The notes beneath the pieces were generated by a model, which was not told where the DNA came from, did not search any database, and was given only the letters and a program-made list of their open reading frames with translations. 64,000 nucleotides of DNA from Massilia sp. H-1. Lineage in GTDB: Bacteria > Pseudomonadota > Gammaproteobacteria > Burkholderiales > Burkholderiaceae_D. A program made the position numbers and the translations under genes. This document shows positions 1-64,000 of this stretch, in pieces; the first letter of the stretch is position 1, and the number at the start of each line of letters is the position of its first letter. The stretch spans positions 5,146,001 through 5,210,000 of the forward strand of contig CP087969.1 in the NCBI GenBank assembly GCA_024703915.1, read 5' to 3'.

Positions 1-187
1 GGATCATCGGCGCGGGCGGCAACGTGGGCGCGGTGGCAGCCGCTTCCTCATGAAAGGCACCGGCAATATCCAGCAGACGCTCACGATCCTCGCGGTCCTG
101 GTGCTGCTGTCGGCACTGTGCGCGATCGCCGTGCGCCTCTCGGTAGCCGCCGAATCGGCGCTTACCGCCAACAACGCAATCGCTTAA
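1..187 (+). CDS. Nitrate/nitrite transporter, C-terminal end (partial)
   Basis: This is the last part of an inner-membrane MFS transporter of the nitrate/nitrite porter (NNP) family; the gene starts before the window. The readable tail has the family's GAGGNVGAVAA loop, a KGTG motif and one last hydrophobic helix (about 80-150) before a TAA at 185-187. The frame changes near 41-46: the family expects Ala-Gly-Phe there, which needs GCCGGC, while the sequence reads GCCGC. The TAA is followed by AGGAGA and nirB starts 11 bp later, so the transporter and the nitrite reductase genes are very probably one operon that imports nitrate and reduces it to ammonium. Family assignment rests on a short stretch plus the context. 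Confidence 0.75.
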   Translation, partial: DHRRGRQRGRGGSRFLMKGTGNIQQTLTILAVLVLLSALCAIAVRLSVAAESALTANNAIA

Positions 188-197
188 GGAGAGCAGC

Positions 198-2729
198 ATG
201 AAGATCATCGTCATCGGCCACGGCATGGTGGGCCATAAATTCCTCGAGTCGCTCGGCGGCAGCACTGTGCCAGGCATGGAAGTGACGGTGCTGTGCGAAG
301 AGCCGCGCGCGGCCTACGACCGGGTCCACCTGTCCGAATTCTTTGCCGGTAAATCGGCGGACGACCTGTCGCTGGTGCCGCCCGGCTTCTTCGACAACGG
401 GAACATGCTGCTCAAGCTGAACGCGCGCCGTGGCGGTGGACCGCGCGGCCAAAACCGTCACGGTCGGCAGCGGCGAGGTGCTCAGCTACGACAAACTGGT
501 GTTCGCCACCGGTTCCTATCCTTTCGTGCCGCCCCTGCCGGGCAAGGAGCGCAAGGATTGCTTCGTCTACCGCACCATCGAGGACCTGGAAGCGATGCTC
601 GAATGCGGCAGCCGCGCCAGGACCGGGGTCGTGATCGGCGGCGGGCTGCTCGGCCTGGAATGCGCCAAGGCCCTGCGCGACATGCAGCTCGACACCCACG
701 TGGTCGAATTCGCCCCGCGCCTGATGGCGGTGCAGGTTGACGACAGCGGCGCGCGTGCTGCGCGCCAAGATCGAAGACCTGGGCGTGACCGTCCACACGC
801 AAAAGAACACCCTCGAGATCGTCGACGGCGAAACCGGCACCCACCGCATGCGCTTTGCCGACGGCAGCCATCTGGACGCGGACATGATCGTGTTCTCGGC
901 CGGGATCCGCCCGCGCGACGAACTGGCGCGCCAGTGCGGCCTGGTGGTCGGCCAGCGCGGCGGCATCTCGATCGACAACAGCTGCCTCACCTCGGACCCG
1001 GACGTGTACGCGATCGGCGAATGCGCGCTGTGGAACGGGCAGGTATTCGGCCTGGTGGCGCCGGGCTACGACATGGCCCGCGTGGCCGCGCGCCATCTGC
1101 TGGGCGAGCAGGCGGCCCAGTTCAACGGCGCCGACATGAGCACCAAGCTCAAACTGATGGGCGTGGACGTGGCCAGCATCGGCGACCCGCACGGCGTGGC
1201 GCCGGGCAGCCGCTCCTACCAGTTCACCGACGAGCGCAAGCAGGTCTACAAGAAGATCGTGGTCTCGGAGTGCGGCAAGTATCTGCTGGGCGGCGTGATG
1301 GTGGGCGACGCGGCCGAATATGGCACCTTGCTGCAGATGATGCTCAACAAGATCGAACTGCCGGAAGCGCCGGAATTCCTGATCCTGCCGCAAAGCGACG
1401 GCAAGGCGAAACCGGGACTGGGCGTGGACGCCTTGCCCGACAGCGCGCAGATCTGCTCCTGCAACGACGTGTCCAAGGGTGCCCTGTGCGCGGCCGTGTG
1501 CGGCGGCGCCGTCACCATCGGGGAGCTGAAAAGTGCTACCTGCGCGGGCACCACCTGCGGCGGCTGCGTGCCGCTCGTCACGCAGGTGATGAAGGCCGAA
1601 ATGAAGAAGCAGGGCATGGCCGTCAACAACCACATTTGCGAACACTTCCCGTATTCGCGCCAGGAGATTTTCCACCTGGTGAAGGTCGGCCACATCAAGA
1701 CCTTCGCCGACCTGCTGGCCGAGCATGGCAAGGGCCTGGGCTGCGACATCTGCAAACCGGTGGCGGCCAGCGTGCTGGCCTCGACCTGGAACGACTTCGT
1801 GCTCAAGCCCGAACACGCGAGCCTGCAGGATTCGAACGACTACTTCCTCGGGAACATCCAGAAGGACGGAACCTACTCAGTCGTGCCGCGCATGCCGGGC
1901 GGCGAAGTGACGGCCGACGGCCTGATCGCGGTCGGCATGGTGGCCAAAAAATACGGCCTGTACACCAAGATTACGGGCGGCCAGCGGGTCGACCTGTTCG
2001 GCGCCCGCGTCCGAGCAGCTGCCGGTGATCTGGGAAGAACTGATCGCGGCCGGTTTCGAATCCGGGCACGCCTACGGCAAATCGCTGCGCACCGTCAAAT
2101 CGTGCGTCGGTTCGACCTGGTGCCGCTACGGCGTGGCCGACAGCGTGGGCTTTGCGATCGCGCTGGAGAACCGCTACAAGGGCTTGCGCACGCCGCACAA
2201 GATCAAGTTCGGCGTGTCCGGCTGCACCCGCGAGTGCGCCGAAGCGCAAGGCAAGGACGTGGGCCTGATCGCCACCGAAAAAGGCTGGAACCTGTACGTG
2301 TGCGGGAACGGCGGCATGAAGCCGCGCCACGCCGAGCTGATCGCGTCCGATCTGGACGAGGCGAGCGTGGTGCGCTACATCGACCGCTTCCTGATGTTCT
2401 ACACCCGCACCGCCGACCGCCTGCAGCGCACCAGCGTCTGGCGCGACAACCTCGAAGGCGGTCTCGATTACCTGAAATCGGTGATCATCGACGACAAGCT
2501 GGGACTGGCGGCCGACCTGGAACGCGACATGCAGCACGTGGTCGACACCTATGCCTGCGAATGGAAAGCGGCCGTCAACGATCCGGCCACGCGCCAGCGC
2601 TTCCGCCACTTCGTCAACAGCGACGCCCAGGACCAGAACGTGGTCTTCATGCCCGAGCGCGGCCAGATCCGCCCGGCCACGGTGGAAGAACGCAAGCGCG
2701 TCATCCCGATTGCCATCAAATCAGCCTGA
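198..2729 (+). CDS. nirB: Nitrite reductase (NADH) large subunit
   Basis: Cytoplasmic siroheme enzyme that reduces nitrite to ammonium with NADH together with NirD. Order of domains: FAD/NAD-binding disulfide-oxidoreductase fold (residues about 1-390), two BFD-like [2Fe-2S] segments (CSCNDVS near residue 418 with CAGTTCGGC near 448, and a second Cys pair near 515), then the ferredoxin-like and siroheme/[4Fe-4S] domains with CVGSTWCRYG (about 635) and SGCTRECAEA (about 675). The length, about 843 residues, is normal for NirB. ATG 198 follows AGGAGA. The frame breaks three times (near 412, 755 and 2008); each is explained by loss of one GC from a GCGCGC-like run. No essential cysteine is missing. 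Directly followed by nirD. Confidence 0.95.
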
Positions 2730-2739
2730 GGAGAACCCT

Positions 2740-3087
2740 ATGCACCGCGATATTCAATTCGACAGCTGGACCGCCGTTTGCTCGCTCGACGAGATTGTCC
2801 CCAACACGGGCGTGTGCGCCTTGCTGGACGGCGAACAGGTGGCCGTGTTTCATGTGGCCGATGCCGAGCAGCGCGTCTACGCCATCGGCAACTACGATCC
2901 GAACAGCGGCGCGGCCGTGATCTCGCGCGGCCTGGTGGGCAACCTGGGCGAACGCATCGTGGTCGCTTCGCCCATCTACAAGCATCACTTCGACCTGCAG
3001 ACGGGCGAATGCCTGGAAGCGCCGGAAAATTCGGTGGCGATCTACCGCACCCGGATCGAAGGCGGAAAGGTATGGGTCGGGGCATGA
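2740..3087 (+). CDS. nirD: Nitrite reductase (NADH) small subunit
   Basis: Small Rieske-fold partner of NirB, 115 residues, intact in one frame. The fold is recognised from VCALLDGEQVAVFHV, YAIGNYDP, the PIYKHHFDLQTG stretch and the C-terminal IEGGKVWVG. As usual for NirD, the Cys/His cluster ligands of true Rieske proteins are absent, so it is structural and not a redox protein. ATG 2740 has a GAGGAG ribosome site ten bases upstream, overlapping the nirB stop. Its TGA (3085-3087) overlaps the ATG of the next gene as ATGA, which indicates translational coupling within the nitrate assimilation operon. Confidence 0.95.
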   Translation: MHRDIQFDSWTAVCSLDEIVPNTGVCALLDGEQVAVFHVADAEQRVYAIGNYDPNSGAAVISRGLVGNLGERIVVASPIYKHHFDLQTGECLEAPENSVAIYRTRIEGGKVWVGA

Positions 3088-4324
3088 TTCCCGTCCCGGT
3101 CAGGCAGTCGCTGGTCGTCATCGGCAACGGCATGGCTTAAGCATGCGCACGGTCGAGGAGCTGCTCAAGCTCGCGCCCGAGCTTTACGACATCACCGTGT
3201 TCGGCGCCGAGCCGCACGGGAACTACAACCGCATCCTGCTCTCGCCGGTCCTGGCTTATGACAAGTCGATGGACGACATCATGATCCACACCCGCCAGTG
3301 GTATGCCGAGAACGGCATCACGCTGCATGCGGGCGATCCGGTGGTGCACATCGACCGCCGCTTGCGGCCTGGTGCGCTCCAAATCGGGCCGCGAAGTCTG
3401 GTACGACCGGTTGCTGATGGCGACCGGTTCGACGCCGTTCATCATTCCCGTCCCCGGTCACAAGCTGCCGGGCGTGGTCGGTTTTCGGGATGTGAACGAT
3501 GTCGACACCATGCTGGCCGCGGCCCAGCGCGGCGGCCACGCGGTCGTGATCGGCGGCGGCCTGCTCGGGCTGGAAGCGGCCAACGGCCTGCAGCGGCGCG
3601 GCATGGACGTGACCGTGGTGCACGTGACCGACAGCCTGATGAACATGCAGCTCGATAAGCCAAGGCATCGGCCCTGCTCAAGCAGGCGCTCGAGTCGAAG
3701 GGCTTGCGCTTCATGCTCGATGCGCACACCAGCGAGATCGTGGGCGACGCGCACGTGACTGGCGTGCGCTTCAAGGATGGCAGCGAGCTGAAGGCCGACC
3801 TGGTGGTGATGGCGGCTTGGCGTGCGTCCGAATGTCGCGCTGGCCCAGGAAGCGGGCTTGCACTGCGAGCGCGCGATCGTGGTCGACGACACCTTGCAAA
3901 CGTACGATCCGCGGCGTGTACGCGGTCGGCGAATGCGTGCAGCACCGCAGCGCGACCTTCGGCCTGGTGGCGCCGATCTGGGACCAGGCCAAGGTGTGCG
4001 GCGCCCACCTGGCACAGAAAGGCCACCGCCGCTACGTCCAGAGCGCCACGCCGACCAAGCTGAAAGTGACCGGGGTCGACCTGTATTCGGTGGGCGACTT
4101 CATCGGCGGGGAGGGCAGCGAAGACCTGGTGCTGCGCGATCCGCGGCGTGGCGTCTACAAGCGCCTGGTCCTGGCTTAAGCAATCGCATCATCGCACAAG
4201 GGTACTGTATGGCGATGTGCAGGACGGGCCATGGTACTTCGGCCTGATCCAAAACCGCACCGATATTTCGGCAATGCGCAGCCGCCTGCTGTTTGGCGAA
4301 GCCCTTTGCGCCCAGGCTGCATAA
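3084..4324 (+). CDS. FAD/NAD(P)-dependent oxidoreductase, NirB N-domain-like
   Basis: A protein of about 410 residues matching only the flavoprotein part of NirB: VVIGNGMAG at the N-terminus (first FAD loop), ATGSTPF, the VVIGGGLLGLEAANGL NAD-binding loop near residue 155, and YAVGECVQHR near 280. It has no [2Fe-2S] and no siroheme domain. Sitting between nirD and nasA, it is probably the NADH-oxidising electron-transfer subunit for the nitrate reductase (NasB/NasC-like role; inference). It begins with ATG overlapping the nirD stop. At least five breaks are seen; those near 3136, 3658, 3812 and 4178 restore the family sequence when the altered motif is read as GCCGGC (for example GNGMAGMRT and LAGNRII). 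Confidence 0.85.
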
Positions 4325-4337
4325 CACGGAGCTGACT

Positions 4338-7029
4338 TTGAACTGTTCACCCATCCCCCTTGCCGTCAAAAGCACCTGTCCTTACTGCGGCGTGGGCTGC
4401 GGCGTGACCGCCACGCCGCTGCCGGACGGCGCGATCGCCATCATCGATGATCAGAGCCACCCGGCCAACGTGGGCTTACTGTGCGTCAAGGGCGCCGCAC
4501 TGGGGGAGACCATCGATTTGGAGGGACGCCTGCTGCATCCGACGCTGCGCGAAGACGGAGCGCTGCGGCAGGCAACATGGGACGAGGCGCTCGATCGCGT
4601 CGCGTCCGGGCTGCGGGAGATCGTCGCTGAGCACGGGCCGGATGCGGTGGCATTCTACGTATCCGGCCAGTTGCTGACCGAGGACTACTACGTGGCCAAC
4701 AAGCTGATGAAAGGCTACATCGGCAGCGCCAACATCGACACCAATTCGCGCCTGTGCATGTCGTCCGCCGTGGCTAAGCCACAAGCGCGTTCGGCGCCGA
4801 TCTGGTGCCCGGCAATTACGAGGACTTCGACCAGGCCGACATGATCGTGCTGGTGGGCGCCAACAGCGCCTGGTGCCACCCGATCCTGTTCCAGCGCATC
4901 GCGCGCCTGAAAGAAGCGCGGCCCGAGGTGCAGGTGGTGGTCATCGATCCGCGCCGCACCGCCACCTGCGAGGTGGCCGACCTGCACCTGCCGGTCAAGC
5001 CGGGTACCGACGTCTGGCTGTTCAACGGCCTGCTCAGCTACCTGGCGCGCGAAGGGCCGGTGGACGCAGGCTTCGTCGCCACCCATACCGCTCTAGCCTG
5101 GAGGCGACGCTGGCGGCGGCCGACATCACGGTCGCCGAAGCGGCCGCCAAGTGCCGGGTCGACCCGGCCGATCTGCTGCGGTTCTACCAGCTGTTCGCGG
5201 CCAAGCGCAAAGTGGTGACCGGGTTCTCGCAGGGCGTCAACCAGTCCTCGGCTCTAGCACCGACAAAGTCAACAGCATCATCAACTGCCATTTGCTCACG
5301 GGCCGCATCGGCCAGCCGGGCATGGGGCCGTTTTCGCTGACCGGCCAGCCGAATGCGATGGGCGGGCGCGAAGTGGGCGGCCTGGCCAACATGCTGGCCG
5401 CGCACATGGACTTGCCGGACCCCGGCCACCGCGCGCTGGTGCAGGAATTCTGGCGCTCGCCGCGCATCGCCGACAAGGGCGGCCTGAAAGCGGTCGACCT
5501 GTTCCAGGCGATCGAAGCGGGCAAGGTCAAGGCGGTGTGGATCATCGCCACCAATCCCATGGTCAGCCTGCCGGACGCGCACCAGGTCCAGCGCGCTGGA
5601 GCAGTGCGAGCTGGTGATTTGCTCGGACATCATCGGCAACACCGACACCAATGCCTTCGCCGACGTGCTGCTGCTTAGGCGCTGGGCTGGGGCGAAAAGG
5701 ACGGCACCGTCACCAATTCCGAACGCCGCATCTCGCGCCAGCGGGCCTTTTGCTTACGCCCCGGGAGAGGCGCGCGGGACTGGCGCATCCTGTGCGAAGT
5801 GGGCCAACGGATGGGCTTTGACGGCTTCGATTTCGCGCACGTGGGCGAGGTGTTCGACGAACACGCACGCCTGTCCGCCTACCGCAACGACAGCAGCGGC
5901 GTGGCGCGCGTATTCAATCTGGCGGGCCTGTCCGGCATGGACCGGCGCCAGTACGACCAGCTCGAACCGGTGCAGTGGCCGGTGACGGCGCGCGGGAGCA
6001 GCACGGCGCGCCTGTTTGCCGACGGCCGCTTCGCCCATGCGGACGGCAAGGCGCGCTTCGTGCCGACCGCGCCACGCGCGCCAGCCCACGCCACCGACAG
6101 CGAGTATCCGCTGGTGCTCAACACGGGCCGGGTGCGCGACCAGTGGCACACCATGACCCGTACCGGGCGCGCGCCGCGCCTGGCCGATCACACGGCCGAA
6201 TCGTTCATCGACATGCATCCGCAGGATGCGCTGCTGTGCGGTGTGCGCGAGGGCGAGCTGGCGCGTGTCGAGCGCCTGGGGCGCGATGGTGGCGCGGGTG
6301 CAGCACGGCGGCGGCATCGCGCGCGGCGGCGTGTTCGTGCCGATTCACTGGAGCGGCCAGACCGCGTCCGATGCGCGGGTCGGCACGCTGGTCAATCCGG
6401 CCGTCGATCCGGTGTCGGGCGAACCGGAATTCAAGCATACGCCGGTGCGGGTGGAGCGCTTTGGCGTGGCCTGGCACGGCTTTGTTCTGAGCCGCACCGA
6501 GCTCTCGCTCGAGGCGGTGGCGCACTGGACGCGGGTGCAGGGACGGGGCTTTGCGCGCTACGAGCTGGCCGGGCGCAAGGCCGTGAGCGAGCGCGGCGCC
6601 TGGGCGCGCGCTGCTGGGCGTGCACGACCCGGACGCGGACTGGCTCGACTACGAAGACCGCAGCGAAGGCGTGTACCGCGCCGTGCATGTGGTCGGCGAG
6701 CGCATCGAGCAGTGCATCTTCCTGTCGCCGCGGCCGGACTTGCTTGCAGGGCCTGGCTGGCGAGCCTGTTCGCCAAAGAGCAGCTGAGCATGGCCGACCG
6801 GGCCGGGATGCTGGCCGGGCAGGCGCTCGGCATGCGCGCCGATACCGGGCCGACCGTCTGTTCCTGTTTCGGCGTGGGACGCAACACGATTTGCGACGCG
6901 ATCCGCGACCAGGACCTCAAGACGGTGCCGGAAGTGACGGCCTGCGTGAAGGCGGGCGGCAATTGCGGCTCCTGCATTCCCGAAATCAAAGTCATCCTGC
7001 TCGAAACGCGGGTCCGCGCGACAGCCTGA
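4338..7029 (+). CDS. nasA: Assimilatory nitrate reductase catalytic subunit
   Basis: Cytoplasmic molybdopterin enzyme reducing nitrate to nitrite. The N-terminal [4Fe-4S] motif CPYCGVGCG is at about residue 14 and its last Cys in LLCVKG near 47; then the bis-MGD domains (SRLCMSSAV, VQVVVIDPRRT, GQPNAMGGREVGG, IIATNPMVSLPD), the MGD-binding C-domain (TGRVRDQWHTMTRTG), and a C-terminal BFD-like [2Fe-2S] segment (CSCFGVG near 840, CGSC near 876), as in the longer NasA forms. About 897 residues. TTG 4338 fits best: it follows the previous stop (GGAG upstream), while ATG 4293 would overlap that gene by 30 bp. Many breaks occur: motif-type near 4772, 5092, 5253, 5675, 5750; GC loss near 4788, 5594, 6288, 6608. 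Confidence 0.93.
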
Positions 7030-7079
7030 CATTCTGATATTATTTCCGCATCGAATCGCGCGCAGGCGCTGGAGCGGAC

Positions 7080-7295
7080 ATGCTGGATAAAATCGGATTC
7101 GGGTGCTGCATCGTCGGCGCCCTGATGGCCGTGGCAAGCTTTATCTTCCCGGGCAAGCACTTGCTGGTCTCGGGCATCTTCCTGTTCGTGCTGGGCTGGC
7201 TGTTGCAGCGGATCAGCCGGGCCAATGCCGCCAACGCCGATTCCTCGCTGGGCGAGGCCGTGGTCGACGTCCTGTCGGACGTCGACCTCGACTGA
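7080..7295 (+). CDS. Small two-helix membrane protein
   Basis: An intact 71-residue protein I cannot assign to a named family. Residues about 7-27 and 28-47 are two hydrophobic segments separated by a short loop with GKH (SFIFPGKHLL), so it is predicted to sit in the inner membrane as a hairpin. The C-terminal third is polar and acidic (ends VDVLSDVDLD). The gene lies 50 bp after nasA, but its start is preceded only by a weak GGAGCGGAC, so co-transcription is possible but not shown. It converges with phnA, whose stop lies 6 bp further on. Confidence 0.6.
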   Translation: MLDKIGFGCCIVGALMAVASFIFPGKHLLVSGIFLFVLGWLLQRISRANAANADSSLGEAVVDVLSDVDLD

Positions 7296-7301
7296 CGGGC
7301 G

Positions 7302-7643
7302 TCACACTTTCTTGACGAACTCCGTCTTCAGACTCATGGCGCCAAATCCATCGATCTTGCAATCGATGTCATGGTCGCTGTCGACCAGGCGGATGTTCTT
7401 GACCTTGGTGCCCATCTTGACGGTGCCGCCGCCGCCTTTCAGTTTCAAATCCTTGATGACCGTGACGGTGTCGCCGTCCTGCAGGATATTGCCCGCCGCA
7501 TCCTTGTAGACGCGCGCCTCGTCGTCGGCAGCCTGGGCGGCCGTCGTGCTCCACTCGTGGCCGCATTCCGGGCACACCAGGTTGCTCCCATCCTCGTAGG
7601 TGAATTCGGATGCGCATTGCGGGCAGGGAGGGAGAGTACTCAT
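7302..7643 (-). CDS. phnA: PhnA/YjdM family zinc-ribbon protein
   Basis: Intact 113-residue protein of the PhnA (YjdM) family. The N-terminus carries a zinc ribbon (CPQC near residue 8, CPEC near 25), and the remainder is the family's beta-barrel domain with [22 protein letters not shown] and the ending [10 protein letters not shown]. Despite the old name, members are not phosphonate enzymes in most bacteria and the cellular role is not established. It stands alone, with a 169 bp spacer to the divergent FeeM-like gene, and shows no frame breaks. Confidence 0.9.
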
Positions 7644-7812
7644 TGATGTTTCCTAGTAGAAAAATGGTAAATGATCAGCTTCCAAAGCGGAAACTGATAG
7701 TTCTTTGCGTAAACAGATGGGGAAAAGTGTGTTTCCTCAAAGCTTCATTATTTCCCTCGGGATACATAATGTCTTCACGGTCAAGCCGTTCAATTTCCCC
7801 GAGGAGCAAGCC

Positions 7813-8610
7813 ATGAACCACACACAACCATCGACCATCGCCCGACGCCTGATGGACCATGTGGCCCGCGTTCAAGATGAACGTGAGCGCGAGCACGCCA
7901 AATCCATTGAACGGTTGCCTTTCACGATCCGCCGCGTGCAAACGCACGAACAGTTGTCGAAAGCGGTGGCGATCCGGCACAAGGCTTACGCGCGCCATAT
8001 TCCGGAGTTCGCCAAGATGCTGGCCTTGCCGGAACAGAGCGATTTCGACAGCGATACCGTTATTTTACTCGCTGAGTCCAAGCTGGACGGCTCGCCGCTG
8101 GGCAGCGCCCGGCTCCAGACCAATGCCCACCAGGCGCTGCACGTGGAAGAATCGCTGCGCCTGCCGCAATGGCTGCAGGGCAAGCGCCTGGCCGAAGTGA
8201 CCCGCCTCGGCATCGAGGAAGGGCGCATCGGGCGCCTGGTCAAGGTGGCGCTGATCAAGGCGTGCTTCGATTATTGCGAACAGGAAGGGATCGACTGGGC
8301 CGTCGTGACCGGCCGCACCCCGATCGACCGCCAGTACGAGCAACTGCTGTTTTCGGATGTGTTCGAAGATAAACAAGCTGTGCCCTTGCGCCACGTCGGC
8401 AATATCCCGCACCGGGTCATGGCGTTCGAGATTGCTACCGGCGAAGCGCGCTGGGAGGCGGCCAAGCACCCGCTGCTGGGCTTCTTCCGCCACACCCGCC
8501 ATCCCGATATCGACCTGTCCACCCGTGTCCGCGGCCTCGTCCGGCGCGGTGCGCAGGGGGCGGTCGCGCGCCAGGCAATCGGGCCGACCTTCGGGCTGGT
8601 GGCGGCATGA
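7813..8610 (+). CDS. N-acyl amino acid synthase-like protein (FeeM family)
   Basis: A 265-residue protein with a GNAT/autoinducer-synthase fold like FeeM, which joins long acyl chains from acyl-ACP to an amino acid. Visible signs: an N-terminal helix, then FTIRRVQTHEQL, the AIRHKAYARHIPEF stretch that in AHL synthases and FeeM holds the conserved Arg, the acidic DFDSDTVILLAESK strand, GSARLQTN, and EVTRLGIEEG. This last resembles the ExxRxxI region of LuxI-type enzymes. The tail (RVRGLVRRG) is basic. ATG 7813 has GAGGAG nine bases upstream; 7705 lies in-frame but lacks a ribosome site. No frame breaks. The product and the amino acid used cannot be told from sequence. Confidence 0.75.
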   Translation: MNHTQPSTIARRLMDHVARVQDEREREHAKSIERLPFTIRRVQTHEQLSKAVAIRHKAYARHIPEFAKMLALPEQSDFDSDTVILLAESKLDGSPLGSARLQTNAHQALHVEESLRLPQWLQGKRLAEVTRLGIEEGRIGRLVKVALIKACFDYCEQEGIDWAVVTGRTPIDRQYEQLLFSDVFEDKQAVPLRHVGNIPHRVMAFEIATGEARWEAAKHPLLGFFRHTRHPDIDLSTRVRGLVRRGAQGAVARQAIGPTFGLVAA

Positions 8611-8770
8611 CAACACCGGGCATGACCTGGCAAGGCGAACAAGGTATCCTGTGAGAATGAATACCGCCTAGTCAGCATACAATGGCGGCTCATCTCTTGC
8701 TGTCTGGATTGTCCGTTTATGTCATTGCAGAGCGTCTCTTCGGGCGCGCCGCTCCTGGCGCGCGCACATC

Positions 8771-11691
8771 ATGCGCTCGACGCTGCTGCGCTTTACCTCG
8801 TTCTATCTGATTCCCCTGTTCATCGGCCTGATGTCGCTGGTGGCCCTCGCGTTCTGGAACAGCCAGTATGTCGCCACCGGCGACCAGGCGCTCGAACTGC
8901 AAGTCGTGCGCCAGAATGCGCCCGCGCTGGCGCATGCCGAGCTGCTCTCGCGGCTGGACGGGGCGGCGCCGCTGCGCCAGTTCGATGTCGGACTGCAGCA
9001 GGCCCCGGTCTGGTTCCGCTTCACCAGCATCGGCGCGCGTGACTTGCCTTCGGTGGTGGAATTGCCGTCGCGCCACGCGGTCGACATCGCCTGCTGGGAT
9101 GCGCTGACCATGGCGCCGCTCGGCGCATCGACCCGCAGCGCCTCGTCGGGCGCCCTGGCGCCGGCCAAATCCGGTTTCGCATTGCAACTGACGCACACAC
9201 GGCATGGGCCGTCCTGTGCCGCGCCTTGTTTGCTTAGCCCGGCACGCCTGACCGCGATCCAGTGGCCGCCCGAGCAGATGGCGCTGTCAGTGCAACAATT
9301 CCACCGCAAGTCCGGTCTGCTCGACGGCGGCATGATCGTGCTGACCCTGTTCGTGCTCACGACCGCGCTCATCAACCGCCAGTTGCTGTACGTGATGTTC
9401 GGCTTACTGGCTGATCCTCAATCTGCGCATCGGCGCACTGTCGGCCTAGCTGGGACATCCAGTGGCTGGGCCAGACCGTGCCGGAACCGCTGCTGTTGCC
9501 GGGCAGGGCGCTGACCATCACCCTGTACGCGCTGTCCAGCCTGGCGCTCTACCTGACCCTGTTCGGCCAGGCCCTGTCGCGCACGCATTACCGGCTGCCG
9601 CTGCAGATCGCGCAATGGCTGTGCCTGCCTTTGCTGGTGTGCTCGATTGTGCTTCCTTACAATGTGTTCCTGCCGCTGATGTGGGTCGTGGTTGCCTGTG
9701 CGCTGCTGCTGATGACGCTGGGCCTGGTCACCGTCATGCTCAGTTCGAACTCGCGGGTCGCGTTCTGGTTCGCCGCCTCGTTTGCCGTCACGTTCCTGTC
9801 GGGTCTGTCGGAAGTGATCGCGGCCGCGCTCGGCATTCGCGAACTGATCGGCCTGGTCAACAGCGTGACGGCCGCGCTCGCGTCCAGCCTGCTGGCGGCG
9901 CTGGCAGTGGCCGAGCAGATGCGGCTGGAAACGCAGCAGCGGATCGCGGCCCAGGCCGAACTGGAGCACGCCTACGAGGCGATGCCGGTCGGCCTGTTTA
10001 CCCTCGACCTGTATGGCCATTTCCTCAGCACCAACCCGGCCCTGTGCAAGATGCTCGGCACCAGCGACATCGTGGCGGGCCGCACGCGCTGGAAGCAGTT
10101 TTTGCCGAAGGCGTGTGGAGCAGGCTGCACGATCTCGTCCATTCGCAAGACGACGCCGAGCTCGACATTGAAAACCGCGACGGCAGCCGCCGCTTCCTGG
10201 TGCGGGCCACGCTGGCGCGCGGCAAGATCGAAGGCGTGCTGCAGGATACGACCGAACAGAACAAGGCCACCGAGCAGCTCCATTTCATGGCCAACAACGA
10301 TCCGCTGACCAAGGTGTTCAACCGGCGCGGCATCGAGCGCGCCTTCGACCAGGCGGTCAGGCCGCTGGCCTCGGGCAAGCCGCTGGCACTGGCTTATCTC
10401 GACCTCGACCGGTTCAAGCTGATCAATGACCTGTTCGGCCACAACGCCGAGCGACGAAGTGCTCAAGCAAGTGTGCGAGCGGATCGCCACCATGCTGGCT
10501 AGGCGGCCAGCAGATCGGCCGCGTCGGCGGCGACGAATTCGTCATCGTCATGCCCGATACCGCGATTCCCCTGGCGTCCCTGATTTGCCGCGGGATTGTC
10601 GGCCGGATTGCGAACACGCCTTACCGGGTCGGCGACAAGGCCTTCAATGTGCGCTGCTCGATCGGCCTGATCGAAGTGTCGGCCGGGATGCAGATGAAGG
10701 ATGCGATCTCGACCGCCGACCGCGCCTGCCGCGAGGCAAAATCCGGACACAGCGACAGCCTGGTCATTTACGAGCGTCACGCGGCCGCCTTCCTCGAGCG
10801 CGAAGCCGAGCTGAGCCTGGTGGCGCGGCTGGCCAGCACCGACGCCACCGCCTAAGCATGTTCCTGGAAATGCAGCCGATCATGTCGCTCAAGGCGCCCG
10901 AAGCCTCGCTCAATTTCGAAGTGCTGCTGCGCATGCGCGAGTTTGACGGCAGCATTTCGCAGGCGGGGGCCATCATCGCGGCCGCCGAGAAAAGCGGACA
11001 GGTCGGCGTGATCGACCGCTGGGTACTGGCCACCACGCTGGCCTGGATCGACAAGCATGCCGCCACGCTGACCCATACCCAGTTCGTGTGCATGAACCTG
11101 TCGGGCGCCTCGCTCAACGACGAGCGTTTCGTGCAAGACACCATCGACATTCTCGGGCGCCACGTGCACGTGGCCAGCCGCCTGTGCATGGAAATTACCG
11201 AGAGCGTGGCCTTGCATGATCTGCACAACACGCGCCGCTTCATCGACCAGGTGCGCAGTTTCGGGGTCAAGGTCGCGCTCGACGATTTCGGCGCTTAGCT
11301 ATACCTCGTTCTCGTATCTGGAAGGAATTGCTTAAGCCGACGTGCTCAAGATTGACGGCAACTTCATCGTCAACATCAATGCCCACCCGGCCAATGTGGC
11401 CATCGTCGAAGCCATCGTCAGCCTGGCCGTCAACCTCGGCATGAAGACGATTGCCGAATGGGCGGAAGACGCGGCCACCGTGCGCACCCTGGCCGAGATC
11501 GGCGTCGACTATGTGCAGGGCTGGGCGGTGGCGCGCTCGATGGCGCCCGACAAGCTGCTCGAAGGCAGCTCCTCGGCCAGCTTCATCAGCGACGAGCAAT
11601 TGCTGCAACTGGTGCGTGTGCTGGGCGCGCGCGCCAGCGTGGCCGACATCAGCCAGGCCTGCCCGGCACCCGCCTGCACGACTTGCACTGA
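8771..11691 (+). CDS. 7TM-DISM-type sensor with PAS, GGDEF and EAL domains
   Basis: Membrane protein of about 960 residues for c-di-GMP turnover. An N-terminal helix (about 10-32) precedes a periplasmic 7TMR-DISMED2-like domain, then about seven hydrophobic helices (nt 9330-9900), a PAS-like segment (AYEAMPVGLFTLDLYG), GGDEF (VGGDEFVIVM, nt 10525) and EAL (nt 10860-11600). GGDEF is intact; in EAL the signature reads EVL (FEVLLRMRE), but NLSG, EITES, DDFGAGYTS and VLKID are kept. Both activities are possible. Breaks near 9400, 9445, 10498, 10851, 11290 and 11330 all restore family sequence if read as GCCGGC. The start could instead be 8719 if one GC was lost near 8760. The end at 11691 assumes one more break near 11660. 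Confidence 0.85.
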
Positions 11692-11695
11692 GGCC

Positions 11696-12785
11696 TTAGC
11701 GGGACGCGGCCGCCACGGTTCGCGGAATGCGCGGCAGGCGCACGCTGAAGACGGTGCCGGTCTGTGCGTGCGAGTTGACGCGAATGTCGCCGCCATGCGC
11801 CTCGACAATGGCCCGGGCGATATACAGACCGATGCCCAGGCTGCTGCCAGCGCCGCTGCGCGAGGCGCGCGGATCGGCAAAGCGGACCAGGGGATCGAAG
11901 ATGGCGGCCAGCGCCTGGGCGTCGATCGGCGTGCCGCTATTGTGGATGTGAATCACAAGCTCGTTGCCCCCGGAGTCGATGCGCATGTTGACCGGTTCGC
12001 CGCGCGCCCGTGTTGCACGGCATTGCCGAGCAAGTTCGAGAACACCTGGGCGATGCGGCCCTCATCCCACACGCCGTCCAGATCGCCGTCATGCGCGAGC
12101 TGGAATACCCGCTCCGGATTGGACAGGCGCAATTCTTCCATCGTGGAACGGCAAATGCTGCCCATATTGCATTTGGTGAGCGTCAGCGGCAGGGGCGAAC
12201 CCAGATTGATGCGGGTGTAGTCGAGCAAGTCTTCCACCAGGCGCCCCATGCGGATGCCGCTGTGGTGGATCCGGGCCGCCACGTCGGCGTGTCCCTGGGC
12301 GATGCCCGGCGCGCGCATCAGGAAGCTGGCGCCCATCACGGTCGTATTCAGGGGATTGCGCAAGTCGTGGCCCAGGATGGCCAGAAACAGATGCTGCGCA
12401 TGCTGCATCATGGCGGAAAAGCGCGCCACGGCCTCGGTCTCGGCCTGGTCGATGGCGTGGTTCAGGCCCAGCACCTCGTCCAGGTCGGGCACCTCGTCCT
12501 GTTCGCGCCAGAGCGTCAGGATGCTGGCGCGCAGCGCATGCATGTCCGCGATCAACGCGTCCACGCTGGCGCCCGACAGCAGCCATTCGGCGCCGTAGGC
12601 CGAGGGCCGGGCTGGGTGCGCTGTCCTGCGCCATGCGCGCCCCCCCTGAGTTGAGCGGAAATAGCCTGGAGTATCTGGATCCGGACCTCGTGGGCCCTGG
12701 GAGAGGCGGCCCTGTCCCGGGTCAGGTCGTGCCATCGCGCAAGGATGAACTCCAGGTTGTCAATAATGAAATTGGCAAGGCGCAT
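11696..12785 (-). CDS. Sensor histidine kinase with RsbRD_N-like N-terminus
   Basis: A soluble kinase of about 362 residues with no membrane helix. Residues 1-110 resemble the RsbRD_N helical sensor domain (MRLANFIIDNLEFILARW). The phosphoacceptor box is FLAILGHDLRNPLN (about 165), followed by the N box (RIAQVFSNLLGNAVQHG) and the G box (SLGIGLYIARAIVEAHGG) near the C-terminus. All catalytic motifs are present. ATG 12785 is preferred over the in-frame TTG six bases upstream. Frame breaks occur near 12620 and 12000. It converges with the GGDEF-EAL gene, whose stop is 5 bp away. No partner regulator lies next to it, so its output is unknown. Confidence 0.85.
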
Positions 12786-12909
12786 CTGCAAAAAAAGTAA
12801 AAACGTGTTGATGCGTAATTTTAACCAGACATCACAAAAATGTGCGCGCCTTTGTTACTGGCAGTTACATGCGGGTGGTTTTTGGTCAACATGCCTGCCT
12901 TCGCAGGCT

Positions 12910-13621
12910 TCATGCATGCGGGGCCGTGCTGCGGGCCTTGCCGCCACCGTGGGCGGCGGATGCGGCCTCGCCGTTCCAGGCCAGAGCCAGCAGGTCCTGA
13001 ACTTCGGCGTCGCTGGTCTGCTCGAACTGCCGGTACCACTGGCTGACGGCGCGAAAGGTGGGCGGGCGCAGCAGGCACACCAGGTGATCGACCTCGGGCC
13101 GCAGCGCCGCGCAGGTTTCGGCCGGGCCCACCGGCACGGCCACCACGATCATTGCGGCGCCGCTGGCGCGGGCCACGGCGATCGCGGCGCGCATGGTGGA
13201 CCCGGTGGCCAGGCCGTCGTCCACCAGGATGGCGGTGCGCCCCTGCAGGGCTGGCGGCGGGCGCCCCCCGCGGTACTGGCGCTCGCGCCGGGCGACCACT
13301 TGCAGCTCGCGCTCGCAAGCCTGGTCGACCGTGGCGGGGCCACGTGAAAGGCTTGCACCACGCCGGTATTGACGACCCGCACGCCGCCGCTGCCGACGGC
13401 GCCCATGGCGAATTCTTCATGGCCGGGCAAGCCGAGCTTGCGCACCAGCAGCAGGTCGAGCGGCAAGCCGAGGTCGCGCGCTACGGCGAACCCGACCGGC
13501 ACGCCGCCGCGGGGCAGGGCCAGGACCAGCGCGTCTGCCCCGCGCACATGCTCCTGCAGGGCGCGCGCCAGCTGCTTGCCCGCATGCAGCCGGTTGCGGA
13601 AAGGTTTGCTTAAGCATTCAT
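12910..13621 (-). CDS. Phosphoribosyltransferase-domain protein
   Basis: About 237 residues of a type I PRTase fold. The PRPP-binding loop reads AILVDDGLATGSTM (nt about 13230), and the N-terminal half has ALPRGGVPVGFAVARDLGLPLDLLLVRK typical of the free-standing PRTases near stress genes. The base or substrate is unknown. The start is masked: read as written, ATG 13621 runs at once into TAA inside GCTTAAGC, but with GCCGGC it reads Met-Asn-Ala-Gly-Lys. That ATG overlaps the Hsp20 stop as ATGA, so the two genes are coupled. A second break lies near 13340, within a run of GC dinucleotides. Confidence 0.82.
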
Positions 13622-14095
13622 TGAATGGCGATGCGGGTGGCCGCGCTGCCTTGCTTTTTGGGCAGGCTGAGCGTGAGAACGCCGTTCTCCATGCGGGCCT
13701 GGGCGCTCGCTTCGTCGACTTCCACCGGCAGCACGAAGCTGCGCATGTATTTGCTGGCGCTGCGTTCGGCGTACAGCACGTTCTCGCCCTCGCTGCTCGC
13801 GCTCGGTCTTGGTTTCTGCCTCGATCGTGACGCGCTGGTGATCGATGGCGACCTTGACGTCGTCCTTGTTCACGCCGGGCAGTTCGGCCTGGACTTCGAA
13901 GGCTTTGTCGGTCTCGCTGATGTTCATGCGCGGGCTGGCCGTGCCTTCGGGCGACAGCGGCGACAGCGCGCCGGCCTGCGTGAACGGGGACAGCATGTCT
14001 TCGAACATGTGTTCGACCAGGCGGCCGAACGGGTCGTCGATGCCGCGCGGGCGCCAGGTGGACAGTGCGGAAGGGGTACGCCGGATGAGATTCAT
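13618..14095 (-). CDS. Small heat-shock protein, Hsp20/alpha-crystallin family
   Basis: About 159 residues; a cytoplasmic holdase chaperone. The N-terminal arm (LVEHMFEDMLSPF) leads into the alpha-crystallin domain: MNISETDKAFEVQAELPGVNKDDVKV, with each stretch conserved (DKAFEVQAELPGV, HQRVTIEAETK), then the YAERSASKYMRSFVLP strand and LTLSLPKK before the C-terminal IAIQ, which serves as the IxI/V-type anchor. One frame break near 13797 separates the two halves. Start ATG 14095 has GGAG upstream (GGAGACCACC). It is the first gene of a two-gene unit with the PRTase, a pairing suggestive of stress response. Confidence 0.88.
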
Positions 14096-14284
14096 GGTGG
14101 TCTCCAGAAGGAAGGTGGGCCGAGAGGGACGCGCGGTCCCGGTGCTCCAGTTATAGGCCTGGCACGGACCGAATTCAAGCGGCACCAGGGCGCCATGCAC
14201 GCCCCTTTGAGGCACAGCAGCAAAGCGCTGCGTGCAAGGGAACCAATGCGGCGCTGGTGGTCTGAAGTAGAAAGGAGGACCGTC

Positions 14285-14893
14285 ATGAACGACACCTTGC
14301 TGCACGCCTGGTGGCTGCTCGCCCTGCGCGGCGCGATCGCCATCGCCTTCGGCGCCCTGGCCATCCTGTGGCTTAGGCCATCACCCTGGTCACGCTGGCG
14401 GCCCTGTTCAGCCGGCTTCTGCGCTGCTGGCCGGCGCGCGGTCTGGAGCTTCGGCGCCGTGCGCCACCGGCGCGCCGATCCGCACTGGTGGGCCTTGCTG
14501 CCACTGGGCCTGTTCAGCATCGCCACCGGCATTGCCGCCGCGCTCTATCCTGCACTCACCACCGTGGTGCTCATCCTGCTGGTCGGCGCCAACGCGCTGG
14601 TGACGGGCGTGATCGATCTCGTGGCCGCGCTGCGCATGCGCAAGGTCATGCAAGCCCCGCTGCTGCTGTTCCTGAGCGGCGTGGCCTCGGTCGTGTTCGG
14701 TCTCGTGGTGCTGCTGTTTCCGCTCGGTGCGGGCGCGTTCGCGCTGGCCTGGATGATCGGCCTGTACGCCATCGTCACCGGCGCCATGCTGCTGGCCCTG
14801 GCGTTCCAGGTGCGCGCCTGGTCGCGCCTGCACGCCCCGCGCAGCAGTCCGTCTGCAGGGGCGCCGCCTGATCAGCCCAGGTTGTCGCGATGA
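14285..14893 (+). CDS. HdeD family membrane protein (DUF308)
   Basis: About 195 residues with six predicted helices in the paired DUF308 pattern ([96 protein letters not shown], each segment shortened here). HdeD was named from acid resistance in enteric bacteria; its molecular function is not known. ATG 14285 follows AGGAGGAC. The frame breaks near 14371, where TGGCCGGCCA is expected, and again near 14420-14440. As written, the C-terminus runs 22 bases into the convergent fghA, so the true stop may be slightly upstream. It lies divergent from the hsp20 unit, which fits a stress role. Confidence 0.82.
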
Positions 14894-15713
14894 AAGCGCA
14901 AATGCTCGTCGATGAAGCTGGTAATGAAGTAATAGCCGTGGTCGTAGCCGGGGTGGCGGCGCAGCGTCAGGCGCTGGCTTGGCCTTGGCACAGGCCGCTT
15001 CAAACGCGTCCGGATGCAACTGGTTGGCCAGGAACTTGTCGCCCAGGCCCTGGTCGATCAGTATGCCCTGGGGGAAGGGGTTGCGCAGCGTGCTCATCAG
15101 CTCACTGGCATCGTACTGCGCCCAGGCGGCCCGGTCCGGCCCCAGGTAGCCGCCAAACGCTTTTTCGCCCCAGGGGCAGCGCATGGGCGCGGCAATCGGC
15201 GCAAAGGCCGATACCGAACGGAACAGGCCCGGGTTGCGCAGGGCCAGCATCAGCGCGCCGTGGCCGCCCATCGAATGGCCGCAAATGCCGATCCGGGCCG
15301 GATCGGCGCCCAGTTCCGCAATGACCAGTTCGCGCAATTCCAGCAGGTAGCTGTACATGCGGTAGTGGCGCTGCCAGGGCGCTTCGGTCGCGTCCACGTA
15401 AAAGCCAGCCCCGAGGCCAAAATCCCAGTCCGCGCCTTCACCGTCGATGTTGGCGCCGCGCGGACTGGTGTCGGGCGCGATCAGCATCAGGCCTTCGCGC
15501 GGCGGTGCGCTGGGCGCCCGCCTTGGTGGCAAAGGTTTCTTCGGTACACGTGAGCCCGGCCAGGTAGAACAGGGTCGGCCTGGCCAGCCCGGCGCCGGGC
15601 GGAATAAAGACGGAAAAGCGCATCGGCAAGCCGATGGCACGGGCATCGTGGCGGTAAAAGCGTTGCACGCCGCCGTGGCAGGGGTGTTCACTGATCAGTT
15701 CGAGCATGGTCAT
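14872..15713 (-). CDS. fghA: S-formylglutathione hydrolase
   Basis: About 280 residues; cytoplasmic serine hydrolase that releases formate from S-formylglutathione in glutathione-dependent formaldehyde detoxification. Recognised from [22 protein letters not shown], the oxyanion and nucleophile region [13 protein letters not shown] (Ser about 150), the catalytic Asp region DQGLGDKF, and the His in the [10 protein letters not shown] stretch before the C-terminus DEHLRFH. ATG 15713 and 15707 are both possible. Breaks: near 15505 (GC loss in GCGCGG) and near 14985. No formaldehyde dehydrogenase gene lies next to it in this window. Confidence 0.92.
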
Positions 15714-15744
15714 TTCCAGTGCAAAAAGGGGGCGTCAGCAGGGT

Positions 15745-16310
15745 TCATGGACGGGGCGGCGGGCCAAGGTGGCGGTCGACCACGCGTTCGATGTCGGCGA
15801 AATTGTCGCTGGTGGTCATCAGCTGGTTGGCGATCATGGTGTAGCGGGCGCGCACTTCGAGTTCGCGCGCCGTTTGCTGGCCGGGCAGGCGGTAGCCGTC
15901 GGGCAGTTGCGCGGCCGGATCCATGGCCAGGACCGGGCTGGTGGCGGCCCAGGCGCCGATGCGCACGCCCGCGTACAGCATCTTGGCCTGGACGGGCGAG
16001 CAGCCGTCGGCCAGGCAGGCAAAATAGAACATGGTGTCGGCGTCGGCGCGCAGCACGCCGCTGCTGCCGACGGCGGCGTCGTGCACCAGCGCCGCGCGCC
16101 GGTAGTCGCCCGTGTACGGACTGCCGACGGTGGACCACAGCGTGCGCGGGATGCTGGCGCCATTGACCACGGTACCGGCTTGGCTGCATCCCAGCGCCGC
16201 CCGTTGGGGTCGATGTACCAGAACGCTTCGAGCATGCGCATGTCGCGGTCGCCGCCCTGGTCGGACAGCCATTCGGTCTTGGGATTGCCTGAGAAAACGC
16301 CATTGCTCAT
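15745..16310 (-). CDS. DUF1353-like protein
   Basis: About 188 residues, cytoplasmic, no signal peptide. The N-terminal half (PKTEWLSDQG, MLEAFWYIDPNGRRWDA) and the middle NGASIPRTLWSTVGSPYTGDYRRAALVHDAA match the DUF1353 pattern, in which Ser-Ile-Pro and the His-Asp pair are conserved. The function of this family is unknown; many members are in phage or mobile regions, but nothing else here is phage-like. ATG 16310 has GGAGAG upstream. A frame change near 16190 joins the two halves. It shares orientation with fghA and the chrA pair. Confidence 0.65.
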
Positions 16311-16330
16311 TGAACTCTCCTGTTATGGGG

Positions 16331-16916
16331 TCAGACCAGCTGCAGCCATCCGAGCAGGGCGCTTGGCGCCCAGCATCCACAGGATGTGCAGGCGCGTGCG
16401 CCAGATGATCAGGCCGCTCACGAGCGTGAGCAGCCACAGCGGCCAGTCGTGTTCGGCAACGCCATGGCGGCGCTGCCCAGTATCCAGCTGGTCGACAGCA
16501 TCAGCGCCACGACCACCGGCGCCATGCCCAGTTTGAACGCGCACGGCGCGCAGTTCACGGTTGCAGGTGGCCCCACTGCGCGGCGCTGTAGGTCAGGACC
16601 GTGGATGGAATCATGATGCTTAGGCCATGGTGATCGTCATGCCCAGCATGGCCGTGCCGTGAGCCGCCCGCATTCATGCCCACGTTCCAGCCCATCAGGG
16701 CCACGAACAGCACGTTGGGGCCGGGTGCGGCCTGGGCCAGCGCATCGATTCGTTGAATTGCACCTGGCTGAGCCAGTGCTGGTCCTCGACCAGGTAGCGC
16801 TGCATCTCGGACGAGGTGGAAATGGCGCCCCCCACCGACAGCAGCGACAGCGTCAGGTAATGCCCGAACAGGCTGAGCCAGTCGTGCCAGCCGAGCAGCA
16901 ACTGGGGATCGCTCAT
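16331..16916 (-). CDS. chrA: Chromate transporter ChrA, short-chain subunit 2
   Basis: About 195 residues with the ChrA half-domain: LSVGGAISTSSEMQRYL, WLSQVQFNESIALAQAAPGPN (conserved PGPN loop) and about six hydrophobic helices. Short-chain ChrA proteins come as gene pairs encoding the two halves that are fused in long-chain ChrA; together they export chromate with the membrane potential, though many such pairs have other or unknown anion substrates. ATG 16916 overlaps the stop of the upstream half as ATGA. Breaks near 16745, 16619 (expected Met-Ala-Gly-Ile, from GCCGGC) and 16450. The stop TGA at 16331-16333 gives the ending LQLV. Confidence 0.8.
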
Positions 16917-17487
16917 GGCGCCAGCCTGCGGTAGCACAGCACGCAGCCGGCGCCGCCCAGGCCCAGCAGGACCAGCGCCAGCGGCGCGCGCAGCCAGGCC
17001 ACCAGCACGAAGGCGGCAGCCCCGAGCGCGCCGCACCAGGCCCGCCCAAGCGGGTTGCGCGCGAGCGCGGCCGCCAGCTTGAGCCCGGCTGCGCCGAACA
17101 TGCTTAAGCCGAGACCGCTGCCATGCCGCGAAACGCGCTTAGCCACGCCCGGATGGTCGCCCAGCTGCGCATGCAGCACCGCCAGCAGCAGCACGATCAC
17201 CAGCGGCACGGCCAGCATGCTTAGCCAGGGCCGCCATGGCGCTTAGCCAGGCCGAAGTAGCGCCCGCCGATCATCATCGACAGATTGACCACGTTCGGCC
17301 CCGGCATGACCTGGGCGACGGCCCAGTCTTCCAGAAATTCGTCCTGGGTCAGCCATTGCTTGCGCTCGACCAGTTCGCGCTGGACGATCGCCACCACACC
17401 GCCAAAGCCTTGCAGGGCCAGCAGCGTGAAAGAAACAAACAGGTCGGTCAGGGAGGCGGGGCGGGGACGTGGGGGCGGGACGCTCAT
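16913..17487 (-). CDS. chrA: Chromate transporter ChrA, short-chain subunit 1
   Basis: About 190 residues, first half of the short-chain ChrA pair. It carries SLTDLFVSFTLLALQGFGG, RELVERKQWLTQDEFLE and AVAQVMPGPNVVNLSMMIG, the conserved N-terminal ChrA signature, followed by helices up to CVLCYRRLAP. Start ATG 17487. Altered GCCGGC-type strings lie near 17102, 17140, 17219 and 17244; reading the first two as GCCGGC gives Gly-Leu-Ala-Gly-Met and Trp-Pro-Ala-Phe. The coupling to the second half by an ATGA overlap supports a heteromeric transporter. The substrate cannot be confirmed from sequence. Confidence 0.82.
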
Positions 17488-17694
17488 GCCCCATTATCGC
17501 GCTGCAGGGCCTGGCCTGTCCATGCGCGCTCGGCCGTCGCTGCCGGTGTTCGATACTTCGCAGCAAGGACATACAACTTTATTGTCGATTCGATGGAAGC
17601 CTGACATTGACATTGATCACCATTGAAGGATACTCCCTAGGCAGCTTTTACCGGTGACCTGCAAGCCAGTCCTTAATGAAGAGGTAGGAATAGC
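17488..17694. other. Intergenic spacer upstream of the small gene
   Basis: About 200 bases between the divergent chrA pair and the small protein. I see no open gene, no clear terminator and no strong promoter; there is an ACATACAACTTTATTGTCGA stretch of lower GC near 17570 that may hold promoter elements. Confidence 0.3.
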
Positions 17695-17920
17695 ATGAAT
17701 CGAAAAGCAATTGAAAGCGGCGGCATGTCAGTCGCCGAGGCAGATTACCAGCGCATCGACATGCAGCCACAAGGACATCGTCAACCATGGCATCTCGGTA
17801 CAGGAAAGCGGCAACACCGTGTCGGCCATCGAATACCTCAAATCCCACGATATCGACCCCGAGGTGATCGAGCGCGTGTTGCTCGAACCACATCGGCGGC
17901 GCAGCCACCATTCCCACTGA
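17695..17920 (+). CDS. Small hypothetical protein
   Basis: A probable gene of about 74 codons that I do not recognise. ATG 17695 follows GGTAGGAATAG. The N-terminal half reads in one frame (MNRKAIESGGMSVAEADYQR) and the second half in another (KDIVNHGISVQESGNTVSA, then KSHDIDPEVIERVLLEP), joined by a one- or two-base break near 17765. The second half looks like a real helical, acidic protein, ending in a basic His-rich tail (HRRRSHHSH). The same layout occurs in other short regulators, but no DNA-binding motif is visible. It lies alone before an AT-rich intergenic region. Confidence 0.45.
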
Positions 17921-18133
17921 TCCCGCAGCTGAATCTATGGACAGGGCCAGCCCGATAGGGTATGGCCAGATTGATCACGTCCCCTGTCATCCTGACCACG
18001 CGTGTGGTGAAAATTATAAAAATGATACTGAAAGCAGGGCTTGACAAGCGTGCTGCGCGGCTGAGTTATGCACAAAAAACGCACGTAGGAAATTTCCTAA
18101 AGTATTTTTCAGCATATGGCATTGACTTTGCAA

Positions 18134-18310
18134 GTGCTTGATTTTACGTGGTTTAATTTTTGCCTGCTGAACGAGCATTTTGTTGAAACCCGCATCGTTG
18201 CTGGCTCTCTGCTTGTCAAGGGCCGCTTATCCACAAAGTTATCCACACTGATTGTGGATATCTGAAAAAGTGCTTTAGAAACGGCCACTTAGCGTTGCAA
18301 AAGTGATCGG
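18134..18310 (+). repeat. DnaA-box element, copy A
   Basis: Two perfect DnaA boxes TTATCCACA lie at 18227-18235 and 18239-18247, with a third in reverse (TGTGGATAT) at 18253-18261. The block begins with GTGCTTGATT at 18134 and ends after ACTTAGCG near 18290. A second copy lies at 21558-21735 with the same box spacing (12 and 14 bases between starts) and shared flanking words (GTGCTTGATT, TTTTTGCCTG, TGTCAAG, GAAAAAG, ACTTAGCG). It is much richer in AT than its surroundings. It could bind DnaA; whether it acts as a titration or reactivation site, or a promoter element, is not known. Confidence 0.7.
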
Positions 18311-18390
18311 TTGGCAAGATTTCATAACGACCGGTTGGGTTTTCTGCAGTGCAGCAGGCGGGCCGGTCATGGATTGTACTTGCGTTTGAG

Positions 18391-18410
18391 TACTGTGTAA
18401 ATGTACAGTT
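18391..18410 (+). promoter_or_regulatory. LexA (SOS) box upstream of the helicase gene
   Basis: The site reads TACTGT, eight bases, ACAGTT, matching the CTGT-N8-ACAG operator bound by proteobacterial LexA. It ends 27 bases before the helicase ATG at 18438, the right place to block transcription. This predicts induction of the helicase after DNA damage. Confidence 0.75.
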
Positions 18411-18437
18411 ATATTCTTTCCCGCCAGATTGCCCCTC

Positions 18438-20542
18438 ATGTCCGCCGTTTCCGCCCCCGCCAGCCTGGACGATCCCTTTGCCAGCCTCAATCCGGCCCAG
18501 CGCGACGCGGTCGAGCACGATATCAGCTGCTTAGGCAGGCCCAGTCGCGGCCCTTGCTGGTCATTGCTTAAGCGCCGGTTCCGGCAAGACCAGCACGCTC
18601 GCGCACCGCGTGGCGCGCCTGATCATGCAGGGCGCCGATCCGCAGCGCATCCTGCTGCTGACGTTTTCGCGGCGCGCCGCCAGCGAGATGAACAACCGCG
18701 CTTAAGCAGCGTGCTGGCACGCGTGCTCAAGCTCGGCAGCAGCCAGGCGCCAAGCCAGTCTGCCGTGGGCCTAAGCACCTTCCACAGCATTGGCGCGCGC
18801 CTGCTGCGCGAGTACGCCGGGCGCATCGGCCTGGACGAGGCCTTCACCATCCACGACCGCGGCGATTCCGAAGACTTGATGGGCATGGTGCGGCATGAAA
18901 CGGGCCTCAGTCAGAGCACCAAGCGCTTCCCGCTCAAGGGCACCTGCCTGGCCATCTATTCGCGCGTGATCAACAGCCAGGAAGCGCTGGGGCTGGTGTT
19001 GCAGAGCACCTTCCCCTGGTGCAGCGAATGGGAAGCCGAACTCAAGACCCTGTTCGGCGCCTATGTCGATGCCAAGCAGGAGCAGAACGTGCTCGACTAC
19101 GACGACTTGCTGCTGTTCTGGTCCGAGATGGCGGCCGACCCCGAACTGGGGCCCGAGATCGGCGGCCTGTTCGATTACGTGCTGGTCGACGAATACCAGG
19201 ACACCAACCGTCTGCAGGCCGCCATCCTGACCGGCATGAAGCCGGGCGGCGAGGGCGTGATGGTGGTGGGCGACGATGCGCAGTCGATCTATTCCTTCCG
19301 CGGCGCGACGGTGCGCAACATCCTCGATTTTCCGAAGCAGTTCACGCAGAGCGCGCCTGGTCACGCTCGAACGCAATTACCGTTCGACCCAGACTATCCT
19401 GGACGCCTCGAACGCGCTGATCGCCGCCGCCCTCGAGCGCCACGCCAAGACGCTGTGGACCGACAAGGCCTCGAGCGCGCTGCCGCAACTGGTGCTCATT
19501 CCCGACGAGGCCGAACAGGCGCGCTGGGTGTGCAACCGGGTGCTCGAACAGCGCAGAAGCTTAAGCACCGCCCTGATCCAGCAGGCGGTGCTGTTTCGCG
19601 CGGCCAGCCACAGCGCCGCCCTGGAACTGGAACTGATGCGCCGCAACGTCCCCTTCGTCAAATTCGGCGGCCTCAAGTTCCTCGAAGCGTCGCACGTCAA
19701 GGATGTGCTGGCGGTGCTGCGCTTTGCCCAGAATCCGAGCGGGCGCATGGCCTGGCTTCCGGGTGGCGCAGCTGGTGCCCGGCATCGGCCAGGCCACCGC
19801 CACCCGCCTGCTAGACGCGATGAGCGAAGCGCCCGAGCCGCTGCAGGCGCTGCAAAATTTCGCCGCGCCGCCACGCACGCTGGGCGACTGGCAGCCCTTT
19901 GTCGCGCTGTACCAGGCCCTGCGCGCCCCGGCCTGCGCTGGCTAAGCCGACATCGAACTGGTGAAGGACTGGTACCTGCCGCACCTGGAGCGCATGCACG
20001 ACGACGCCAGCGTGCGCGTGGCCGACGTCGAGCAGCTCACGCGCCTGGCCGCAGGCTACGGCTCGCGCGAATCCTTCCTGGCCGAGATCACGCTCGATCC
20101 GCCCGAAGCGACCAGCGACCGGGGCCTACCCCGCCCCACCTGGACGAGGATTACCTGATCCTGTCGACCATCCATTCATCCAAGGGGCAGGAATGGAAAT
20201 CGGTCCACGTGCTCAACGTCGTCGACGGCTGCATCCCGTCCGACATGAGTACCGGGAACGCGGCCGACATCGAGGAAGAGCGGCGCCTGCTGTACGTGGC
20301 CATGACGCGCGCCAAAGAGCAGCTGCAGCTGGTGGTGCCGAACCGCTTCTTCATCAAGCAGCAGGCGCAACTGGGCGACCGCCACGTGTACGCGGCGCGC
20401 ACGCGCTTCATCACGCTTAGCCATGCTCAAGCTATACGAAGAGTGCGTGTGGACGTCGGCCGAGACGATGCACGCCAAAAAGCCGGTGCCCGACAGTGTG
20501 CGGATGCTGGTGCGCGAACGGGCGCGCAATGCCTGGAAATAG
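18438..20542 (+). CDS. UvrD/Rep-type ATP-dependent 3'-5' DNA helicase
   Basis: Superfamily 1A helicase of about 690 residues. Motifs in order: Walker A GAGSGKT (residue about 50, restored if GCTTAAGC at 18584 is GCCGGC), motif Ia/Ib (TFHSIGARLLREYAG), Walker B LVDEYQDTN (nt 19184), motif III VGDDAQSIYSFRGA, motif IV LERNYRST, motif V HSSKGQEW and motif VI RLLYVAMTRAKEQL. All catalytic motifs are present. It is shorter than UvrD and lacks its long C-terminus, so it is a UvrD-like paralogue. ATG 18438; a TTG nine bases upstream is less likely. The LexA box upstream suggests an SOS repair role. Breaks near 18530, 18585, 18700, 19355, 19560, 19765, 19945, 20130, 20414. Confidence 0.9.
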
Positions 20543-20543
20543 C

Positions 20544-21436
20544 TCAGGTGCGCAGGGGCGTGGCAACCACCACGTAGCGGCTGGGCAGGCCGGTGGCGTC
20601 GCGAAACGCGAGCGCGGCGCAGCGCAGCGTGACCGGATCGCCCGCCTGCGAGACGGTGACGATATCAGCCTAAGCCCAGCCGCCGTCGCGCGCCAGCGCC
20701 GAGACGATCTGTCCGGCCAGCGGTTCGGGGAAGGGCAGCGGGTGCAGGGCATGCAGATCGTGGCCGAGCAGGGCAGCCTGGTCGCGCCCCGCCAGGCGGC
20801 ACAGCGCCTCGTTGACTTCGGCGATGCGCCCGCGCGTCGAGCGTGAGCACCAGCGCGTGCTGTTCGACCACGCAATTGAGCTGCTGCGCGCGACAGGTCG
20901 GCCGACAGCTGCATGCGCTCGGCCGCGGCGGAGGCCATCGACGCGTAGGCGCGCAGCGACGAGATCACGGTGGTAAACAGCTTGCGCGTGGTGAGGTCGG
21001 CCTTGCACCAGAAGTCGTTGATGTCGTAGTCGACGATGATGCTGTGTTCGAGGGCCTGGCCGGGCTGGCCGGTGCGCAGCACGATGCGCACCAGGTCATT
21101 GTGCAATTCTTCGCGAATCTGGCGCGCCAGCAGCAGGCCCGCGTCCGGCGTTTCCATGATCACGTCGAGCAGGACCATGGCGATGTCGGGTGTCTCGCGC
21201 AGTAGCGTGAGCGCCTCTTTGGCGGTGTAGGCGTGCAGGAAGCACAGGCGGCGGCCCTGGAAGTGGGTATTGCTCAGTGCGAATTTGGTGACCACGTGGA
21301 CGTCGACATCGTCGTCCACGATCAGGATGCGCCACGGCACCCCGTCCTGGGCGGAGGGGGCGAACAGGTCGGCGCCATCGTCGTCCTGGTAGATCAGATC
21401 CTTGTCGTCGCCGTCGGCGGAAGCATGTGCGGGCAT
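20544..21436 (-). CDS. Response-regulator/PAS signalling protein
   Basis: About 297 residues. A REC domain (ILIVDDDVDVHVVTKFAL; phospho-acceptor Asp in VLLDVIMETPDAG; Lys region WCKADL) belongs to the subtype that continues with RIVLRTGQPGQA and KLFTTVISSLRAY, usually found at the head of DUF3369 proteins. It is followed by a helix and a PAS domain (HALVLTLDARGRIAEVNEALCRL) to the end at AlaThrProLeuArgThr. There is no output enzyme or DNA-binding domain, so it probably acts through protein contacts. Breaks lie near 20670, 20835 and 20890. It converges with the helicase gene, with 1 bp between the stops. ATG 21436 is the first clear start. Confidence 0.8.
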
Positions 21437-21557
21437 GGGATCACACTATGACAGCGCCTCCGCTTTGTCAAAGAAAATACGAAGTTATCCCCTGATTTGG
21501 TCCTTTGTAGGATTTCCCCTAGGAGGGCTAGGAGTTCATCTTAGGCGCCCGGGCTAA

Positions 21558-21735
21558 GTGCTTGATTCCATTAATGTTAATTTTTGCCTGCGGAATGGGC
21601 AAATTGTCGAAAGCGGCTTAAATACGGGGCTTCTTGCGTGTCAAGAGGGGCTTATCCACAACCTTATCCACATTAATTGTGGATATCGGGAAAAAGCGTG
21701 AAGAATCCGGGACTTAGCGCTGCGACGAGCGGACC
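21558..21735 (+). repeat. DnaA-box element, copy B
   Basis: Second copy of the element at 18134-18310. DnaA boxes TTATCCACA at 21653-21661 and 21665-21673, and TGTGGATAT at 21679-21687. The order, orientation and spacing equal copy A, while the sequence between the boxes has diverged, which suggests that the boxes are under selection. It occupies the spacer between the REC-PAS gene (minus) and the 3' end of the HD gene (minus). Confidence 0.7.
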
Positions 21736-21762
21736 AGGCATGCGGCCTGCATGCCAGTCCAG

Positions 21763-22382
21763 CTAGATTTTTTGCTTGAGCCGGTCCAATTCCGCCAGAA
21801 AGCGCTCGGCGGCCAGGTCCGGCGGCCAGGGCTCCCACGGCGTGCCCCCGTACAGTGCGATCAGGGGATCGGTCTCCAGCGGGGTGGCGGAAATCTTGAG
21901 GGTATGGCGCACTTCGTCGCGGGTCCATCCGGCCACGTGCAGCGCCTCGCTGGCGGCAGCGAGCCGGTCGACGCGCTTGTGCAGCGCATGCTCTTTTCGG
22001 TCCATGCGGGTATGCCGTAGCGTAAAAATATCGCCGCCTCCAGGCGCTTGGCCAGTTCCAGGAAACCGTCGCCGAGAAACGGCTTGATGACGGAAATGGC
22101 GTCAAAGCCCATCAAGCCTTCTTCGGCGTCGTGCAGCAGTTCGCGCAGTTCGGCGATGGGCGACAGCGGCATCGATGACTGGCTGCAGCGCAGCAGCATG
22201 ACGGCGATGGAGTGCTGGGCCACCGACAGCGGCAGCGGCCACGCCGAATGTCCGCCCCAGCGGTAGGTGCGGGCCAGACCCAGGGCCAGATCCGCGTCGT
22301 CCCAGTCGAAGGGGGTGGGATCGAGCAGATCGAGGCGCCGTCCGGACGGCATGCGCACCCAGGCGCGTGTGGTTGGATTCAT
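21763..22382 (-). CDS. HD-domain phosphohydrolase (YfbR-like)
   Basis: About 206 residues. An N-terminal strand (TRAWVRMPSGRRLDLLDP) and the HD-type metal-binding set are visible: His in SVAQHSIAV, the HDAEE pair in LLHDAEEGLMGF, and Asp residues further on, the arrangement seen in predicted nucleotide phosphohydrolases of the YfbR type. The C-terminus is rich in Leu/Glu helices and ends DRLKQKI. The substrate is unknown. ATG 22382. One break near 21990 joins the halves. A LexA box lies 32 bases upstream of the start, shared with the divergent sulfurtransferase gene. Confidence 0.75.
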
Positions 22383-22413
22383 CGACGACTGTCCGTTTGA
22401 AGGCTGAAATGAC

Positions 22414-22433
22414 TACTGTATGCTTGTACAGTA
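22414..22433. promoter_or_regulatory. LexA (SOS) box in a divergent promoter region
   Basis: A 20-base site TACTGT-N8-ACAGTA, both half sites perfect for CTGT-N8-ACAG. It sits between the HD hydrolase gene (start 22382, minus) and the sulfurtransferase gene (start about 22508, plus). Being closer to the HD gene, it would more likely control that one. Confidence 0.75.
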
Positions 22434-22507
22434 TAGATCAGTTCGGATGCGCTGTCACGCCGCGCCAGCGTTTTACAATACCCGGTTTCCCCGACTGCGA
22501 CGCCCGC

Positions 22508-23417
22508 GTGACCGCCTCCCTCAAGCCCATGTGCCAACTGCCCCGCGCGCCAGCTGCTGTCATGCGCAGGCGGCCTCAGCGCAGCTGCTGGCGCAGGACG
22601 AGGCGTGCCGCCTGATCGAAGTCGGATGCGGCACACATGAAGACTTCGGCGCCGCCCACATACCGGGGGCATGCTGGCTCGATACCGCCTCGCTCGAGAC
22701 GCCGCCCCTGTACAACAAGGTGTCCGACGACGCCTTGCTGGCGTTGATGCTGGGACTGGGCGTCGACGCCACCACCACCGTCATCCTGTATGGGCGCAGC
22801 ACCCTGGCCGCCGCGCGCGCGGCCCACCTGATGCTGTACGCGGGCGTTGGCGACGTGCGCCTGCTCGACGGCGGCTTTGACGCCTGGCGCGCGGCCGGAC
22901 TGCCGTGCGAGAGCGGCGCGGGGGCAGCCGGCGCCATGCCCCCGCTTCGGCGCCGCCTTCCCGGGCTTACCCCCGATCTCTTGCTCGATACCGCCGCCAG
23001 CGCCGCCTTGCTCGAACGCGAAGGCACGGCGCTGGCCAGCATCCGCACCTGGGGCGAATTCACGGGCGCCACCTCGGGTTACTGCTACATCGCCACGCGC
23101 GGCGAAATCCCCGGCGCGCTGGGGCCGGGCCGGCCGCGAGGGCGATGTCCACAGCATGAGCGACTACCAGCTTCCGGACGGGCGCATGCGCGCGCCGGAG
23201 CAGATCGCCCGACATGTGGGCCCGCCAAGGCATCCATGCTTAAACGACCAGATCGCGTTCTACTGCGGCACCGGCTGGCGCGCCTCGCTCGCGTTTTTCT
23301 ATGCATGGCTCATGGGCTGGGAGCGCATCGCCGTGTACGACGGTGGCTGGTTCTGAATGGAGCCAGGACCCCGCCAATCCGGTCGTGTGCCGCGCCGCCG
23401 AGCCGATGCGCGCCTGA
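22508..23417 (+). CDS. sseA: Sulfurtransferase with tandem rhodanese domains (SseA type)
   Basis: About 300 residues; transfers sulfane sulfur from thiosulfate or 3-mercaptopyruvate to a nucleophile. Rhodanese domain 1: CRLIEVGCGTHEDFGAAHIPG to GGFDAWRAAGLP; domain 2 carries the active-site Cys in FYCGTGWRASL (nt about 23265) and ends with YDGGWFEWSQDPANPV. CGTGWR is the loop seen in this group. The GTG at 22508 is the best start that can be seen; the first 25 residues lie in another frame, with a break near 22560. Other breaks near 23130, 23225 and 23357. Confidence 0.85.
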
Positions 23418-23491
23418 GCGCGTGTTGCGCCAGGTTGGACGGCGCGTCGAAAAAGTTGAACCTGACCCCGGTTTTCGGTCACAATCGGCGC

Positions 23492-25004
23492 ATGAAACCA
23501 CTTGAGTGCGATCTTCTGGTAGTTGGCGGCGGCATCAACGGTGCAGCCATTGCGCGGCGACGGCCGGGCGCGGCCTGTCCGTCATCCTGTGCGAAAAGGA
23601 CGACCTGGCGGCGCACACCTCGTCGGCATCGAGCAAACTGATACACGGCGGCCTGCGCTACCTCGAATACTACGAGTTCGCGCTGGTGCGCAAGGCGCTG
23701 ATCGAACGCGAAGTGCTGCTGCGCAGCGCCCCGCACATCATGTGGCCGATGCGCTTTGTCATGCCGCACGATAAAGGCCAGCGGCCCGCGTGGATGATCC
23801 GCGCCAGCCTGTATTTATACGATACGCTCGCGCAGGCGCGAATTTTTGCCTGGTTCGCAAGCCGTCCATTTGCGCTGCCACCGCGCTTAAGCAGCGACCT
23901 GCGTCCCGAATTCACGCGCGGCTTTGTCTATTCCGACGGCTGGGTCGATGACGCGCGCCTGGTCGTGCTCAACGCGGTCGATGCGCGCGAACGCGGCGCC
24001 CAGATCCATACCCGCACCGCCTGCAGCGCCGTCGTGCGCGAGGCCCAGCACTGGCAGGCCACGCTCACCCATGCCGACGGCGCGCAAACCACCGTCCGGG
24101 CACGCTGCCTGGTCAATGCCGCCGGTCCCTGGGCTTCGCAGTTTCTGCACCTGGCCACGCCCACCGGCGGCCACCAGTCGCTGCGCCTGATCAAGGGCAG
24201 CCACATCGTGGTGCCGCGCCTGTTCGACCACGCCTACGCCTATATTTTCCAGCATCCGGACGGACGCATCGTGTTCGCCATTCCCTACGAGCGCGAGTTC
24301 ACCCTGATCGGCACCACCGACCTCGATTACCAGGGAAGCCTCGACCAGGTCGCCATCAGCGCCGACGAAATCGCCTACCTGTGCCAGCTCTCGAACCGCT
24401 ATTTCAAGCGCCCGATCGCACCGGCGGACGTGGTGTGGAGCTATTCCGGCGTGCGGCCGCTGGTGCAGGACGACGCGGCCAAGGCGGCGGCAGCCACGCG
24501 CGACTTCCGGCTCGAGCACGACACCGACGGCGCGCCCATGCTCACCGTCTTTGGCGGCAAGATCACCACCGCCCGCAAGCTGGCCGAAGAAGCCGTCGAC
24601 TGGATCGCCCCGGCGCTCGGCAACGGCAGCCGGGCCTGGACCGCCCAGGCTTGCCTGCCGGGCGGCGACTTGTTTGGCGAGCGCCCGACCAGCAAGAGCG
24701 TGCTCGAATTCGACCCGTGGGTGACCTCTTTGCGCGACAACTGGCCATGGCTTCCCGCGCCGCTGCTGCAGCGCTATGCGCGTGCGTATGGCACCCGGGT
24801 GCGCTGCATGCTGGCGCAATGCACCTCGCTGGCCGACCTGGGCGCCGAGATTGTCCCTGGTCTGTATGAAGTGGAGGCGCGCTACCTGATCGAGCGCGAA
24901 TGGGCGCAGCGCGGCCGACATTCTGTGGCGCCGCTCCAAACTGGGCCTGCATGCGGGCGAGGGCAGTGCGGCAGTGCTCGATGCGTGGATCGCTAGCGCG
25001 CTGA
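23492..25004 (+). CDS. glpD: Glycerol-3-phosphate dehydrogenase (FAD, aerobic)
   Basis: About 503 residues; membrane-associated flavoenzyme that oxidises sn-glycerol-3-phosphate to dihydroxyacetone phosphate and feeds electrons to quinone. It shows the FAD loop LLVVGGGINGAAIAR, SSASSKLIHGGLRYLEYYEF, the VNAAGPWA stretch, YSGVRPLVQD, LTVFGGKITTARKLAE, and the C-terminal EVEARYLIEREWA. ATG 23492. There is a break near 23560 just after the FAD loop (expected Asp-Ala-Ala-Gly) and one near 24915. If one GC is restored at 24998, the protein ends Ala-Ser-Ala-Arg at TGA 25002-25004, overlapping the convergent yceI stop. No glp operon partners are adjacent. Confidence 0.92.
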
Positions 25005-25690
25005 TGCGAAACTGCAGCGCCATCTGATCTTCCACCTTGATCGCCCCGCCCAGCACCGACATGGGCGTGATTCCAAAGTCCGACTGCAAGAGCGTGAACG
25101 TGCCGCTGGCCACCAGCGACGCCCCGTCCTGCTCGAACCTGACCGGCACTTCCAGCGTTCTGGACACGCCGTGCAGGGTGACCGTGAGCAGCACGGCATT
25201 GCTGTCAGGGGTACTGCGCTGCGCATGCAGCAGCACCAGGGGGTAGTTTGGCGCGTCGAGCACGCGCGTGAGCATGTTGTTGCGCGTGCTTAGCTGATGG
25301 CGTCCGCGTCCGGCTGGGTGGTGAGGCTAGGCTTCGGTTCTGCAGGGCTTCCTCGTCGACGCTCAATTCGTCCAGGCGGAACTGGAAGTCGGCGCGGCCA
25401 GCCTCCGGCGCCGCAAAACCGGTGACGCCGCGGCTGGCCACGACATGATCGTGCCCGAAGCGCGCCATCGGCCCGCCACGCCGTACGATGATGGTGATCA
25501 GGGACTGTGCGCTGTCGATCGCATAGACCTTTTGCCTTCCCGCGCGGCCTGCTGATACCAGTCGGCTTAGCGAGGTGGCGGCAGCAGGCGCGCGCGGCGT
25601 TTCCAGCGGCGTCTGGCTGGTACAGGCAGCGAGCAGCAGGGGCAGCAAAACAAGCGGCAAGAAGGAACGCGGCGTTTTCATGATCGTCAT
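24993..25690 (-). CDS. YceI-like lipoprotein
   Basis: About 232 residues. The N-terminus is a lipoprotein signal (LVLLPLLLAACTSQT with lipobox LAAC), so the mature protein is anchored by a lipidated Cys. The rest is a YceI lipocalin-like barrel: VYAIDSAQSLITIIVRRGG, ARFGHDHVVASRGVTG, NAVLLTVTLHGVSRTLEVP, and the terminal QMALQFRISAR. YceI barrels bind isoprenoid or other apolar ligands. ATG 25690 or 25681. Breaks near 25330 and 25287. The stop TAG requires one GC to be restored in the GCGCTAGC context near 24998. Ends convergent with glpD. Confidence 0.8.
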
Positions 25691-25722
25691 TGTGGCATGG
25701 GACAGGGGGCAGCGTCGCGCGC

Positions 25723-26693
25723 TCATGATGTCGGCAGGAGCAGCTTCGAAATCATCCACAGCGACACGCAGGCATAAAAGGCGCGCGGCAGCCAGGTCAT
25801 GATGTCGGCCTGGGCGCGCGCCAGCGACTCGCTCTCGGCCGCCGCGTGACGCATCAGCATCTCCGGCAGGCTGCCGCTTTCCTCGCCCGTGTGCACGAAG
25901 GGGGACAACTGCGCCGTATCGACCAGGCGCAGCGCGTCGATCGCCTGCGACAGCGGCGCGCCTGCCTTGACGGCCGGGACGATCGCGGCCAGATCGCGGC
26001 GCACCAGGTGGTTGCCGACGGTATCGAGGGCCACCGGCAGCGCCTCGAACAGGGGCAGGCCGAGCTTCGAACAGCAGGGCCAGGCTCTCGACAAAGTCGC
26101 GCGCATTGCGGCGCAGGTGGAGCGCGCCGAACACCGGCACCGCGAGCAGCGCGTTCGAGCTGCGCGCGGGCCGGGTGGCATGGGCGCCGGAGCCGAACCA
26201 GGCGTTCAAGCGCACGGCCGCCGCGGCCAGTGCCGCGATCACGAGCAGCGGCGACACGACTTTCCATAGATACGCGGTAGGCGTGAGCAGGCCGAGGAAC
26301 AGCTGCGGAATCGGCGCCACGAACAGCGCGATCGTCAATATGACCACCGGCAGCGCCATGCGCGAACGCAGCGCAGCTGGCCTGCGACGCGGCCGTCGCC
26401 AGATGGCTAAGCCAGTCACTGATAGGCCTAAGCAGCAGGGCTGCTTAGCGCTGAAGGCGGCGCGCAGCAGGCGCGCTTCGAACACGGTGAACAAGCCGCT
26501 GCTGGCGCTTACCGCGGACGGCTCGGTACCGCGCGGTCAGCTTCTGAAAAGCCTGTACCCGCGGGCGCGCCGCCGGTCCCAGGTCGAGCAGGGCGTAGGC
26601 GCGCTCGGCCGGGACGCCTACTTTCTCCATGGCGGCGAGGTGCTGGAACAGCAGGGCGCGAACGGGCAGCGGCAGGGGGCGAAATCGGGTCAT
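25723..26693 (-). CDS. Type II secretion system F-domain protein (GspF-like), orphan
   Basis: About 323 residues. The N-terminus (MTRFRPLPLPVRALLFQHL, AAMEKVGVPAERAYALLDLG) and the later repeat (GLPLFEALPVALDTVGNHL) are the two T2SS-F helical repeats, separated by a helix pair (LPVVILTIALFVAPIPQLFLG, shortened) and followed by a last membrane segment (PRAFYACVSLWMISKLLL). GspF/PilC proteins are inner-membrane platform proteins of secretion or type IV pilus machines. No other secretion genes are adjacent, so this is an orphan. Breaks near 26510, 26440, 26425, 26405 and 26065. ATG 26693. Confidence 0.75.
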
Positions 26694-26770
26694 CGCGCGA
26701 TTGTGGCATACCCGTGGCGGCCCGGTGCAAATGGCGCTAAGATTGCACTCCGAACCGACCAAGGAGTGCC

Positions 26771-27478
26771 ATGATCGACCTGTACTCGGCGGCCACGCCC
26801 AATGGCCACAAGATTTCCATCGCCCTCGAAGAGCTGGCGCTGCCCTACGAACTGCACACGCTCGAGCTGCAGAAGGGCGTGCAGAAGGAGCCCTGGTTCC
26901 TGGCGATCAATCCGAACGGACGCATCCCCGCCATCGTCGACCGCGCGGCCGACAATTTCGCCGTGTTCGAGTCTGGCGCGATCCTGGTCTACCTGGCCGA
27001 AAAGACGGGACAATTGATGCCGACCGACGTCAAGGGGCGTTCGCTGGTCATGCAATGGCTGATGTTCCAGATGGGCGGGATCGGGCCGATGATGGGGCAA
27101 GCCAATGTGTTTTACCGCTACTTCCCCGAAAAAATCCAGAGCGCGATCGACCGCTACCAGGGCGAAAGCAAGCGCCTGTTCCGGGTGCTGGACGAGCGCC
27201 TGGCAGCGCATGAATTTTTGGCCGAATGACTATTCGATCGCCGACATCGCCAACTGGGCCTGGGTGCGCACCCACAAATGGTCGGGCGTGGCGATCGACG
27301 ACCTGCCGCACCTGAAACGCTGGGTGGCCGCCATCGGCGCCCGTCCGGCCGTACAAAAAGGGATCTTGATGCTTAGGCCTCCGAGCGCGATCTGGAAAAG
27401 GCGTCCGAACAGGACGCCGCCAAGTTCGCCGAGCGCGTGCGCGGAATGCTCGAAACCGGCCAGTCGGCCAACAGATAA
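26771..27478 (+). CDS. Glutathione S-transferase family protein (YfcG/YghU type)
   Basis: About 235 residues. N-terminal thioredoxin-like domain ([21 protein letters not shown], shortened; [26 protein letters not shown]) and C-terminal helical domain ([33 protein letters not shown]). The Asn-Gly-Arg-Ile-Pro and Glu-Ser-Gly-Ala elements form the glutathione site of the Nu-class disulfide-bond reductases, so disulfide reduction of GSSG-type substrates is more likely than conjugation. ATG 26771 follows AAGGAGTGCC. Breaks near 27225 and 27373; the second is an altered GCCGGC (Met-Pro-Ala-Ser-Glu expected). The next gene is another GST 15 bp downstream. Confidence 0.9.
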
Positions 27479-27493
27479 AAACAGGGAGACTTC

Positions 27494-28114
27494 ATGAAAC
27501 TATACGTCAGCAGCTACGCACCGAATCCGCGCCGGGTGGCCATGTTCATCGCCGAGAAGAGCATCACCGGCATCGAGAGCATCAGTGTCGACCTGAGCGC
27601 CAACGAGCACAAGACCGACGCCTACCGGGCCAAGAACCCGATGGCCAGGACCCCGGCGCTGGAGCTCGACGACGGGCGCGTACTGGCCGAGTCGCGCGCG
27701 ATCTGCAGCTACCTGGAAGGGCTGCATCCGGAGCCGAACCTGATGGGCGTGGGATTCGAAGAACGCGCCTTCATCGAAATGGCCGACCGGCGCGCCGAGA
27801 TGCACCTGCTGCTCGGCATTGCCAACTGCGTGCGCCACACGCATCCGGCGCTGGCGGGGCTGGAGCAGCCGCAGTTTCCCGATTTCGGGACCTCGCAGGG
27901 CGAAAAAATGCTCGACAACGCACGCTGGTTCGACACCGAGCTGGGCAAGCAACCCTATATTGCCGATGAGCGTTTCACGGTAGCCGACATCACCGCCTTC
28001 TGCGCCCTGGAATTCGCGCGGCCTGATGAAATTCAAACCGGGCGCCAGCCACTGGCCAATCTGCAAGCCTGGCGCGACCGCATCGCCGAACGCCCCTCCG
28101 CTGCCGCCAAATAA
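27494..28114 (+). CDS. Glutathione S-transferase family protein
   Basis: 206 residues, one open frame. Thioredoxin-like half: [21 protein letters not shown], (shortened here), [25 protein letters not shown] with the cis-Pro and Glu-Ser pair; helical half: [20 protein letters not shown]. Between nt 28020 and 28060 the frame gives [11 protein letters not shown], whereas the neighbouring frame gives [12 protein letters not shown], which suits the family better; two compensating one-base errors are likely. ATG 27494 lies 12 bases after AGGGAGAC, 15 bp behind the first GST, so both are probably one operon. The substrate is unknown. The palindromic repeat follows directly. Confidence 0.88.
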
Positions 28115-28120
28115 AATAAT

Positions 28121-28262
28121 TCCACAATCGGGGTCAGACCTCAATTCTGAAACTATTCCACTATCGGGGTCAGACCTCAATTCTGAAACTATTTCACTAT
28201 TGAGGTCTGACCCCGAATTTGAAAGTATTTCAATATGGAGGTCTGACCCCGATTGTGGAATG
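28121..28262. repeat. Palindromic repeat element with GGGGTCAGACCTC units
   Basis: Two direct units of TCGGGGTCAGACCTCAATTC type (from 28129 and 28165) are followed by two inverted units containing GAGGTCTGACCCC (near 28204 and 28239). The outer ends (TTCCACAATC / GATTGTGGAA) are also complementary, so the whole 140 bases can fold into one long hairpin. A related element is at 53750-53850. It lies between the convergent GST and CheR-like genes and could work as a bidirectional terminator as well as being a mobile REP-type repeat. Confidence 0.8.
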
Positions 28263-28264
28263 TT

Positions 28265-29109
28265 TCAGGCGATGCGTTTGTACCAGGGCTGGCGGGGGAA
28301 GACGTGCTGGTAGCTGCCGCGCAGCAGGTCGCCGTCGTCCATTTCCCGGTCCAGCCCCAGCACGCCAAACAGCGACAGGCTGTCGTGGAATAGCTGCAGC
28401 GTGTGCTGGCGCAGTACCGGGCCAAAATCGGCCAGGGCCTTGCGGCACAGGATCAGCTGGAATTCGTTGAACGAGGCGTCCGTGACCAGGTTGTACTGGG
28501 CCCAGGTGATGCGGCTGCGTAGCTGCGGCTGCAGCACGGCGCGCTTTCCCTTGACGTCGAAGAAATCGGCCAGGTTGGCGCTGCCGCCGCTCTTGAGGTA
28601 ATTTTCCTGATACTCGTCCAGGCAGTCGAGGGCGATGCTGGCGTCGGCGACGTCGGCCAGCATTTCTTCGTTGGCGACGGTGGCAAATATCTCGGTGCGC
28701 GCGTGCAGCTGTTCGTCGGCCAGCAGGATCGCGAGCATCCATGCTTCCTGCACGCCCGCGCATTCGGCCAGCCACACCTTGGGCACGGCCGAGGCGCGCA
28801 GGCAGGAGGCGAGCACCTTGCGCAGCTGGCGTGCCTGCTGCGGGTCGTCGAACAGCACTGCTTACGCTGCACGCTCAGGGCACGCAGCAGCGCCGCGCCG
28901 GTCTGCGGATCGTGCAGCATGCGGTCCTGCAGCTGCGAGACGGTCGCCAGCTGGCGCGCCTGCATCAGCGCGTGCAGCTTGCTCTTGAGCGCGGCACGCT
29001 CGTAGGCGCGAAAATCGAAACCGAAACGCTGGTACAGCGCTTCAAGCAGCAGGTCGGTTTCGAGTTCCTCGGTCGCGAGCGCGGCGTCGGTATGCAGCAG
29101 GCGGTTCAA
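28265..29109 (-). CDS. CheR-like methyltransferase-domain protein
   Basis: About 280 residues resembling CheR-type protein methyltransferases fused to signalling systems. The N-terminal helical domain is seen in [20 protein letters not shown]; the Rossmann part has [22 protein letters not shown] in place of the usual CSTGEEPYS motif, so the S-adenosylmethionine site (Glu-Ala-Trp for Glu-Pro-Tyr) is changed, then [39 protein letters not shown] and [11 protein letters not shown]. Here [12 protein letters not shown] stands for the FDLIFCRNV element. Methylation may be weak or lost. Start TTG 29109 overlaps the kinase stop by 4 bases. One break near 28865 (motif-type GCGTAAGC). Confidence 0.7.
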
Positions 29110-32100
29110 TGCAGCCAGACCCGCATCAGCGACAGCAGCTGGGCCACGTCGACCGGCTTGGTGATGTAGTCGGACGCGCGCATGGGCAATGCACTTGTCG
29201 CGGTCGCCCTTCATCGCCTTGGCGGTCAGGGTGATGATCGGCAGCGACTTGAACTTCGGTATGCGGCGGATCGCGCGCATGGTGTCGTAGCCGTCCATCT
29301 CCGGCATCATGATGTCCATCAGGACGATCTCGATGGTGGGATCCTTTTCCAGCACTTCAATCCCGTCACGCCCGTTCTCGGCGAAGGAGACCTGCATCTG
29401 CTGGCGTTCGAGCAGCGAGGACAAGGCGAAGATGTTGCGCAGGTCGTCGTCGACGATCAGGACCTTGCGCCCGGCCAGGCCGCCGTCGGCTGCGTGGATT
29501 TCTTCGAGCATGCGGCGCTGCAGTTCCGGCAGCGATGCGTGCGAGCGGTGCAGGAACAGGGCCGTCTCGTCCAGCAGGCGCTCGGGCGAACGCGCATCCT
29601 TGATGACGATGGTCTTGGCGTAGCGTTTGAGCTTGGTCACTTCCTTGCGCGACAGGTCCTTGGCCGTGTAGATCACGATCGGCAGGTCGCGCAGGGCAGG
29701 GTCCTTGCCGATCAGGTCGAGCAGGTCGAAGCCGCTGATGTCGGGCAGGGTCAGGTCCAGCACCATGCAGTCGAAATGCGATCCCTTGAGCGCGTCCAGC
29801 GCCGCCTGGCCGGTTTCCACCGCCACGATGCGCAGGTCGGCGTCGCCGATCAGGGAGACGATCGAATCGCGCTGCATCTTCTCGTCGTCCACCACCAGCA
29901 GGCTGCGCTTGCCGCCCAGCAGGAACTTCTGGATGCGCGTGAATTCTTCCTGCAGCGCGTCGCGGCTGACCGGCTTGTTGATGTAGGAGATCGCGCCCTG
30001 GCGCAGCGCCCGTTCGCGCTCGCGCAGGTTGGACATCACGTGCACCGGAATGTGGCGCGTGCTCGGGTCGCGCTTGAGGCGGTCGAGCACCGTGAAGCCG
30101 TCGATGTCGGGCAGGTCGATATCGAGGATGATGGCCGACGGCAGGTAGTCGCGCGCCAGCGACAGCGCCGAATCGCCCTTGTTGGTGACGATCGTCTTGA
30201 AGTTCTTCTCGCGCGCGAATTCCATCACTTCCAGCGCGAAGCGCTCGTCGTCTTCGATGATCAGGACCGACGGGTCGCCCGGTGCGATCAGGCCGCGGTC
30301 GTCCAGCACCGAGGAGTATTCGACCAGCTGGGCGACGGCCGGATCGGCTTCGACCACGGCGACATCCTGCGCCAGCTGCGAGCCGGGGGTGTAGACCACC
30401 TGCGGCAGCGGCGGCGCCAGGCGTGCTTAGGCTGCTGCGGCTGGCGGGCCTGGTCGTAGTTGATGAGAAGCCCCTGGTTGTAAGGCAGGAACAGGGTGAA
30501 GGTGGAGCCGACGTTGACCACCGATTCGACCCGGATCTCGCCGCCCAGCAAACGCGCCAGTTCGCGCGAAATCGACAGGCCAAGGCCGGTGCCGCCGTAC
30601 TTGCGGGCGGTCGAGCCGTCGGCCTGCTGGAACGCTTCGAAGATCAGCTGCAGCTTGTCGGCTGCGATACCGACCCCGGTGTCCTTGACCGAGAACGCCA
30701 GTACGGCGTCGGCATGCACCAGGTTCGGGTGGTCCGAGGTCCAGCCGCTGGTGACCAGCGAAATCTGCAGCGCGACCTGGCCGTGGCTGGTGAACTTGAA
30801 CGCTTCGACAGCAGGTTTTTCAGCACTTGCTGCAGGCGCGTGGTGTCGGTCATGACGGCCGTCGGCAGGGCGTCGGCCAGTTCGACCGTGAAGCCCAGGT
30901 GCTTGGCTTCGGCCATGTGGCGGAAGGTGCGGTCGACGTAGTTGCGCAGGTTCGAGAAGCGGTACTCGGACACGTCCAGCGTGACGGTGCCGGATTCGAT
31001 CTTCGACAAGTCCAGAATGTCGTTGATCAGGGTGAGCAAGTCGGAGCCGGAACCGTGGATGGTTTTGGCGAATTCGACCTGCTTGCCCGACAGGTTGCCC
31101 TCGGGGTTGTCGGACAGTTGCTGGGCCAGGATCAGGAGCGAATTCAATGGTGTACGCAGCTCGTGCGACATATTGGCCAGGAACTCCGACTTGTACTTGG
31201 ACGACAGGGCCAGCTGGGTCGCCTTTTCTTCCAGTGCCAGCTTGGCCTGTTCCACCTCGCGGTTTTTGCGTTCCACCTCGATGTTCTGTTCGGACAGCAG
31301 GCGCGCTTTTCGGCCAGCTCCTGGTTGGTCTGTTGCAGCTCTTGGGCCAGCGATTGCGACTGGGTCAGCAGCGACTCGGTCCGGCTGTTCGCTTCGATCG
31401 TGTTGAGCACCACGCCGATCGATTCCATCAGCTGGTCAAGGAAGGACAGGTGGGTCTCGGTGAAGCGGTCCAGCGACGCGATCTCGATCACGGCCTTGAC
31501 CTGCTGCTCGAACAGGATCGGCAGCACCACGATATTGGTCGGCGGCGCCGCGCCCAGGCCGGACGAGACGACGATGTAATCGCGCGGCACGTCGGTCAGC
31601 CAGATGCGCACTTTCTCCAGCGCGCACTGTCCGACCAGGCCTTCGCCCGGCAGGAAGGAGGTGGCCAGCTTGCGGCTGGAACGGTAGCCGTAGGAGGCGA
31701 TCATGCGCAGGCGCGCATCCATCTCCTGCGAGTCCATCATGTAGAACACGCCGTGGTGGGCCGATACCAGCGGCGCCAGTTCCGACAGAATCAGCTTGGT
31801 CACGGCCTGCAAGTCGCGCTGGCCTTGCAGCAGGCGGGTAAAGCGCGCCAGGTTGGTCTTGAGCCAATCCTGCTGCGCGTTCTTCTGGGTTGTCTCTTTC
31901 AGGTTGCGGATCATCTCGTTGATGTTGTCCTTGAGGTAGGACACCTCGCCGCGCGCTTCCACTTGAATCGAACGGGACAAGTCGCCGCGCGTCACGGCGG
32001 TCGCCACCTCGGCAATCGCGCGCACCTGGTTGGTCAGGTTGGCCGCCAGCTGGTTGACGTTTTCGGTCAAGTCTTTCCAGGTACCTGCCACGCCGGACAC

Positions 32101-34008
32101 GTTGGCCTGGCCGCCCAGCTTACCCTCGGTGCCCACTTCGCGCGCCACCCGCGTTACTTCCGATGCGAACGAGGACAATTGGTCCACCATCACGTTGATG
32201 GTGTCTTTCAGTTCCAGGATCTCGCCCTTGACGTCCACCGTGATCTTCTTGGACAAGTCGCCGCGCCACGGCGGTGGTCACCGCCGCGATGTTACGCACC
32301 TGGCCCGTGAGGTTGGACGCCATGAAGTTCACGTTATCGGTCAAGTCCTTCCAGGTGCCGCCCACGCCCGGCACGTAAGCCTGGCCGCCCAGCTTCCCTT
32401 CGGTACCCACTTCGCGCGCCACCCGCGTCACTTCGGATGCGAACGAGGACAATTGGTCCACCATCACGTTGATGGTGTTTTTCAGTTCGAGAATCTCGCC
32501 CTTCACGTCCACCGTGATCTTCTTGGACAGGTCGCCATTGGCCACCGCGGTGGTCACGTCGGCGATGTTACGCACCTGGCCCGTGAGGTTACCCGCCATC
32601 GAGTTCACGCCGTCGGTCAAGTCTTTCCAGGTGCTTAGCCACGCCGGGCACGTTGGCCTGGCCGCCCAGCTTACCTTCGGTGCCGACCTCGCGCGCCACC
32701 CGCGTCACTTCGGATGCGAACGAGTTCAATTGGTCGACCATCACGTTGATGGTGTTTTTCAGCTCGAGAATCTCGCCTTTCACGTCGACCGTGATCTTCT
32801 TGGACAAGTCGCCGTTGGCCACGGCGGTGGTCACGTCGGCGATGTTGCGCACCTGGCCCGTGAGGTTACCCGCCATCGAGTTCACCGAGTCGGTCAAGTC
32901 TTTCCAGGTGCTTAAGCCACGCCCTTCACCTGCGCCTGGCCACCGAGCTTGCCTTCGGTACCCACCTCGCGCGCCACCCGCGTCACTTCGGATGCGAACG
33001 AGGACAATTGGTCCACCATCACGTTGATGGTGTTTTTCAGTTCGAGAATCTCGCCCTTGACGTCCACCGTGATCTTCTTGGACAAGTCGCCGTTGGCCAC
33101 CGCGGTCGTCACCGCCGCGATGTTACGCACCTGGCCCGTGAGGTTCGACGCCATGAAGTTCACGTTGTCGGTCAAGTCCTTCCAGGTGCCGCCCACGCCC
33201 GGCACGTAAGCCTGGCCGCCCAGCTTCCCTTCGGTGCCCACTTCGCGCGCCACGCGCGTCACTTCGGACGCGAAGGAGCGCAACTGGTCCACCATCACGT
33301 TGATCGTGTCTTTCAGCTGCAGGATCTCGCCGCGCACGTCGACCGTGATTTTCTTGGACAAGTCGCCGTTGGCCACCGCGGTGGTCACTTCGGCGATGTT
33401 GCGCACCTGGGACGTCAGGTTACCCGCCATCGAGTTCACCGAGTCGGTCAAGTCCTTCCAGGTTCCGGCCACGCCTTTCACCTGGGCCTGGCCGCCCAGC
33501 TTGCCCTCGGTACCGACTTCGCGCGCCACGCGCGTCACTTCCGACGAGAACGAGGACAGCTGTTCCACCATCGTGTTGGCGGTGGTGGCCGCGCGCAGGT
33601 ACTGGCCCTTGAGCGGGTGGCCGTCCACTTCGAGCGCCATGGTCTGGGACAGGTCGCCCTTCGCCACCGCGCCGATCACGCGCGCCATTTCGGTCGTCGG
33701 GCGCACCAGGTCGTCGATCAGGGTGTTGACGGAGCTGATGATGGTGGCCCAGCCGCCCACCACGTTCGGCACCGAGGCGCGCTGGGTCAGGCGGCCTTCG
33801 CGGCCCACCACGCGCGAGACATCGGTGACCGCATGGACCATTTTTTCCTTGGTCTCGATGATGTCGTTGAGGGTGTCGGCGATCTTGCCTGAAATGCCGG
33901 TCAGGTCGGACGGCATGCGCGCCGTGAAATCGCCTTTTTCAGGGCCATCAGGGTATTGAGCAACAGCTTTGCGTCTAATTCGTCGGCAATTTCAGTCATA
34001 TTGTTCAT
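29106..34008 (-). CDS. Giant poly-HAMP hybrid histidine kinase with three receiver domains
   Basis: About 1,630 residues, with no membrane segment. Order: about seven HAMP units (nt 33900-31900), of which six belong to a 92-residue tandem repeat ([22 protein letters not shown], VNxMAx[22 protein letters not shown]); a GAF domain (nt 31850-31400); a coiled coil; HisKA with [14 protein letters not shown] (nt about 31160); HATPase with [13 protein letters not shown]; then REC1 ([24 protein letters not shown]), REC2 ([22 protein letters not shown]) and REC3 ([24 protein letters not shown]). The architecture parallels fungal group III (Nik1) kinases. ATG 34008 overlaps the upstream stop as ATGA. 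Breaks near 33935, 32910, 32634, 32265, 31310, 30800, 30428 and 29180. Confidence 0.9.
32100..33560 (-). repeat. 276-bp tandem repeat array encoding HAMP units
   Basis: Six copies of a 92-codon unit in the kinase gene, very similar at DNA level. The word (T/C)TCGCGCGCC marking each copy begins at 32137, 32411, 32688, 32966, 33242 and 33518: distances 274, 277, 278, 276 and 276. Clean copies are exactly 276. The 277 and 278 copies contain GCTTAGCC (32635) and GCTTAAGCC (32911) at the place where other copies encode Val-Ala-Gly-Thr with a GCCGGA- or GCAGGT-type string; the 274 copy has lost two bases near 32265. Confidence 0.9.
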
Positions 34009-35906
34009 CGACGTGGTCCTCTGGTTTTCGGGTTGGCTTGTTTGGCAGGCGTTTTCTGCGCCTGGCTCGTTATGGAATCGGTGTACTGCGCCTGCAGCAG
34101 CGCCAGCACGGCAGCCAGCACAGCAGCGGGGCTGAACAGATCGCCCTGGTACTGGTCGCAGCCGAGCGAGTTAAGAATGGTGAGCTGGCCGTCGCGCTCG
34201 ACGCCCTTGGCCAGTACCCGCATGCCCAGCGCGCGGCCCAGGTGGATGATGGCGGCGGCCATGTCGACGCCGGTCTCGGTATCGAGTTCGCGCACGAAGG
34301 CGCTGTCGATCTTGAGCACGTCGAGCGCCAGTTCGCGCAGGGTGGCCAGCGAGGCGCTGGCGCTGCCGAAATCGTCCACCGCCAGGCGCACGCCGGCCGC
34401 CTTGAGCTGGGCCAGCACCGGGGCGGCGTCGCTGTTGCCGATCAGGAGATGCTCGCCGACGTCGAGTTCGAGCCAGCCGTGCGGCAGCTTGCACTTGCGC
34501 AGATGGCCGAGCACCTTGTCGGCCAGTTCGCGGGTCAGGCGCTGCACCGGCAGGTCGACCGACATGCACAGCTGCGGCAGGCCGGGCGCGGCGCCGCGCC
34601 ATTCGGCGGCCTGGGCGCAGGCGGCCGAGATCGACCATTCGGTCACCTGTTCGAGCAGGGCGCGGTCGTGCAAGCCGTGCAAAAATTGGGGCTAGAAGCG
34701 ATCATGCCGTGCTCCGGGTGGCGCCAGTGCAGCAGCGCTTCCGATCCCGCACAGGGTGCGTTCGGGCAGGGTGGCGCGCGGCTGGTACAGCAGCTCGAGT
34801 TCATCGTTGGCCAGCGCGTGCTGCAGTTCGGTGATCCAGCGCGTCCGTTCGCGCTCGCGCGTGTTCAAGTCCTCGCGGAAGAATTCGACGCTGCCGCGCC
34901 GGTTCTGCTTGGCGTGGTACATCGCGGTGTCGGCGTTCTTCATCAGCTGGGCCGCGTCCGTCGCGTCCTGCGGATACAGGCCGATGCCGATGCTGGTCGA
35001 GGTGTGCACCCGGTGGTGGCTGATGTCGAAGGCCTTGCTGTGGGCCAGGGCGATCTTGCGCGCTACCCGCGCCGCATTGGCGCCGGCGCCCGCGCCTTCG
35101 AGCAGGACCACGAATTCGTCGCCGCCCAGGCGCGCCACCACGTCCGACACGCGCACCGACGCGAGCAGGCGGGCGGCGACCTGGCGCAGCAGTTCGTCGC
35201 CCACTTCATGGCCGAGCGTGTCGTTGATGTGCTTGAACTTGTCGAGGTCGAGGAACAGCAGCGCGAATTCGCTCTGGCTGCGGTCGGCCGAGGCCACGGC
35301 GTGCTCGAGCTGCTGGATCAGCGAACGGCGGTTTACCAGACCGGTGAGCGGGTCGCGGATCGACAGGGCATTGGCGCGCTGTTCGGCGACCTTGCGCTCG
35401 GCCACTTCCAGTTCCAGCTCCTGGTTGATGCGTTCGAGATCCTGCAGGCGCTGCACGCGCAAGTCCTGGTTCAGGCGCGACAATTCGTCTGTCTTGGCCT
35501 GCAATTCGAGATTCTTGCGGGTCAGGTCGACGAACACCCCGACCTTGGTCTGCAACACGCTTGGAATGACGGGCGTGAACAGGTAATCGGCCGCGCCTTT
35601 CTGATAAGCCTTGAGCCGGTGGATTTCATCGGCATAATGGGCGGTAATGAAAATAATCGGGACCGAACTGGAACGGGGATGGGAATGGATCGCTTCGGCC
35701 GTCTCGAAGCCGTCCATGCCCGGCATGTTCACGTCGAGCAGAATGACGGCAAATTCGTGCTTGAGCACCTGGCGCAGGGCTTCGCTGCCCGAGGTGGCGG
35801 TCAGCAATTCGAAATCGCGGTCGCCTGGCGCGGCCATGAGCAGGCTTTCGAGCGCGAACAGGCTCGCAGCGTCATCGTTGACCAGCAGGACTTTCGGAAT
35901 AAGCAC
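34005..35906 (-). CDS. Response regulator with GGDEF and divergent EAL domains
   Basis: About 633 residues. REC (VLLVNDDAASLFALESLL, phospho-Asp in ILLDVNMPGMDG), coiled coil (nt 35510-35390), GGDEF (LGGDEFVVLLEGAG; nt about 35115, intact) and EAL (nt 34760-34130). EALLHW is kept, but the metal-binding Asn of the SVNLS element is Asp (MSVDLPVQ), DDFGTGY is DDFGSASAS and AEGVE is AKGVER, so phosphodiesterase activity is doubtful; the domain may sense c-di-GMP. GTG 35906 fits the REC start and has AAGGG upstream; an in-frame extension to 36005 is less likely. The TGA overlaps the kinase ATG as ATGA: first gene of the signalling operon. One break near 34690. Confidence 0.88.
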
Positions 35907-36263
35907 GTCGGCTGATGCCCTTCGAATGTGGGTTGCAGTGCGCCCGCCATATTTTAGCAATGGCGAACCGTCAACGCAGCGAATTTTCACCCAGCGTAAA
36001 ACCAAAAGCAGTTTCCTCGACGCACAATTAGTGAAATCAAAGCTGGTTGTCTTTACACAACGGTTTTACAATTGCGTGAGATTTATGAAACAAATATGTT
36101 GCCATTATGCAATGTGCGTAATTTCTGTCCATATTGGTGCCCTTTGGTCAGATGCAGCTGTTACTTTTGGTGTTAATTGGTTGAACTTTAGTCAAATTGG
36201 CCATACGATCTAGTGTCGAACCGACAGGTTTCTAGATAGTCGGACAATAATCAGGGGAAGCGA
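35907..36263. other. Intergenic region upstream of luxR and the signalling operon
   Basis: About 350 bases of clearly lower GC, between the divergent response-regulator gene and luxR. No gene is seen. An inverted repeat CCGAC (36221-36225) and GTCGG (36239-36243) stands 21 bases before the luxR ATG and AGGGG is its ribosome site; the repeat could be an operator, but its arms are short. Confidence 0.4.
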
Positions 36264-37001
36264 ATGGTCGAACAGAGTCAGCTGTTATCGCTCTTGAAGA
36301 GTGACAGCGAAAACGGCTGGCGAGCGGCGTTGTTCACGCTCGCCCACAGCCAGGGGTTCGACCAGGTGTTGTACGGCGCGGTAGGTTCGCGCACGGCAAA
36401 GCTCGAAAGCGCATTCTTGCACAGCAATTACTCGGAAGCGTGGCGTACACGCTACGATGCCGACAAGTTACATTATGTCGATCCGACGGTCTCGCATTGC
36501 CTGGTCAGTTCGCTGCCCGTCGTGTGGGAGCCGGAAACCTTCGCCGAACCGGCCCAGCGCGCTGTACGAGGAGGCTTGCGGGGCACGGCATCCGGTCCGG
36601 CATTACCTTTCCGATTCACGGGCCCAGCGGAGAGTTCGGGGTGGTCAGTTTTGCCTCGGACCAGAAGCCGAGCGCCGATTTCGACGAGACCATCGCGCAC
36701 CTGATGCCGTCGCTGTCGCTGATACGCGACTATGCCTTCGAATCGTCGCTGCGCTACATCGGCCAGAAGCAGGAAGGGGAGGCGCCTCCGCGCCTGACCC
36801 GGCGCGAACTGGAGGTGCTGAACTGGGTGATGGTGGGGAAATCGTCATGGGAGATTTCCCGCATCACCGCTTGTTCAGGAAGCCACTGTGAATTTCCACA
36901 TTGGGAACATCCGCCAAAAATTTAACGTCAATACGCGCCAGCAGGCCTTGGTCAAGGCCATCAGCATGGGCATTATTACCCCGGAAGATCACCATCGCTA
37001 A
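36264..37001 (+). CDS. luxR: LuxR-type quorum-sensing transcription factor
   Basis: About 245 residues. N-terminal autoinducer-binding domain: FDQVLYGAVG, the YSEAWRTRYDADKLHYVDPTV stretch (conserved Trp, Tyr, Asp and Pro positions, shortened here), GITFPIHGPSGEFGVVSF. C-terminal GerE helix-turn-helix: LTRRELEVLNWVMVGKSSWEIS then TVNFHIGNIRQKFNV. It should bind the acyl-homoserine lactone made by the LuxI protein 390 bp downstream. ATG 36264 follows AGGGGAAGCG. Breaks near 36563 (GC loss in CAGCGCGC, expected Gln-Arg-Ala-Leu-Tyr-Glu-Glu) and near 36875. Its 3' end overlaps the convergent rsaL gene by 26 bases. Confidence 0.92.
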
Positions 37002-37252
37002 GTTCTACTTTCACGTACAGCTTGACCAGGATGGCAACCGGTGGCGGGATGCCAAGACCGGTCTCAGAAGCGGCTGCCGCTGGACTGGGTAACGCCAAAA
37101 CGGCCCCAGAACTTTTCCTGGCTTTCCCGCTTGCTGATACGGAATTTCTTAAGTTCGGCGTGCGGGGTGAGCACCGCCATGGCGGTCTCGCCCAATACCG
37201 CAGCTGCTTCGTTCGCCGTTGCTTGATACTTGAAGTCGTCGTCCTGCGCCAT
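36976..37252 (-). CDS. rsaL: RsaL-like repressor of the LuxI gene
   Basis: Antisense gene between luxR and luxI, about 92 residues. The core KRESQEKFWGRFGVTQSSGSRF strongly resembles RsaL of Pseudomonas (RRESQETFWSRFG, then SCGSRFENG), the helix-turn-helix repressor that binds the lasI promoter and limits AHL synthesis. Read as written it stops at TGA just after GSRF; one extra T near 37077 explains this, since the next frame continues ETGLGIPPPVAILVKLY and ends at TAA 36976, matching the RsaL C-terminal layout. ATG 37252 has AGAGGAAAG upstream; 37306 has none. Location and orientation equal the lasR-rsaL-lasI arrangement. If the extra base is real, the repressor is truncated. Confidence 0.82.
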
Positions 37253-37304
37253 ATCTTTCCTCTCGAACAAAATTGCAGTATTCCACCCTGTGCCTTGCTG
37301 GGCC

Positions 37305-37324
37305 ACCTAGCAACTCTGCTAGTT
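37305..37324. promoter_or_regulatory. lux-type box between rsaL and luxI
   Basis: A 20-base inverted repeat, ACCTAGCA-ACTC-TGCTAGTT, in which CTAGCA and TGCTAG are exact complements. Length and half-site pattern fit LuxR-family operators. It stands 53 bases before the rsaL ATG and 66 bases before the luxI ATG, so a LuxR protein bound here could activate both genes, as in the bidirectional rsaL-lasI promoter. Confidence 0.7.
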
Positions 37325-37389
37325 ATGCGCATATCCTTTTTGCATGATTCTTTATGCGGGTTGCATAACTTAATTAAGCGAGGTTCCAG

Positions 37390-37981
37390 ATGGCACTGCA
37401 CATACGAATCGCTGCACGCCGCGACTTCAAGTCGCGTGATCTGTGGGAAATGCACAAGCTCAGGGCAAAGGTATTCAAGGATCGGCTGGGCTGGGAAGTT
37501 CCCATCATGAGCGGCATGGAAATTGACGGTTACGACGCGCTCGAGCCGCTGTACATGATGATCCGCGAGCCGGGCGGCGGGACGCTGCGCGGCTGCTGGC
37601 GCCTGCTGCCGACCGAGGGGCCGTACATGCTCAAGGATTCATTTTCCCAGCTGCTGCACGGGCAGGATGCGCCCGAGCATGCTTAAGCATCTGGGAACTG
37701 TCGCGCTTTGCGATCGAGACCGACGGCAATTCGCTTCGGGTTCTCGGAAATTACGATGGAGTCGATCGCCGAGATCATCAGCCATGGCTACCATGCCTAA
37801 GCATCGATCAGTATGTGACGGTCACGACCACGGCCATCGAGCGCCTGCTGCGCCGCGCAGGGGTGGTCACGCGCCGCTTTGGCGCGCCGCTGCAGATCGG
37901 GGTCGAACGGGCGGTCGCGCTGTATGTCGACGTGCTTAGGCGACCCACGCCGTCATGTTCGAGGCGCGCCTGGCTTCCTGA
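37390..37981 (+). CDS. luxI: Acyl-homoserine-lactone synthase, LuxI family
   Basis: About 196 residues; makes an AHL signal from S-adenosylmethionine and an acyl carrier. The conserved set is visible: Arg and Phe and Trp in LRAKVFKDRLGWEV (residues about 24-34), Asp pair in EIDGYDALEP (about 45-48), Arg in CWRLLPTEGPYML (about 70), and Arg in ELSRFAIE (about 104). The C-terminus runs VERAVALYVDVPATHAVMFE. ATG 37390 has a weak GAGG upstream. Breaks near 37682, 37797 and 37935 are all altered GCCGGC (His-Ala-Gly-Ile, His-Ala-Gly-Ile, Val-Pro-Ala-Thr expected); another lies near 37735. The acyl chain cannot be predicted. Confidence 0.93.
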
Positions 37982-37984
37982 GCG

Positions 37985-38946
37985 CCGCTGCCGCGCTTAG
38001 CCACGCTTACCCCCAGTGCGGCAGTGCCGCGCACAATTGTTGCTGGGCCCGATACGCCCGCCCGCTCTGGCCCATCGCCAGTGCTTAGGCCCGAGTGCGG
38101 CCAGTTCTGTGCATAGCACGGCCGTGCCCGCGCGTCGCTTCGATGCCCGCGTGCATGCGTTCAAGGGCCGCCAGGTAGGCCGACAGCGTGGGCAGCAGGG
38201 TTTGCAGGTAGTCGGCCTCGGCCCGCGTGGCCGACTGCTCGGTCTGCAGCTGGCCGAGCTGGCGCCGCACGCCTTCCAGCGCGCTGCTGTGCAGGGCGAT
38301 CTCCTCGCTGCAGGTGCTGGGCATGGGGCCCCAGCAGCCAGGGCGCGCTGGCGCACGGTGGCGTCGTCGAGCCGCTCTGGAGGGCGCTCGCCTGCTGCGA
38401 CAGCAGGAAGGCATGCACGGCATCGGACTGCACCCGTTCGGTCACCAGGGCGGTGTCGCATTCGAGCTCGTTGGAGGCGCGCGCCATTTGCGCCAGAAAG
38501 CTGCCGAGGTCGGCACTGAGGGCGGTCAGCGTGCTGCCGGGCGCCGCCAGGCGGCGCAGCAAGCCGTCGGCCATGCGGACCCCGGCCTGGCGCGGCTGGC
38601 GCAGCGCGGCCAGGGTGGGCGGCTGGCCCAGGCTGTCGCCGACCAGGGCCAGCGCCTCGAGCGCGCCCGCCAGCGCCGGGCGGGTCCGTGCCTGCCAGGC
38701 GGCGGCCAGGGAACGCATCATGCTCAGGTACTGTCCCACCACCGGACGGGTGACGCCTGCGCGCACCGGCAACTGGCTGATGCCTTGCGACAGACCATCG
38801 ACGTGGCTAAGCCAGCGCGGCGACGGCGGCGCTGCCGCTGCCGATGGCCGCGCACCAGAACGGGCTGTCGTCCGGCGCCCGGGTAGCGTCGTCTGCGCCG
38901 GTGATGTCGGCAGGAATTTCCTGATGCAAAAGGCGAGATTGGACAT
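37985..38946 (-). CDS. Hypothetical alpha-helical protein next to luxI
   Basis: I do not recognise this gene. Corrected for breaks it gives about 310-320 residues. After MSNLAF comes ITGADDATRAPDDSPFWCAAIG, (shortened), a mildly hydrophobic Gly/Ala stretch (SGSAAVAALAGHV), and then mostly long helices rich in Ala, Leu, Gln and Arg (QYLSMMRSLAAAW; LLSQQASALQSRLDD; RRQLGQLQTEQSATRAEADYL), which suggests coiled coils. Such all-helical proteins with a short apolar hairpin include pore-forming toxins, but this is only a shape argument. ATG 38946 has GGGGAGC upstream. Breaks near 38920, 38810, 38365, 38345, 38120, 38090; the stop near 37990 is uncertain. It converges with luxI. Confidence 0.5.
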
Positions 38947-39233
38947 GAACTTGCTCCCCGATGGGGATGGCCCCCGTTGCATGTCATTACAGGCGCGCAC
39001 CGGAGGCGAGCCTAGCTCTCAGATGTACTAGGTAGTATTTACGCGACAAACCCTCCGCGCTGGGGCAGGGATGGTCTTTTCGACCGTGCGGGGCCGCTGC
39101 GGTGGCGCGCCGGGTTTGCGCCAGATCGTCTTTACGCACACTTTTTTCCGCCTCTTGAGACGACGCAAATCCCCGTCCATCGTCCTGAACGGCAGCGGCC
39201 GCGGCCGGTCTGACAGCAGACACGGGAGGAAAC
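38947..39233. other. Divergent promoter region of the luxI-linked genes
   Basis: About 290 bases without a convincing gene between the helical-protein gene and the small downstream frame. CCTAG (39011) and CTAGG (39028-39032) form a 22-base imperfect inverted repeat that resembles a lux box, but its left arm contains GCCTAGC, one of the artefact strings, so it cannot be trusted. AGCAGACACGGGAGGAAAC just before 39234 is a good ribosome site. Confidence 0.35.
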
Positions 39234-39475
39234 ATGCACTCACTGAAAAGCAAATGGGATGTGGCGCGCGTGCCGCCTGGCTGCGCAAACGGGGCTGGGC
39301 GATTGCCCGGCCCGCGTCCTCGGCCGCGGCAGTGCTTAGGCGGCGGCCGTGATGCCCGCCCTTGCACCCGCAGTGCTGCCCGACGGCGGCGCGCCAGCCA
39401 CGCCCGCCTGCGCCTGCGACGACGAGATCGACATCATCGGCTGGCCAGGCCCTGGTGGCCCCGTTCTACGATTAG
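39234..39475 (+). CDS. Small Ala/Pro-rich hypothetical protein
   Basis: A likely short gene of about 75-80 codons that I do not recognise. It has a strong ribosome site (GGAGGAAAC, 4 bases from ATG 39234). The N-terminus is basic (MHSLKSKWDVARAAWLRKRG when one break near 39270 is corrected), then a long Ala/Pro-rich part, then CACDDEIDIIGWP. As written the frame is broken near 39270, 39336 (GCTTAGGC) and 39450. One frame ends ALVAPFYD at TAG 39473-39475, only 6 bases before the convergent prolyl oligopeptidase stop. Its place beside the quorum-sensing genes is the only clue to its role. Confidence 0.4.
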
Positions 39476-39481
39476 GCGGCG

Positions 39482-41525
39482 CTAGCGCAGGGTGTCGAGC
39501 AAGAAGCTGTAGGTCAGCGCCCACATGCGCGCCTGCTGGGCGTTGTTGGCCACTGTCGGCTGTGGCCGCCTTCCGTATTTTCCCAGTACAGCACGTCGTG
39601 GCCCTGGTCCTGCATCAGCGCGACCATCTTGCGCGCGTGGGCCGGGTGGACGCGGTCGTCGCGGGTCGAGGTGGTCAGCAAGATGCGCGGGTAGCGCTGG
39701 TAAGCGCGCACCTGGTGGTAAGGCGAATAGCGGGCAATGAATTCCCAGTCCGCTTCCTGGTCGGGGTCGCCGTACTCGCCCATCCACGAGGCGCCGCAGC
39801 CAGCAACTGGTGATAGCGCCGCATGTCGAGCAGCGGCACCTGGCACACGACCGCCTGGAACAATTCGGGGCGCTGGGTCATCACGGCGCCGACCAGCAGG
39901 CCGCCGTTGCTGCCGCCCATGATGCCGAGGTGGCGCGGGCTGCTCAGTTTGCGCGCGATCAGGTCTTCGGCCACGGCGATAAAGTCGTCGAAGGCATTCT
40001 GGCGCTGTTCGCGCAGGGCGGCCTGGTGCCAGCGCGGCCCGAATTCGCCGCCGCCGCGGATATTGGCCACCACGTGGATGCCGCCATGGGCGAGCCAGGC
40101 CGCGCCCGTGACGGCGCTGTAGCTCGGCTTGAGCGAGATTTCAAAGCCGCCATAGCCGTACAGCACCGCCGGGTTGCTGCCATCGAGGCGCGCTCGGCTA
40201 GGCATGACGACGAAATAGGGGATCGCGGTGCCGTCGCGCGACTGCGCCTGGTACTGGCGCACCTGGCAGCGCGGGCGTCGAACCAGGCCTAAGCATGGAC
40301 TTCAATGCGCTGCGCGCGTCGCTGCCCACGCTGGCCAGGTAGAGCGTGGTGGGCGTGAGGAAATCATTGACCGTCATGAAGTAATGGTCCGAGCCGTACG
40401 GGTCTTCGGCCGCCACCTCGAGCGAGCCGAAGCCGGGCGAGGCGACCGTGCGCCGCTGCCAGCGGCCGTCGGCGTGGCGCAGTTCGACGACGCGGTTGCT
40501 CACGTTGTCGAGTTCGGTCAACAGCAGGGCGTTCGCGGTCATGGTCACGTTGTCGAGCGAGCGCGCCGGGCTCGGTTCTGAACAGGATCTCGAAGTCGCG
40601 TTCATTCTACCATGAAGCGTTCGAAGCCGATCGCCAGCAAAGCCCCTTGCGGCCAGGTGCGCCCGTTCGTGGTCCAGTCCGAGCGCAGTTCGATCAGGAG
40701 CTGGTCGCGCGCGGTCCAGGCGGTGGCGTCGTCCGGCTTGCCGATCTTGCGCAGGCGGTCGCCGTCGCGCAGGAACAGTTCGCTCGTGTAGAAGGTGATC
40801 TGGCGTTCGATGAATTGCCAGTCGCAGCCGGGTGTGAACACTTTCCAGCTAAGCCGCATTGAGGTCGCCCGGATCTGCTTCGTACACGGGGCTGGCCGCC
40901 GCCAGCGGGGTGCCGCGCCGCCATTGCCGCACCGCGCGCGGGTAGCTTAGCCGCGGTCAGCGAGCCGGGGCCGAAGTCGGTGGCCACCAGCAAGGTGTCG
41001 TGGTCGATCCAGCGCGCTGCCCTTGGCCTCGGGCAAGTGAAAGCCATCGGCCACAAAATTGCGCGTGGCCAGATCGAATTCGCGGATCACGCTGGCGTCG
41101 CCGCCGCCGCGCGAGAGCGACACCAGGCAACGCTGGCCGTGCGGCGGCAGGAAGCGCACGCCTACCCAGATCCAGTTTTCGTCTTCCCGCGCGCCAGGCT
41201 GTCCAGGTCGAGCACGGTTTCCCAGTCAGGGCGCGGCCAGCCGGAACTGCTCGGCCGTGGTGCGGCGCCAGACGCCGCGCACGTGTGCGTCGTCGCGCCA
41301 GAAGTTGTAATACAGTCCGTCGTGGCGTGCGACAAACGGAATCCGGTCGCGCGAGTTAAAGATCGTGCTCAGGCGCGCTGCAGGGGAGCAAAGTGGCGGC
41401 TCGCTTCGAGTTCGGCGAGGCAGGCGGCGTTACGCGCGCACCCAGTCGAGGGCCGCGTCGCCGTCCACCTGTTCCAGCCAGCGCCAGGGATCGTGGGCGT
41501 CGCTCGGGATTGCCAGTTTGATCAT
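39482..41525 (-). CDS. Prolyl oligopeptidase family serine peptidase
   Basis: About 685 residues, S9A family. N-terminal segment (DPWRWLEQVDGDAALDWV) packs on the catalytic domain, followed by the beta-propeller (DGLYYNFWRDDAHVRGVWRR, shortened; WIWVGVRFLPPHGQRC; LLLTELDNVSNRVVEL). Catalytic triad in the C-terminal hydrolase domain: Ser in IMGGSNGGLLVG (nt about 39910), Asp in TSTRDDRVHPAH (about 39655), His in TEGGHS (about 39570). No signal peptide, so cytoplasmic cleavage of short Pro-containing peptides is expected. ATG 41525 follows AGAAAGGATC; longer frames reach 41615. Frame breaks near 41435, 41365, 41230, 41020, 40945, 40855, 40600, 40290, 40196, 39800 and 39560. Confidence 0.9.
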
Positions 41526-41698
41526 GATCCTTTCTCTCCGCCTAGATTCCGGCAGGCTGCCGGTGGCCGATATCCTAGCATCAACAGGGCGCGCACCGGA
41601 CGATGCGGCACGCATAACTATTTATCAATTGCATCTTCTCGATGTGCCAAGTAATCTGGCAGCGGGGCGCCTGCGCAGCGCGAGCGAAACGGCGGACA

Positions 41699-44712
<3,014 letters not shown>

Positions 44713-44789
44713 ACCGTGGCGGCCTACCGCCGGGGCGGTAAAAATAGTATGCTGTGGCGCTGCGCACCCGCGCACTTTTCCGGAGCACC

Positions 44790-47700
44790 ATGCCTTCTCC
44801 CGTAACACCAGGTTTGCTCATCCTTCACGGTAACCAGATGGAGCAGCTGCGCGCCGCCGTTTTCGGCTGGCTGCGCGCCAATCCGCTCGGGCCGCTGGAA
44901 GAAGAGACGATCCTGGTGCAGTCGAACGGCGTAGCCGAATGGCTCAAGATCGCGCTGGCCCAGGAGCTGGGCGTGTGCGCGGCCACCCAGGTGGCGCTGC
45001 TTGGCTGCGCTTTTGTGGGAAGCCTACCGCGGCATGCTGGGACGCGAACGGGTGCCGAGCCGGGCGCCGTACGACAAGGGACCGCTGACCTGGCGCCTGA
45101 TGCGGCTGCTGCTTAAGCGCTGCTGGCCGATCCGGTGTTCCAGCCGCTGCGCCATTTTCTTGGCGACGGCGATCCCGAGCGCCGCCTGCAGCTGGCCGAA
45201 CGCCTGGCCGACTTGTTCGACCAGTACCAGGTCTACCGGGCCGACTGGCTGGCCGACTGGAGTGCTTAGGCCGCGACGTGCTGCGCACCGCGCGCGGCGA
45301 AGCGCTGCCGCTCGCGCCCGACCAGCGCTGGCAGGCGCAGCTCTGGCGCGCCGTCAACGACAGTCTGCTTAAGCCCAGCAGCGCGATTCGGGCCGCGCCA
45401 CCATCCACCAGCAGTTCGTGCACGAGAGCGCGCTGGAAGGAGCTCAGCCGTGCAGCTGCCGCGCCGGGTGGTCCTGTTCGGCATGTCGGCGCTGCCGTAC
45501 CAGACCTTGCAGGCGGTGGCCGCGCTGGCGCGCCATACCCAGGTCCTGCTGGCCGTGCCCAATCCCTGCCAGTTCTACTGGGGCGACATCATCGAAGGGC
45601 GCGAGCTGCTGCGCGCGGGCCCACAAGCGCCAGCGCCAGAAGGGCGGCATCGACCTGGGCGCGATCCCGCTCGAAGAACTGCACGCCCACAGCAACCCGC
45701 TGCTGGCGAGTTGGGGACGGCAGGGGCGCGATTTCGTGCGCATGCTCGACGAATTCGACAACGCCAACAGCGCGCCCGGCCAGATGCGGATCGACCTGTT
45801 CTCCGAAGGCGAGGGCGTGACCCTGCTCGAGCAAGTGCAGGCGGCGGTGCGCGACATGCTGCCGTTGCACGAGCACCCGCGCACGCGCCCGGAAGCGGGC
45901 GACCGCTCGATCGAATTTCACGTCGCCCACAGCGTCCAGCGCGAAGTCGAAATCCTGCACGACCAGCTGCTGTCGTGGTTCGGTGCCTAAGCCACGGCCT
46001 GCGCCCGCGCGACGTGGTGGTCATGGTGCCCGATATCGATACCTTCTCGGCCGCGATCCACGCCGTGTTCGACCAGCACAAGCGCAGCGACCCGCGCTTC
46101 ATTCCATTCGAGATCGGCGACGTCAAGGACCGCAGCGTCAATCCGCTGCTGGTGGCCCTCGAATGGCTGCTGCGCCTGCCGCAGCAGCGCTGCCGCCAGA
46201 GCGAAGTGCGCGACCTGCTCGACGTGCCTTGGTGGCCGCGCGCTTCGGCCTGCAGGACGACGACCTGGCCACGCTCGGCCACTGGATCGAAGGCGCCAGC
46301 GTGCGCTGGGGCCTGGACCAGCGCCACCGCGACGGTCTGGGTCTGGGTCCGGCCGGCTGAACAGAATGCCTGGATCTTCGGCGTGCGCCGCATGCTGCTC
46401 GGTTACGCCAGCGGGGCTTGGCGCCAGCTTCCGCCAGATCGAACCGTATCCGGAAGTGGGCGGGCTCGACGCCGCTGCTGGCTCGCTCGCTCGCGCAATT
46501 GATCGAAGCGCTGCTCGACTGGCGCGCCCGCCTGGCGCAAGCCTACAGTCCGGCCGAGTGGGGCCAGCAGGCGCGCGCCTTGCTGGCCGCGTTCTTCGAC
46601 GCCGGGGCCGAAGAAGACCGGCTCACGCTGGCCCAGCTGAACGAAGCCCTGCAAGGCTGGCTCGAAACCTGCGACGGCGCTTGGCTCGACGAGCCGGTGC
46701 CGCTGGCCGTGCTGCGCGAGGCGTGGCTGGGCGCGATCGACGAGCCGACCCTGAACCACCAGTTCGTCTCCGGCGGCGTCACCTTCTGCACCCTGATGCC
46801 GATGCGCGCGGTGCCGTTCCGCGTGGTCTGCCTGCTTGGCATGAACGACGGCGACTTCCCGCGCCGCGCGCCAGGCCGATTTCGACCTGCTCGCGCTGCC
46901 CGGCATGGCGCGCCCGGGCGACCGTTCGCGGCGCGACGACGACCGCTACCTGATGCTCGAAGCGGTGCTGGCCGCGCGCGACAAACTGTATCTGAGCTGG
47001 GTCGGACGCAATGTGCGCGACAACAGCGAACAGCTTCTACCTCGGTGCTGGTATCGCAGCTGCGCGGACTACCTGGCGGCTAGGCTGGGATCTCGATCTG
47101 GCCGCGCTGACCACCACCCACGCGCTGCAGCCGTTCAGCCGCCGCTATTTCGAACGGGGCGGCCTGCTCACCTATGCTTAAGCGAATGGCGCGCCGCCCA
47201 CGGCGCCGCGCAAGAAGGCGAGGGCGCGCAGCTGCCCCCGTTCGAACTGGAAGCGGGCGCCCGCCTCAAGCTGGGCGAACTGGCCAGCTTCCTGCGCCAG
47301 CTTACTACCAGGTATTTCTTCCGGCGCCAAGCTGGGCGTCTCATTCGCCGATCCGGACACCCTGGGCGAAGACGAGGAGCCGTTTTCGCTCGACGCGCTC
47401 GAACGCTACTTCCTCGAAGACAGCCTGCTCGACGACGGCAGCGAGCCCGAAGCGCTGGCCGACGTGCGCGCCGCGCTCAGCGTGCGCGCCGAAAAGCTGG
47501 CGCGCGAAGGCGTGCTGCCGATCGGCCTGGCGGGCCAGCAGTGGCAGCGCCAGCTGGTCGACTCCCTGGTTCCCGTGCGCACCGCCTGGCTCACGCTGGG
47601 CGCGCGCTTCGCGGACGCGGCGCCCAAACTGGCCGTGAGCCTGGAGTTTGACGGCGTCGTGCTCGAAGACTGGATCGACAAGCTGCGCACCGGCGGCGGC

Positions 47701-48192
47701 GAGACCGCGTGGCTGATGCAAATTTCGTCCAAGGTGCTTGATAAGAAAGGCGCGCCGCGCGGCGACAAGCTGATCGCCCCCTACCTGCGCCAGCTGGCCA
47801 GCGCCGCCACCGGCCAGAGCGTGACCGGCTACCTGGTCGCGCGCGACGCCATCGTGACCATGGCCCCGCTGCTGCAGGACGGCGCGCGCGCCCAGCTGGC
47901 GGCCCTGGTGGCGCTGTGGCGCCACAATCTGGATCAGCCGTTGCCGGTCGCCTGCAAGACGGCGCTGGCGATGCTGCAAGGGGGCGATCCGCGCTCCACC
48001 TACGAGGGCAGCTTCGAACTGTCGGGCGAAGTGGCCGACCTGTGCCTGGCGCGCCTGTGGCCGGACTTTGCAGGCCTGCTGGCGGACGGCCAGTGGAGCG
48101 CCGTTTCCGCCGATTTGTACGGCGGCCTGGCCGACTGGCTCGCCCAACATGTGGCGGTCGAGCCGGTGGCGCTGAGCATGGAGGCGCCATGA
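44790..48192 (+). CDS. recC: Exodeoxyribonuclease V subunit RecC
   Basis: About 1,130 residues; the Chi-recognising subunit of RecBCD. The start GLLILHGNQMEQLRAAVFGWL and EETILVQSNGVAEWLKIALA are typical of RecC, as are ATIHQQFVHE, VVLFGMSALP, YWGDIIEG, PRDVVVMVPDIDTF, DRSVNPLLVALEWLLRLPQQR and CLLGMNDGDFPRR. ATG 44790 with GGAG eight bases upstream. About a dozen breaks; those near 45113, 45267, 45369, 45984 and 47178 are altered GCCGGC (for example Leu-Pro-Ala-Leu, Ser-Ala-Gly-Arg, Ala-Gly-His), and the one near 46860 and others follow GC-rich runs. The TGA overlaps the recB ATG as ATGA. Confidence 0.93.
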
Positions 48193-51100
48193 GCGAATTG
48201 CTCGACGCGCTGCGCTTCCCGCTGCACGGTTCGCGCCTGATCGAGGCCAGCGCCGAGCACCGGCAAGACCTGGACCATCGCCGCCCTGTACCTGCGGCTG
48301 GTGCTCGGCCACGGCGCCGAGGCGGGCTACCAGCGCGCCTGGCCCCGCCCGAGATCCTGGTCATGACCTTTACCCGCGCCGCCACGCGCGAACTGTCGAA
48401 CCGGGTGCGCGAGCGCCTGATCGAGGCGGCCGCCTACTTCCGCGGCGAGCGCGAACTCGACGACGATCTGCTGGCGTCGCTGGCGGCCAGCTACGCCAGC
48501 GACGGCGAACGCCGCATCGCCGCCCACCGGCTCGTGATGGCGGCCGAGACGATGGACGAAGCGGCCATCTTCACGATCGACGCCTGGTGCCAGCGCATGC
48601 TGCGCGAGCACGCCTTCGACAGCGGCAGCCTGTTTGACGAAGAACTGATCAGCGACGAGCAAGCCCTGTTCGAGGACGCGGCCCACGATTACTGGCGCCA
48701 GCACGTCTACCCGCTGGATGCGGCCGCGCTGGACGTGCTGCTCGGCTGCTGGGCCGACGTCAACGTGCTCAAGACGCGTGCGCGAGCTGGTGCGGCGCGT
48801 GCCCGTGCTGGGCGAAGTGCTTAGGCCGAAAGCCTGTCTGCCCTGGTGGCGCGCGTGGCGCGCAGCAGGAACGCCAGCTGGCCCAGCTCAAGCAAGGGTG
48901 GCACGAGCGCGCCAGCCTGATGGAACAGTGGATCGCGGGCCAGCGCGAGCTGGCGCCCAAATGCTTCAACGGGAACAAGCTGCGTCCCGATTCGCTAGTC
49001 AAGTGGTTCGACGCGTGCGCGCCTGGGCCCTGGACGGGGCGCTGCACATGCCGGACCTGACCGACACCGCCTGGCACCGCCTCACGCCGGACGGCATCAC
49101 GGACGCCTTCAGCAAGGGCTTCTCGGCCGAAATTCCAGCCTGTTTCGACGGCACCACCGACCTGTGGGACGCGCTCAAGGCGATCGACCCGGTGGCGCAC
49201 GCGCTGCACCGGCATGCGGCCGCGGCGATCGCGCGCCGGATGGCGGAACTGGAAGCAGCGCAGCCGCCAGTTCGGCTTTGCCGACATGCTCGAACGCCTG
49301 AAAAGCGCGCTCGAAGGCGCCAACGGCGAGGCCCTGCGCCAGCGCATCGTCAGCCAGTATCCGGTGGCCATGGTCGACGAATTCCAGGATACCTCGCCCG
49401 ACCAGTACCGCATCTTCAACCTGCTGTACCGGGTGGCCGACAACGATCCGGCGCACGGCCTGTTCCTGATCGGCGACCCGAAGCAGTCGATCTACGGTTT
49501 CCGCGGCGCCGACATTCACAGCTATCTGGACGCGCGGCGCGACCGAAGGCCTAAGCATTACCAGCTCGGCACCAACTACCGCTCGACGGCGGCGCTGGTG
49601 GCAGCGGTCAACCGCCTGTTCCTGCACGCCGAGGGCTACGACGGACATCCGGGCTTTACGGCCGGCGCATTCCGCTTCCGCAAAGGGGGCGTCAACCCGC
49701 TGCCGTTCGAGGCCGTCGGCGCGCGGGCGCAACCAGGAACTGGTCGGCGTGGCCGGGCCCTACCAGGCGCTGGCGATCTGCAGCACGGAGCGCGACGACT
49801 TGCGCACCGACGACTACCTCGCCTTTTTCGCCCACCACTGCGCCGAGCATATCGTCACGCTGCTCAACGACGCGCAGGTGGGGTTCCACGACGGCGCTGG
49901 CTTCCGCCGCCTGCTGCTAAGCCGATATCGCGATCCTGGTGCGCAACCGGCGCGAAGCGTCCGCCATCCGGCGCGCTGGAACAGCGCAAGGTCGCCAGCG
50001 TCTACCTGTCGGACAAGGACTCGGTGGTGGAAAGCGAAGAAGCGTTCGACGTGCTGCGCTGGCTGCATGCGGTGGCCAACCCGCTCGACGGCGCGCTCGC
50101 GCGTACCGCCTACGCCACCCGCACGGCGGGGCTGACGCTGGCCGATCTGGCTCAACTGTCGTCGGACGAACTGGCATGGGAAGCGCGCATCGAGGCAGCT
50201 CAAGGGCTTGCACATCGTGTGGCAGCGCCAGGGCGTGCTGGCCATGCTGCGCCGCTTCATCCACGAACTGGGCCTGCCCGCCGCGCTGCTGCGCGCGCCC
50301 GGCGGCGAGCGGCGCCTGACCAATCTGCTGCACCTGGCCGAACTGCTGCAGTCGGCCAGCGGCCAGCTCGATGGCGAACAGGCGCTGATCCGCTGGTTCG
50401 GCGAACAAGTCAGCGGCCAGGGCGAGGGCGGCGACGAGCGTGTGCTGCGGCTTGAAAGCGACGCCGACCTGGTCAAGGTCGTCACCGTGCACAAGTCCAA
50501 GGGGCTCAGTATCCGCTGGTGTACCTGCCATTCGCCGTCACTGCCCGCAAGACCGAGAAAAAGAACCGCAGCTTCTTCGAATTCGTGGGCGCCGACGGCG
50601 TGCGCCGCATCGACCTGGGCCTGTCGGACGAAGCGCTGCAGGCGGTCGACCGGGCCCGTATCGAAGAAGACCTGCGCCTGCTGTATGTGGCGCTCACGCG
50701 CGCGCCACTTCCTGTGGCTGGGCGTGGCTGCGATTGCCGCGCGCAAGAGCGGCGAGAACAAGCTGCACGAATCGGCGCTCGGCTATCTGCTGGGCGGCGG
50801 ACGCCCGATCGGCGCGGCCGAGATGGGCGAGCGCTGGGAGCAGCTGCGCGGCGGCCTTGACGCGATCGACTTGCAGACGCTGGCGCCGCCCGAAGGCGTG
50901 ACCCTGCTCGAGCGCAGCGAAGAACGCGCGCCGCTGGTGGACGCGGCCCGCTTCGGCGGAAGCTTCGAACGCGACTGGGCGGTGGGTTCCTTCACCTCGC
51001 TCACGCGCCAGACCGGCGCGGCGCCCATGCGCTCGCAGGAAGAGACCCTGCTGGAAGAGGAAGACAAGCCGCAGCCGCTACGCACCGAGGACGCGCCGTG

Positions 51101-51817
51101 GCACCGCTTCCCGCGCGGCTCCGTGCCCGGCAACTTCCTGCACGAGCAGCTCGAATGGATGGGACAGGAAGGCTTTGCCATCGCCGAGGACGAGCAGTTC
51201 GGCCAGCGGCTGGGACAGCGCTGCGAGCGCAGCGGCTGGGGCCATCGCCAGGAAGATGCCATCGCCTGGCTGCGCACGGTCGCCCTCACGCGCCTGCCGC
51301 CGCTGGGCGGCGCGCTGTCCGCGCTGCGCGCCGTGCTGCCCGAAATGGAATTCTGGTTCCCGAGCGAGCGCCTCCACAGCGCGCGCCTGGACCAGCTGTG
51401 CCGCGAACGGCTGCTGCAAGGGACGCCGCGCGCGGCGCTGCCCGAGCGCGAACTGCACGGCATGCTCAAGGGCTTCGCCGACCTGGTGTTCGAATATGAG
51501 GGGCGCTACTGGGTGCTGGACTACAAATCGAATTCCCTGGGCGCGGGCGACGCCGCCTACGGCAAGGCCGCCATGGCGGCTTAAGCATGGCCGCGCACCG
51601 CTACGACATCCAGGGCGCGCTCTACATGCTGGCGTTGCACCGGCTGCTCAAGAGCCGGCTCGGCGCAAGCTACGACCCGGCCACCCAGCTGGGCGGCGCG
51701 ATCTTCCTGTTCCTGCGCGGGATCGCCAACACGGCCACCCACGGCTGCTACCTGCTCGACCCCGATCCTGGCCTGCTCGACGCCCTGGACGCCTTGCTGG
51801 GCGAGGAGGGCGCATGA
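48189..51817 (+). CDS. recB: Exodeoxyribonuclease V subunit RecB
   Basis: About 1,208 residues; 3'-5' helicase and nuclease of RecBCD. Walker A ASAGTGKTWT near residue 20 (written GCCGAGC at 48247, so the loop is broken in the raw reading), TFTRAATRELSNRVRERL, Walker B VDEFQDTSPDQ, FLIGDPKQSIYGFRGADI, GTNYRST, VTVHKSKGL and LRLLYVALTRA; nuclease domain with VLDYKSN near residue 1109 and YDIQGALYMLALHR. All catalytic motifs can be found. ATG 48189 is coupled to recC; the TGA overlaps recD. Breaks include 48247, 48340, 48780, 48831, 49260, 49548, 49725, 49918, 50195, 50510, 50702 and 51583. Confidence 0.93.
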
Positions 51818-53734
51818 GCGGGCCGGGCGCATTGCTGTGGAATGAAGTGGAGGCCCTGACCGAGGAGGCGAGCTGCGGCGCCTGTCGGGCACCTTCGCGC
51901 GCTTCGTCGGCAGCCTCGGTCACGCCGGTGAGCCGCTGATGCTCGCCTGCGTGCTGCTGTCCGAACTCGAAGGGCGCGGCCACAGCTGCCTGATGCTGGG
52001 CGAACTGGCCGCCGAACCTGCCGCCCTGATGGGCTGGAGCGACGAGCAATGGCGCCAGCTGGCCAAGCGCCGCCGGGCCGCTGCCGAAGAACGTCAAGGG
52101 CTGGATCACGCAGCTGGCGCAATGCGACCAGGTATGGCAAGTGGGCGAGTTCGATTTCGATCAGCCGCTGGTGCTCGACGGCGAGCGGCTGTATCTGCGC
52201 CGCTACTGGCGCGACGAGACCCTGGTGGCCAGAACGATCCGCACGCGCTCGCGCGAGCTGCGCCCGGTGGACACGGCGCAGGCGCGCATCTGGCTCGACC
52301 TGCTGTTCGACGCGGACGCGCACGCAGCGCCGCCGGACTGGCAGAAGCTGGCCTGCGCGATGGCGCTGCGCGGCTCGGTCGCCATCATCACGGGCGGCCC
52401 CGGGACCGGCAAGACCTATACCGTGGCGCGCCTGCTTGCGCTGCTGTTCGCCATGGCGCCCGACGCGCAGCGCCAGCGCGTTGCCCTGGCCGCGCCCACC
52501 GGCAAGGCGGCCGCGCGCCTGAAGCAATCGATCGACAAGGCGCTCACCGAACTGGCCGACAAGGTCGGCGGCGCGCTGCCGCTGCGCGAGCTGACCGCCC
52601 GCATGGGCGCGGCGCGCACCCTGCATAGCTTGCTGGGCGCGCGCCCGGACACGCGCCCTTTGCTCACCACAATGGCAACCCGCTCGATATCGACGTGCTG
52701 ATCGTCGATGAAGCGTCGATGGTGCACCTCGAGATGATGGCCTCGCTGCTGGACGCGCTGCCGCCGGGCGCCACCCTGATTCTGCTGGGCGACAAGGACC
52801 AGCTGGCGTCGGTGGAGGCGGGCGCCGTGCTGGGCGACCTGTGCCACGAGGCCCAGGCCGGCGGCTACAGCGACGCCACGGCCGCCTATGCGCTGGCGGC
52901 CAGCGGCGAGACCATCCCGGCCGCCTTCCTGGGCCAGGCGGGCGCGCTGGCGCAGCAGACCGTCATGCTGCGCCGCAGCCGCCGCTTCGGCGGCCCGATC
53001 GGCCAACTGGCGCTGGCCGTCAACGACGGCGACGCCGCGCGCGCCGAAGCGGTGCTGCGCGAAGGCGGCGTCCTGCGCTGGATCGAACACGCGCACCAGC
53101 ATCACGTGGTGCAGCTGGGCGCGGACGGCTACGCGCCTTATCTTGGCATGATCGGCGACGGTCCCGGCATGCAGGTGCACGAGCACTGGGTGCGCTCGGT
53201 GCTGCACAGCTTTGAAGCGTTCCGCATCCTGTGCGCGGTGCGTGACGGCGAATGGGGCGTGGCTTAAGCCTGAACGAAGCGATCGAGCAGCGGCTCGACG
53301 GCGCGGGCCTGATCCGGCGGCGCGGCGAATGGTATGTGGGCCGACCCGTCATGGTGACCCGCAACGACTACGGCACCGGCGTCTTCAATGGCGACATCGG
53401 CCTGACGCTGGCCGATCCGGCGCGTCCCGGCTCGCTGCGGGTGTACTTCCTGGAAGGCGATGATGTGCGCAGCGTGCTGGCCACCCGCTTGCGCCATGTG
53501 GACACCGCCTACGCGATGACGGTGCACAAATCGCAGGGATCGGAATTCCGGCACACGGTGCTGGTGCTGCCGCGCGAGCGGGGCGCCATGATCGCGCGTG
53601 AGCTGATTTACACCGGCATCACGCGCGCCAGCGCCGAATTCACGCTGGTTACGCCGGGCGGGGCCGTGCTGACGGAAGCCATCGCCCGCCGCACCCGCCG
53701 CGCCAGCGGCCTGCGCGCCATGATCGCCGAATAA
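51814..53734 (+). CDS. recD: Exodeoxyribonuclease V subunit RecD
   Basis: About 640 residues; 5'-3' SF1B helicase of RecBCD. N-terminal domain (LACVLLSELEGRGHSCLML; WQVGEFDFDQPLVLDG), Walker A ITGGPGTGKTYTV (residue about 192), APTGKAAARL, Walker B LIVDEASMVH, LLGDKDQLASVEAGAVLGD, RSRRFGGPIGQLA, then MVTRNDYGTGVFNGDIG and the helicase motifs V/VI in AYAMTVHKSQGSEF and IYTGITRAS. Complete set. ATG 51814 overlaps the recB stop. Breaks near 51870, 52085, 52668 and 53264 (GCTTAAGCC; Val-Ala-Gly-Leu-Asn expected). The palindromic repeat follows the TAA by 16 bases. Confidence 0.94.
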
Positions 53735-53749
53735 GCGAGCCCCCAAAAA

Positions 53750-53850
53750 CAATCGGGGTCAGACCTCAATAAAAAAACATTTCAGAATCGGGGTCAGACC
53801 TCAATTCTGAAATGTTTTTCTATTGAGGTCTGACCCCGATAGTGGAATAT
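53750..53850. repeat. Palindromic repeat element, second copy
   Basis: Two direct GGGGTCAGACCTCAAT units (53755 and 53790) and one inverted unit ATTGAGGTCTGACCCC (53822-53837). ATTTCAGAATCGG and CTGAAATGTTTTT between them add more pairing, giving a long stem loop. Same family as 28121-28262. It lies between the recD and pbpG stop codons, so both copies in this window are in convergent gene ends. Confidence 0.8.
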
Positions 53851-53854
53851 TTTT

Positions 53855-54787
53855 TTAGTGGCGGCGGCGCTGGACCAGTTTGACGTGGCGGGTCTTGGCG
53901 CGGCTGGACTTGATGATGGGGCTGCTCGCGCGCCAGGATCGGGCTGCGCGCACGCACGCGGCTGTGCAGAACGGGCCACGACCGGCGCTTCTTCGCCGGA
54001 AATGAAACGGCGGATGTTGAGCGCGTCCATGATGCGCGTCGAGCTGGCCTTGGCGTTGAGCAGCACCAGGGTCGCATTCTTGCTTAAGCCGATTTGATCT
54101 GCATGATCAGGCACTTGCCCGCTTCTTCGGTATAGCCGGTCTTGGACAGGCCGATTTCCCAGCCCTTGGCACCGACCAGGCGGTTGGTGTTGCGGTATTC
54201 GACGTTGCGGCCGTTGATATTGATGAAGTCGCTCGACTCGGTCGTGATCTGGGCGATCTGCGGGTAGGTCGAGGCGGCCGTTGCCATCTTGATCAGGTCT
54301 TGCGCGGTCGAGCGGTTGTTCGGGGACAGCCCGGTCGGCTCTTCGATGACGGTATTGGTCATGCCCAGCGCGGCAATCTTGGCCCGCACGGCTGCCTTGA
54401 AGCCGACCGGCCCGCCATTGAAGGTGCGCGCCAGCGAGGCGGCGGCGCGGTTGTCGGACGACATCAACGCCAGGCGCAGCACATCGGCCCGCGAAATATG
54501 GGAGCCGACCGGCACGCGCGAGGTGCTGTGCTTGACGACGTCCACGTCGCCTTGCTCGATGGCGATCAGTTCGTGCATGTCCTGGTTGGCGTCGAGCACG
54601 ACCATGGCGGTCATCAGCTTGGTCAGCGAGGCGATCGGGACGATCTCAGCTTAAGCATTTTTTCCAGCAAGATCTTGCCGGTGTCATTCTCGACCACCAG
54701 CACCGACGAGGAACCGAACGGCACTGCCGCCACCGCAACCGCAGTGGAAATCGACATCAGTACCGATGCGATGAATTTCTTGATCAT
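53855..54787 (-). CDS. pbpG: D-alanyl-D-alanine endopeptidase (PBP7/8 type)
   Basis: About 310 residues; S11-family peptidoglycan hydrolase in the periplasm. A signal peptide (MIKKFIASVLMSISTAVAVAA) is followed by SSSVLVVEN, the SxxK box ASLTKLMTAM, the SxN box MSSDNRAAASLA and the KTG box SKTGYTEEAG: all three active-site motifs are present. The basic C-terminus (KTRHVKLVQRRRH) may bind the cell wall or membrane. ATG 54787. Breaks near 54650 and 54086 are altered GCCGGC (Met-Pro-Ala-Glu and Ser-Ala-Gly-Lys expected), and one lies near 53925. The TAA at 53855-53857 is inside an A/T run next to the repeat. Confidence 0.9.
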
Positions 54788-55088
54788 GTGATCCTATCTT
54801 GTATTGCAAGGGTTCAAAGTCGGGGCGCCACCGGGGGCTGCGCGGGGCTTGAATCGCTGTAGCTATAGAGCAACTACTATAGGACGAAGATATCATCATC
54901 GACCCTTCGTGTCTACGTCGCACGGAACAAAAGCAGGCTGAAGGAGAGAACTTCCAACAAACATCACGGCGTTTACGCCGAAATTTTGCATATTTGAAAG
55001 CATATAGACGATTTGGCGAGATTGCCTCGCTGTCCATATGGCTGTGAGGAAACGTCCCCGGCAGGCGCCAGGGACGCTGATGATGCGC
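54788..55088. other. Intergenic region between pbpG and sbp
   Basis: About 300 bases. It contains the pbpG promoter side and the 3' end of the sulfate-binding gene. No gene is seen; TTTAGCCG-type or other known boxes were not found. AT content is higher near 54850-55000. Confidence 0.3.
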
Positions 55089-56118
55089 TTACTTGTTCTG
55101 GTAAATCTTGTCGAACTCGCCACCGTCGTCGAAGTGCTTCTTCTGGGCTGCTTTCCAGCCGCCAAACACGTCATCGACCGTGAACAGGGTGATCGGCTTG
55201 TAGTTGGCGGCAAACTTCTTGGCCACCGCTTCCGAGCGCGGACGCAGGAAGTGCTTGGCGCCGATGGTCTGGCCTTCTTCCGAGTACAGGAAGTTCAGGT
55301 AGGCGGTCGCCTGTTTGCGCACGCCGCGCTTGTCGACCACCTTGTCGATCACCGCGACCGGGGATTCGGCCAGGATCGAGACCGCCGGGTACACGACTTC
55401 GAAGTTGTCGCCGAACTCGGTGCGCACCATCTGCACTTCGTTTTCGAAGGTGACCAGGGCGTCGCCGATCTGGCGCTGGGTAAAGGTGGTGGTGGCCGCC
55501 CGGCCGCCGCCGTCGAGCACGGGCACGTTCTTGAAGATCTTGCCGACCAGCTCACGCGCTTGCGCCTCGTTGCCGCCTTTTTTCAGGACCGAGCCCCAGG
55601 CCGCCAGATAGGTGTAGCGGCCGTTGCTTAAGCGGGTCTTGGGATTCGGAATCACCACGCTCACGCCGGGCTTGGCCAGGTCGTCCCAGTTCTTGATCTG
55701 CTTCGGATTGCCTTTGCGGACCAGGAATACCATGGTCGAGTAGTAGGGCGCCGCGCCGTTCGGGAACTTCTTGGCCCAATCGGCCGCCACCAGGCCGCGC
55801 TCGGCCAGCATGTCGATGTCGTTCGCCTGGTTCATGGTCACGACCGAGGCTTCCAGGCCGTCCGCCACCGAGCGCGCCTGCTTGCTCGAACCGCCGTGCG
55901 ATTGCTTGACCGTCACGGTTTCGCCGGTCTTCTTCTTCCAGTCGGCAATAAAGGCCGGGTTGATGTCCTTGTAAAGCTCGCGCGCGACGTCGTAGGAGAC
56001 GTTCAGCAGCTCGGTCTCGGCCGCCTGGACCGACAACGGCAGGGCAGGCAGCGCCCAAGGCGAGGGCCAGCAGCCAGCGGCGCGGGGCGGAAGCAGGGGA
56101 AGTGTTGTTAGTTTGCAT
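55089..56118 (-). CDS. sbp: Sulfate ABC transporter substrate-binding protein
   Basis: About 342 residues, periplasmic. A signal peptide (RRWLLALALGAALPALPLSV, ending before Gln-Ala-Ala-Glu when a break near 56053 is corrected) leads to LLNVSYDVARELYKDINPAF, VKQSHGGSSKQARSV, the typical ANDIDMLAERGLV and YYSTMVFLVRKGNPK, PVAVIDKVVDKRG and FGGWKAAQKKHFDDGG. The Ser-His-Gly-Gly-Ser-Ser-Lys-Gln and Asp residues form the sulfate or thiosulfate pocket. Near 55628 the sequence reads KTRLSNGRY where the family has KTSGN; this is an in-frame GCTTAAGC. ATG 56118. No permease or ATPase genes are adjacent. Confidence 0.92.
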
Positions 56119-56324
56119 ATGTTCGCTTGACCTGACTATTGTAGGATCGGACGCCCATGGTCTAAAATCCGCAGCCGAAACGGAAGTACTGTTTTGTCAT
56201 ATGCTTAGATATGTTCGTGCGTGGGTACAACAACGCGAGATCGCTGATTGTTGTATAGTCGTGTTGTGCGCTTGAAAAGCGGCAATAGCTTTTTCTTGCC
56301 GTTATGGTTATTAGTGAGTTTGAC

Positions 56325-56855
56325 ATGGGTATTCAGATTCGACCTGCAGCACTCCACGATGCGTTTGACGCTTGCCACGTCCTGCGCCGGTCGATTACCG
56401 AATCGTGCGCCATCGATCATCAGCAGCAGCCGGACATTCTCCAGTCCTGGCTCGGCAACAAGACCCCCGAAAACGTCGCCAGCTGGATCGCTTCCCCCAG
56501 TAATTACACCCTCGTTGCCGTGCGCGACGGCCAGGTGGTGGGTGTGGCCCTCGTCACGCAGGCGGGCAAGCTGTCCCTTTGCTATTTATTGCCTGGAAGC
56601 GCAACATGCCTAAGCATCGGCAAGGCCCTGCTGCGCGCGGTTGAAGGCCAGGCGCGTGAATGGGGCGTGAGTGTCTTGCGCCTGCACAGCACGGCGACCG
56701 CGCGACTTTTACGCGCAACAACGGTTACGTGCTCACTTACAGAAGAGAAATCCTGTTACGGCGTCGAGTGCGACTTCTTCTGGAAGAAGCTCAATGCCGA
56801 CGCCAGCAACGACCAATCCCAGAGTAAACGTTTCTGCAGCTGTAGCGCGCAGTAG
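56325..56855 (+). CDS. GNAT family N-acetyltransferase
   Basis: About 177 residues. The GNAT fold is seen in IQIRPAALHDAFDACHVLRR, VAVRDGQVVGVALV, the acetyl-CoA loop (HAGIGKALLRAVEGQAREWG when 56608 is read as GCCGGC) and LRLHSTATARDFYARNNGY near the C-terminus. The acceptor substrate is unknown. ATG 56325 fits the fold; ATG 56304 lies in-frame and would add seven residues. Breaks near 56608 (+2), 56700 and 56750. It is divergent from sbp, with about 200 bases between, and followed by the YcbK-like gene. Confidence 0.82.
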   Translation: MGIQIRPAALHDAFDACHVLRRSITESCAIDHQQQPDILQSWLGNKTPENVASWIASPSNYTLVAVRDGQVVGVALVTQAGKLSLCYLLPGSATCLSIGKALLRAVEGQAREWGVSVLRLHSTATARLLRATTVTCSLTEEKSCYGVECDFFWKKLNADASNDQSQSKRFCSCSAQ

Positions 56856-56901
56856 GCATCCTTGCGCTATAGTAGTGTCCTCGCTGTTCACACCGTTTTC
56901 C

Positions 56902-57630
56902 ATGATTTCCCGTCGAGCATTTCTTCAACAAGGCGTCTGCCTTTCCACGCTGGGACTGGTCGCGGTACCGCTGATCGGATGCGCGGCCCCGGCGCCGTCC
57001 AAACCTGTTTCCAAAACCAAAGCCAAGCCCCAGACTGCCGCCAAAGGCAAGAGCGTGCCCGTGCGCAAGCCGGAAGCGCCGCCCGTGGAAGCGCTTAGCC
57101 ACCGGCATGGCGCCGCCCCGATATTTTCGATGCGCAGGCGCTCGATCTCGAATTCTGGCTCAAGCCGCGCACGCTGACCGTGATCCGCCCGCAAAGTGGC
57201 GAGAAAGCGTCGGTCTTGTACTGGAAGGATGGCGAGATCATCGATGCCGCTTATCAGGAACTGTGCCATTTACTGCGCGACGTGAATGGCAAGGAAACGG
57301 CCCCGATCGATCCCAAGCTGTTCGAGACCCTGTGGGGCACCCAGGCATTCATCGCCCGCTATGGCATCGAGCAGCCGCTCGAGATCTTGTCCGGCTACCG
57401 CACCGCCAAGTCCAACCTCAAGCTGATCGAGCAGGGCGTGCTTAGCCGCGCCAGTCGCTGCACATTGACGGCAAGGCCGCCGATATCCGGATTCCCAACC
57501 TGAACGCCGAAGTGCTGGGCGGACTGGTGCGCAGTTTCCGCCAGGGCGGGGTGGGATTTTATTACACGAGGGACCGCGCGGCGGCTGGATTCATGCCGAT
57601 ACCGGCTTGCAGCGCACCTGGAAAGGCTGA
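56902..57630 (+). CDS. YcbK-like M15/DUF882 peptidase, Tat-exported
   Basis: About 243 residues. The N-terminus has a twin-arginine signal (SRRAFLQQG, then a hydrophobic stretch STLGLVAVPLIGCAA; Cys could also be a lipobox). A Lys/Pro linker leads to the DUF882 domain: FWLKPRTLTVIRPQSGE, YQELCHLLRDV, ETLWGTQAFIARYG, LSGYRTAKSN, and the zinc-binding set in SLHIDGKAADIRIP and GGVGFYYTR. In this family His, Asp and a second His bind zinc; SLHIDGKAAD and the WIHADTG end fit. It would cut peptidoglycan peptide cross-links. Breaks near 57097 and 57440 (altered motif) and 57580. ATG 56902. Confidence 0.87.
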
Positions 57631-58065
57631 CGGCCGCGCGCCGCTTCCAGATTTCCTTGGTGAAGGTCTGATCGACCAGGCGCACATCGATCAGTGCGCC
57701 TTTCGCGTAATAGAAGATCTGGCTGATCACGATGTGCTGGGTCGCGGTCGTGATCGTCGCACTGGCGGTGCGCGTGGTCACCGGCCCGTGCACGCCCATG
57801 GGGATCTTCAGCGGCTGGTCCTGGCGCGCGGGCGAGACTTCAATCTTGGTGGCGGCGGGGTCGACGGGGTAGCTCGCGGTCTTGAACGGCTTGCTTCAGC
57901 CTTGTCGACCAGGGTGACAAGCAGCAGATTGCCTGACTGGCTAGTCTGGCCGCAGTTGCGCTTGCAGGGCTCGGCCCCCTTTTCGAAGGTGAGCGGCACG
58001 GCGGCGAAAACGGCCGGGGCGGCCAGCGCGCTGATCAGCGTGCACAGATAGATGAGGCGTTTCAT
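57591..58065 (-). CDS. Secreted hypothetical protein
   Basis: About 155-160 residues that I cannot place in a family. A Sec signal peptide (MKRLIYLCTLISALAAPAVFA) precedes AVPLTFEKGAEPCKRNCGQ with two Cys spaced for a small disulfide loop, then NLLLVTLVDKAEA, and in another frame KIPMGVHGPVTTRTASATI and HIVISQIFYYAKGALIDVRLVD, i.e. mostly beta strands. The frame changes near 57890 and again near 57645. The end is uncertain and overlaps the convergent YcbK-like gene. ATG 58065. Location in the periplasm or outside is predicted from the signal peptide only. Confidence 0.6.
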
Positions 58066-58153
58066 GGGATCCAGGTTAACATTGCCGATGGCAGTTTGTT
58101 AACCTTAACCGCATTGCCATGATTGGTCAAACCGCATCGCACGGCATGGAATC

Positions 58154-58233
58154 TGGTGCGGGGCCCGGGAATCGAACCCGGTTATCAGTCAGCGGCATAC
58201 CGTTGCTGGGCTTTACCAATAAGCGAGCCTCGC
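58154..58233 (-). tRNA. tRNA-like element, anticodon not assigned
   Basis: On the minus strand a 7-base acceptor stem (GCGAGGC with GCCCCGC, one mismatch) encloses a D-arm (GCTTATTGGTAAAGC) and a perfect T-arm (CCGGG-TTCGATT-CCCGG), and CCA follows the discriminator A. The middle does not fit: the CAGC/GCTG stem holds an 11-base loop, and ACTGATAA stands where the variable loop should be. Total length is 80. It may be a true tRNA damaged by sequence error, or a degenerate or pseudo-tRNA. I do not name an amino acid. Confidence 0.45.
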
Positions 58234-58307
58234 ACCTTCACTGTAGTATAAGAATGCTCATACACAATAAAAATTTATCAATAACAAGATAAATTATTTC
58301 TCAGTAT

Positions 58308-58520
58308 TTATTCGTAGTGATAGGGTTTCACCGGCACCGCATCCGCGCGCTGCCTGTCGAGCTCGCCAAAGTCCACTTTGCGGTCCCACCAGCTGTACCA
58401 GGCGCGCATGCGTTCTTCCTCCAGCGCCGGACGGGCGCGCAGCAAGTCGCCGAGGAACTGGTCGGCCTCGGAAACGTAGCCGCCCGCGAAGGGACGGTAG
58501 CGTTCGGCTGGACGTGACAT
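58308..58520 (-). CDS. DUF3460 family protein
   Basis: Intact protein of 70 residues. The family pattern is present: an N-terminal basic/aromatic part (ERYRPFAGGYVSEADQFLGD) followed by LLRARPALEEERMRAW and the C-terminal WWDRKVDF, with the Trp-Asp-Arg/Lys block that is typical. These small cytoplasmic proteins are common in Burkholderiales and have no known function. ATG 58520. The gene is free of frame breaks. It lies between the tRNA-like element and a divergent hypothetical gene. Confidence 0.8.
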   Translation of the reverse strand: MSRPAERYRPFAGGYVSEADQFLGDLLRARPALEEERMRAWYSWWDRKVDFGELDRQRADAVPVKPYHYE

Positions 58521-58630
58521 GGGATCTTCCTTCTCTTCCTCAGACCACCGGCAGGCGCCGGGGTTCGCCATGTACGCGGCCGCGGAAATGCCGTAGCATG
58601 TTGCCCTAACCGCATATTCGCCAGGAAGCA

Positions 58631-59053
58631 ATGAATCACGACCCCACGCAGCCCGCCGCACCGCGCTTTCGCCCGGTGCCGTGGACGGAGCTGCTTACGC
58701 CCCAGGATGTCGAACTCTGGATCGAGGAGCACAATCGCAGCCTGATGGAGCACATCGGCCCGCAGGAAACCGGCGTCGGCGTCTGCTTCACCCTGGCCGA
58801 AGGGGGCGACATTTACCTGCAGACGACGGCCGACGCCGTCATTCTCGACGTCGAACCGGACGCGCAATGGATCGCGCCCCTGATCGTGGCCGCCACCCAG
58901 ACGCCCGAGCCGCCATCCCAGATCTGGGTCTTGCCGGACGATAAACTGGTCCAGCTGATCATCGGGCTGTCCAGCCTGGTGGCCAGCACGACCTTGGTCA
59001 GCGGACACAATTTTGGCGGGGGCGAAAATTGTCCTATTCGCGCTAAACTCAGC
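58631..59053 (+). CDS. Hypothetical protein
   Basis: About 130-140 residues, not recognised. After a Pro-rich start (MNHDPTQPAAPRFRPVPW) comes LLTPQDVELWIEEHNRSLMEHIG, (shortened), VGVCFTLAEGGDIYLQTTADA, IVAATQTPEPPSQIWVLPDD and the segment KLVQLIIGLSSLVASTTLV. It looks like a soluble alpha/beta protein. ATG 58631 follows AGGAAGCA. As written the frame runs on into the next gene to 59269; a nearer end at about 59053, where another frame has TAA, is more likely, so the 3' end is uncertain. Confidence 0.5.
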
Positions 59054-59076
59054 TTTTCATCACGATCACACTGCCC

Positions 59077-59891
59077 ATGCCGACTTCGTCCCGCCGCCGT
59101 CTCCTGCAGCTCGCCGCTGTGTTGTTCTCCGCAACGCTGGCCATGCTTAAGCCATGGCCGCCGACCTGCTGGCCACGGCCAAGGCGCGCGGCACGCTCAA
59201 GATCGCGCTGGAAGGGACTTACCCGCCGTTCAATTTCAAGGACAAGAGCGGCCAGCTCGACGGCTATGACGTGGACGTGGCCAAACTGATTGCTTACCGC
59301 CTCGGCCTCAAGCCCGAATTCGTCACCACCGAGTGGAGCGCGATCCTGGCTTAGCCTGGCCTCGGGCCGCTACGACGTCATCATCAGCCAGGTGGGCATC
59401 AATCCCAAGCGCGAGCTGGCCTTCGATTTCTCGATTCCCTATACCTATTCCAGCCCCCAGCTCATCGTGCGCAAGAACGAGACGGCCAAGTACCTCGCCC
59501 TGTCCGACCTCAAGGGCAAACGGGTGGGCGTGGGGCAGGGCAGCGTGTTCGAACAGCAGGCCAAGGCCGTGCCCGGCATCGAGGTCAAGAGCTATCCTTC
59601 GGCCGCCGAAAACCTGCAGGATCTGGCGTCCGGGCGGATCGACGCCGCCCTCAACGACAGCCTGATGGTGTCCTACCTGCTGAAAAACGCCAAGCTGCCG
59701 ATCGCGGCCAGCACCCGGGTCGGCGCCATCGAGCGCACTGGCGCGGCATTCAAGAAGGGCAATCCCCAGTTCAAGGCCGCCATCGACAAGGCCTTGCGTG
59801 ACGCCTAAGCAGCGACGGCTCCCTCAAGGCGATCGCGGTCAAGTGGTTCGGCCACGACGCCAGCAATCCCGCGTCGGTCGCACCGAACTGA
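59077..59891 (+). CDS. Amino acid (cystine-type) ABC transporter substrate-binding protein
   Basis: About 268 residues, periplasmic, SBP family 3. The signal peptide (LLQLAAVLFSATLAMPAMAA when 59147 is read as GCCGGC) is followed by GTLKIALEGTYPPFNFKD, DGYDVDVAKLIAYRLGLK, ASGRYDVIISQVGINPKRE, FDFSIPYTYSSPQLIV and KGKRVGVGQGS. The Tyr-Pro-Pro-Phe-Asn and Arg residues form the amino acid site; overall it is most like FliY/TcyJ. Breaks near 59147, 59350 and 59805 are all altered GCCGGC. The TGA overlaps the permease ATG (TGATG), so the genes are coupled. The ATPase gene is not in the window. Confidence 0.88.
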
Positions 59892-60561
59892 TGCCGTTCA
59901 TGGAGCTGTTCGAGCTGCTGCTGCGCGACGCCGCGCCCGTCATGCTCAAGGGGGCCGAAGCTACACCTTGATGTTCGCGCTGGCCTCGATGGTGGGCGGG
60001 CTGGCGCTCGGCTTCCCGGCCGCGATCCTGCGCATGTCGCGCTGGGCCGTGCTGCGCTGGCTAAGCCGACCTGTACGTGAGCATGATGCGCGGAACCCCG
60101 CTGCTGGTACAAATTTTCGTCATCTATTACGGCTTGCCGAGCATCGGCATCGAATTCACGCCCGTCACGGCGATGTGCTGGCGCTGTCGCTCAATTCGGG
60201 CGCCTATCTGTCGGAAAGCCTGCGCGGCGCGATCCAGAGCATCAGCCCCGGCCAGTGGCGCGCCAGCTACAGCCTGGGCCTGTCGTACTGGCAGACCCTG
60301 CACCACATCGTGCTGCCCCAGGCGCTGCGGGTGGCGGTGCCGTCCATGGGCAATACCCTCATCAGCCTGATCAAGGATACCTCGCTGGTGTCGGTCATCA
60401 CGGTGACCGAACTGATGCTTGCCACCAAGGAGGTGATCGCCACCACCTTCCGCCCGCTGCCCCTGTATATCGCCGCCGCCCTCGTGTATTGGTGCCTGAG
60501 CCTGGCTTTCGAGGCGCTCCAGCGGCGCGCCGAACGGCGTCTGAACCGCGCGCACCGCTGA
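59891..60561 (+). CDS. Amino acid (cystine-type) ABC transporter permease
   Basis: About 222 residues, inner membrane, HisM/GlnP family. Helices at [20 protein letters not shown] and further downstream; the EAA loop is [20 protein letters not shown], followed by [22 protein letters not shown], (each shortened), where the family's Ala-Leu-Gly and Pro-Gln-Ala are found. It pairs with the preceding binding protein, with YecS/TcyL as nearest type. Breaks near 59960, 60060 (TGGCCGGCC expected: Trp-Pro-Ala-Asp) and 60170. ATG 59891. Confidence 0.88.
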
Positions 60562-60647
60562 CTGTACAATCGCCTGCTCGACATGGCAGGCAAGCCCATG
60601 CTAGTCTAGTTCCCGATAGCGTCGCCAACACTCACGTGAGAGGTGAG

Positions 60648-62829
60648 ATGGACAAGGAACCTGATCCGGCACCGTGGCTTCCCGGTGCACCGCTCGGCTA
60701 CCGCCCGCGGGCCGTATTTTCCGGCGTGGCAGCCTGCGGCAGCGCCGCCCTCGACACCAGTGGCGTGAGCCTCGAGCGCCTGCGCTACGAAGAGGAGCAG
60801 TCGTACTATAACGACCTGTACCTGCTGGCGCCGGTCGGCTATTTCGTGGTCGCTTTCGACAGCACCATCCTGCAGGTCAACCTGGTCGGCGCCGAGATGC
60901 TCGGCATCGAGCGCGCCCGCCCCGGCAAGCACCGCTTCCGCACCTTTATCGCGCCCAGCTTCCTGGCCGATTTCGATGGCTTCATCAGCGCCGCCCTCAA
61001 TTGTCCGGAACCGCGCAGCTGCATGGTGCAGATGCAGCGCGCCGGGGGCGACGCCTTCCAGGTCACCCTGTGGGCCAGCGCCGACGGCGGCGGCCAGGCG
61101 TGCCGGGTGGTGCTGGAACGGGCCGAAGGCAAGCTGGCCGCGCTCGAACGCAGCGAAGAGCGCTTCCGCCGCATCGTCCACACCGCCGAAGAAGGCATCT
61201 GGGAGATCGACGCGGTCTCCTGCACCACCTTTGTCAATCCGCGCATGGCCGACATGCTCGGCTACACCATCGAAGACATGCTGGGCAAGCCGCTGGCCGC
61301 CTTCATGGACGAGGAGGGCAAGGCCGTCCTGGAAGAAAACATCGAAATGCGCGAGGACCGGGCGCCGCCGCACCGCGAATTCAAATTCCTGCACAAGGAC
61401 GGCGACGCGGTCTGGACCACGCTGGCCACCAATCCGATTTTCGATGCGGTAGACCGCTACATGGGGGCGCTGGCGCTGGTGACCGACATCACCGGCAACA
61501 AGGAAAACGGACAGGTGGCCTGGCAGCAGGCCAATTTCGATCCGCTCACGCGCCTGCCCAACCGTCACATGTTCATGGAGCGCCTGCGCCACGAGATCCG
61601 CAAGGCCGAGCGCAGCGACGCCTTCCTGGCGCTGCTGTTCGTCGATCTGGACCATTTCAAGGAGGTCAACGACCGGCTCGGCCACGCCCGGGGCGACCAG
61701 GTGCTGGTCGAGGCGGCGCGCCGCATCACCAGCTGCGTGCGCGGCACCGACATGGTGGCGCGCCTGGGCGGCGACGAATTCACCGTGATCCTGGTGGGCC
61801 TGGACCTGGTCGGCAGCGTGGAACGGGTGGCCCGCTCGATGGTGCAGCTGATGGCGCTGCCGTTCGACCTGAATGGCGAAAAGCTGCATCTGTCGGCCAG
61901 TATCGGCATCGCGCTGTATCCGGCCGATGCCACCACGCTCGACACGCTGGTCGAACATGCCGACCAAGCCATGTACGCGTCCAAGAAGGATGGGCGCTCG
62001 CGCTTCTCGTACTACACGCCGTCGCTGCAGGAGGCGGCGCAGGCGCGCCAGACCATCGCCGCCGATCTGCGCGCGGCCATCGCGGCGCAGCAGTTCGAGA
62101 TCCTGTACCAGCCCATCGTGTCGCTGCAGACCGGCGCGGTGCACAAGGCCGAGGCCCTGCTGCGCTGGCGCCATCCGACCCGCGGTCTGCTCGGTCCGGC
62201 CGAGTTCATTCCCTTCGCCGAATCGAACGGCCTGATCGTCGAGATCGGCGACTGGGTGTTCCGCGAAGCGGCGCGCCAGGTGCAGCACTGGCAGAAGGTG
62301 ATCGATCCGGCGTTTCAGGTGAACGTCAACAAGTCGCCGCTGCAGTTCCGGCGCGACGCCGAACAATACGAAACCTGGCTCGCCTACCTGTCCGAGATGG
62401 GGCTGGGGGCGCAGAGCATCGTGATCGAAATTACCGAGAGCGTGCTGATGGACGGGGTGGAGCAGGTCATCGAACGGCTGCGCCAGTACCGCGCGATGGG
62501 GCTGCAGGTGGCGCTCGACGATTTTGGCACCGGGTATTCGTCGCTGTCGCATCTCAAGCGCTTCGACATCGATTTCGTCAAGATCGACCAGTCCTTCATC
62601 GCCACCCTGGAAGACGACGCGGGCGACCTGGCGCTGTGCGAGGCGATCATCGTGATGGCGCACAAGCTGGGCCTGAAGGTGGTGGCCGAAGGCGTGGAGA
62701 CCAAGGTTCAGCGCGCTGCTGGTGGACGTCGGCTGCGACTACGCGCAAGGCTACATCTTCGCGCGCCCGATGCCTACCGCGGAATTCGAGGCGATGGCCA
62801 CGGCGTCCGTGCCGAAACTGCCGCACTAA
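60648..62829 (+). CDS. PAS-PAS-GGDEF-EAL cyclic-di-GMP protein
   Basis: About 727 residues, soluble. First PAS (LYLLAPVGYFVVAFDSTIL), second PAS with PAC (RIVHTAEEGIWEIDAVS; HREFKFLHKDGDAVW), GGDEF (ARLGGDEFTVILVG, nt about 61765; inhibitory-site region RGTD preserved) and EAL (KAEALLRWRHPTRG; NVNKSPLQF; IEITESVLM; DDFGTGYSSLSHL; FVKIDQSF; VVAEGVET). Both catalytic sites look complete, except that the SVNLS element reads VNVNKSP, which many active members share. ATG 60648 has GAGGTGAG upstream. Only one break, near 62713, where CAGCGCGCGCTG has lost a GC (Gln-Arg-Ala-Leu expected). A terminator follows. Confidence 0.93.
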
Positions 62830-62839
62830 AAGCAAAAAA

Positions 62840-62863
62840 CCTCGCACGGAGCGAGGTTTTTTT
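62840..62863 (+). terminator. Rho-independent terminator
   Basis: CCTCGC (62840-62845), loop ACGGA, GCGAGG (62851-62856), then seven T; a run of six A on the other side makes it work in both directions. It lies 11 bases after the GGDEF-EAL stop and 15 bases before the ETF-QO stop. Confidence 0.92.
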
Positions 62864-62877
62864 GGGTAGGGGAAGCT

Positions 62878-64000
62878 TACATCCCTGGATAATTCGGTCC
62901 GCCGCCGCCTTCCGGCGTCACCCACACGATATTCTGGGTCGGATCCTTGATGTCGCAGGTCTTGCAGTGCACGCAGTTCTGCGCATTGATCTGCAGACGG
63001 TCTTCACCGGCATCGGACTTGACGAACTCGTACACCCCGGCCGGGCAGTAGCGCGCTTCCGGACCGGCATACTTGGCCAGATTGACCGCCACCGGCACGC
63101 TGTTGTTCTTGAGCGTGAGGTGAATCGGCTGGTCTTCGGCGTGGTTGGTATTCAGAAATGAACACCGACGACAGACGGTCGAAGGTCAGCTTGCCGTCCG
63201 GCTTAGGATAGGCGATCGGCGCATAATTGGCGGCCGGTTTCAGACATTCATGGTCGCCGTAGTCGCGGTGCAGTGTCCATGGCGCTTTGCCGCGGAAGAT
63301 CATCTGGTCGATACCGGTCATGATCGAACCGAGCACCAGTCCCTTGGACAGCCAGGGCTTGACATTGCGCGCCACGTGCAGTTCTTCGTGCAGCCACGAT
63401 TGCTCGAACGCTGCCGGGAATGCCGTCAGTTCGTCGTGCTGGCGCTGCTCGCCCAGCGCGCCGAAGGCCGCTTCGGCCGCCAGCATGCCGGTCTTGATGG
63501 CCGCGTGCGAACCCTTGATGCGGCTCATGTTCAGGAAGCCGAGCATCGCAGCCGATCAGGGCGCCGCCCGGGAACACCAGCTTCGGCAAGGCTTGCAGGC
63601 CATGCCGATGGTGATGGCGCGCGCCATACGAGATGCGCTTGGCGCCCTCGAAGAAGGTGCTGATCGCCGGGTGCGTTTTGTAGCGCTGGAATTCTTCGTA
63701 CGGCGACAGGTAGGGGTTTTCATACGACAGGCCGATCACGTAGCCGACCACGACCTGGTTGTTTTCCAGGTGGTACAGGAAGGAGCCGCCGTAGGTGTCG
63801 TGCTGGAGCGGCCAGCCGGTGGTGTGGATCACCAGGCCCGGCTTGTGCTTGGCCGGATCGATTTCCCACAGTTCCTTGATGCCGATGCTGTACGACTGCG
63901 GGTCCTTGCCCTTGTTCAGGTCGTACTTGGCCATGAGCTGCTTGCCCAGGTGGCCGCGCGAGCCTTCCGCGAACAGCGTGTACTTGGCGTGCAGTTCCAT
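62878..64000 (-). CDS. etfD: Electron transfer flavoprotein-ubiquinone oxidoreductase, C-terminal part (partial)
   Basis: The 3' two thirds of ETF-QO; the 5' end lies outside the window. This membrane-bound flavoprotein passes electrons from ETF to ubiquinone. Seen here: [20 protein letters not shown], (shortened), [59 protein letters not shown] in part, and the C-terminal [4Fe-4S] ferredoxin-like segment with [17 protein letters not shown] and ending NYPGM. Breaks near 63625, 63550 and 63155. The TAA at 62878-62880 follows the bidirectional terminator. Confidence 0.93.

What the first reader, a model, noticed from the sequence alone, without database searches (positions are those of the whole stretch)
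1..64000. GCCGGC is systematically replaced by TTAAG-like strings across the window
At about fifty places where the protein family demands GCCGGC, the sequence reads GCTTAAGC (3135, 4176, 18584, 51583), GCTTAGGC (5675, 14372, 27373), GCCTAAGC (10850, 37797), GCTAAGCC (4772, 60061), GCTCTAGC (5090, 5252), GCCAAGGC (3658), GCCTAGC (9446), GCTAGGC (10498) or GCCGAGC (48247). The change adds 0-3 bases and mostly creates a stop. Essential genes on both strands are hit, so real mutation is not credible. The simplest reading is basecalling error at a methylated palindrome; the assembly then records the methylome of the strain. Around a dozen sites are intact (for example 9158, 34393, 35094, 42538, 49670, 52857); most of these have only G or C next to the motif, while altered ones usually have T before or A after it, with exceptions.
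Basis: partly seen in the sequence, partly recalled or inferred. Interest (0 to 1): 0.85.

Follow-up and report, generated by a model that had tools for sequence, protein, structure and literature searches.

The report
Nanopore misreads at probable NaeI-type sites
The odd TTAAG-like strings are almost certainly not real DNA but reading errors of a nanopore sequencer at a short motif, GCCGGC, that this cave bacterium probably methylates with its own restriction-modification system, so the published genome carries an unintended trace of its DNA methylation and many falsely broken genes.

Summary
GCCGGC occurs 1,645 times in the 5.84-Mb genome, 11-13% of what 16 congeners predict. GCTTAAGC occurs 1,773 times, against 13-41 in the congeners and at most 165 in 391 other family genomes. 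Aligned to one relative (295 kb), 11 of 211 GCCGGC sites are intact and 46% change length, the highest rate of any hexamer with 60 or more sites.

Two finds support the artefact reading. The genome length equals, to the base, that of Massilia sp. H-1 (CP087969), an R9.4.1 MinION / Guppy 5.0.11 / Racon / Medaka assembly with no short reads described. Outside the window lies the one C5-cytosine methyltransferase found, beside Vsr and a NaeI-family endonuclease; NaeI cuts GCCGGC.

Methylation was not measured; both restriction-modification genes are split into two frames as printed. About 57% of the missing sites are not accounted for by the four main strings. The kind is known (Dcm, Listeria motifs); I found no report of this motif.

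The parts
3135..59152 (.). GCTTAAGC, 21 places: 3135, 4174, 11330, 13608, 17102, 18566, 18700, 19559, 23885, 32910, 37681, 42061, 45111, 45367, 47176, 51579, 53262, 54082, 54649, 55626, 59145
   Evidence: Exact string search. 157 found against 1.2 expected from relatives in 484 kb. The commonest relative string at these places is GCCGGC, 26 of 78 aligned pairs.
5673..59810 (.). GCTTAGGC (12: 5673, 14371, 16618, 18529, 27371, 30425, 37934, 38083, 39334, 42895, 45264, 48819) and its reverse complement GCCTAAGC (10: 10850, 18769, 20668, 26426, 37795, 40287, 45985, 49549, 56608, 59803)
   Evidence: 120 against 3.0 expected in 484 kb. Commonest relative string GCCGGC, at 11 of 42 and 6 of 38 pairs.
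4773..60067 (.). GCTAAGCC, 8 places (4773, 19941, 26406, 38806, 40848, 43008, 49916, 60060), and its reverse complement GGCTTAGC, 2 places (25564, 59348); part of the GCTAAGC/GCTTAGC class
   Evidence: GCTAAGC class 142 against 10.9 expected in 484 kb. Relatives read GCCGGCC at 9 of 29 pairs for GCTAAGCC; no GCCGGC in 8 pairs for GGCTTAGC.
5090..47085 (.). Rarer forms: GCTCTAGC 5090, 5251; GCCTAGC 9444, 39010; GCTAGGC 10498, 25326, 40197, 47079
   Evidence: GCCTAGC class 71 against 13.3 expected in 484 kb. At these window places relatives read GCCGGC at 1 of 8, 3 of 5 and 1 of 16 pairs, so single places are weakly supported.
9160..52862 (.). Intact GCCGGC, 16 places: 9160, 13970, 14411, 14430, 16946, 22927, 23129, 34392, 35082, 42539, 44354, 44628, 46352, 49661, 51654, 52857
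   Evidence: flanks. In the window 7 of 54 aligned pairs are GCCGGC in relatives; in the 295-kb alignment 11 of 27 intact sites (41%) are GCCGGC in G015, within the range of other palindromes.

Best explanation
The window is from Massilia sp. H-1 (RCAM05339, CP087969), a nanopore R9.4.1 assembly without short reads. The strain carries a NaeI-type restriction-modification locus: a C5-cytosine methyltransferase, a Vsr mismatch endonuclease and a NaeI-family endonuclease. The methyltransferase most likely puts 5-methylcytosine on both strands of nearly every GCCGGC. The basecaller had not learned this modified motif, so the shifted pore signal was called as GCTTAAGC, GCCTAAGC/GCTTAGGC, GCTAAGC, GCCTAGC and rarer strings, usually 1-2 bases too long. 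The error is systematic, so 183x coverage, four Racon rounds and Medaka did not remove it. Some 87-89% of GCCGGC sites were lost and many reading frames broken. Shown: depletion, replacement strings, correspondence of the places, presence of a NaeI-type locus, and (through exact length and genus) the sequencing method. Inferred: that GCCGGC is methylated in this strain, that the mark is 5mC, that it causes the miscalls, and that the basecalling model lacked it.
For: GCCGGC 1645 against 9544-23450 in 16 congeners, with an ordinary control count. GCTTAAGC 1773 against 13-41 and at most 165 in 391 other family genomes; TGCTTAAGCA 362 against at most 22 in 397 other genomes of the phylum. GCCGGC is the most depleted 6-mer against the lowest of three relatives, CTTAAG the most enriched. 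Aligned to G015, 11 of 211 sites are intact (5.2%, the lowest of the palindromes with 20 or more sites; next CGTACG, 9.5% of 21) and 46% change length, against 0-10% for the other palindromes; the next unrelated hexamers are AAAAAA and AAAAAG at 18%. Fewer GCCGGC than CGGCCG, and at least two GCTTAAGC, in each of 20 spread 20-kb stretches. Paper with identical genome length, MinION R9.4.1, Guppy 5.0.11, no short reads described, 8,116 coding sequences; listed completeness 48.22. One C5 methyltransferase locus found; NaeI E 8.6e-48, Vsr E 1.7e-28, C5 methylase E 1.5e-47; solved NaeI 1ev7/1iaw E 7.5e-26; NaeI site given as GCCGGC. In G199 a 324-residue methyltransferase, 58% identical over 239 residues, also lies beside NaeI. 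Precedents: Dcm motifs made about 70% of consensus errors in a K. pneumoniae benchmark; Listeria GCAGC and GCTGG.
Against: No reads were examined, so methylation is not shown. As printed, the methyltransferase and NaeI genes each fall into two frames. None of the main GC-flanked strings lies in the stretches read around the two breaks, though an ATCTTAGGG lies close to the NaeI break; whether the breaks are other sequencing errors or real is open. C5 methyltransferases as such are common: 9 of 16 congeners have one. Only one genome here combines NaeI with known nanopore data, so a motif effect without methylation is not formally excluded. The four main string classes account for about 462 of 1067 missing sites. 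Only 65 of 154 G000-specific frame-breaking indels in the window lie near a listed string (9.5 expected at random), so other errors contribute much.
Confidence: 0.92

Rival explanations
1. Basecalling error at GCCGGC that comes from the sequence itself (R9.4.1 / Guppy 5.0.11 / Medaka on GC-rich DNA), without any methylation.
For: The assembly has other, plain nanopore-like errors: A homopolymers (AAAAAA 18% length change) and contraction of long GC-dinucleotide tracts. GC-rich hexamers GCCCGC and CCCGCG change length at 13%. Only one NaeI-bearing genome with known nanopore data was seen.
Against: The effect peaks sharply at the exact hexamer that NaeI recognises: 46% for GCCGGC against 10% for ACCGGC and for CCGGCC outside GCCGGC; part of that 10% may be places where G000 itself has GCCGGC (inference). 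A NaeI-type locus is present in this genome and matched in none of 16 congeners.
Confidence: 0.05
2. The same artefact, but caused by a different mark on GCCGGC (for example N4-methylcytosine) or by another enzyme than the one beside NaeI.
For: One N6/N4-type methyltransferase match exists elsewhere in the genome (G000:C1:2924431-2925039); the printed C5 methyltransferase gene is split into two frames.
Against: The C5 gene is the only one found and lies beside NaeI, as it does in G199. The target of the N6/N4 gene was not examined.
Confidence: 0.04
3. Real sequence: a mutational or editing process rewrote GCCGGC in the living genome.
For: The strings are in the deposited assembly at 183x and in all 20 spread stretches sampled.
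Against: It would break genes at thousands of places; the listed completeness is 48.22 and 65 frame-breaking indels specific to this genome lie near such strings in the window alone. The signature is seen in none of the other genomes searched.
Confidence: 0.005
4. Restriction avoidance: GCCGGC was lost by selection because the strain has NaeI.
For: Restriction-site avoidance is an established phenomenon (recalled), and the strain has a NaeI-type gene.
Against: The two other NaeI carriers in the family keep GCCGGC (10276 and 15954, above their controls 5843 and 10790). Avoidance would not give length changes at 46% of the sites aligned to G015.
Confidence: 0.005

Closest known systems
Dcm-motif (CCWGG, 5mC) consensus errors of ONT basecallers (Wick et al. 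2019, PMC6591954; passages seen)
   Same: Native methylation at a fixed palindromic motif gives systematic consensus errors; about 70% of errors fell in the motif for the then current ONT basecallers on a K. pneumoniae genome.
   Different: Different motif (GCCGGC) and probable enzyme (NaeI-type); here length changes of 1-2 bases are frequent and 87-89% of the sites are lost. Methylation not measured here.
Modification-mediated errors in Listeria ONT genomes, motifs GCAGC and GCTGG (Modpolish paper, PMC10687267; passages seen)
   Same: Errors centred on one motif per lineage that survive Medaka polishing and point to lineage-specific modification; R9.4.
   Different: There counted as mismatches and tested by amplification and against hybrid assemblies; here many length changes, inferred from the assembly alone.
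NaeI type IIE restriction-modification system (solved NaeI 1ev7, 1iaw; PF09126)
   Same: Endonuclease family match, adjacent C5 methyltransferase, depleted motif equal to the NaeI site.
   Different: Genes split into two frames as printed; a Vsr gene sits between the methyltransferase and NaeI genes (whether the original NaeI system has one was not checked); specificity not assayed.

Membership tests
Modification-mediated nanopore assembly error | Assembly made from nanopore reads without short-read correction | tested here: met
   Genome length 5,836,689 equals strain RCAM05339 in PMC9933642; MinION R9.4.1, Racon and Medaka, no short reads described. The identity of the record rests on length and genus.
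Modification-mediated nanopore assembly error | Errors concentrated on one exact motif | tested here: met
   GCCGGC 46% length change, highest of the hexamers with 60 or more sites; most depleted 6-mer. It is not the only error class: 89 of 154 frame-breaking indels in the window lie away from the listed strings.
Modification-mediated nanopore assembly error | The motif is modified in native DNA | not testable with these tools
   Raw reads SRR21050826 are named in the paper but not held here.
Modification-mediated nanopore assembly error | Errors vanish with amplified DNA or short reads | not testable with these tools
   No such data held.
NaeI-type restriction-modification system | NaeI-family endonuclease | tested here: met
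   PF09126 E 8.6e-48 and 1e-12 in two frames; 1ev7_A E 7.5e-26.
NaeI-type restriction-modification system | Adjacent C5-cytosine methyltransferase | tested here: met
   PF00145 E 1.5e-47 and 4.9e-11, the only C5 methyltransferase locus found; same pairing in G199. That it is the cognate enzyme is inferred.
NaeI-type restriction-modification system | Unbroken reading frames | tested here: not met
   Both genes fall into two frames as printed; the cause is not settled because the assembly is error-ridden.
NaeI-type restriction-modification system | Recognition of GCCGGC by this strain's enzymes | not testable with these tools
   Inferred from family membership and from the error motif.

The most novel reading that the evidence does not exclude
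Uncorrected nanopore assemblies are a fossil record of methylomes: from the FASTA alone one can read which motif a strain methylates and roughly how completely (here 87-89% of GCCGGC sites lost), with no raw signal, and the matching methyltransferase can then be found in the same genome. The recognition sites of unknown methyltransferases could be mined from public nanopore-only assemblies in this way.
Probability: 0.55. Interest if true: 0.5.

Novelty: new member of a known kind. Interest (0 to 1): 0.35.

Why it matters
By the congener ratios roughly 11,000-13,500 GCCGGC sites are missing from a public complete genome, so its gene content (8,116 coding sequences in the paper; listed completeness 48.22), pseudogene calls and k-mer composition should not be trusted. 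It also shows that a probable methylated motif, and the family of the restriction-modification system, could be guessed from the assembled sequence alone. Raw reads are public, so the reading can be checked directly.

Tried and rejected
NgoMIV-type endonuclease (PF09015): no match in 17 genomes, but its control genomes were silent too, so absence is not shown. The controls were silent for NaeI (PF09126) as well, but that search rang in three family genomes.

23S rRNA as an essential-gene test: uninformative. In the 18 relatives' loci examined (three partial G016 pieces left out) every GCCGGC lies outside the 23S match, and the five G000 loci have neither GCCGGC nor GCTTAAGC inside it; other strings were not searched there.

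A worry that the intact GCCGGC sites are themselves miscalls, raised by 7 of 54 pairs in the window, was not confirmed in the larger alignment (11 of 27).

No other genome with the signature was seen among 391 other family genomes or, with the longer pattern, 397 other phylum genomes; both are samples.

Paper searches for a report of GCCGGC errors, or of NaeI with nanopore data, showed none (open-licence PubMed Central only). Of their listings I read PMC9933642 whole and passages of PMC6591954, PMC10687267, PMC4081073, PMC12871193 and PMC7653180; the rest I saw as listings only. PMC4081073 prints the NaeI site as GCC|CCG, against GCCGGC in PMC7653180.
Full report
What was checked. The window is G000:C1:5146001-5210000 of a single 5,836,689-base contig with listed completeness 48.22. 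By one window protein the nearest named records are Massilia, best Massilia sp. CF038 at 94%.

More than chance. GCCGGC occurs 1,645 times in G000; the reversed control CGGCCG occurs 8,570 times. In 16 congeners GCCGGC outnumbers its control 1.46- to 1.76-fold; in G000 the ratio is 0.19 (ratios computed). That leaves 11-13% of the expected sites. GCTTAAGC occurs 1,773 times against 13-41 in the congeners and at most 165 in 391 other family genomes; TGCTTAAGCA occurs 362 times against at most 22 in 397 other genomes of the phylum. In 464 kb of G000 against 400 kb of three relatives, GCCGGC is the most depleted 6-mer (measured against the lowest relative) and CTTAAG the most enriched. Each of 20 spread 20-kb stretches has 1-13 GCCGGC, 18-51 CGGCCG and 2-12 GCTTAAGC.

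Same places. Against four relatives over the window, 1.2% of 322 GCCGGC pairs are identical in G000, against 14-65% for 15 other hexamers (14 palindromes and GGCCGG); length changes at or beside the motif occur at 42% against 0-28%. In a larger alignment (295 kb of G000 covered, to G015, mean identity 82%), 11 of 211 GCCGGC sites with matched flanks are intact and 46% change length. The commonest other strings are GCTTAAGC 21, GCCTAAGC 19, GCTAAGC 10 and GCCTAGC 10; others, such as GCCCGC 16 and GCCAGC 12, look like ordinary divergence. An unbiased scan of the hexamers with 60 or more sites puts GCCGGC first; the next that do not overlap it are AAAAAA and AAAAAG at 18%, then GCCCGC and CCCGCG at 13%.

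What is not explained. In 484 kb, 1,067 of 1,211 expected GCCGGC are missing; the four main string classes supply an excess of about 462, so some 57% of the loss goes to forms that I did not resolve. Of 154 frame-breaking indels in the window that are specific to G000 (same net length against all of at least three relatives; wider or less covered clusters dropped), 65 lie near a listed string (9.5 expected at random, maximum 18 in 200 trials). The other 89 lie elsewhere; of the 40 of them printed, several are at GC tracts or homopolymers.

Context. Retention of GCCGGC is 0.110 with G/C on both sides, 0.125 mixed and 0.131 with A/T on both sides. By single base before the motif it runs from 0.095 (T) to 0.183 (A), and by flank pair from 0.04 (G..C, 3 of 74 expected) to 0.26 (A..G, 25 of 97). 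Which wrong string appears depends on flanks more clearly: GCTTAAGC has a T before it at 174 of 314 counted ends, and GCTTAGGC at 85 of 120.

Source of the data. PMC9933642 (whole text read) reports Massilia sp. H-1 (RCAM05339, CP087969), 5,836,689 bp, the same length as G000. It was sequenced on MinION R9.4.1, called with Guppy 5.0.11, assembled with Flye, and polished with Racon four times and Medaka once, at 183x; no short reads are described. It lists 8,116 coding sequences. The link rests on exact length and genus.

The enzyme. The search found one C5-cytosine methyltransferase locus in G000 (PF00145), at C1:3046005-3046978, in two frames; 9 of 16 congeners also have C5 methyltransferases. 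Beside it, in divergent orientation, are a Vsr gene (E 1.7e-28) and a NaeI-family endonuclease (PF09126, E 8.6e-48 and 1e-12 in two frames). The one solved relative found is NaeI itself, 1ev7/1iaw, E 7.5e-26. NaeI cuts GCCGGC. Among 392 family genomes only G000, G199 and G232 match NaeI. In G199 a 324-residue C5 methyltransferase, 58% identical over 239 residues, lies beside NaeI. In G232 a Vsr gene lies beside NaeI, and no methyltransferase was seen among the ORFs of the 3.7 kb fetched. G199 and G232 keep GCCGGC above their controls and have low GCTTAAGC counts (39 and 20), so the enzyme alone does not deplete the site; their sequencing methods are not known to me.

Reading. A methylated GCCGGC unknown to the basecaller gives a consistent wrong signal in every read, which consensus and polishing keep. 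Precedents are Dcm motifs and Listeria GCAGC and GCTGG. In gonococcus, nanopore data showed 5mC at 32 of 33 GCCGGC sites of pilE and pilS, so the motif can be methylated almost fully in nature by another enzyme. Methylation in H-1 is my inference.

Verdict. It is a new member of a known kind of sequencing artefact, with a well-matched candidate enzyme.

Noticed in passing
L149:9936-12518 (G000:C1:3045936-3048518): The methyltransferase and NaeI genes are each split into two frames as printed. None of the main GC-flanked strings lies around the breaks, though an ATCTTAGGG lies close to the NaeI one; cause unresolved.
   Followed up: partly
G000 stretches aligned to G015: Alternating GC/CG tracts of nine or more bases are two bases shorter in G000 at 6 of 15 tracts, and AAAAAA changes length at 18%: probably a second, ordinary class of nanopore errors.
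   Followed up: partly
L149:15181-16305 (minus strand): GmrSD_N-domain gene (PF03235 E 4.4e-24; PADLOC NsnA E 5.4e-43) near the NaeI locus; perhaps a small defence island.
   Followed up: no
G000 sample and window: CTCGAG is two- to three-and-a-half-fold more frequent than in the three relatives; at its 23 aligned window places relatives read GCCGGC in 0 of 84 pairs. Unexplained.
   Followed up: no
G000:C1:2924431-2925039: The one N6/N4-type methyltransferase match (PF01555) found in the genome; its target was not examined.
   Followed up: no
PMC9933642: The paper says barcode 7 was used for both strains; the two assemblies differ by 3,090 bp, and their relation deserves a check.
   Followed up: no
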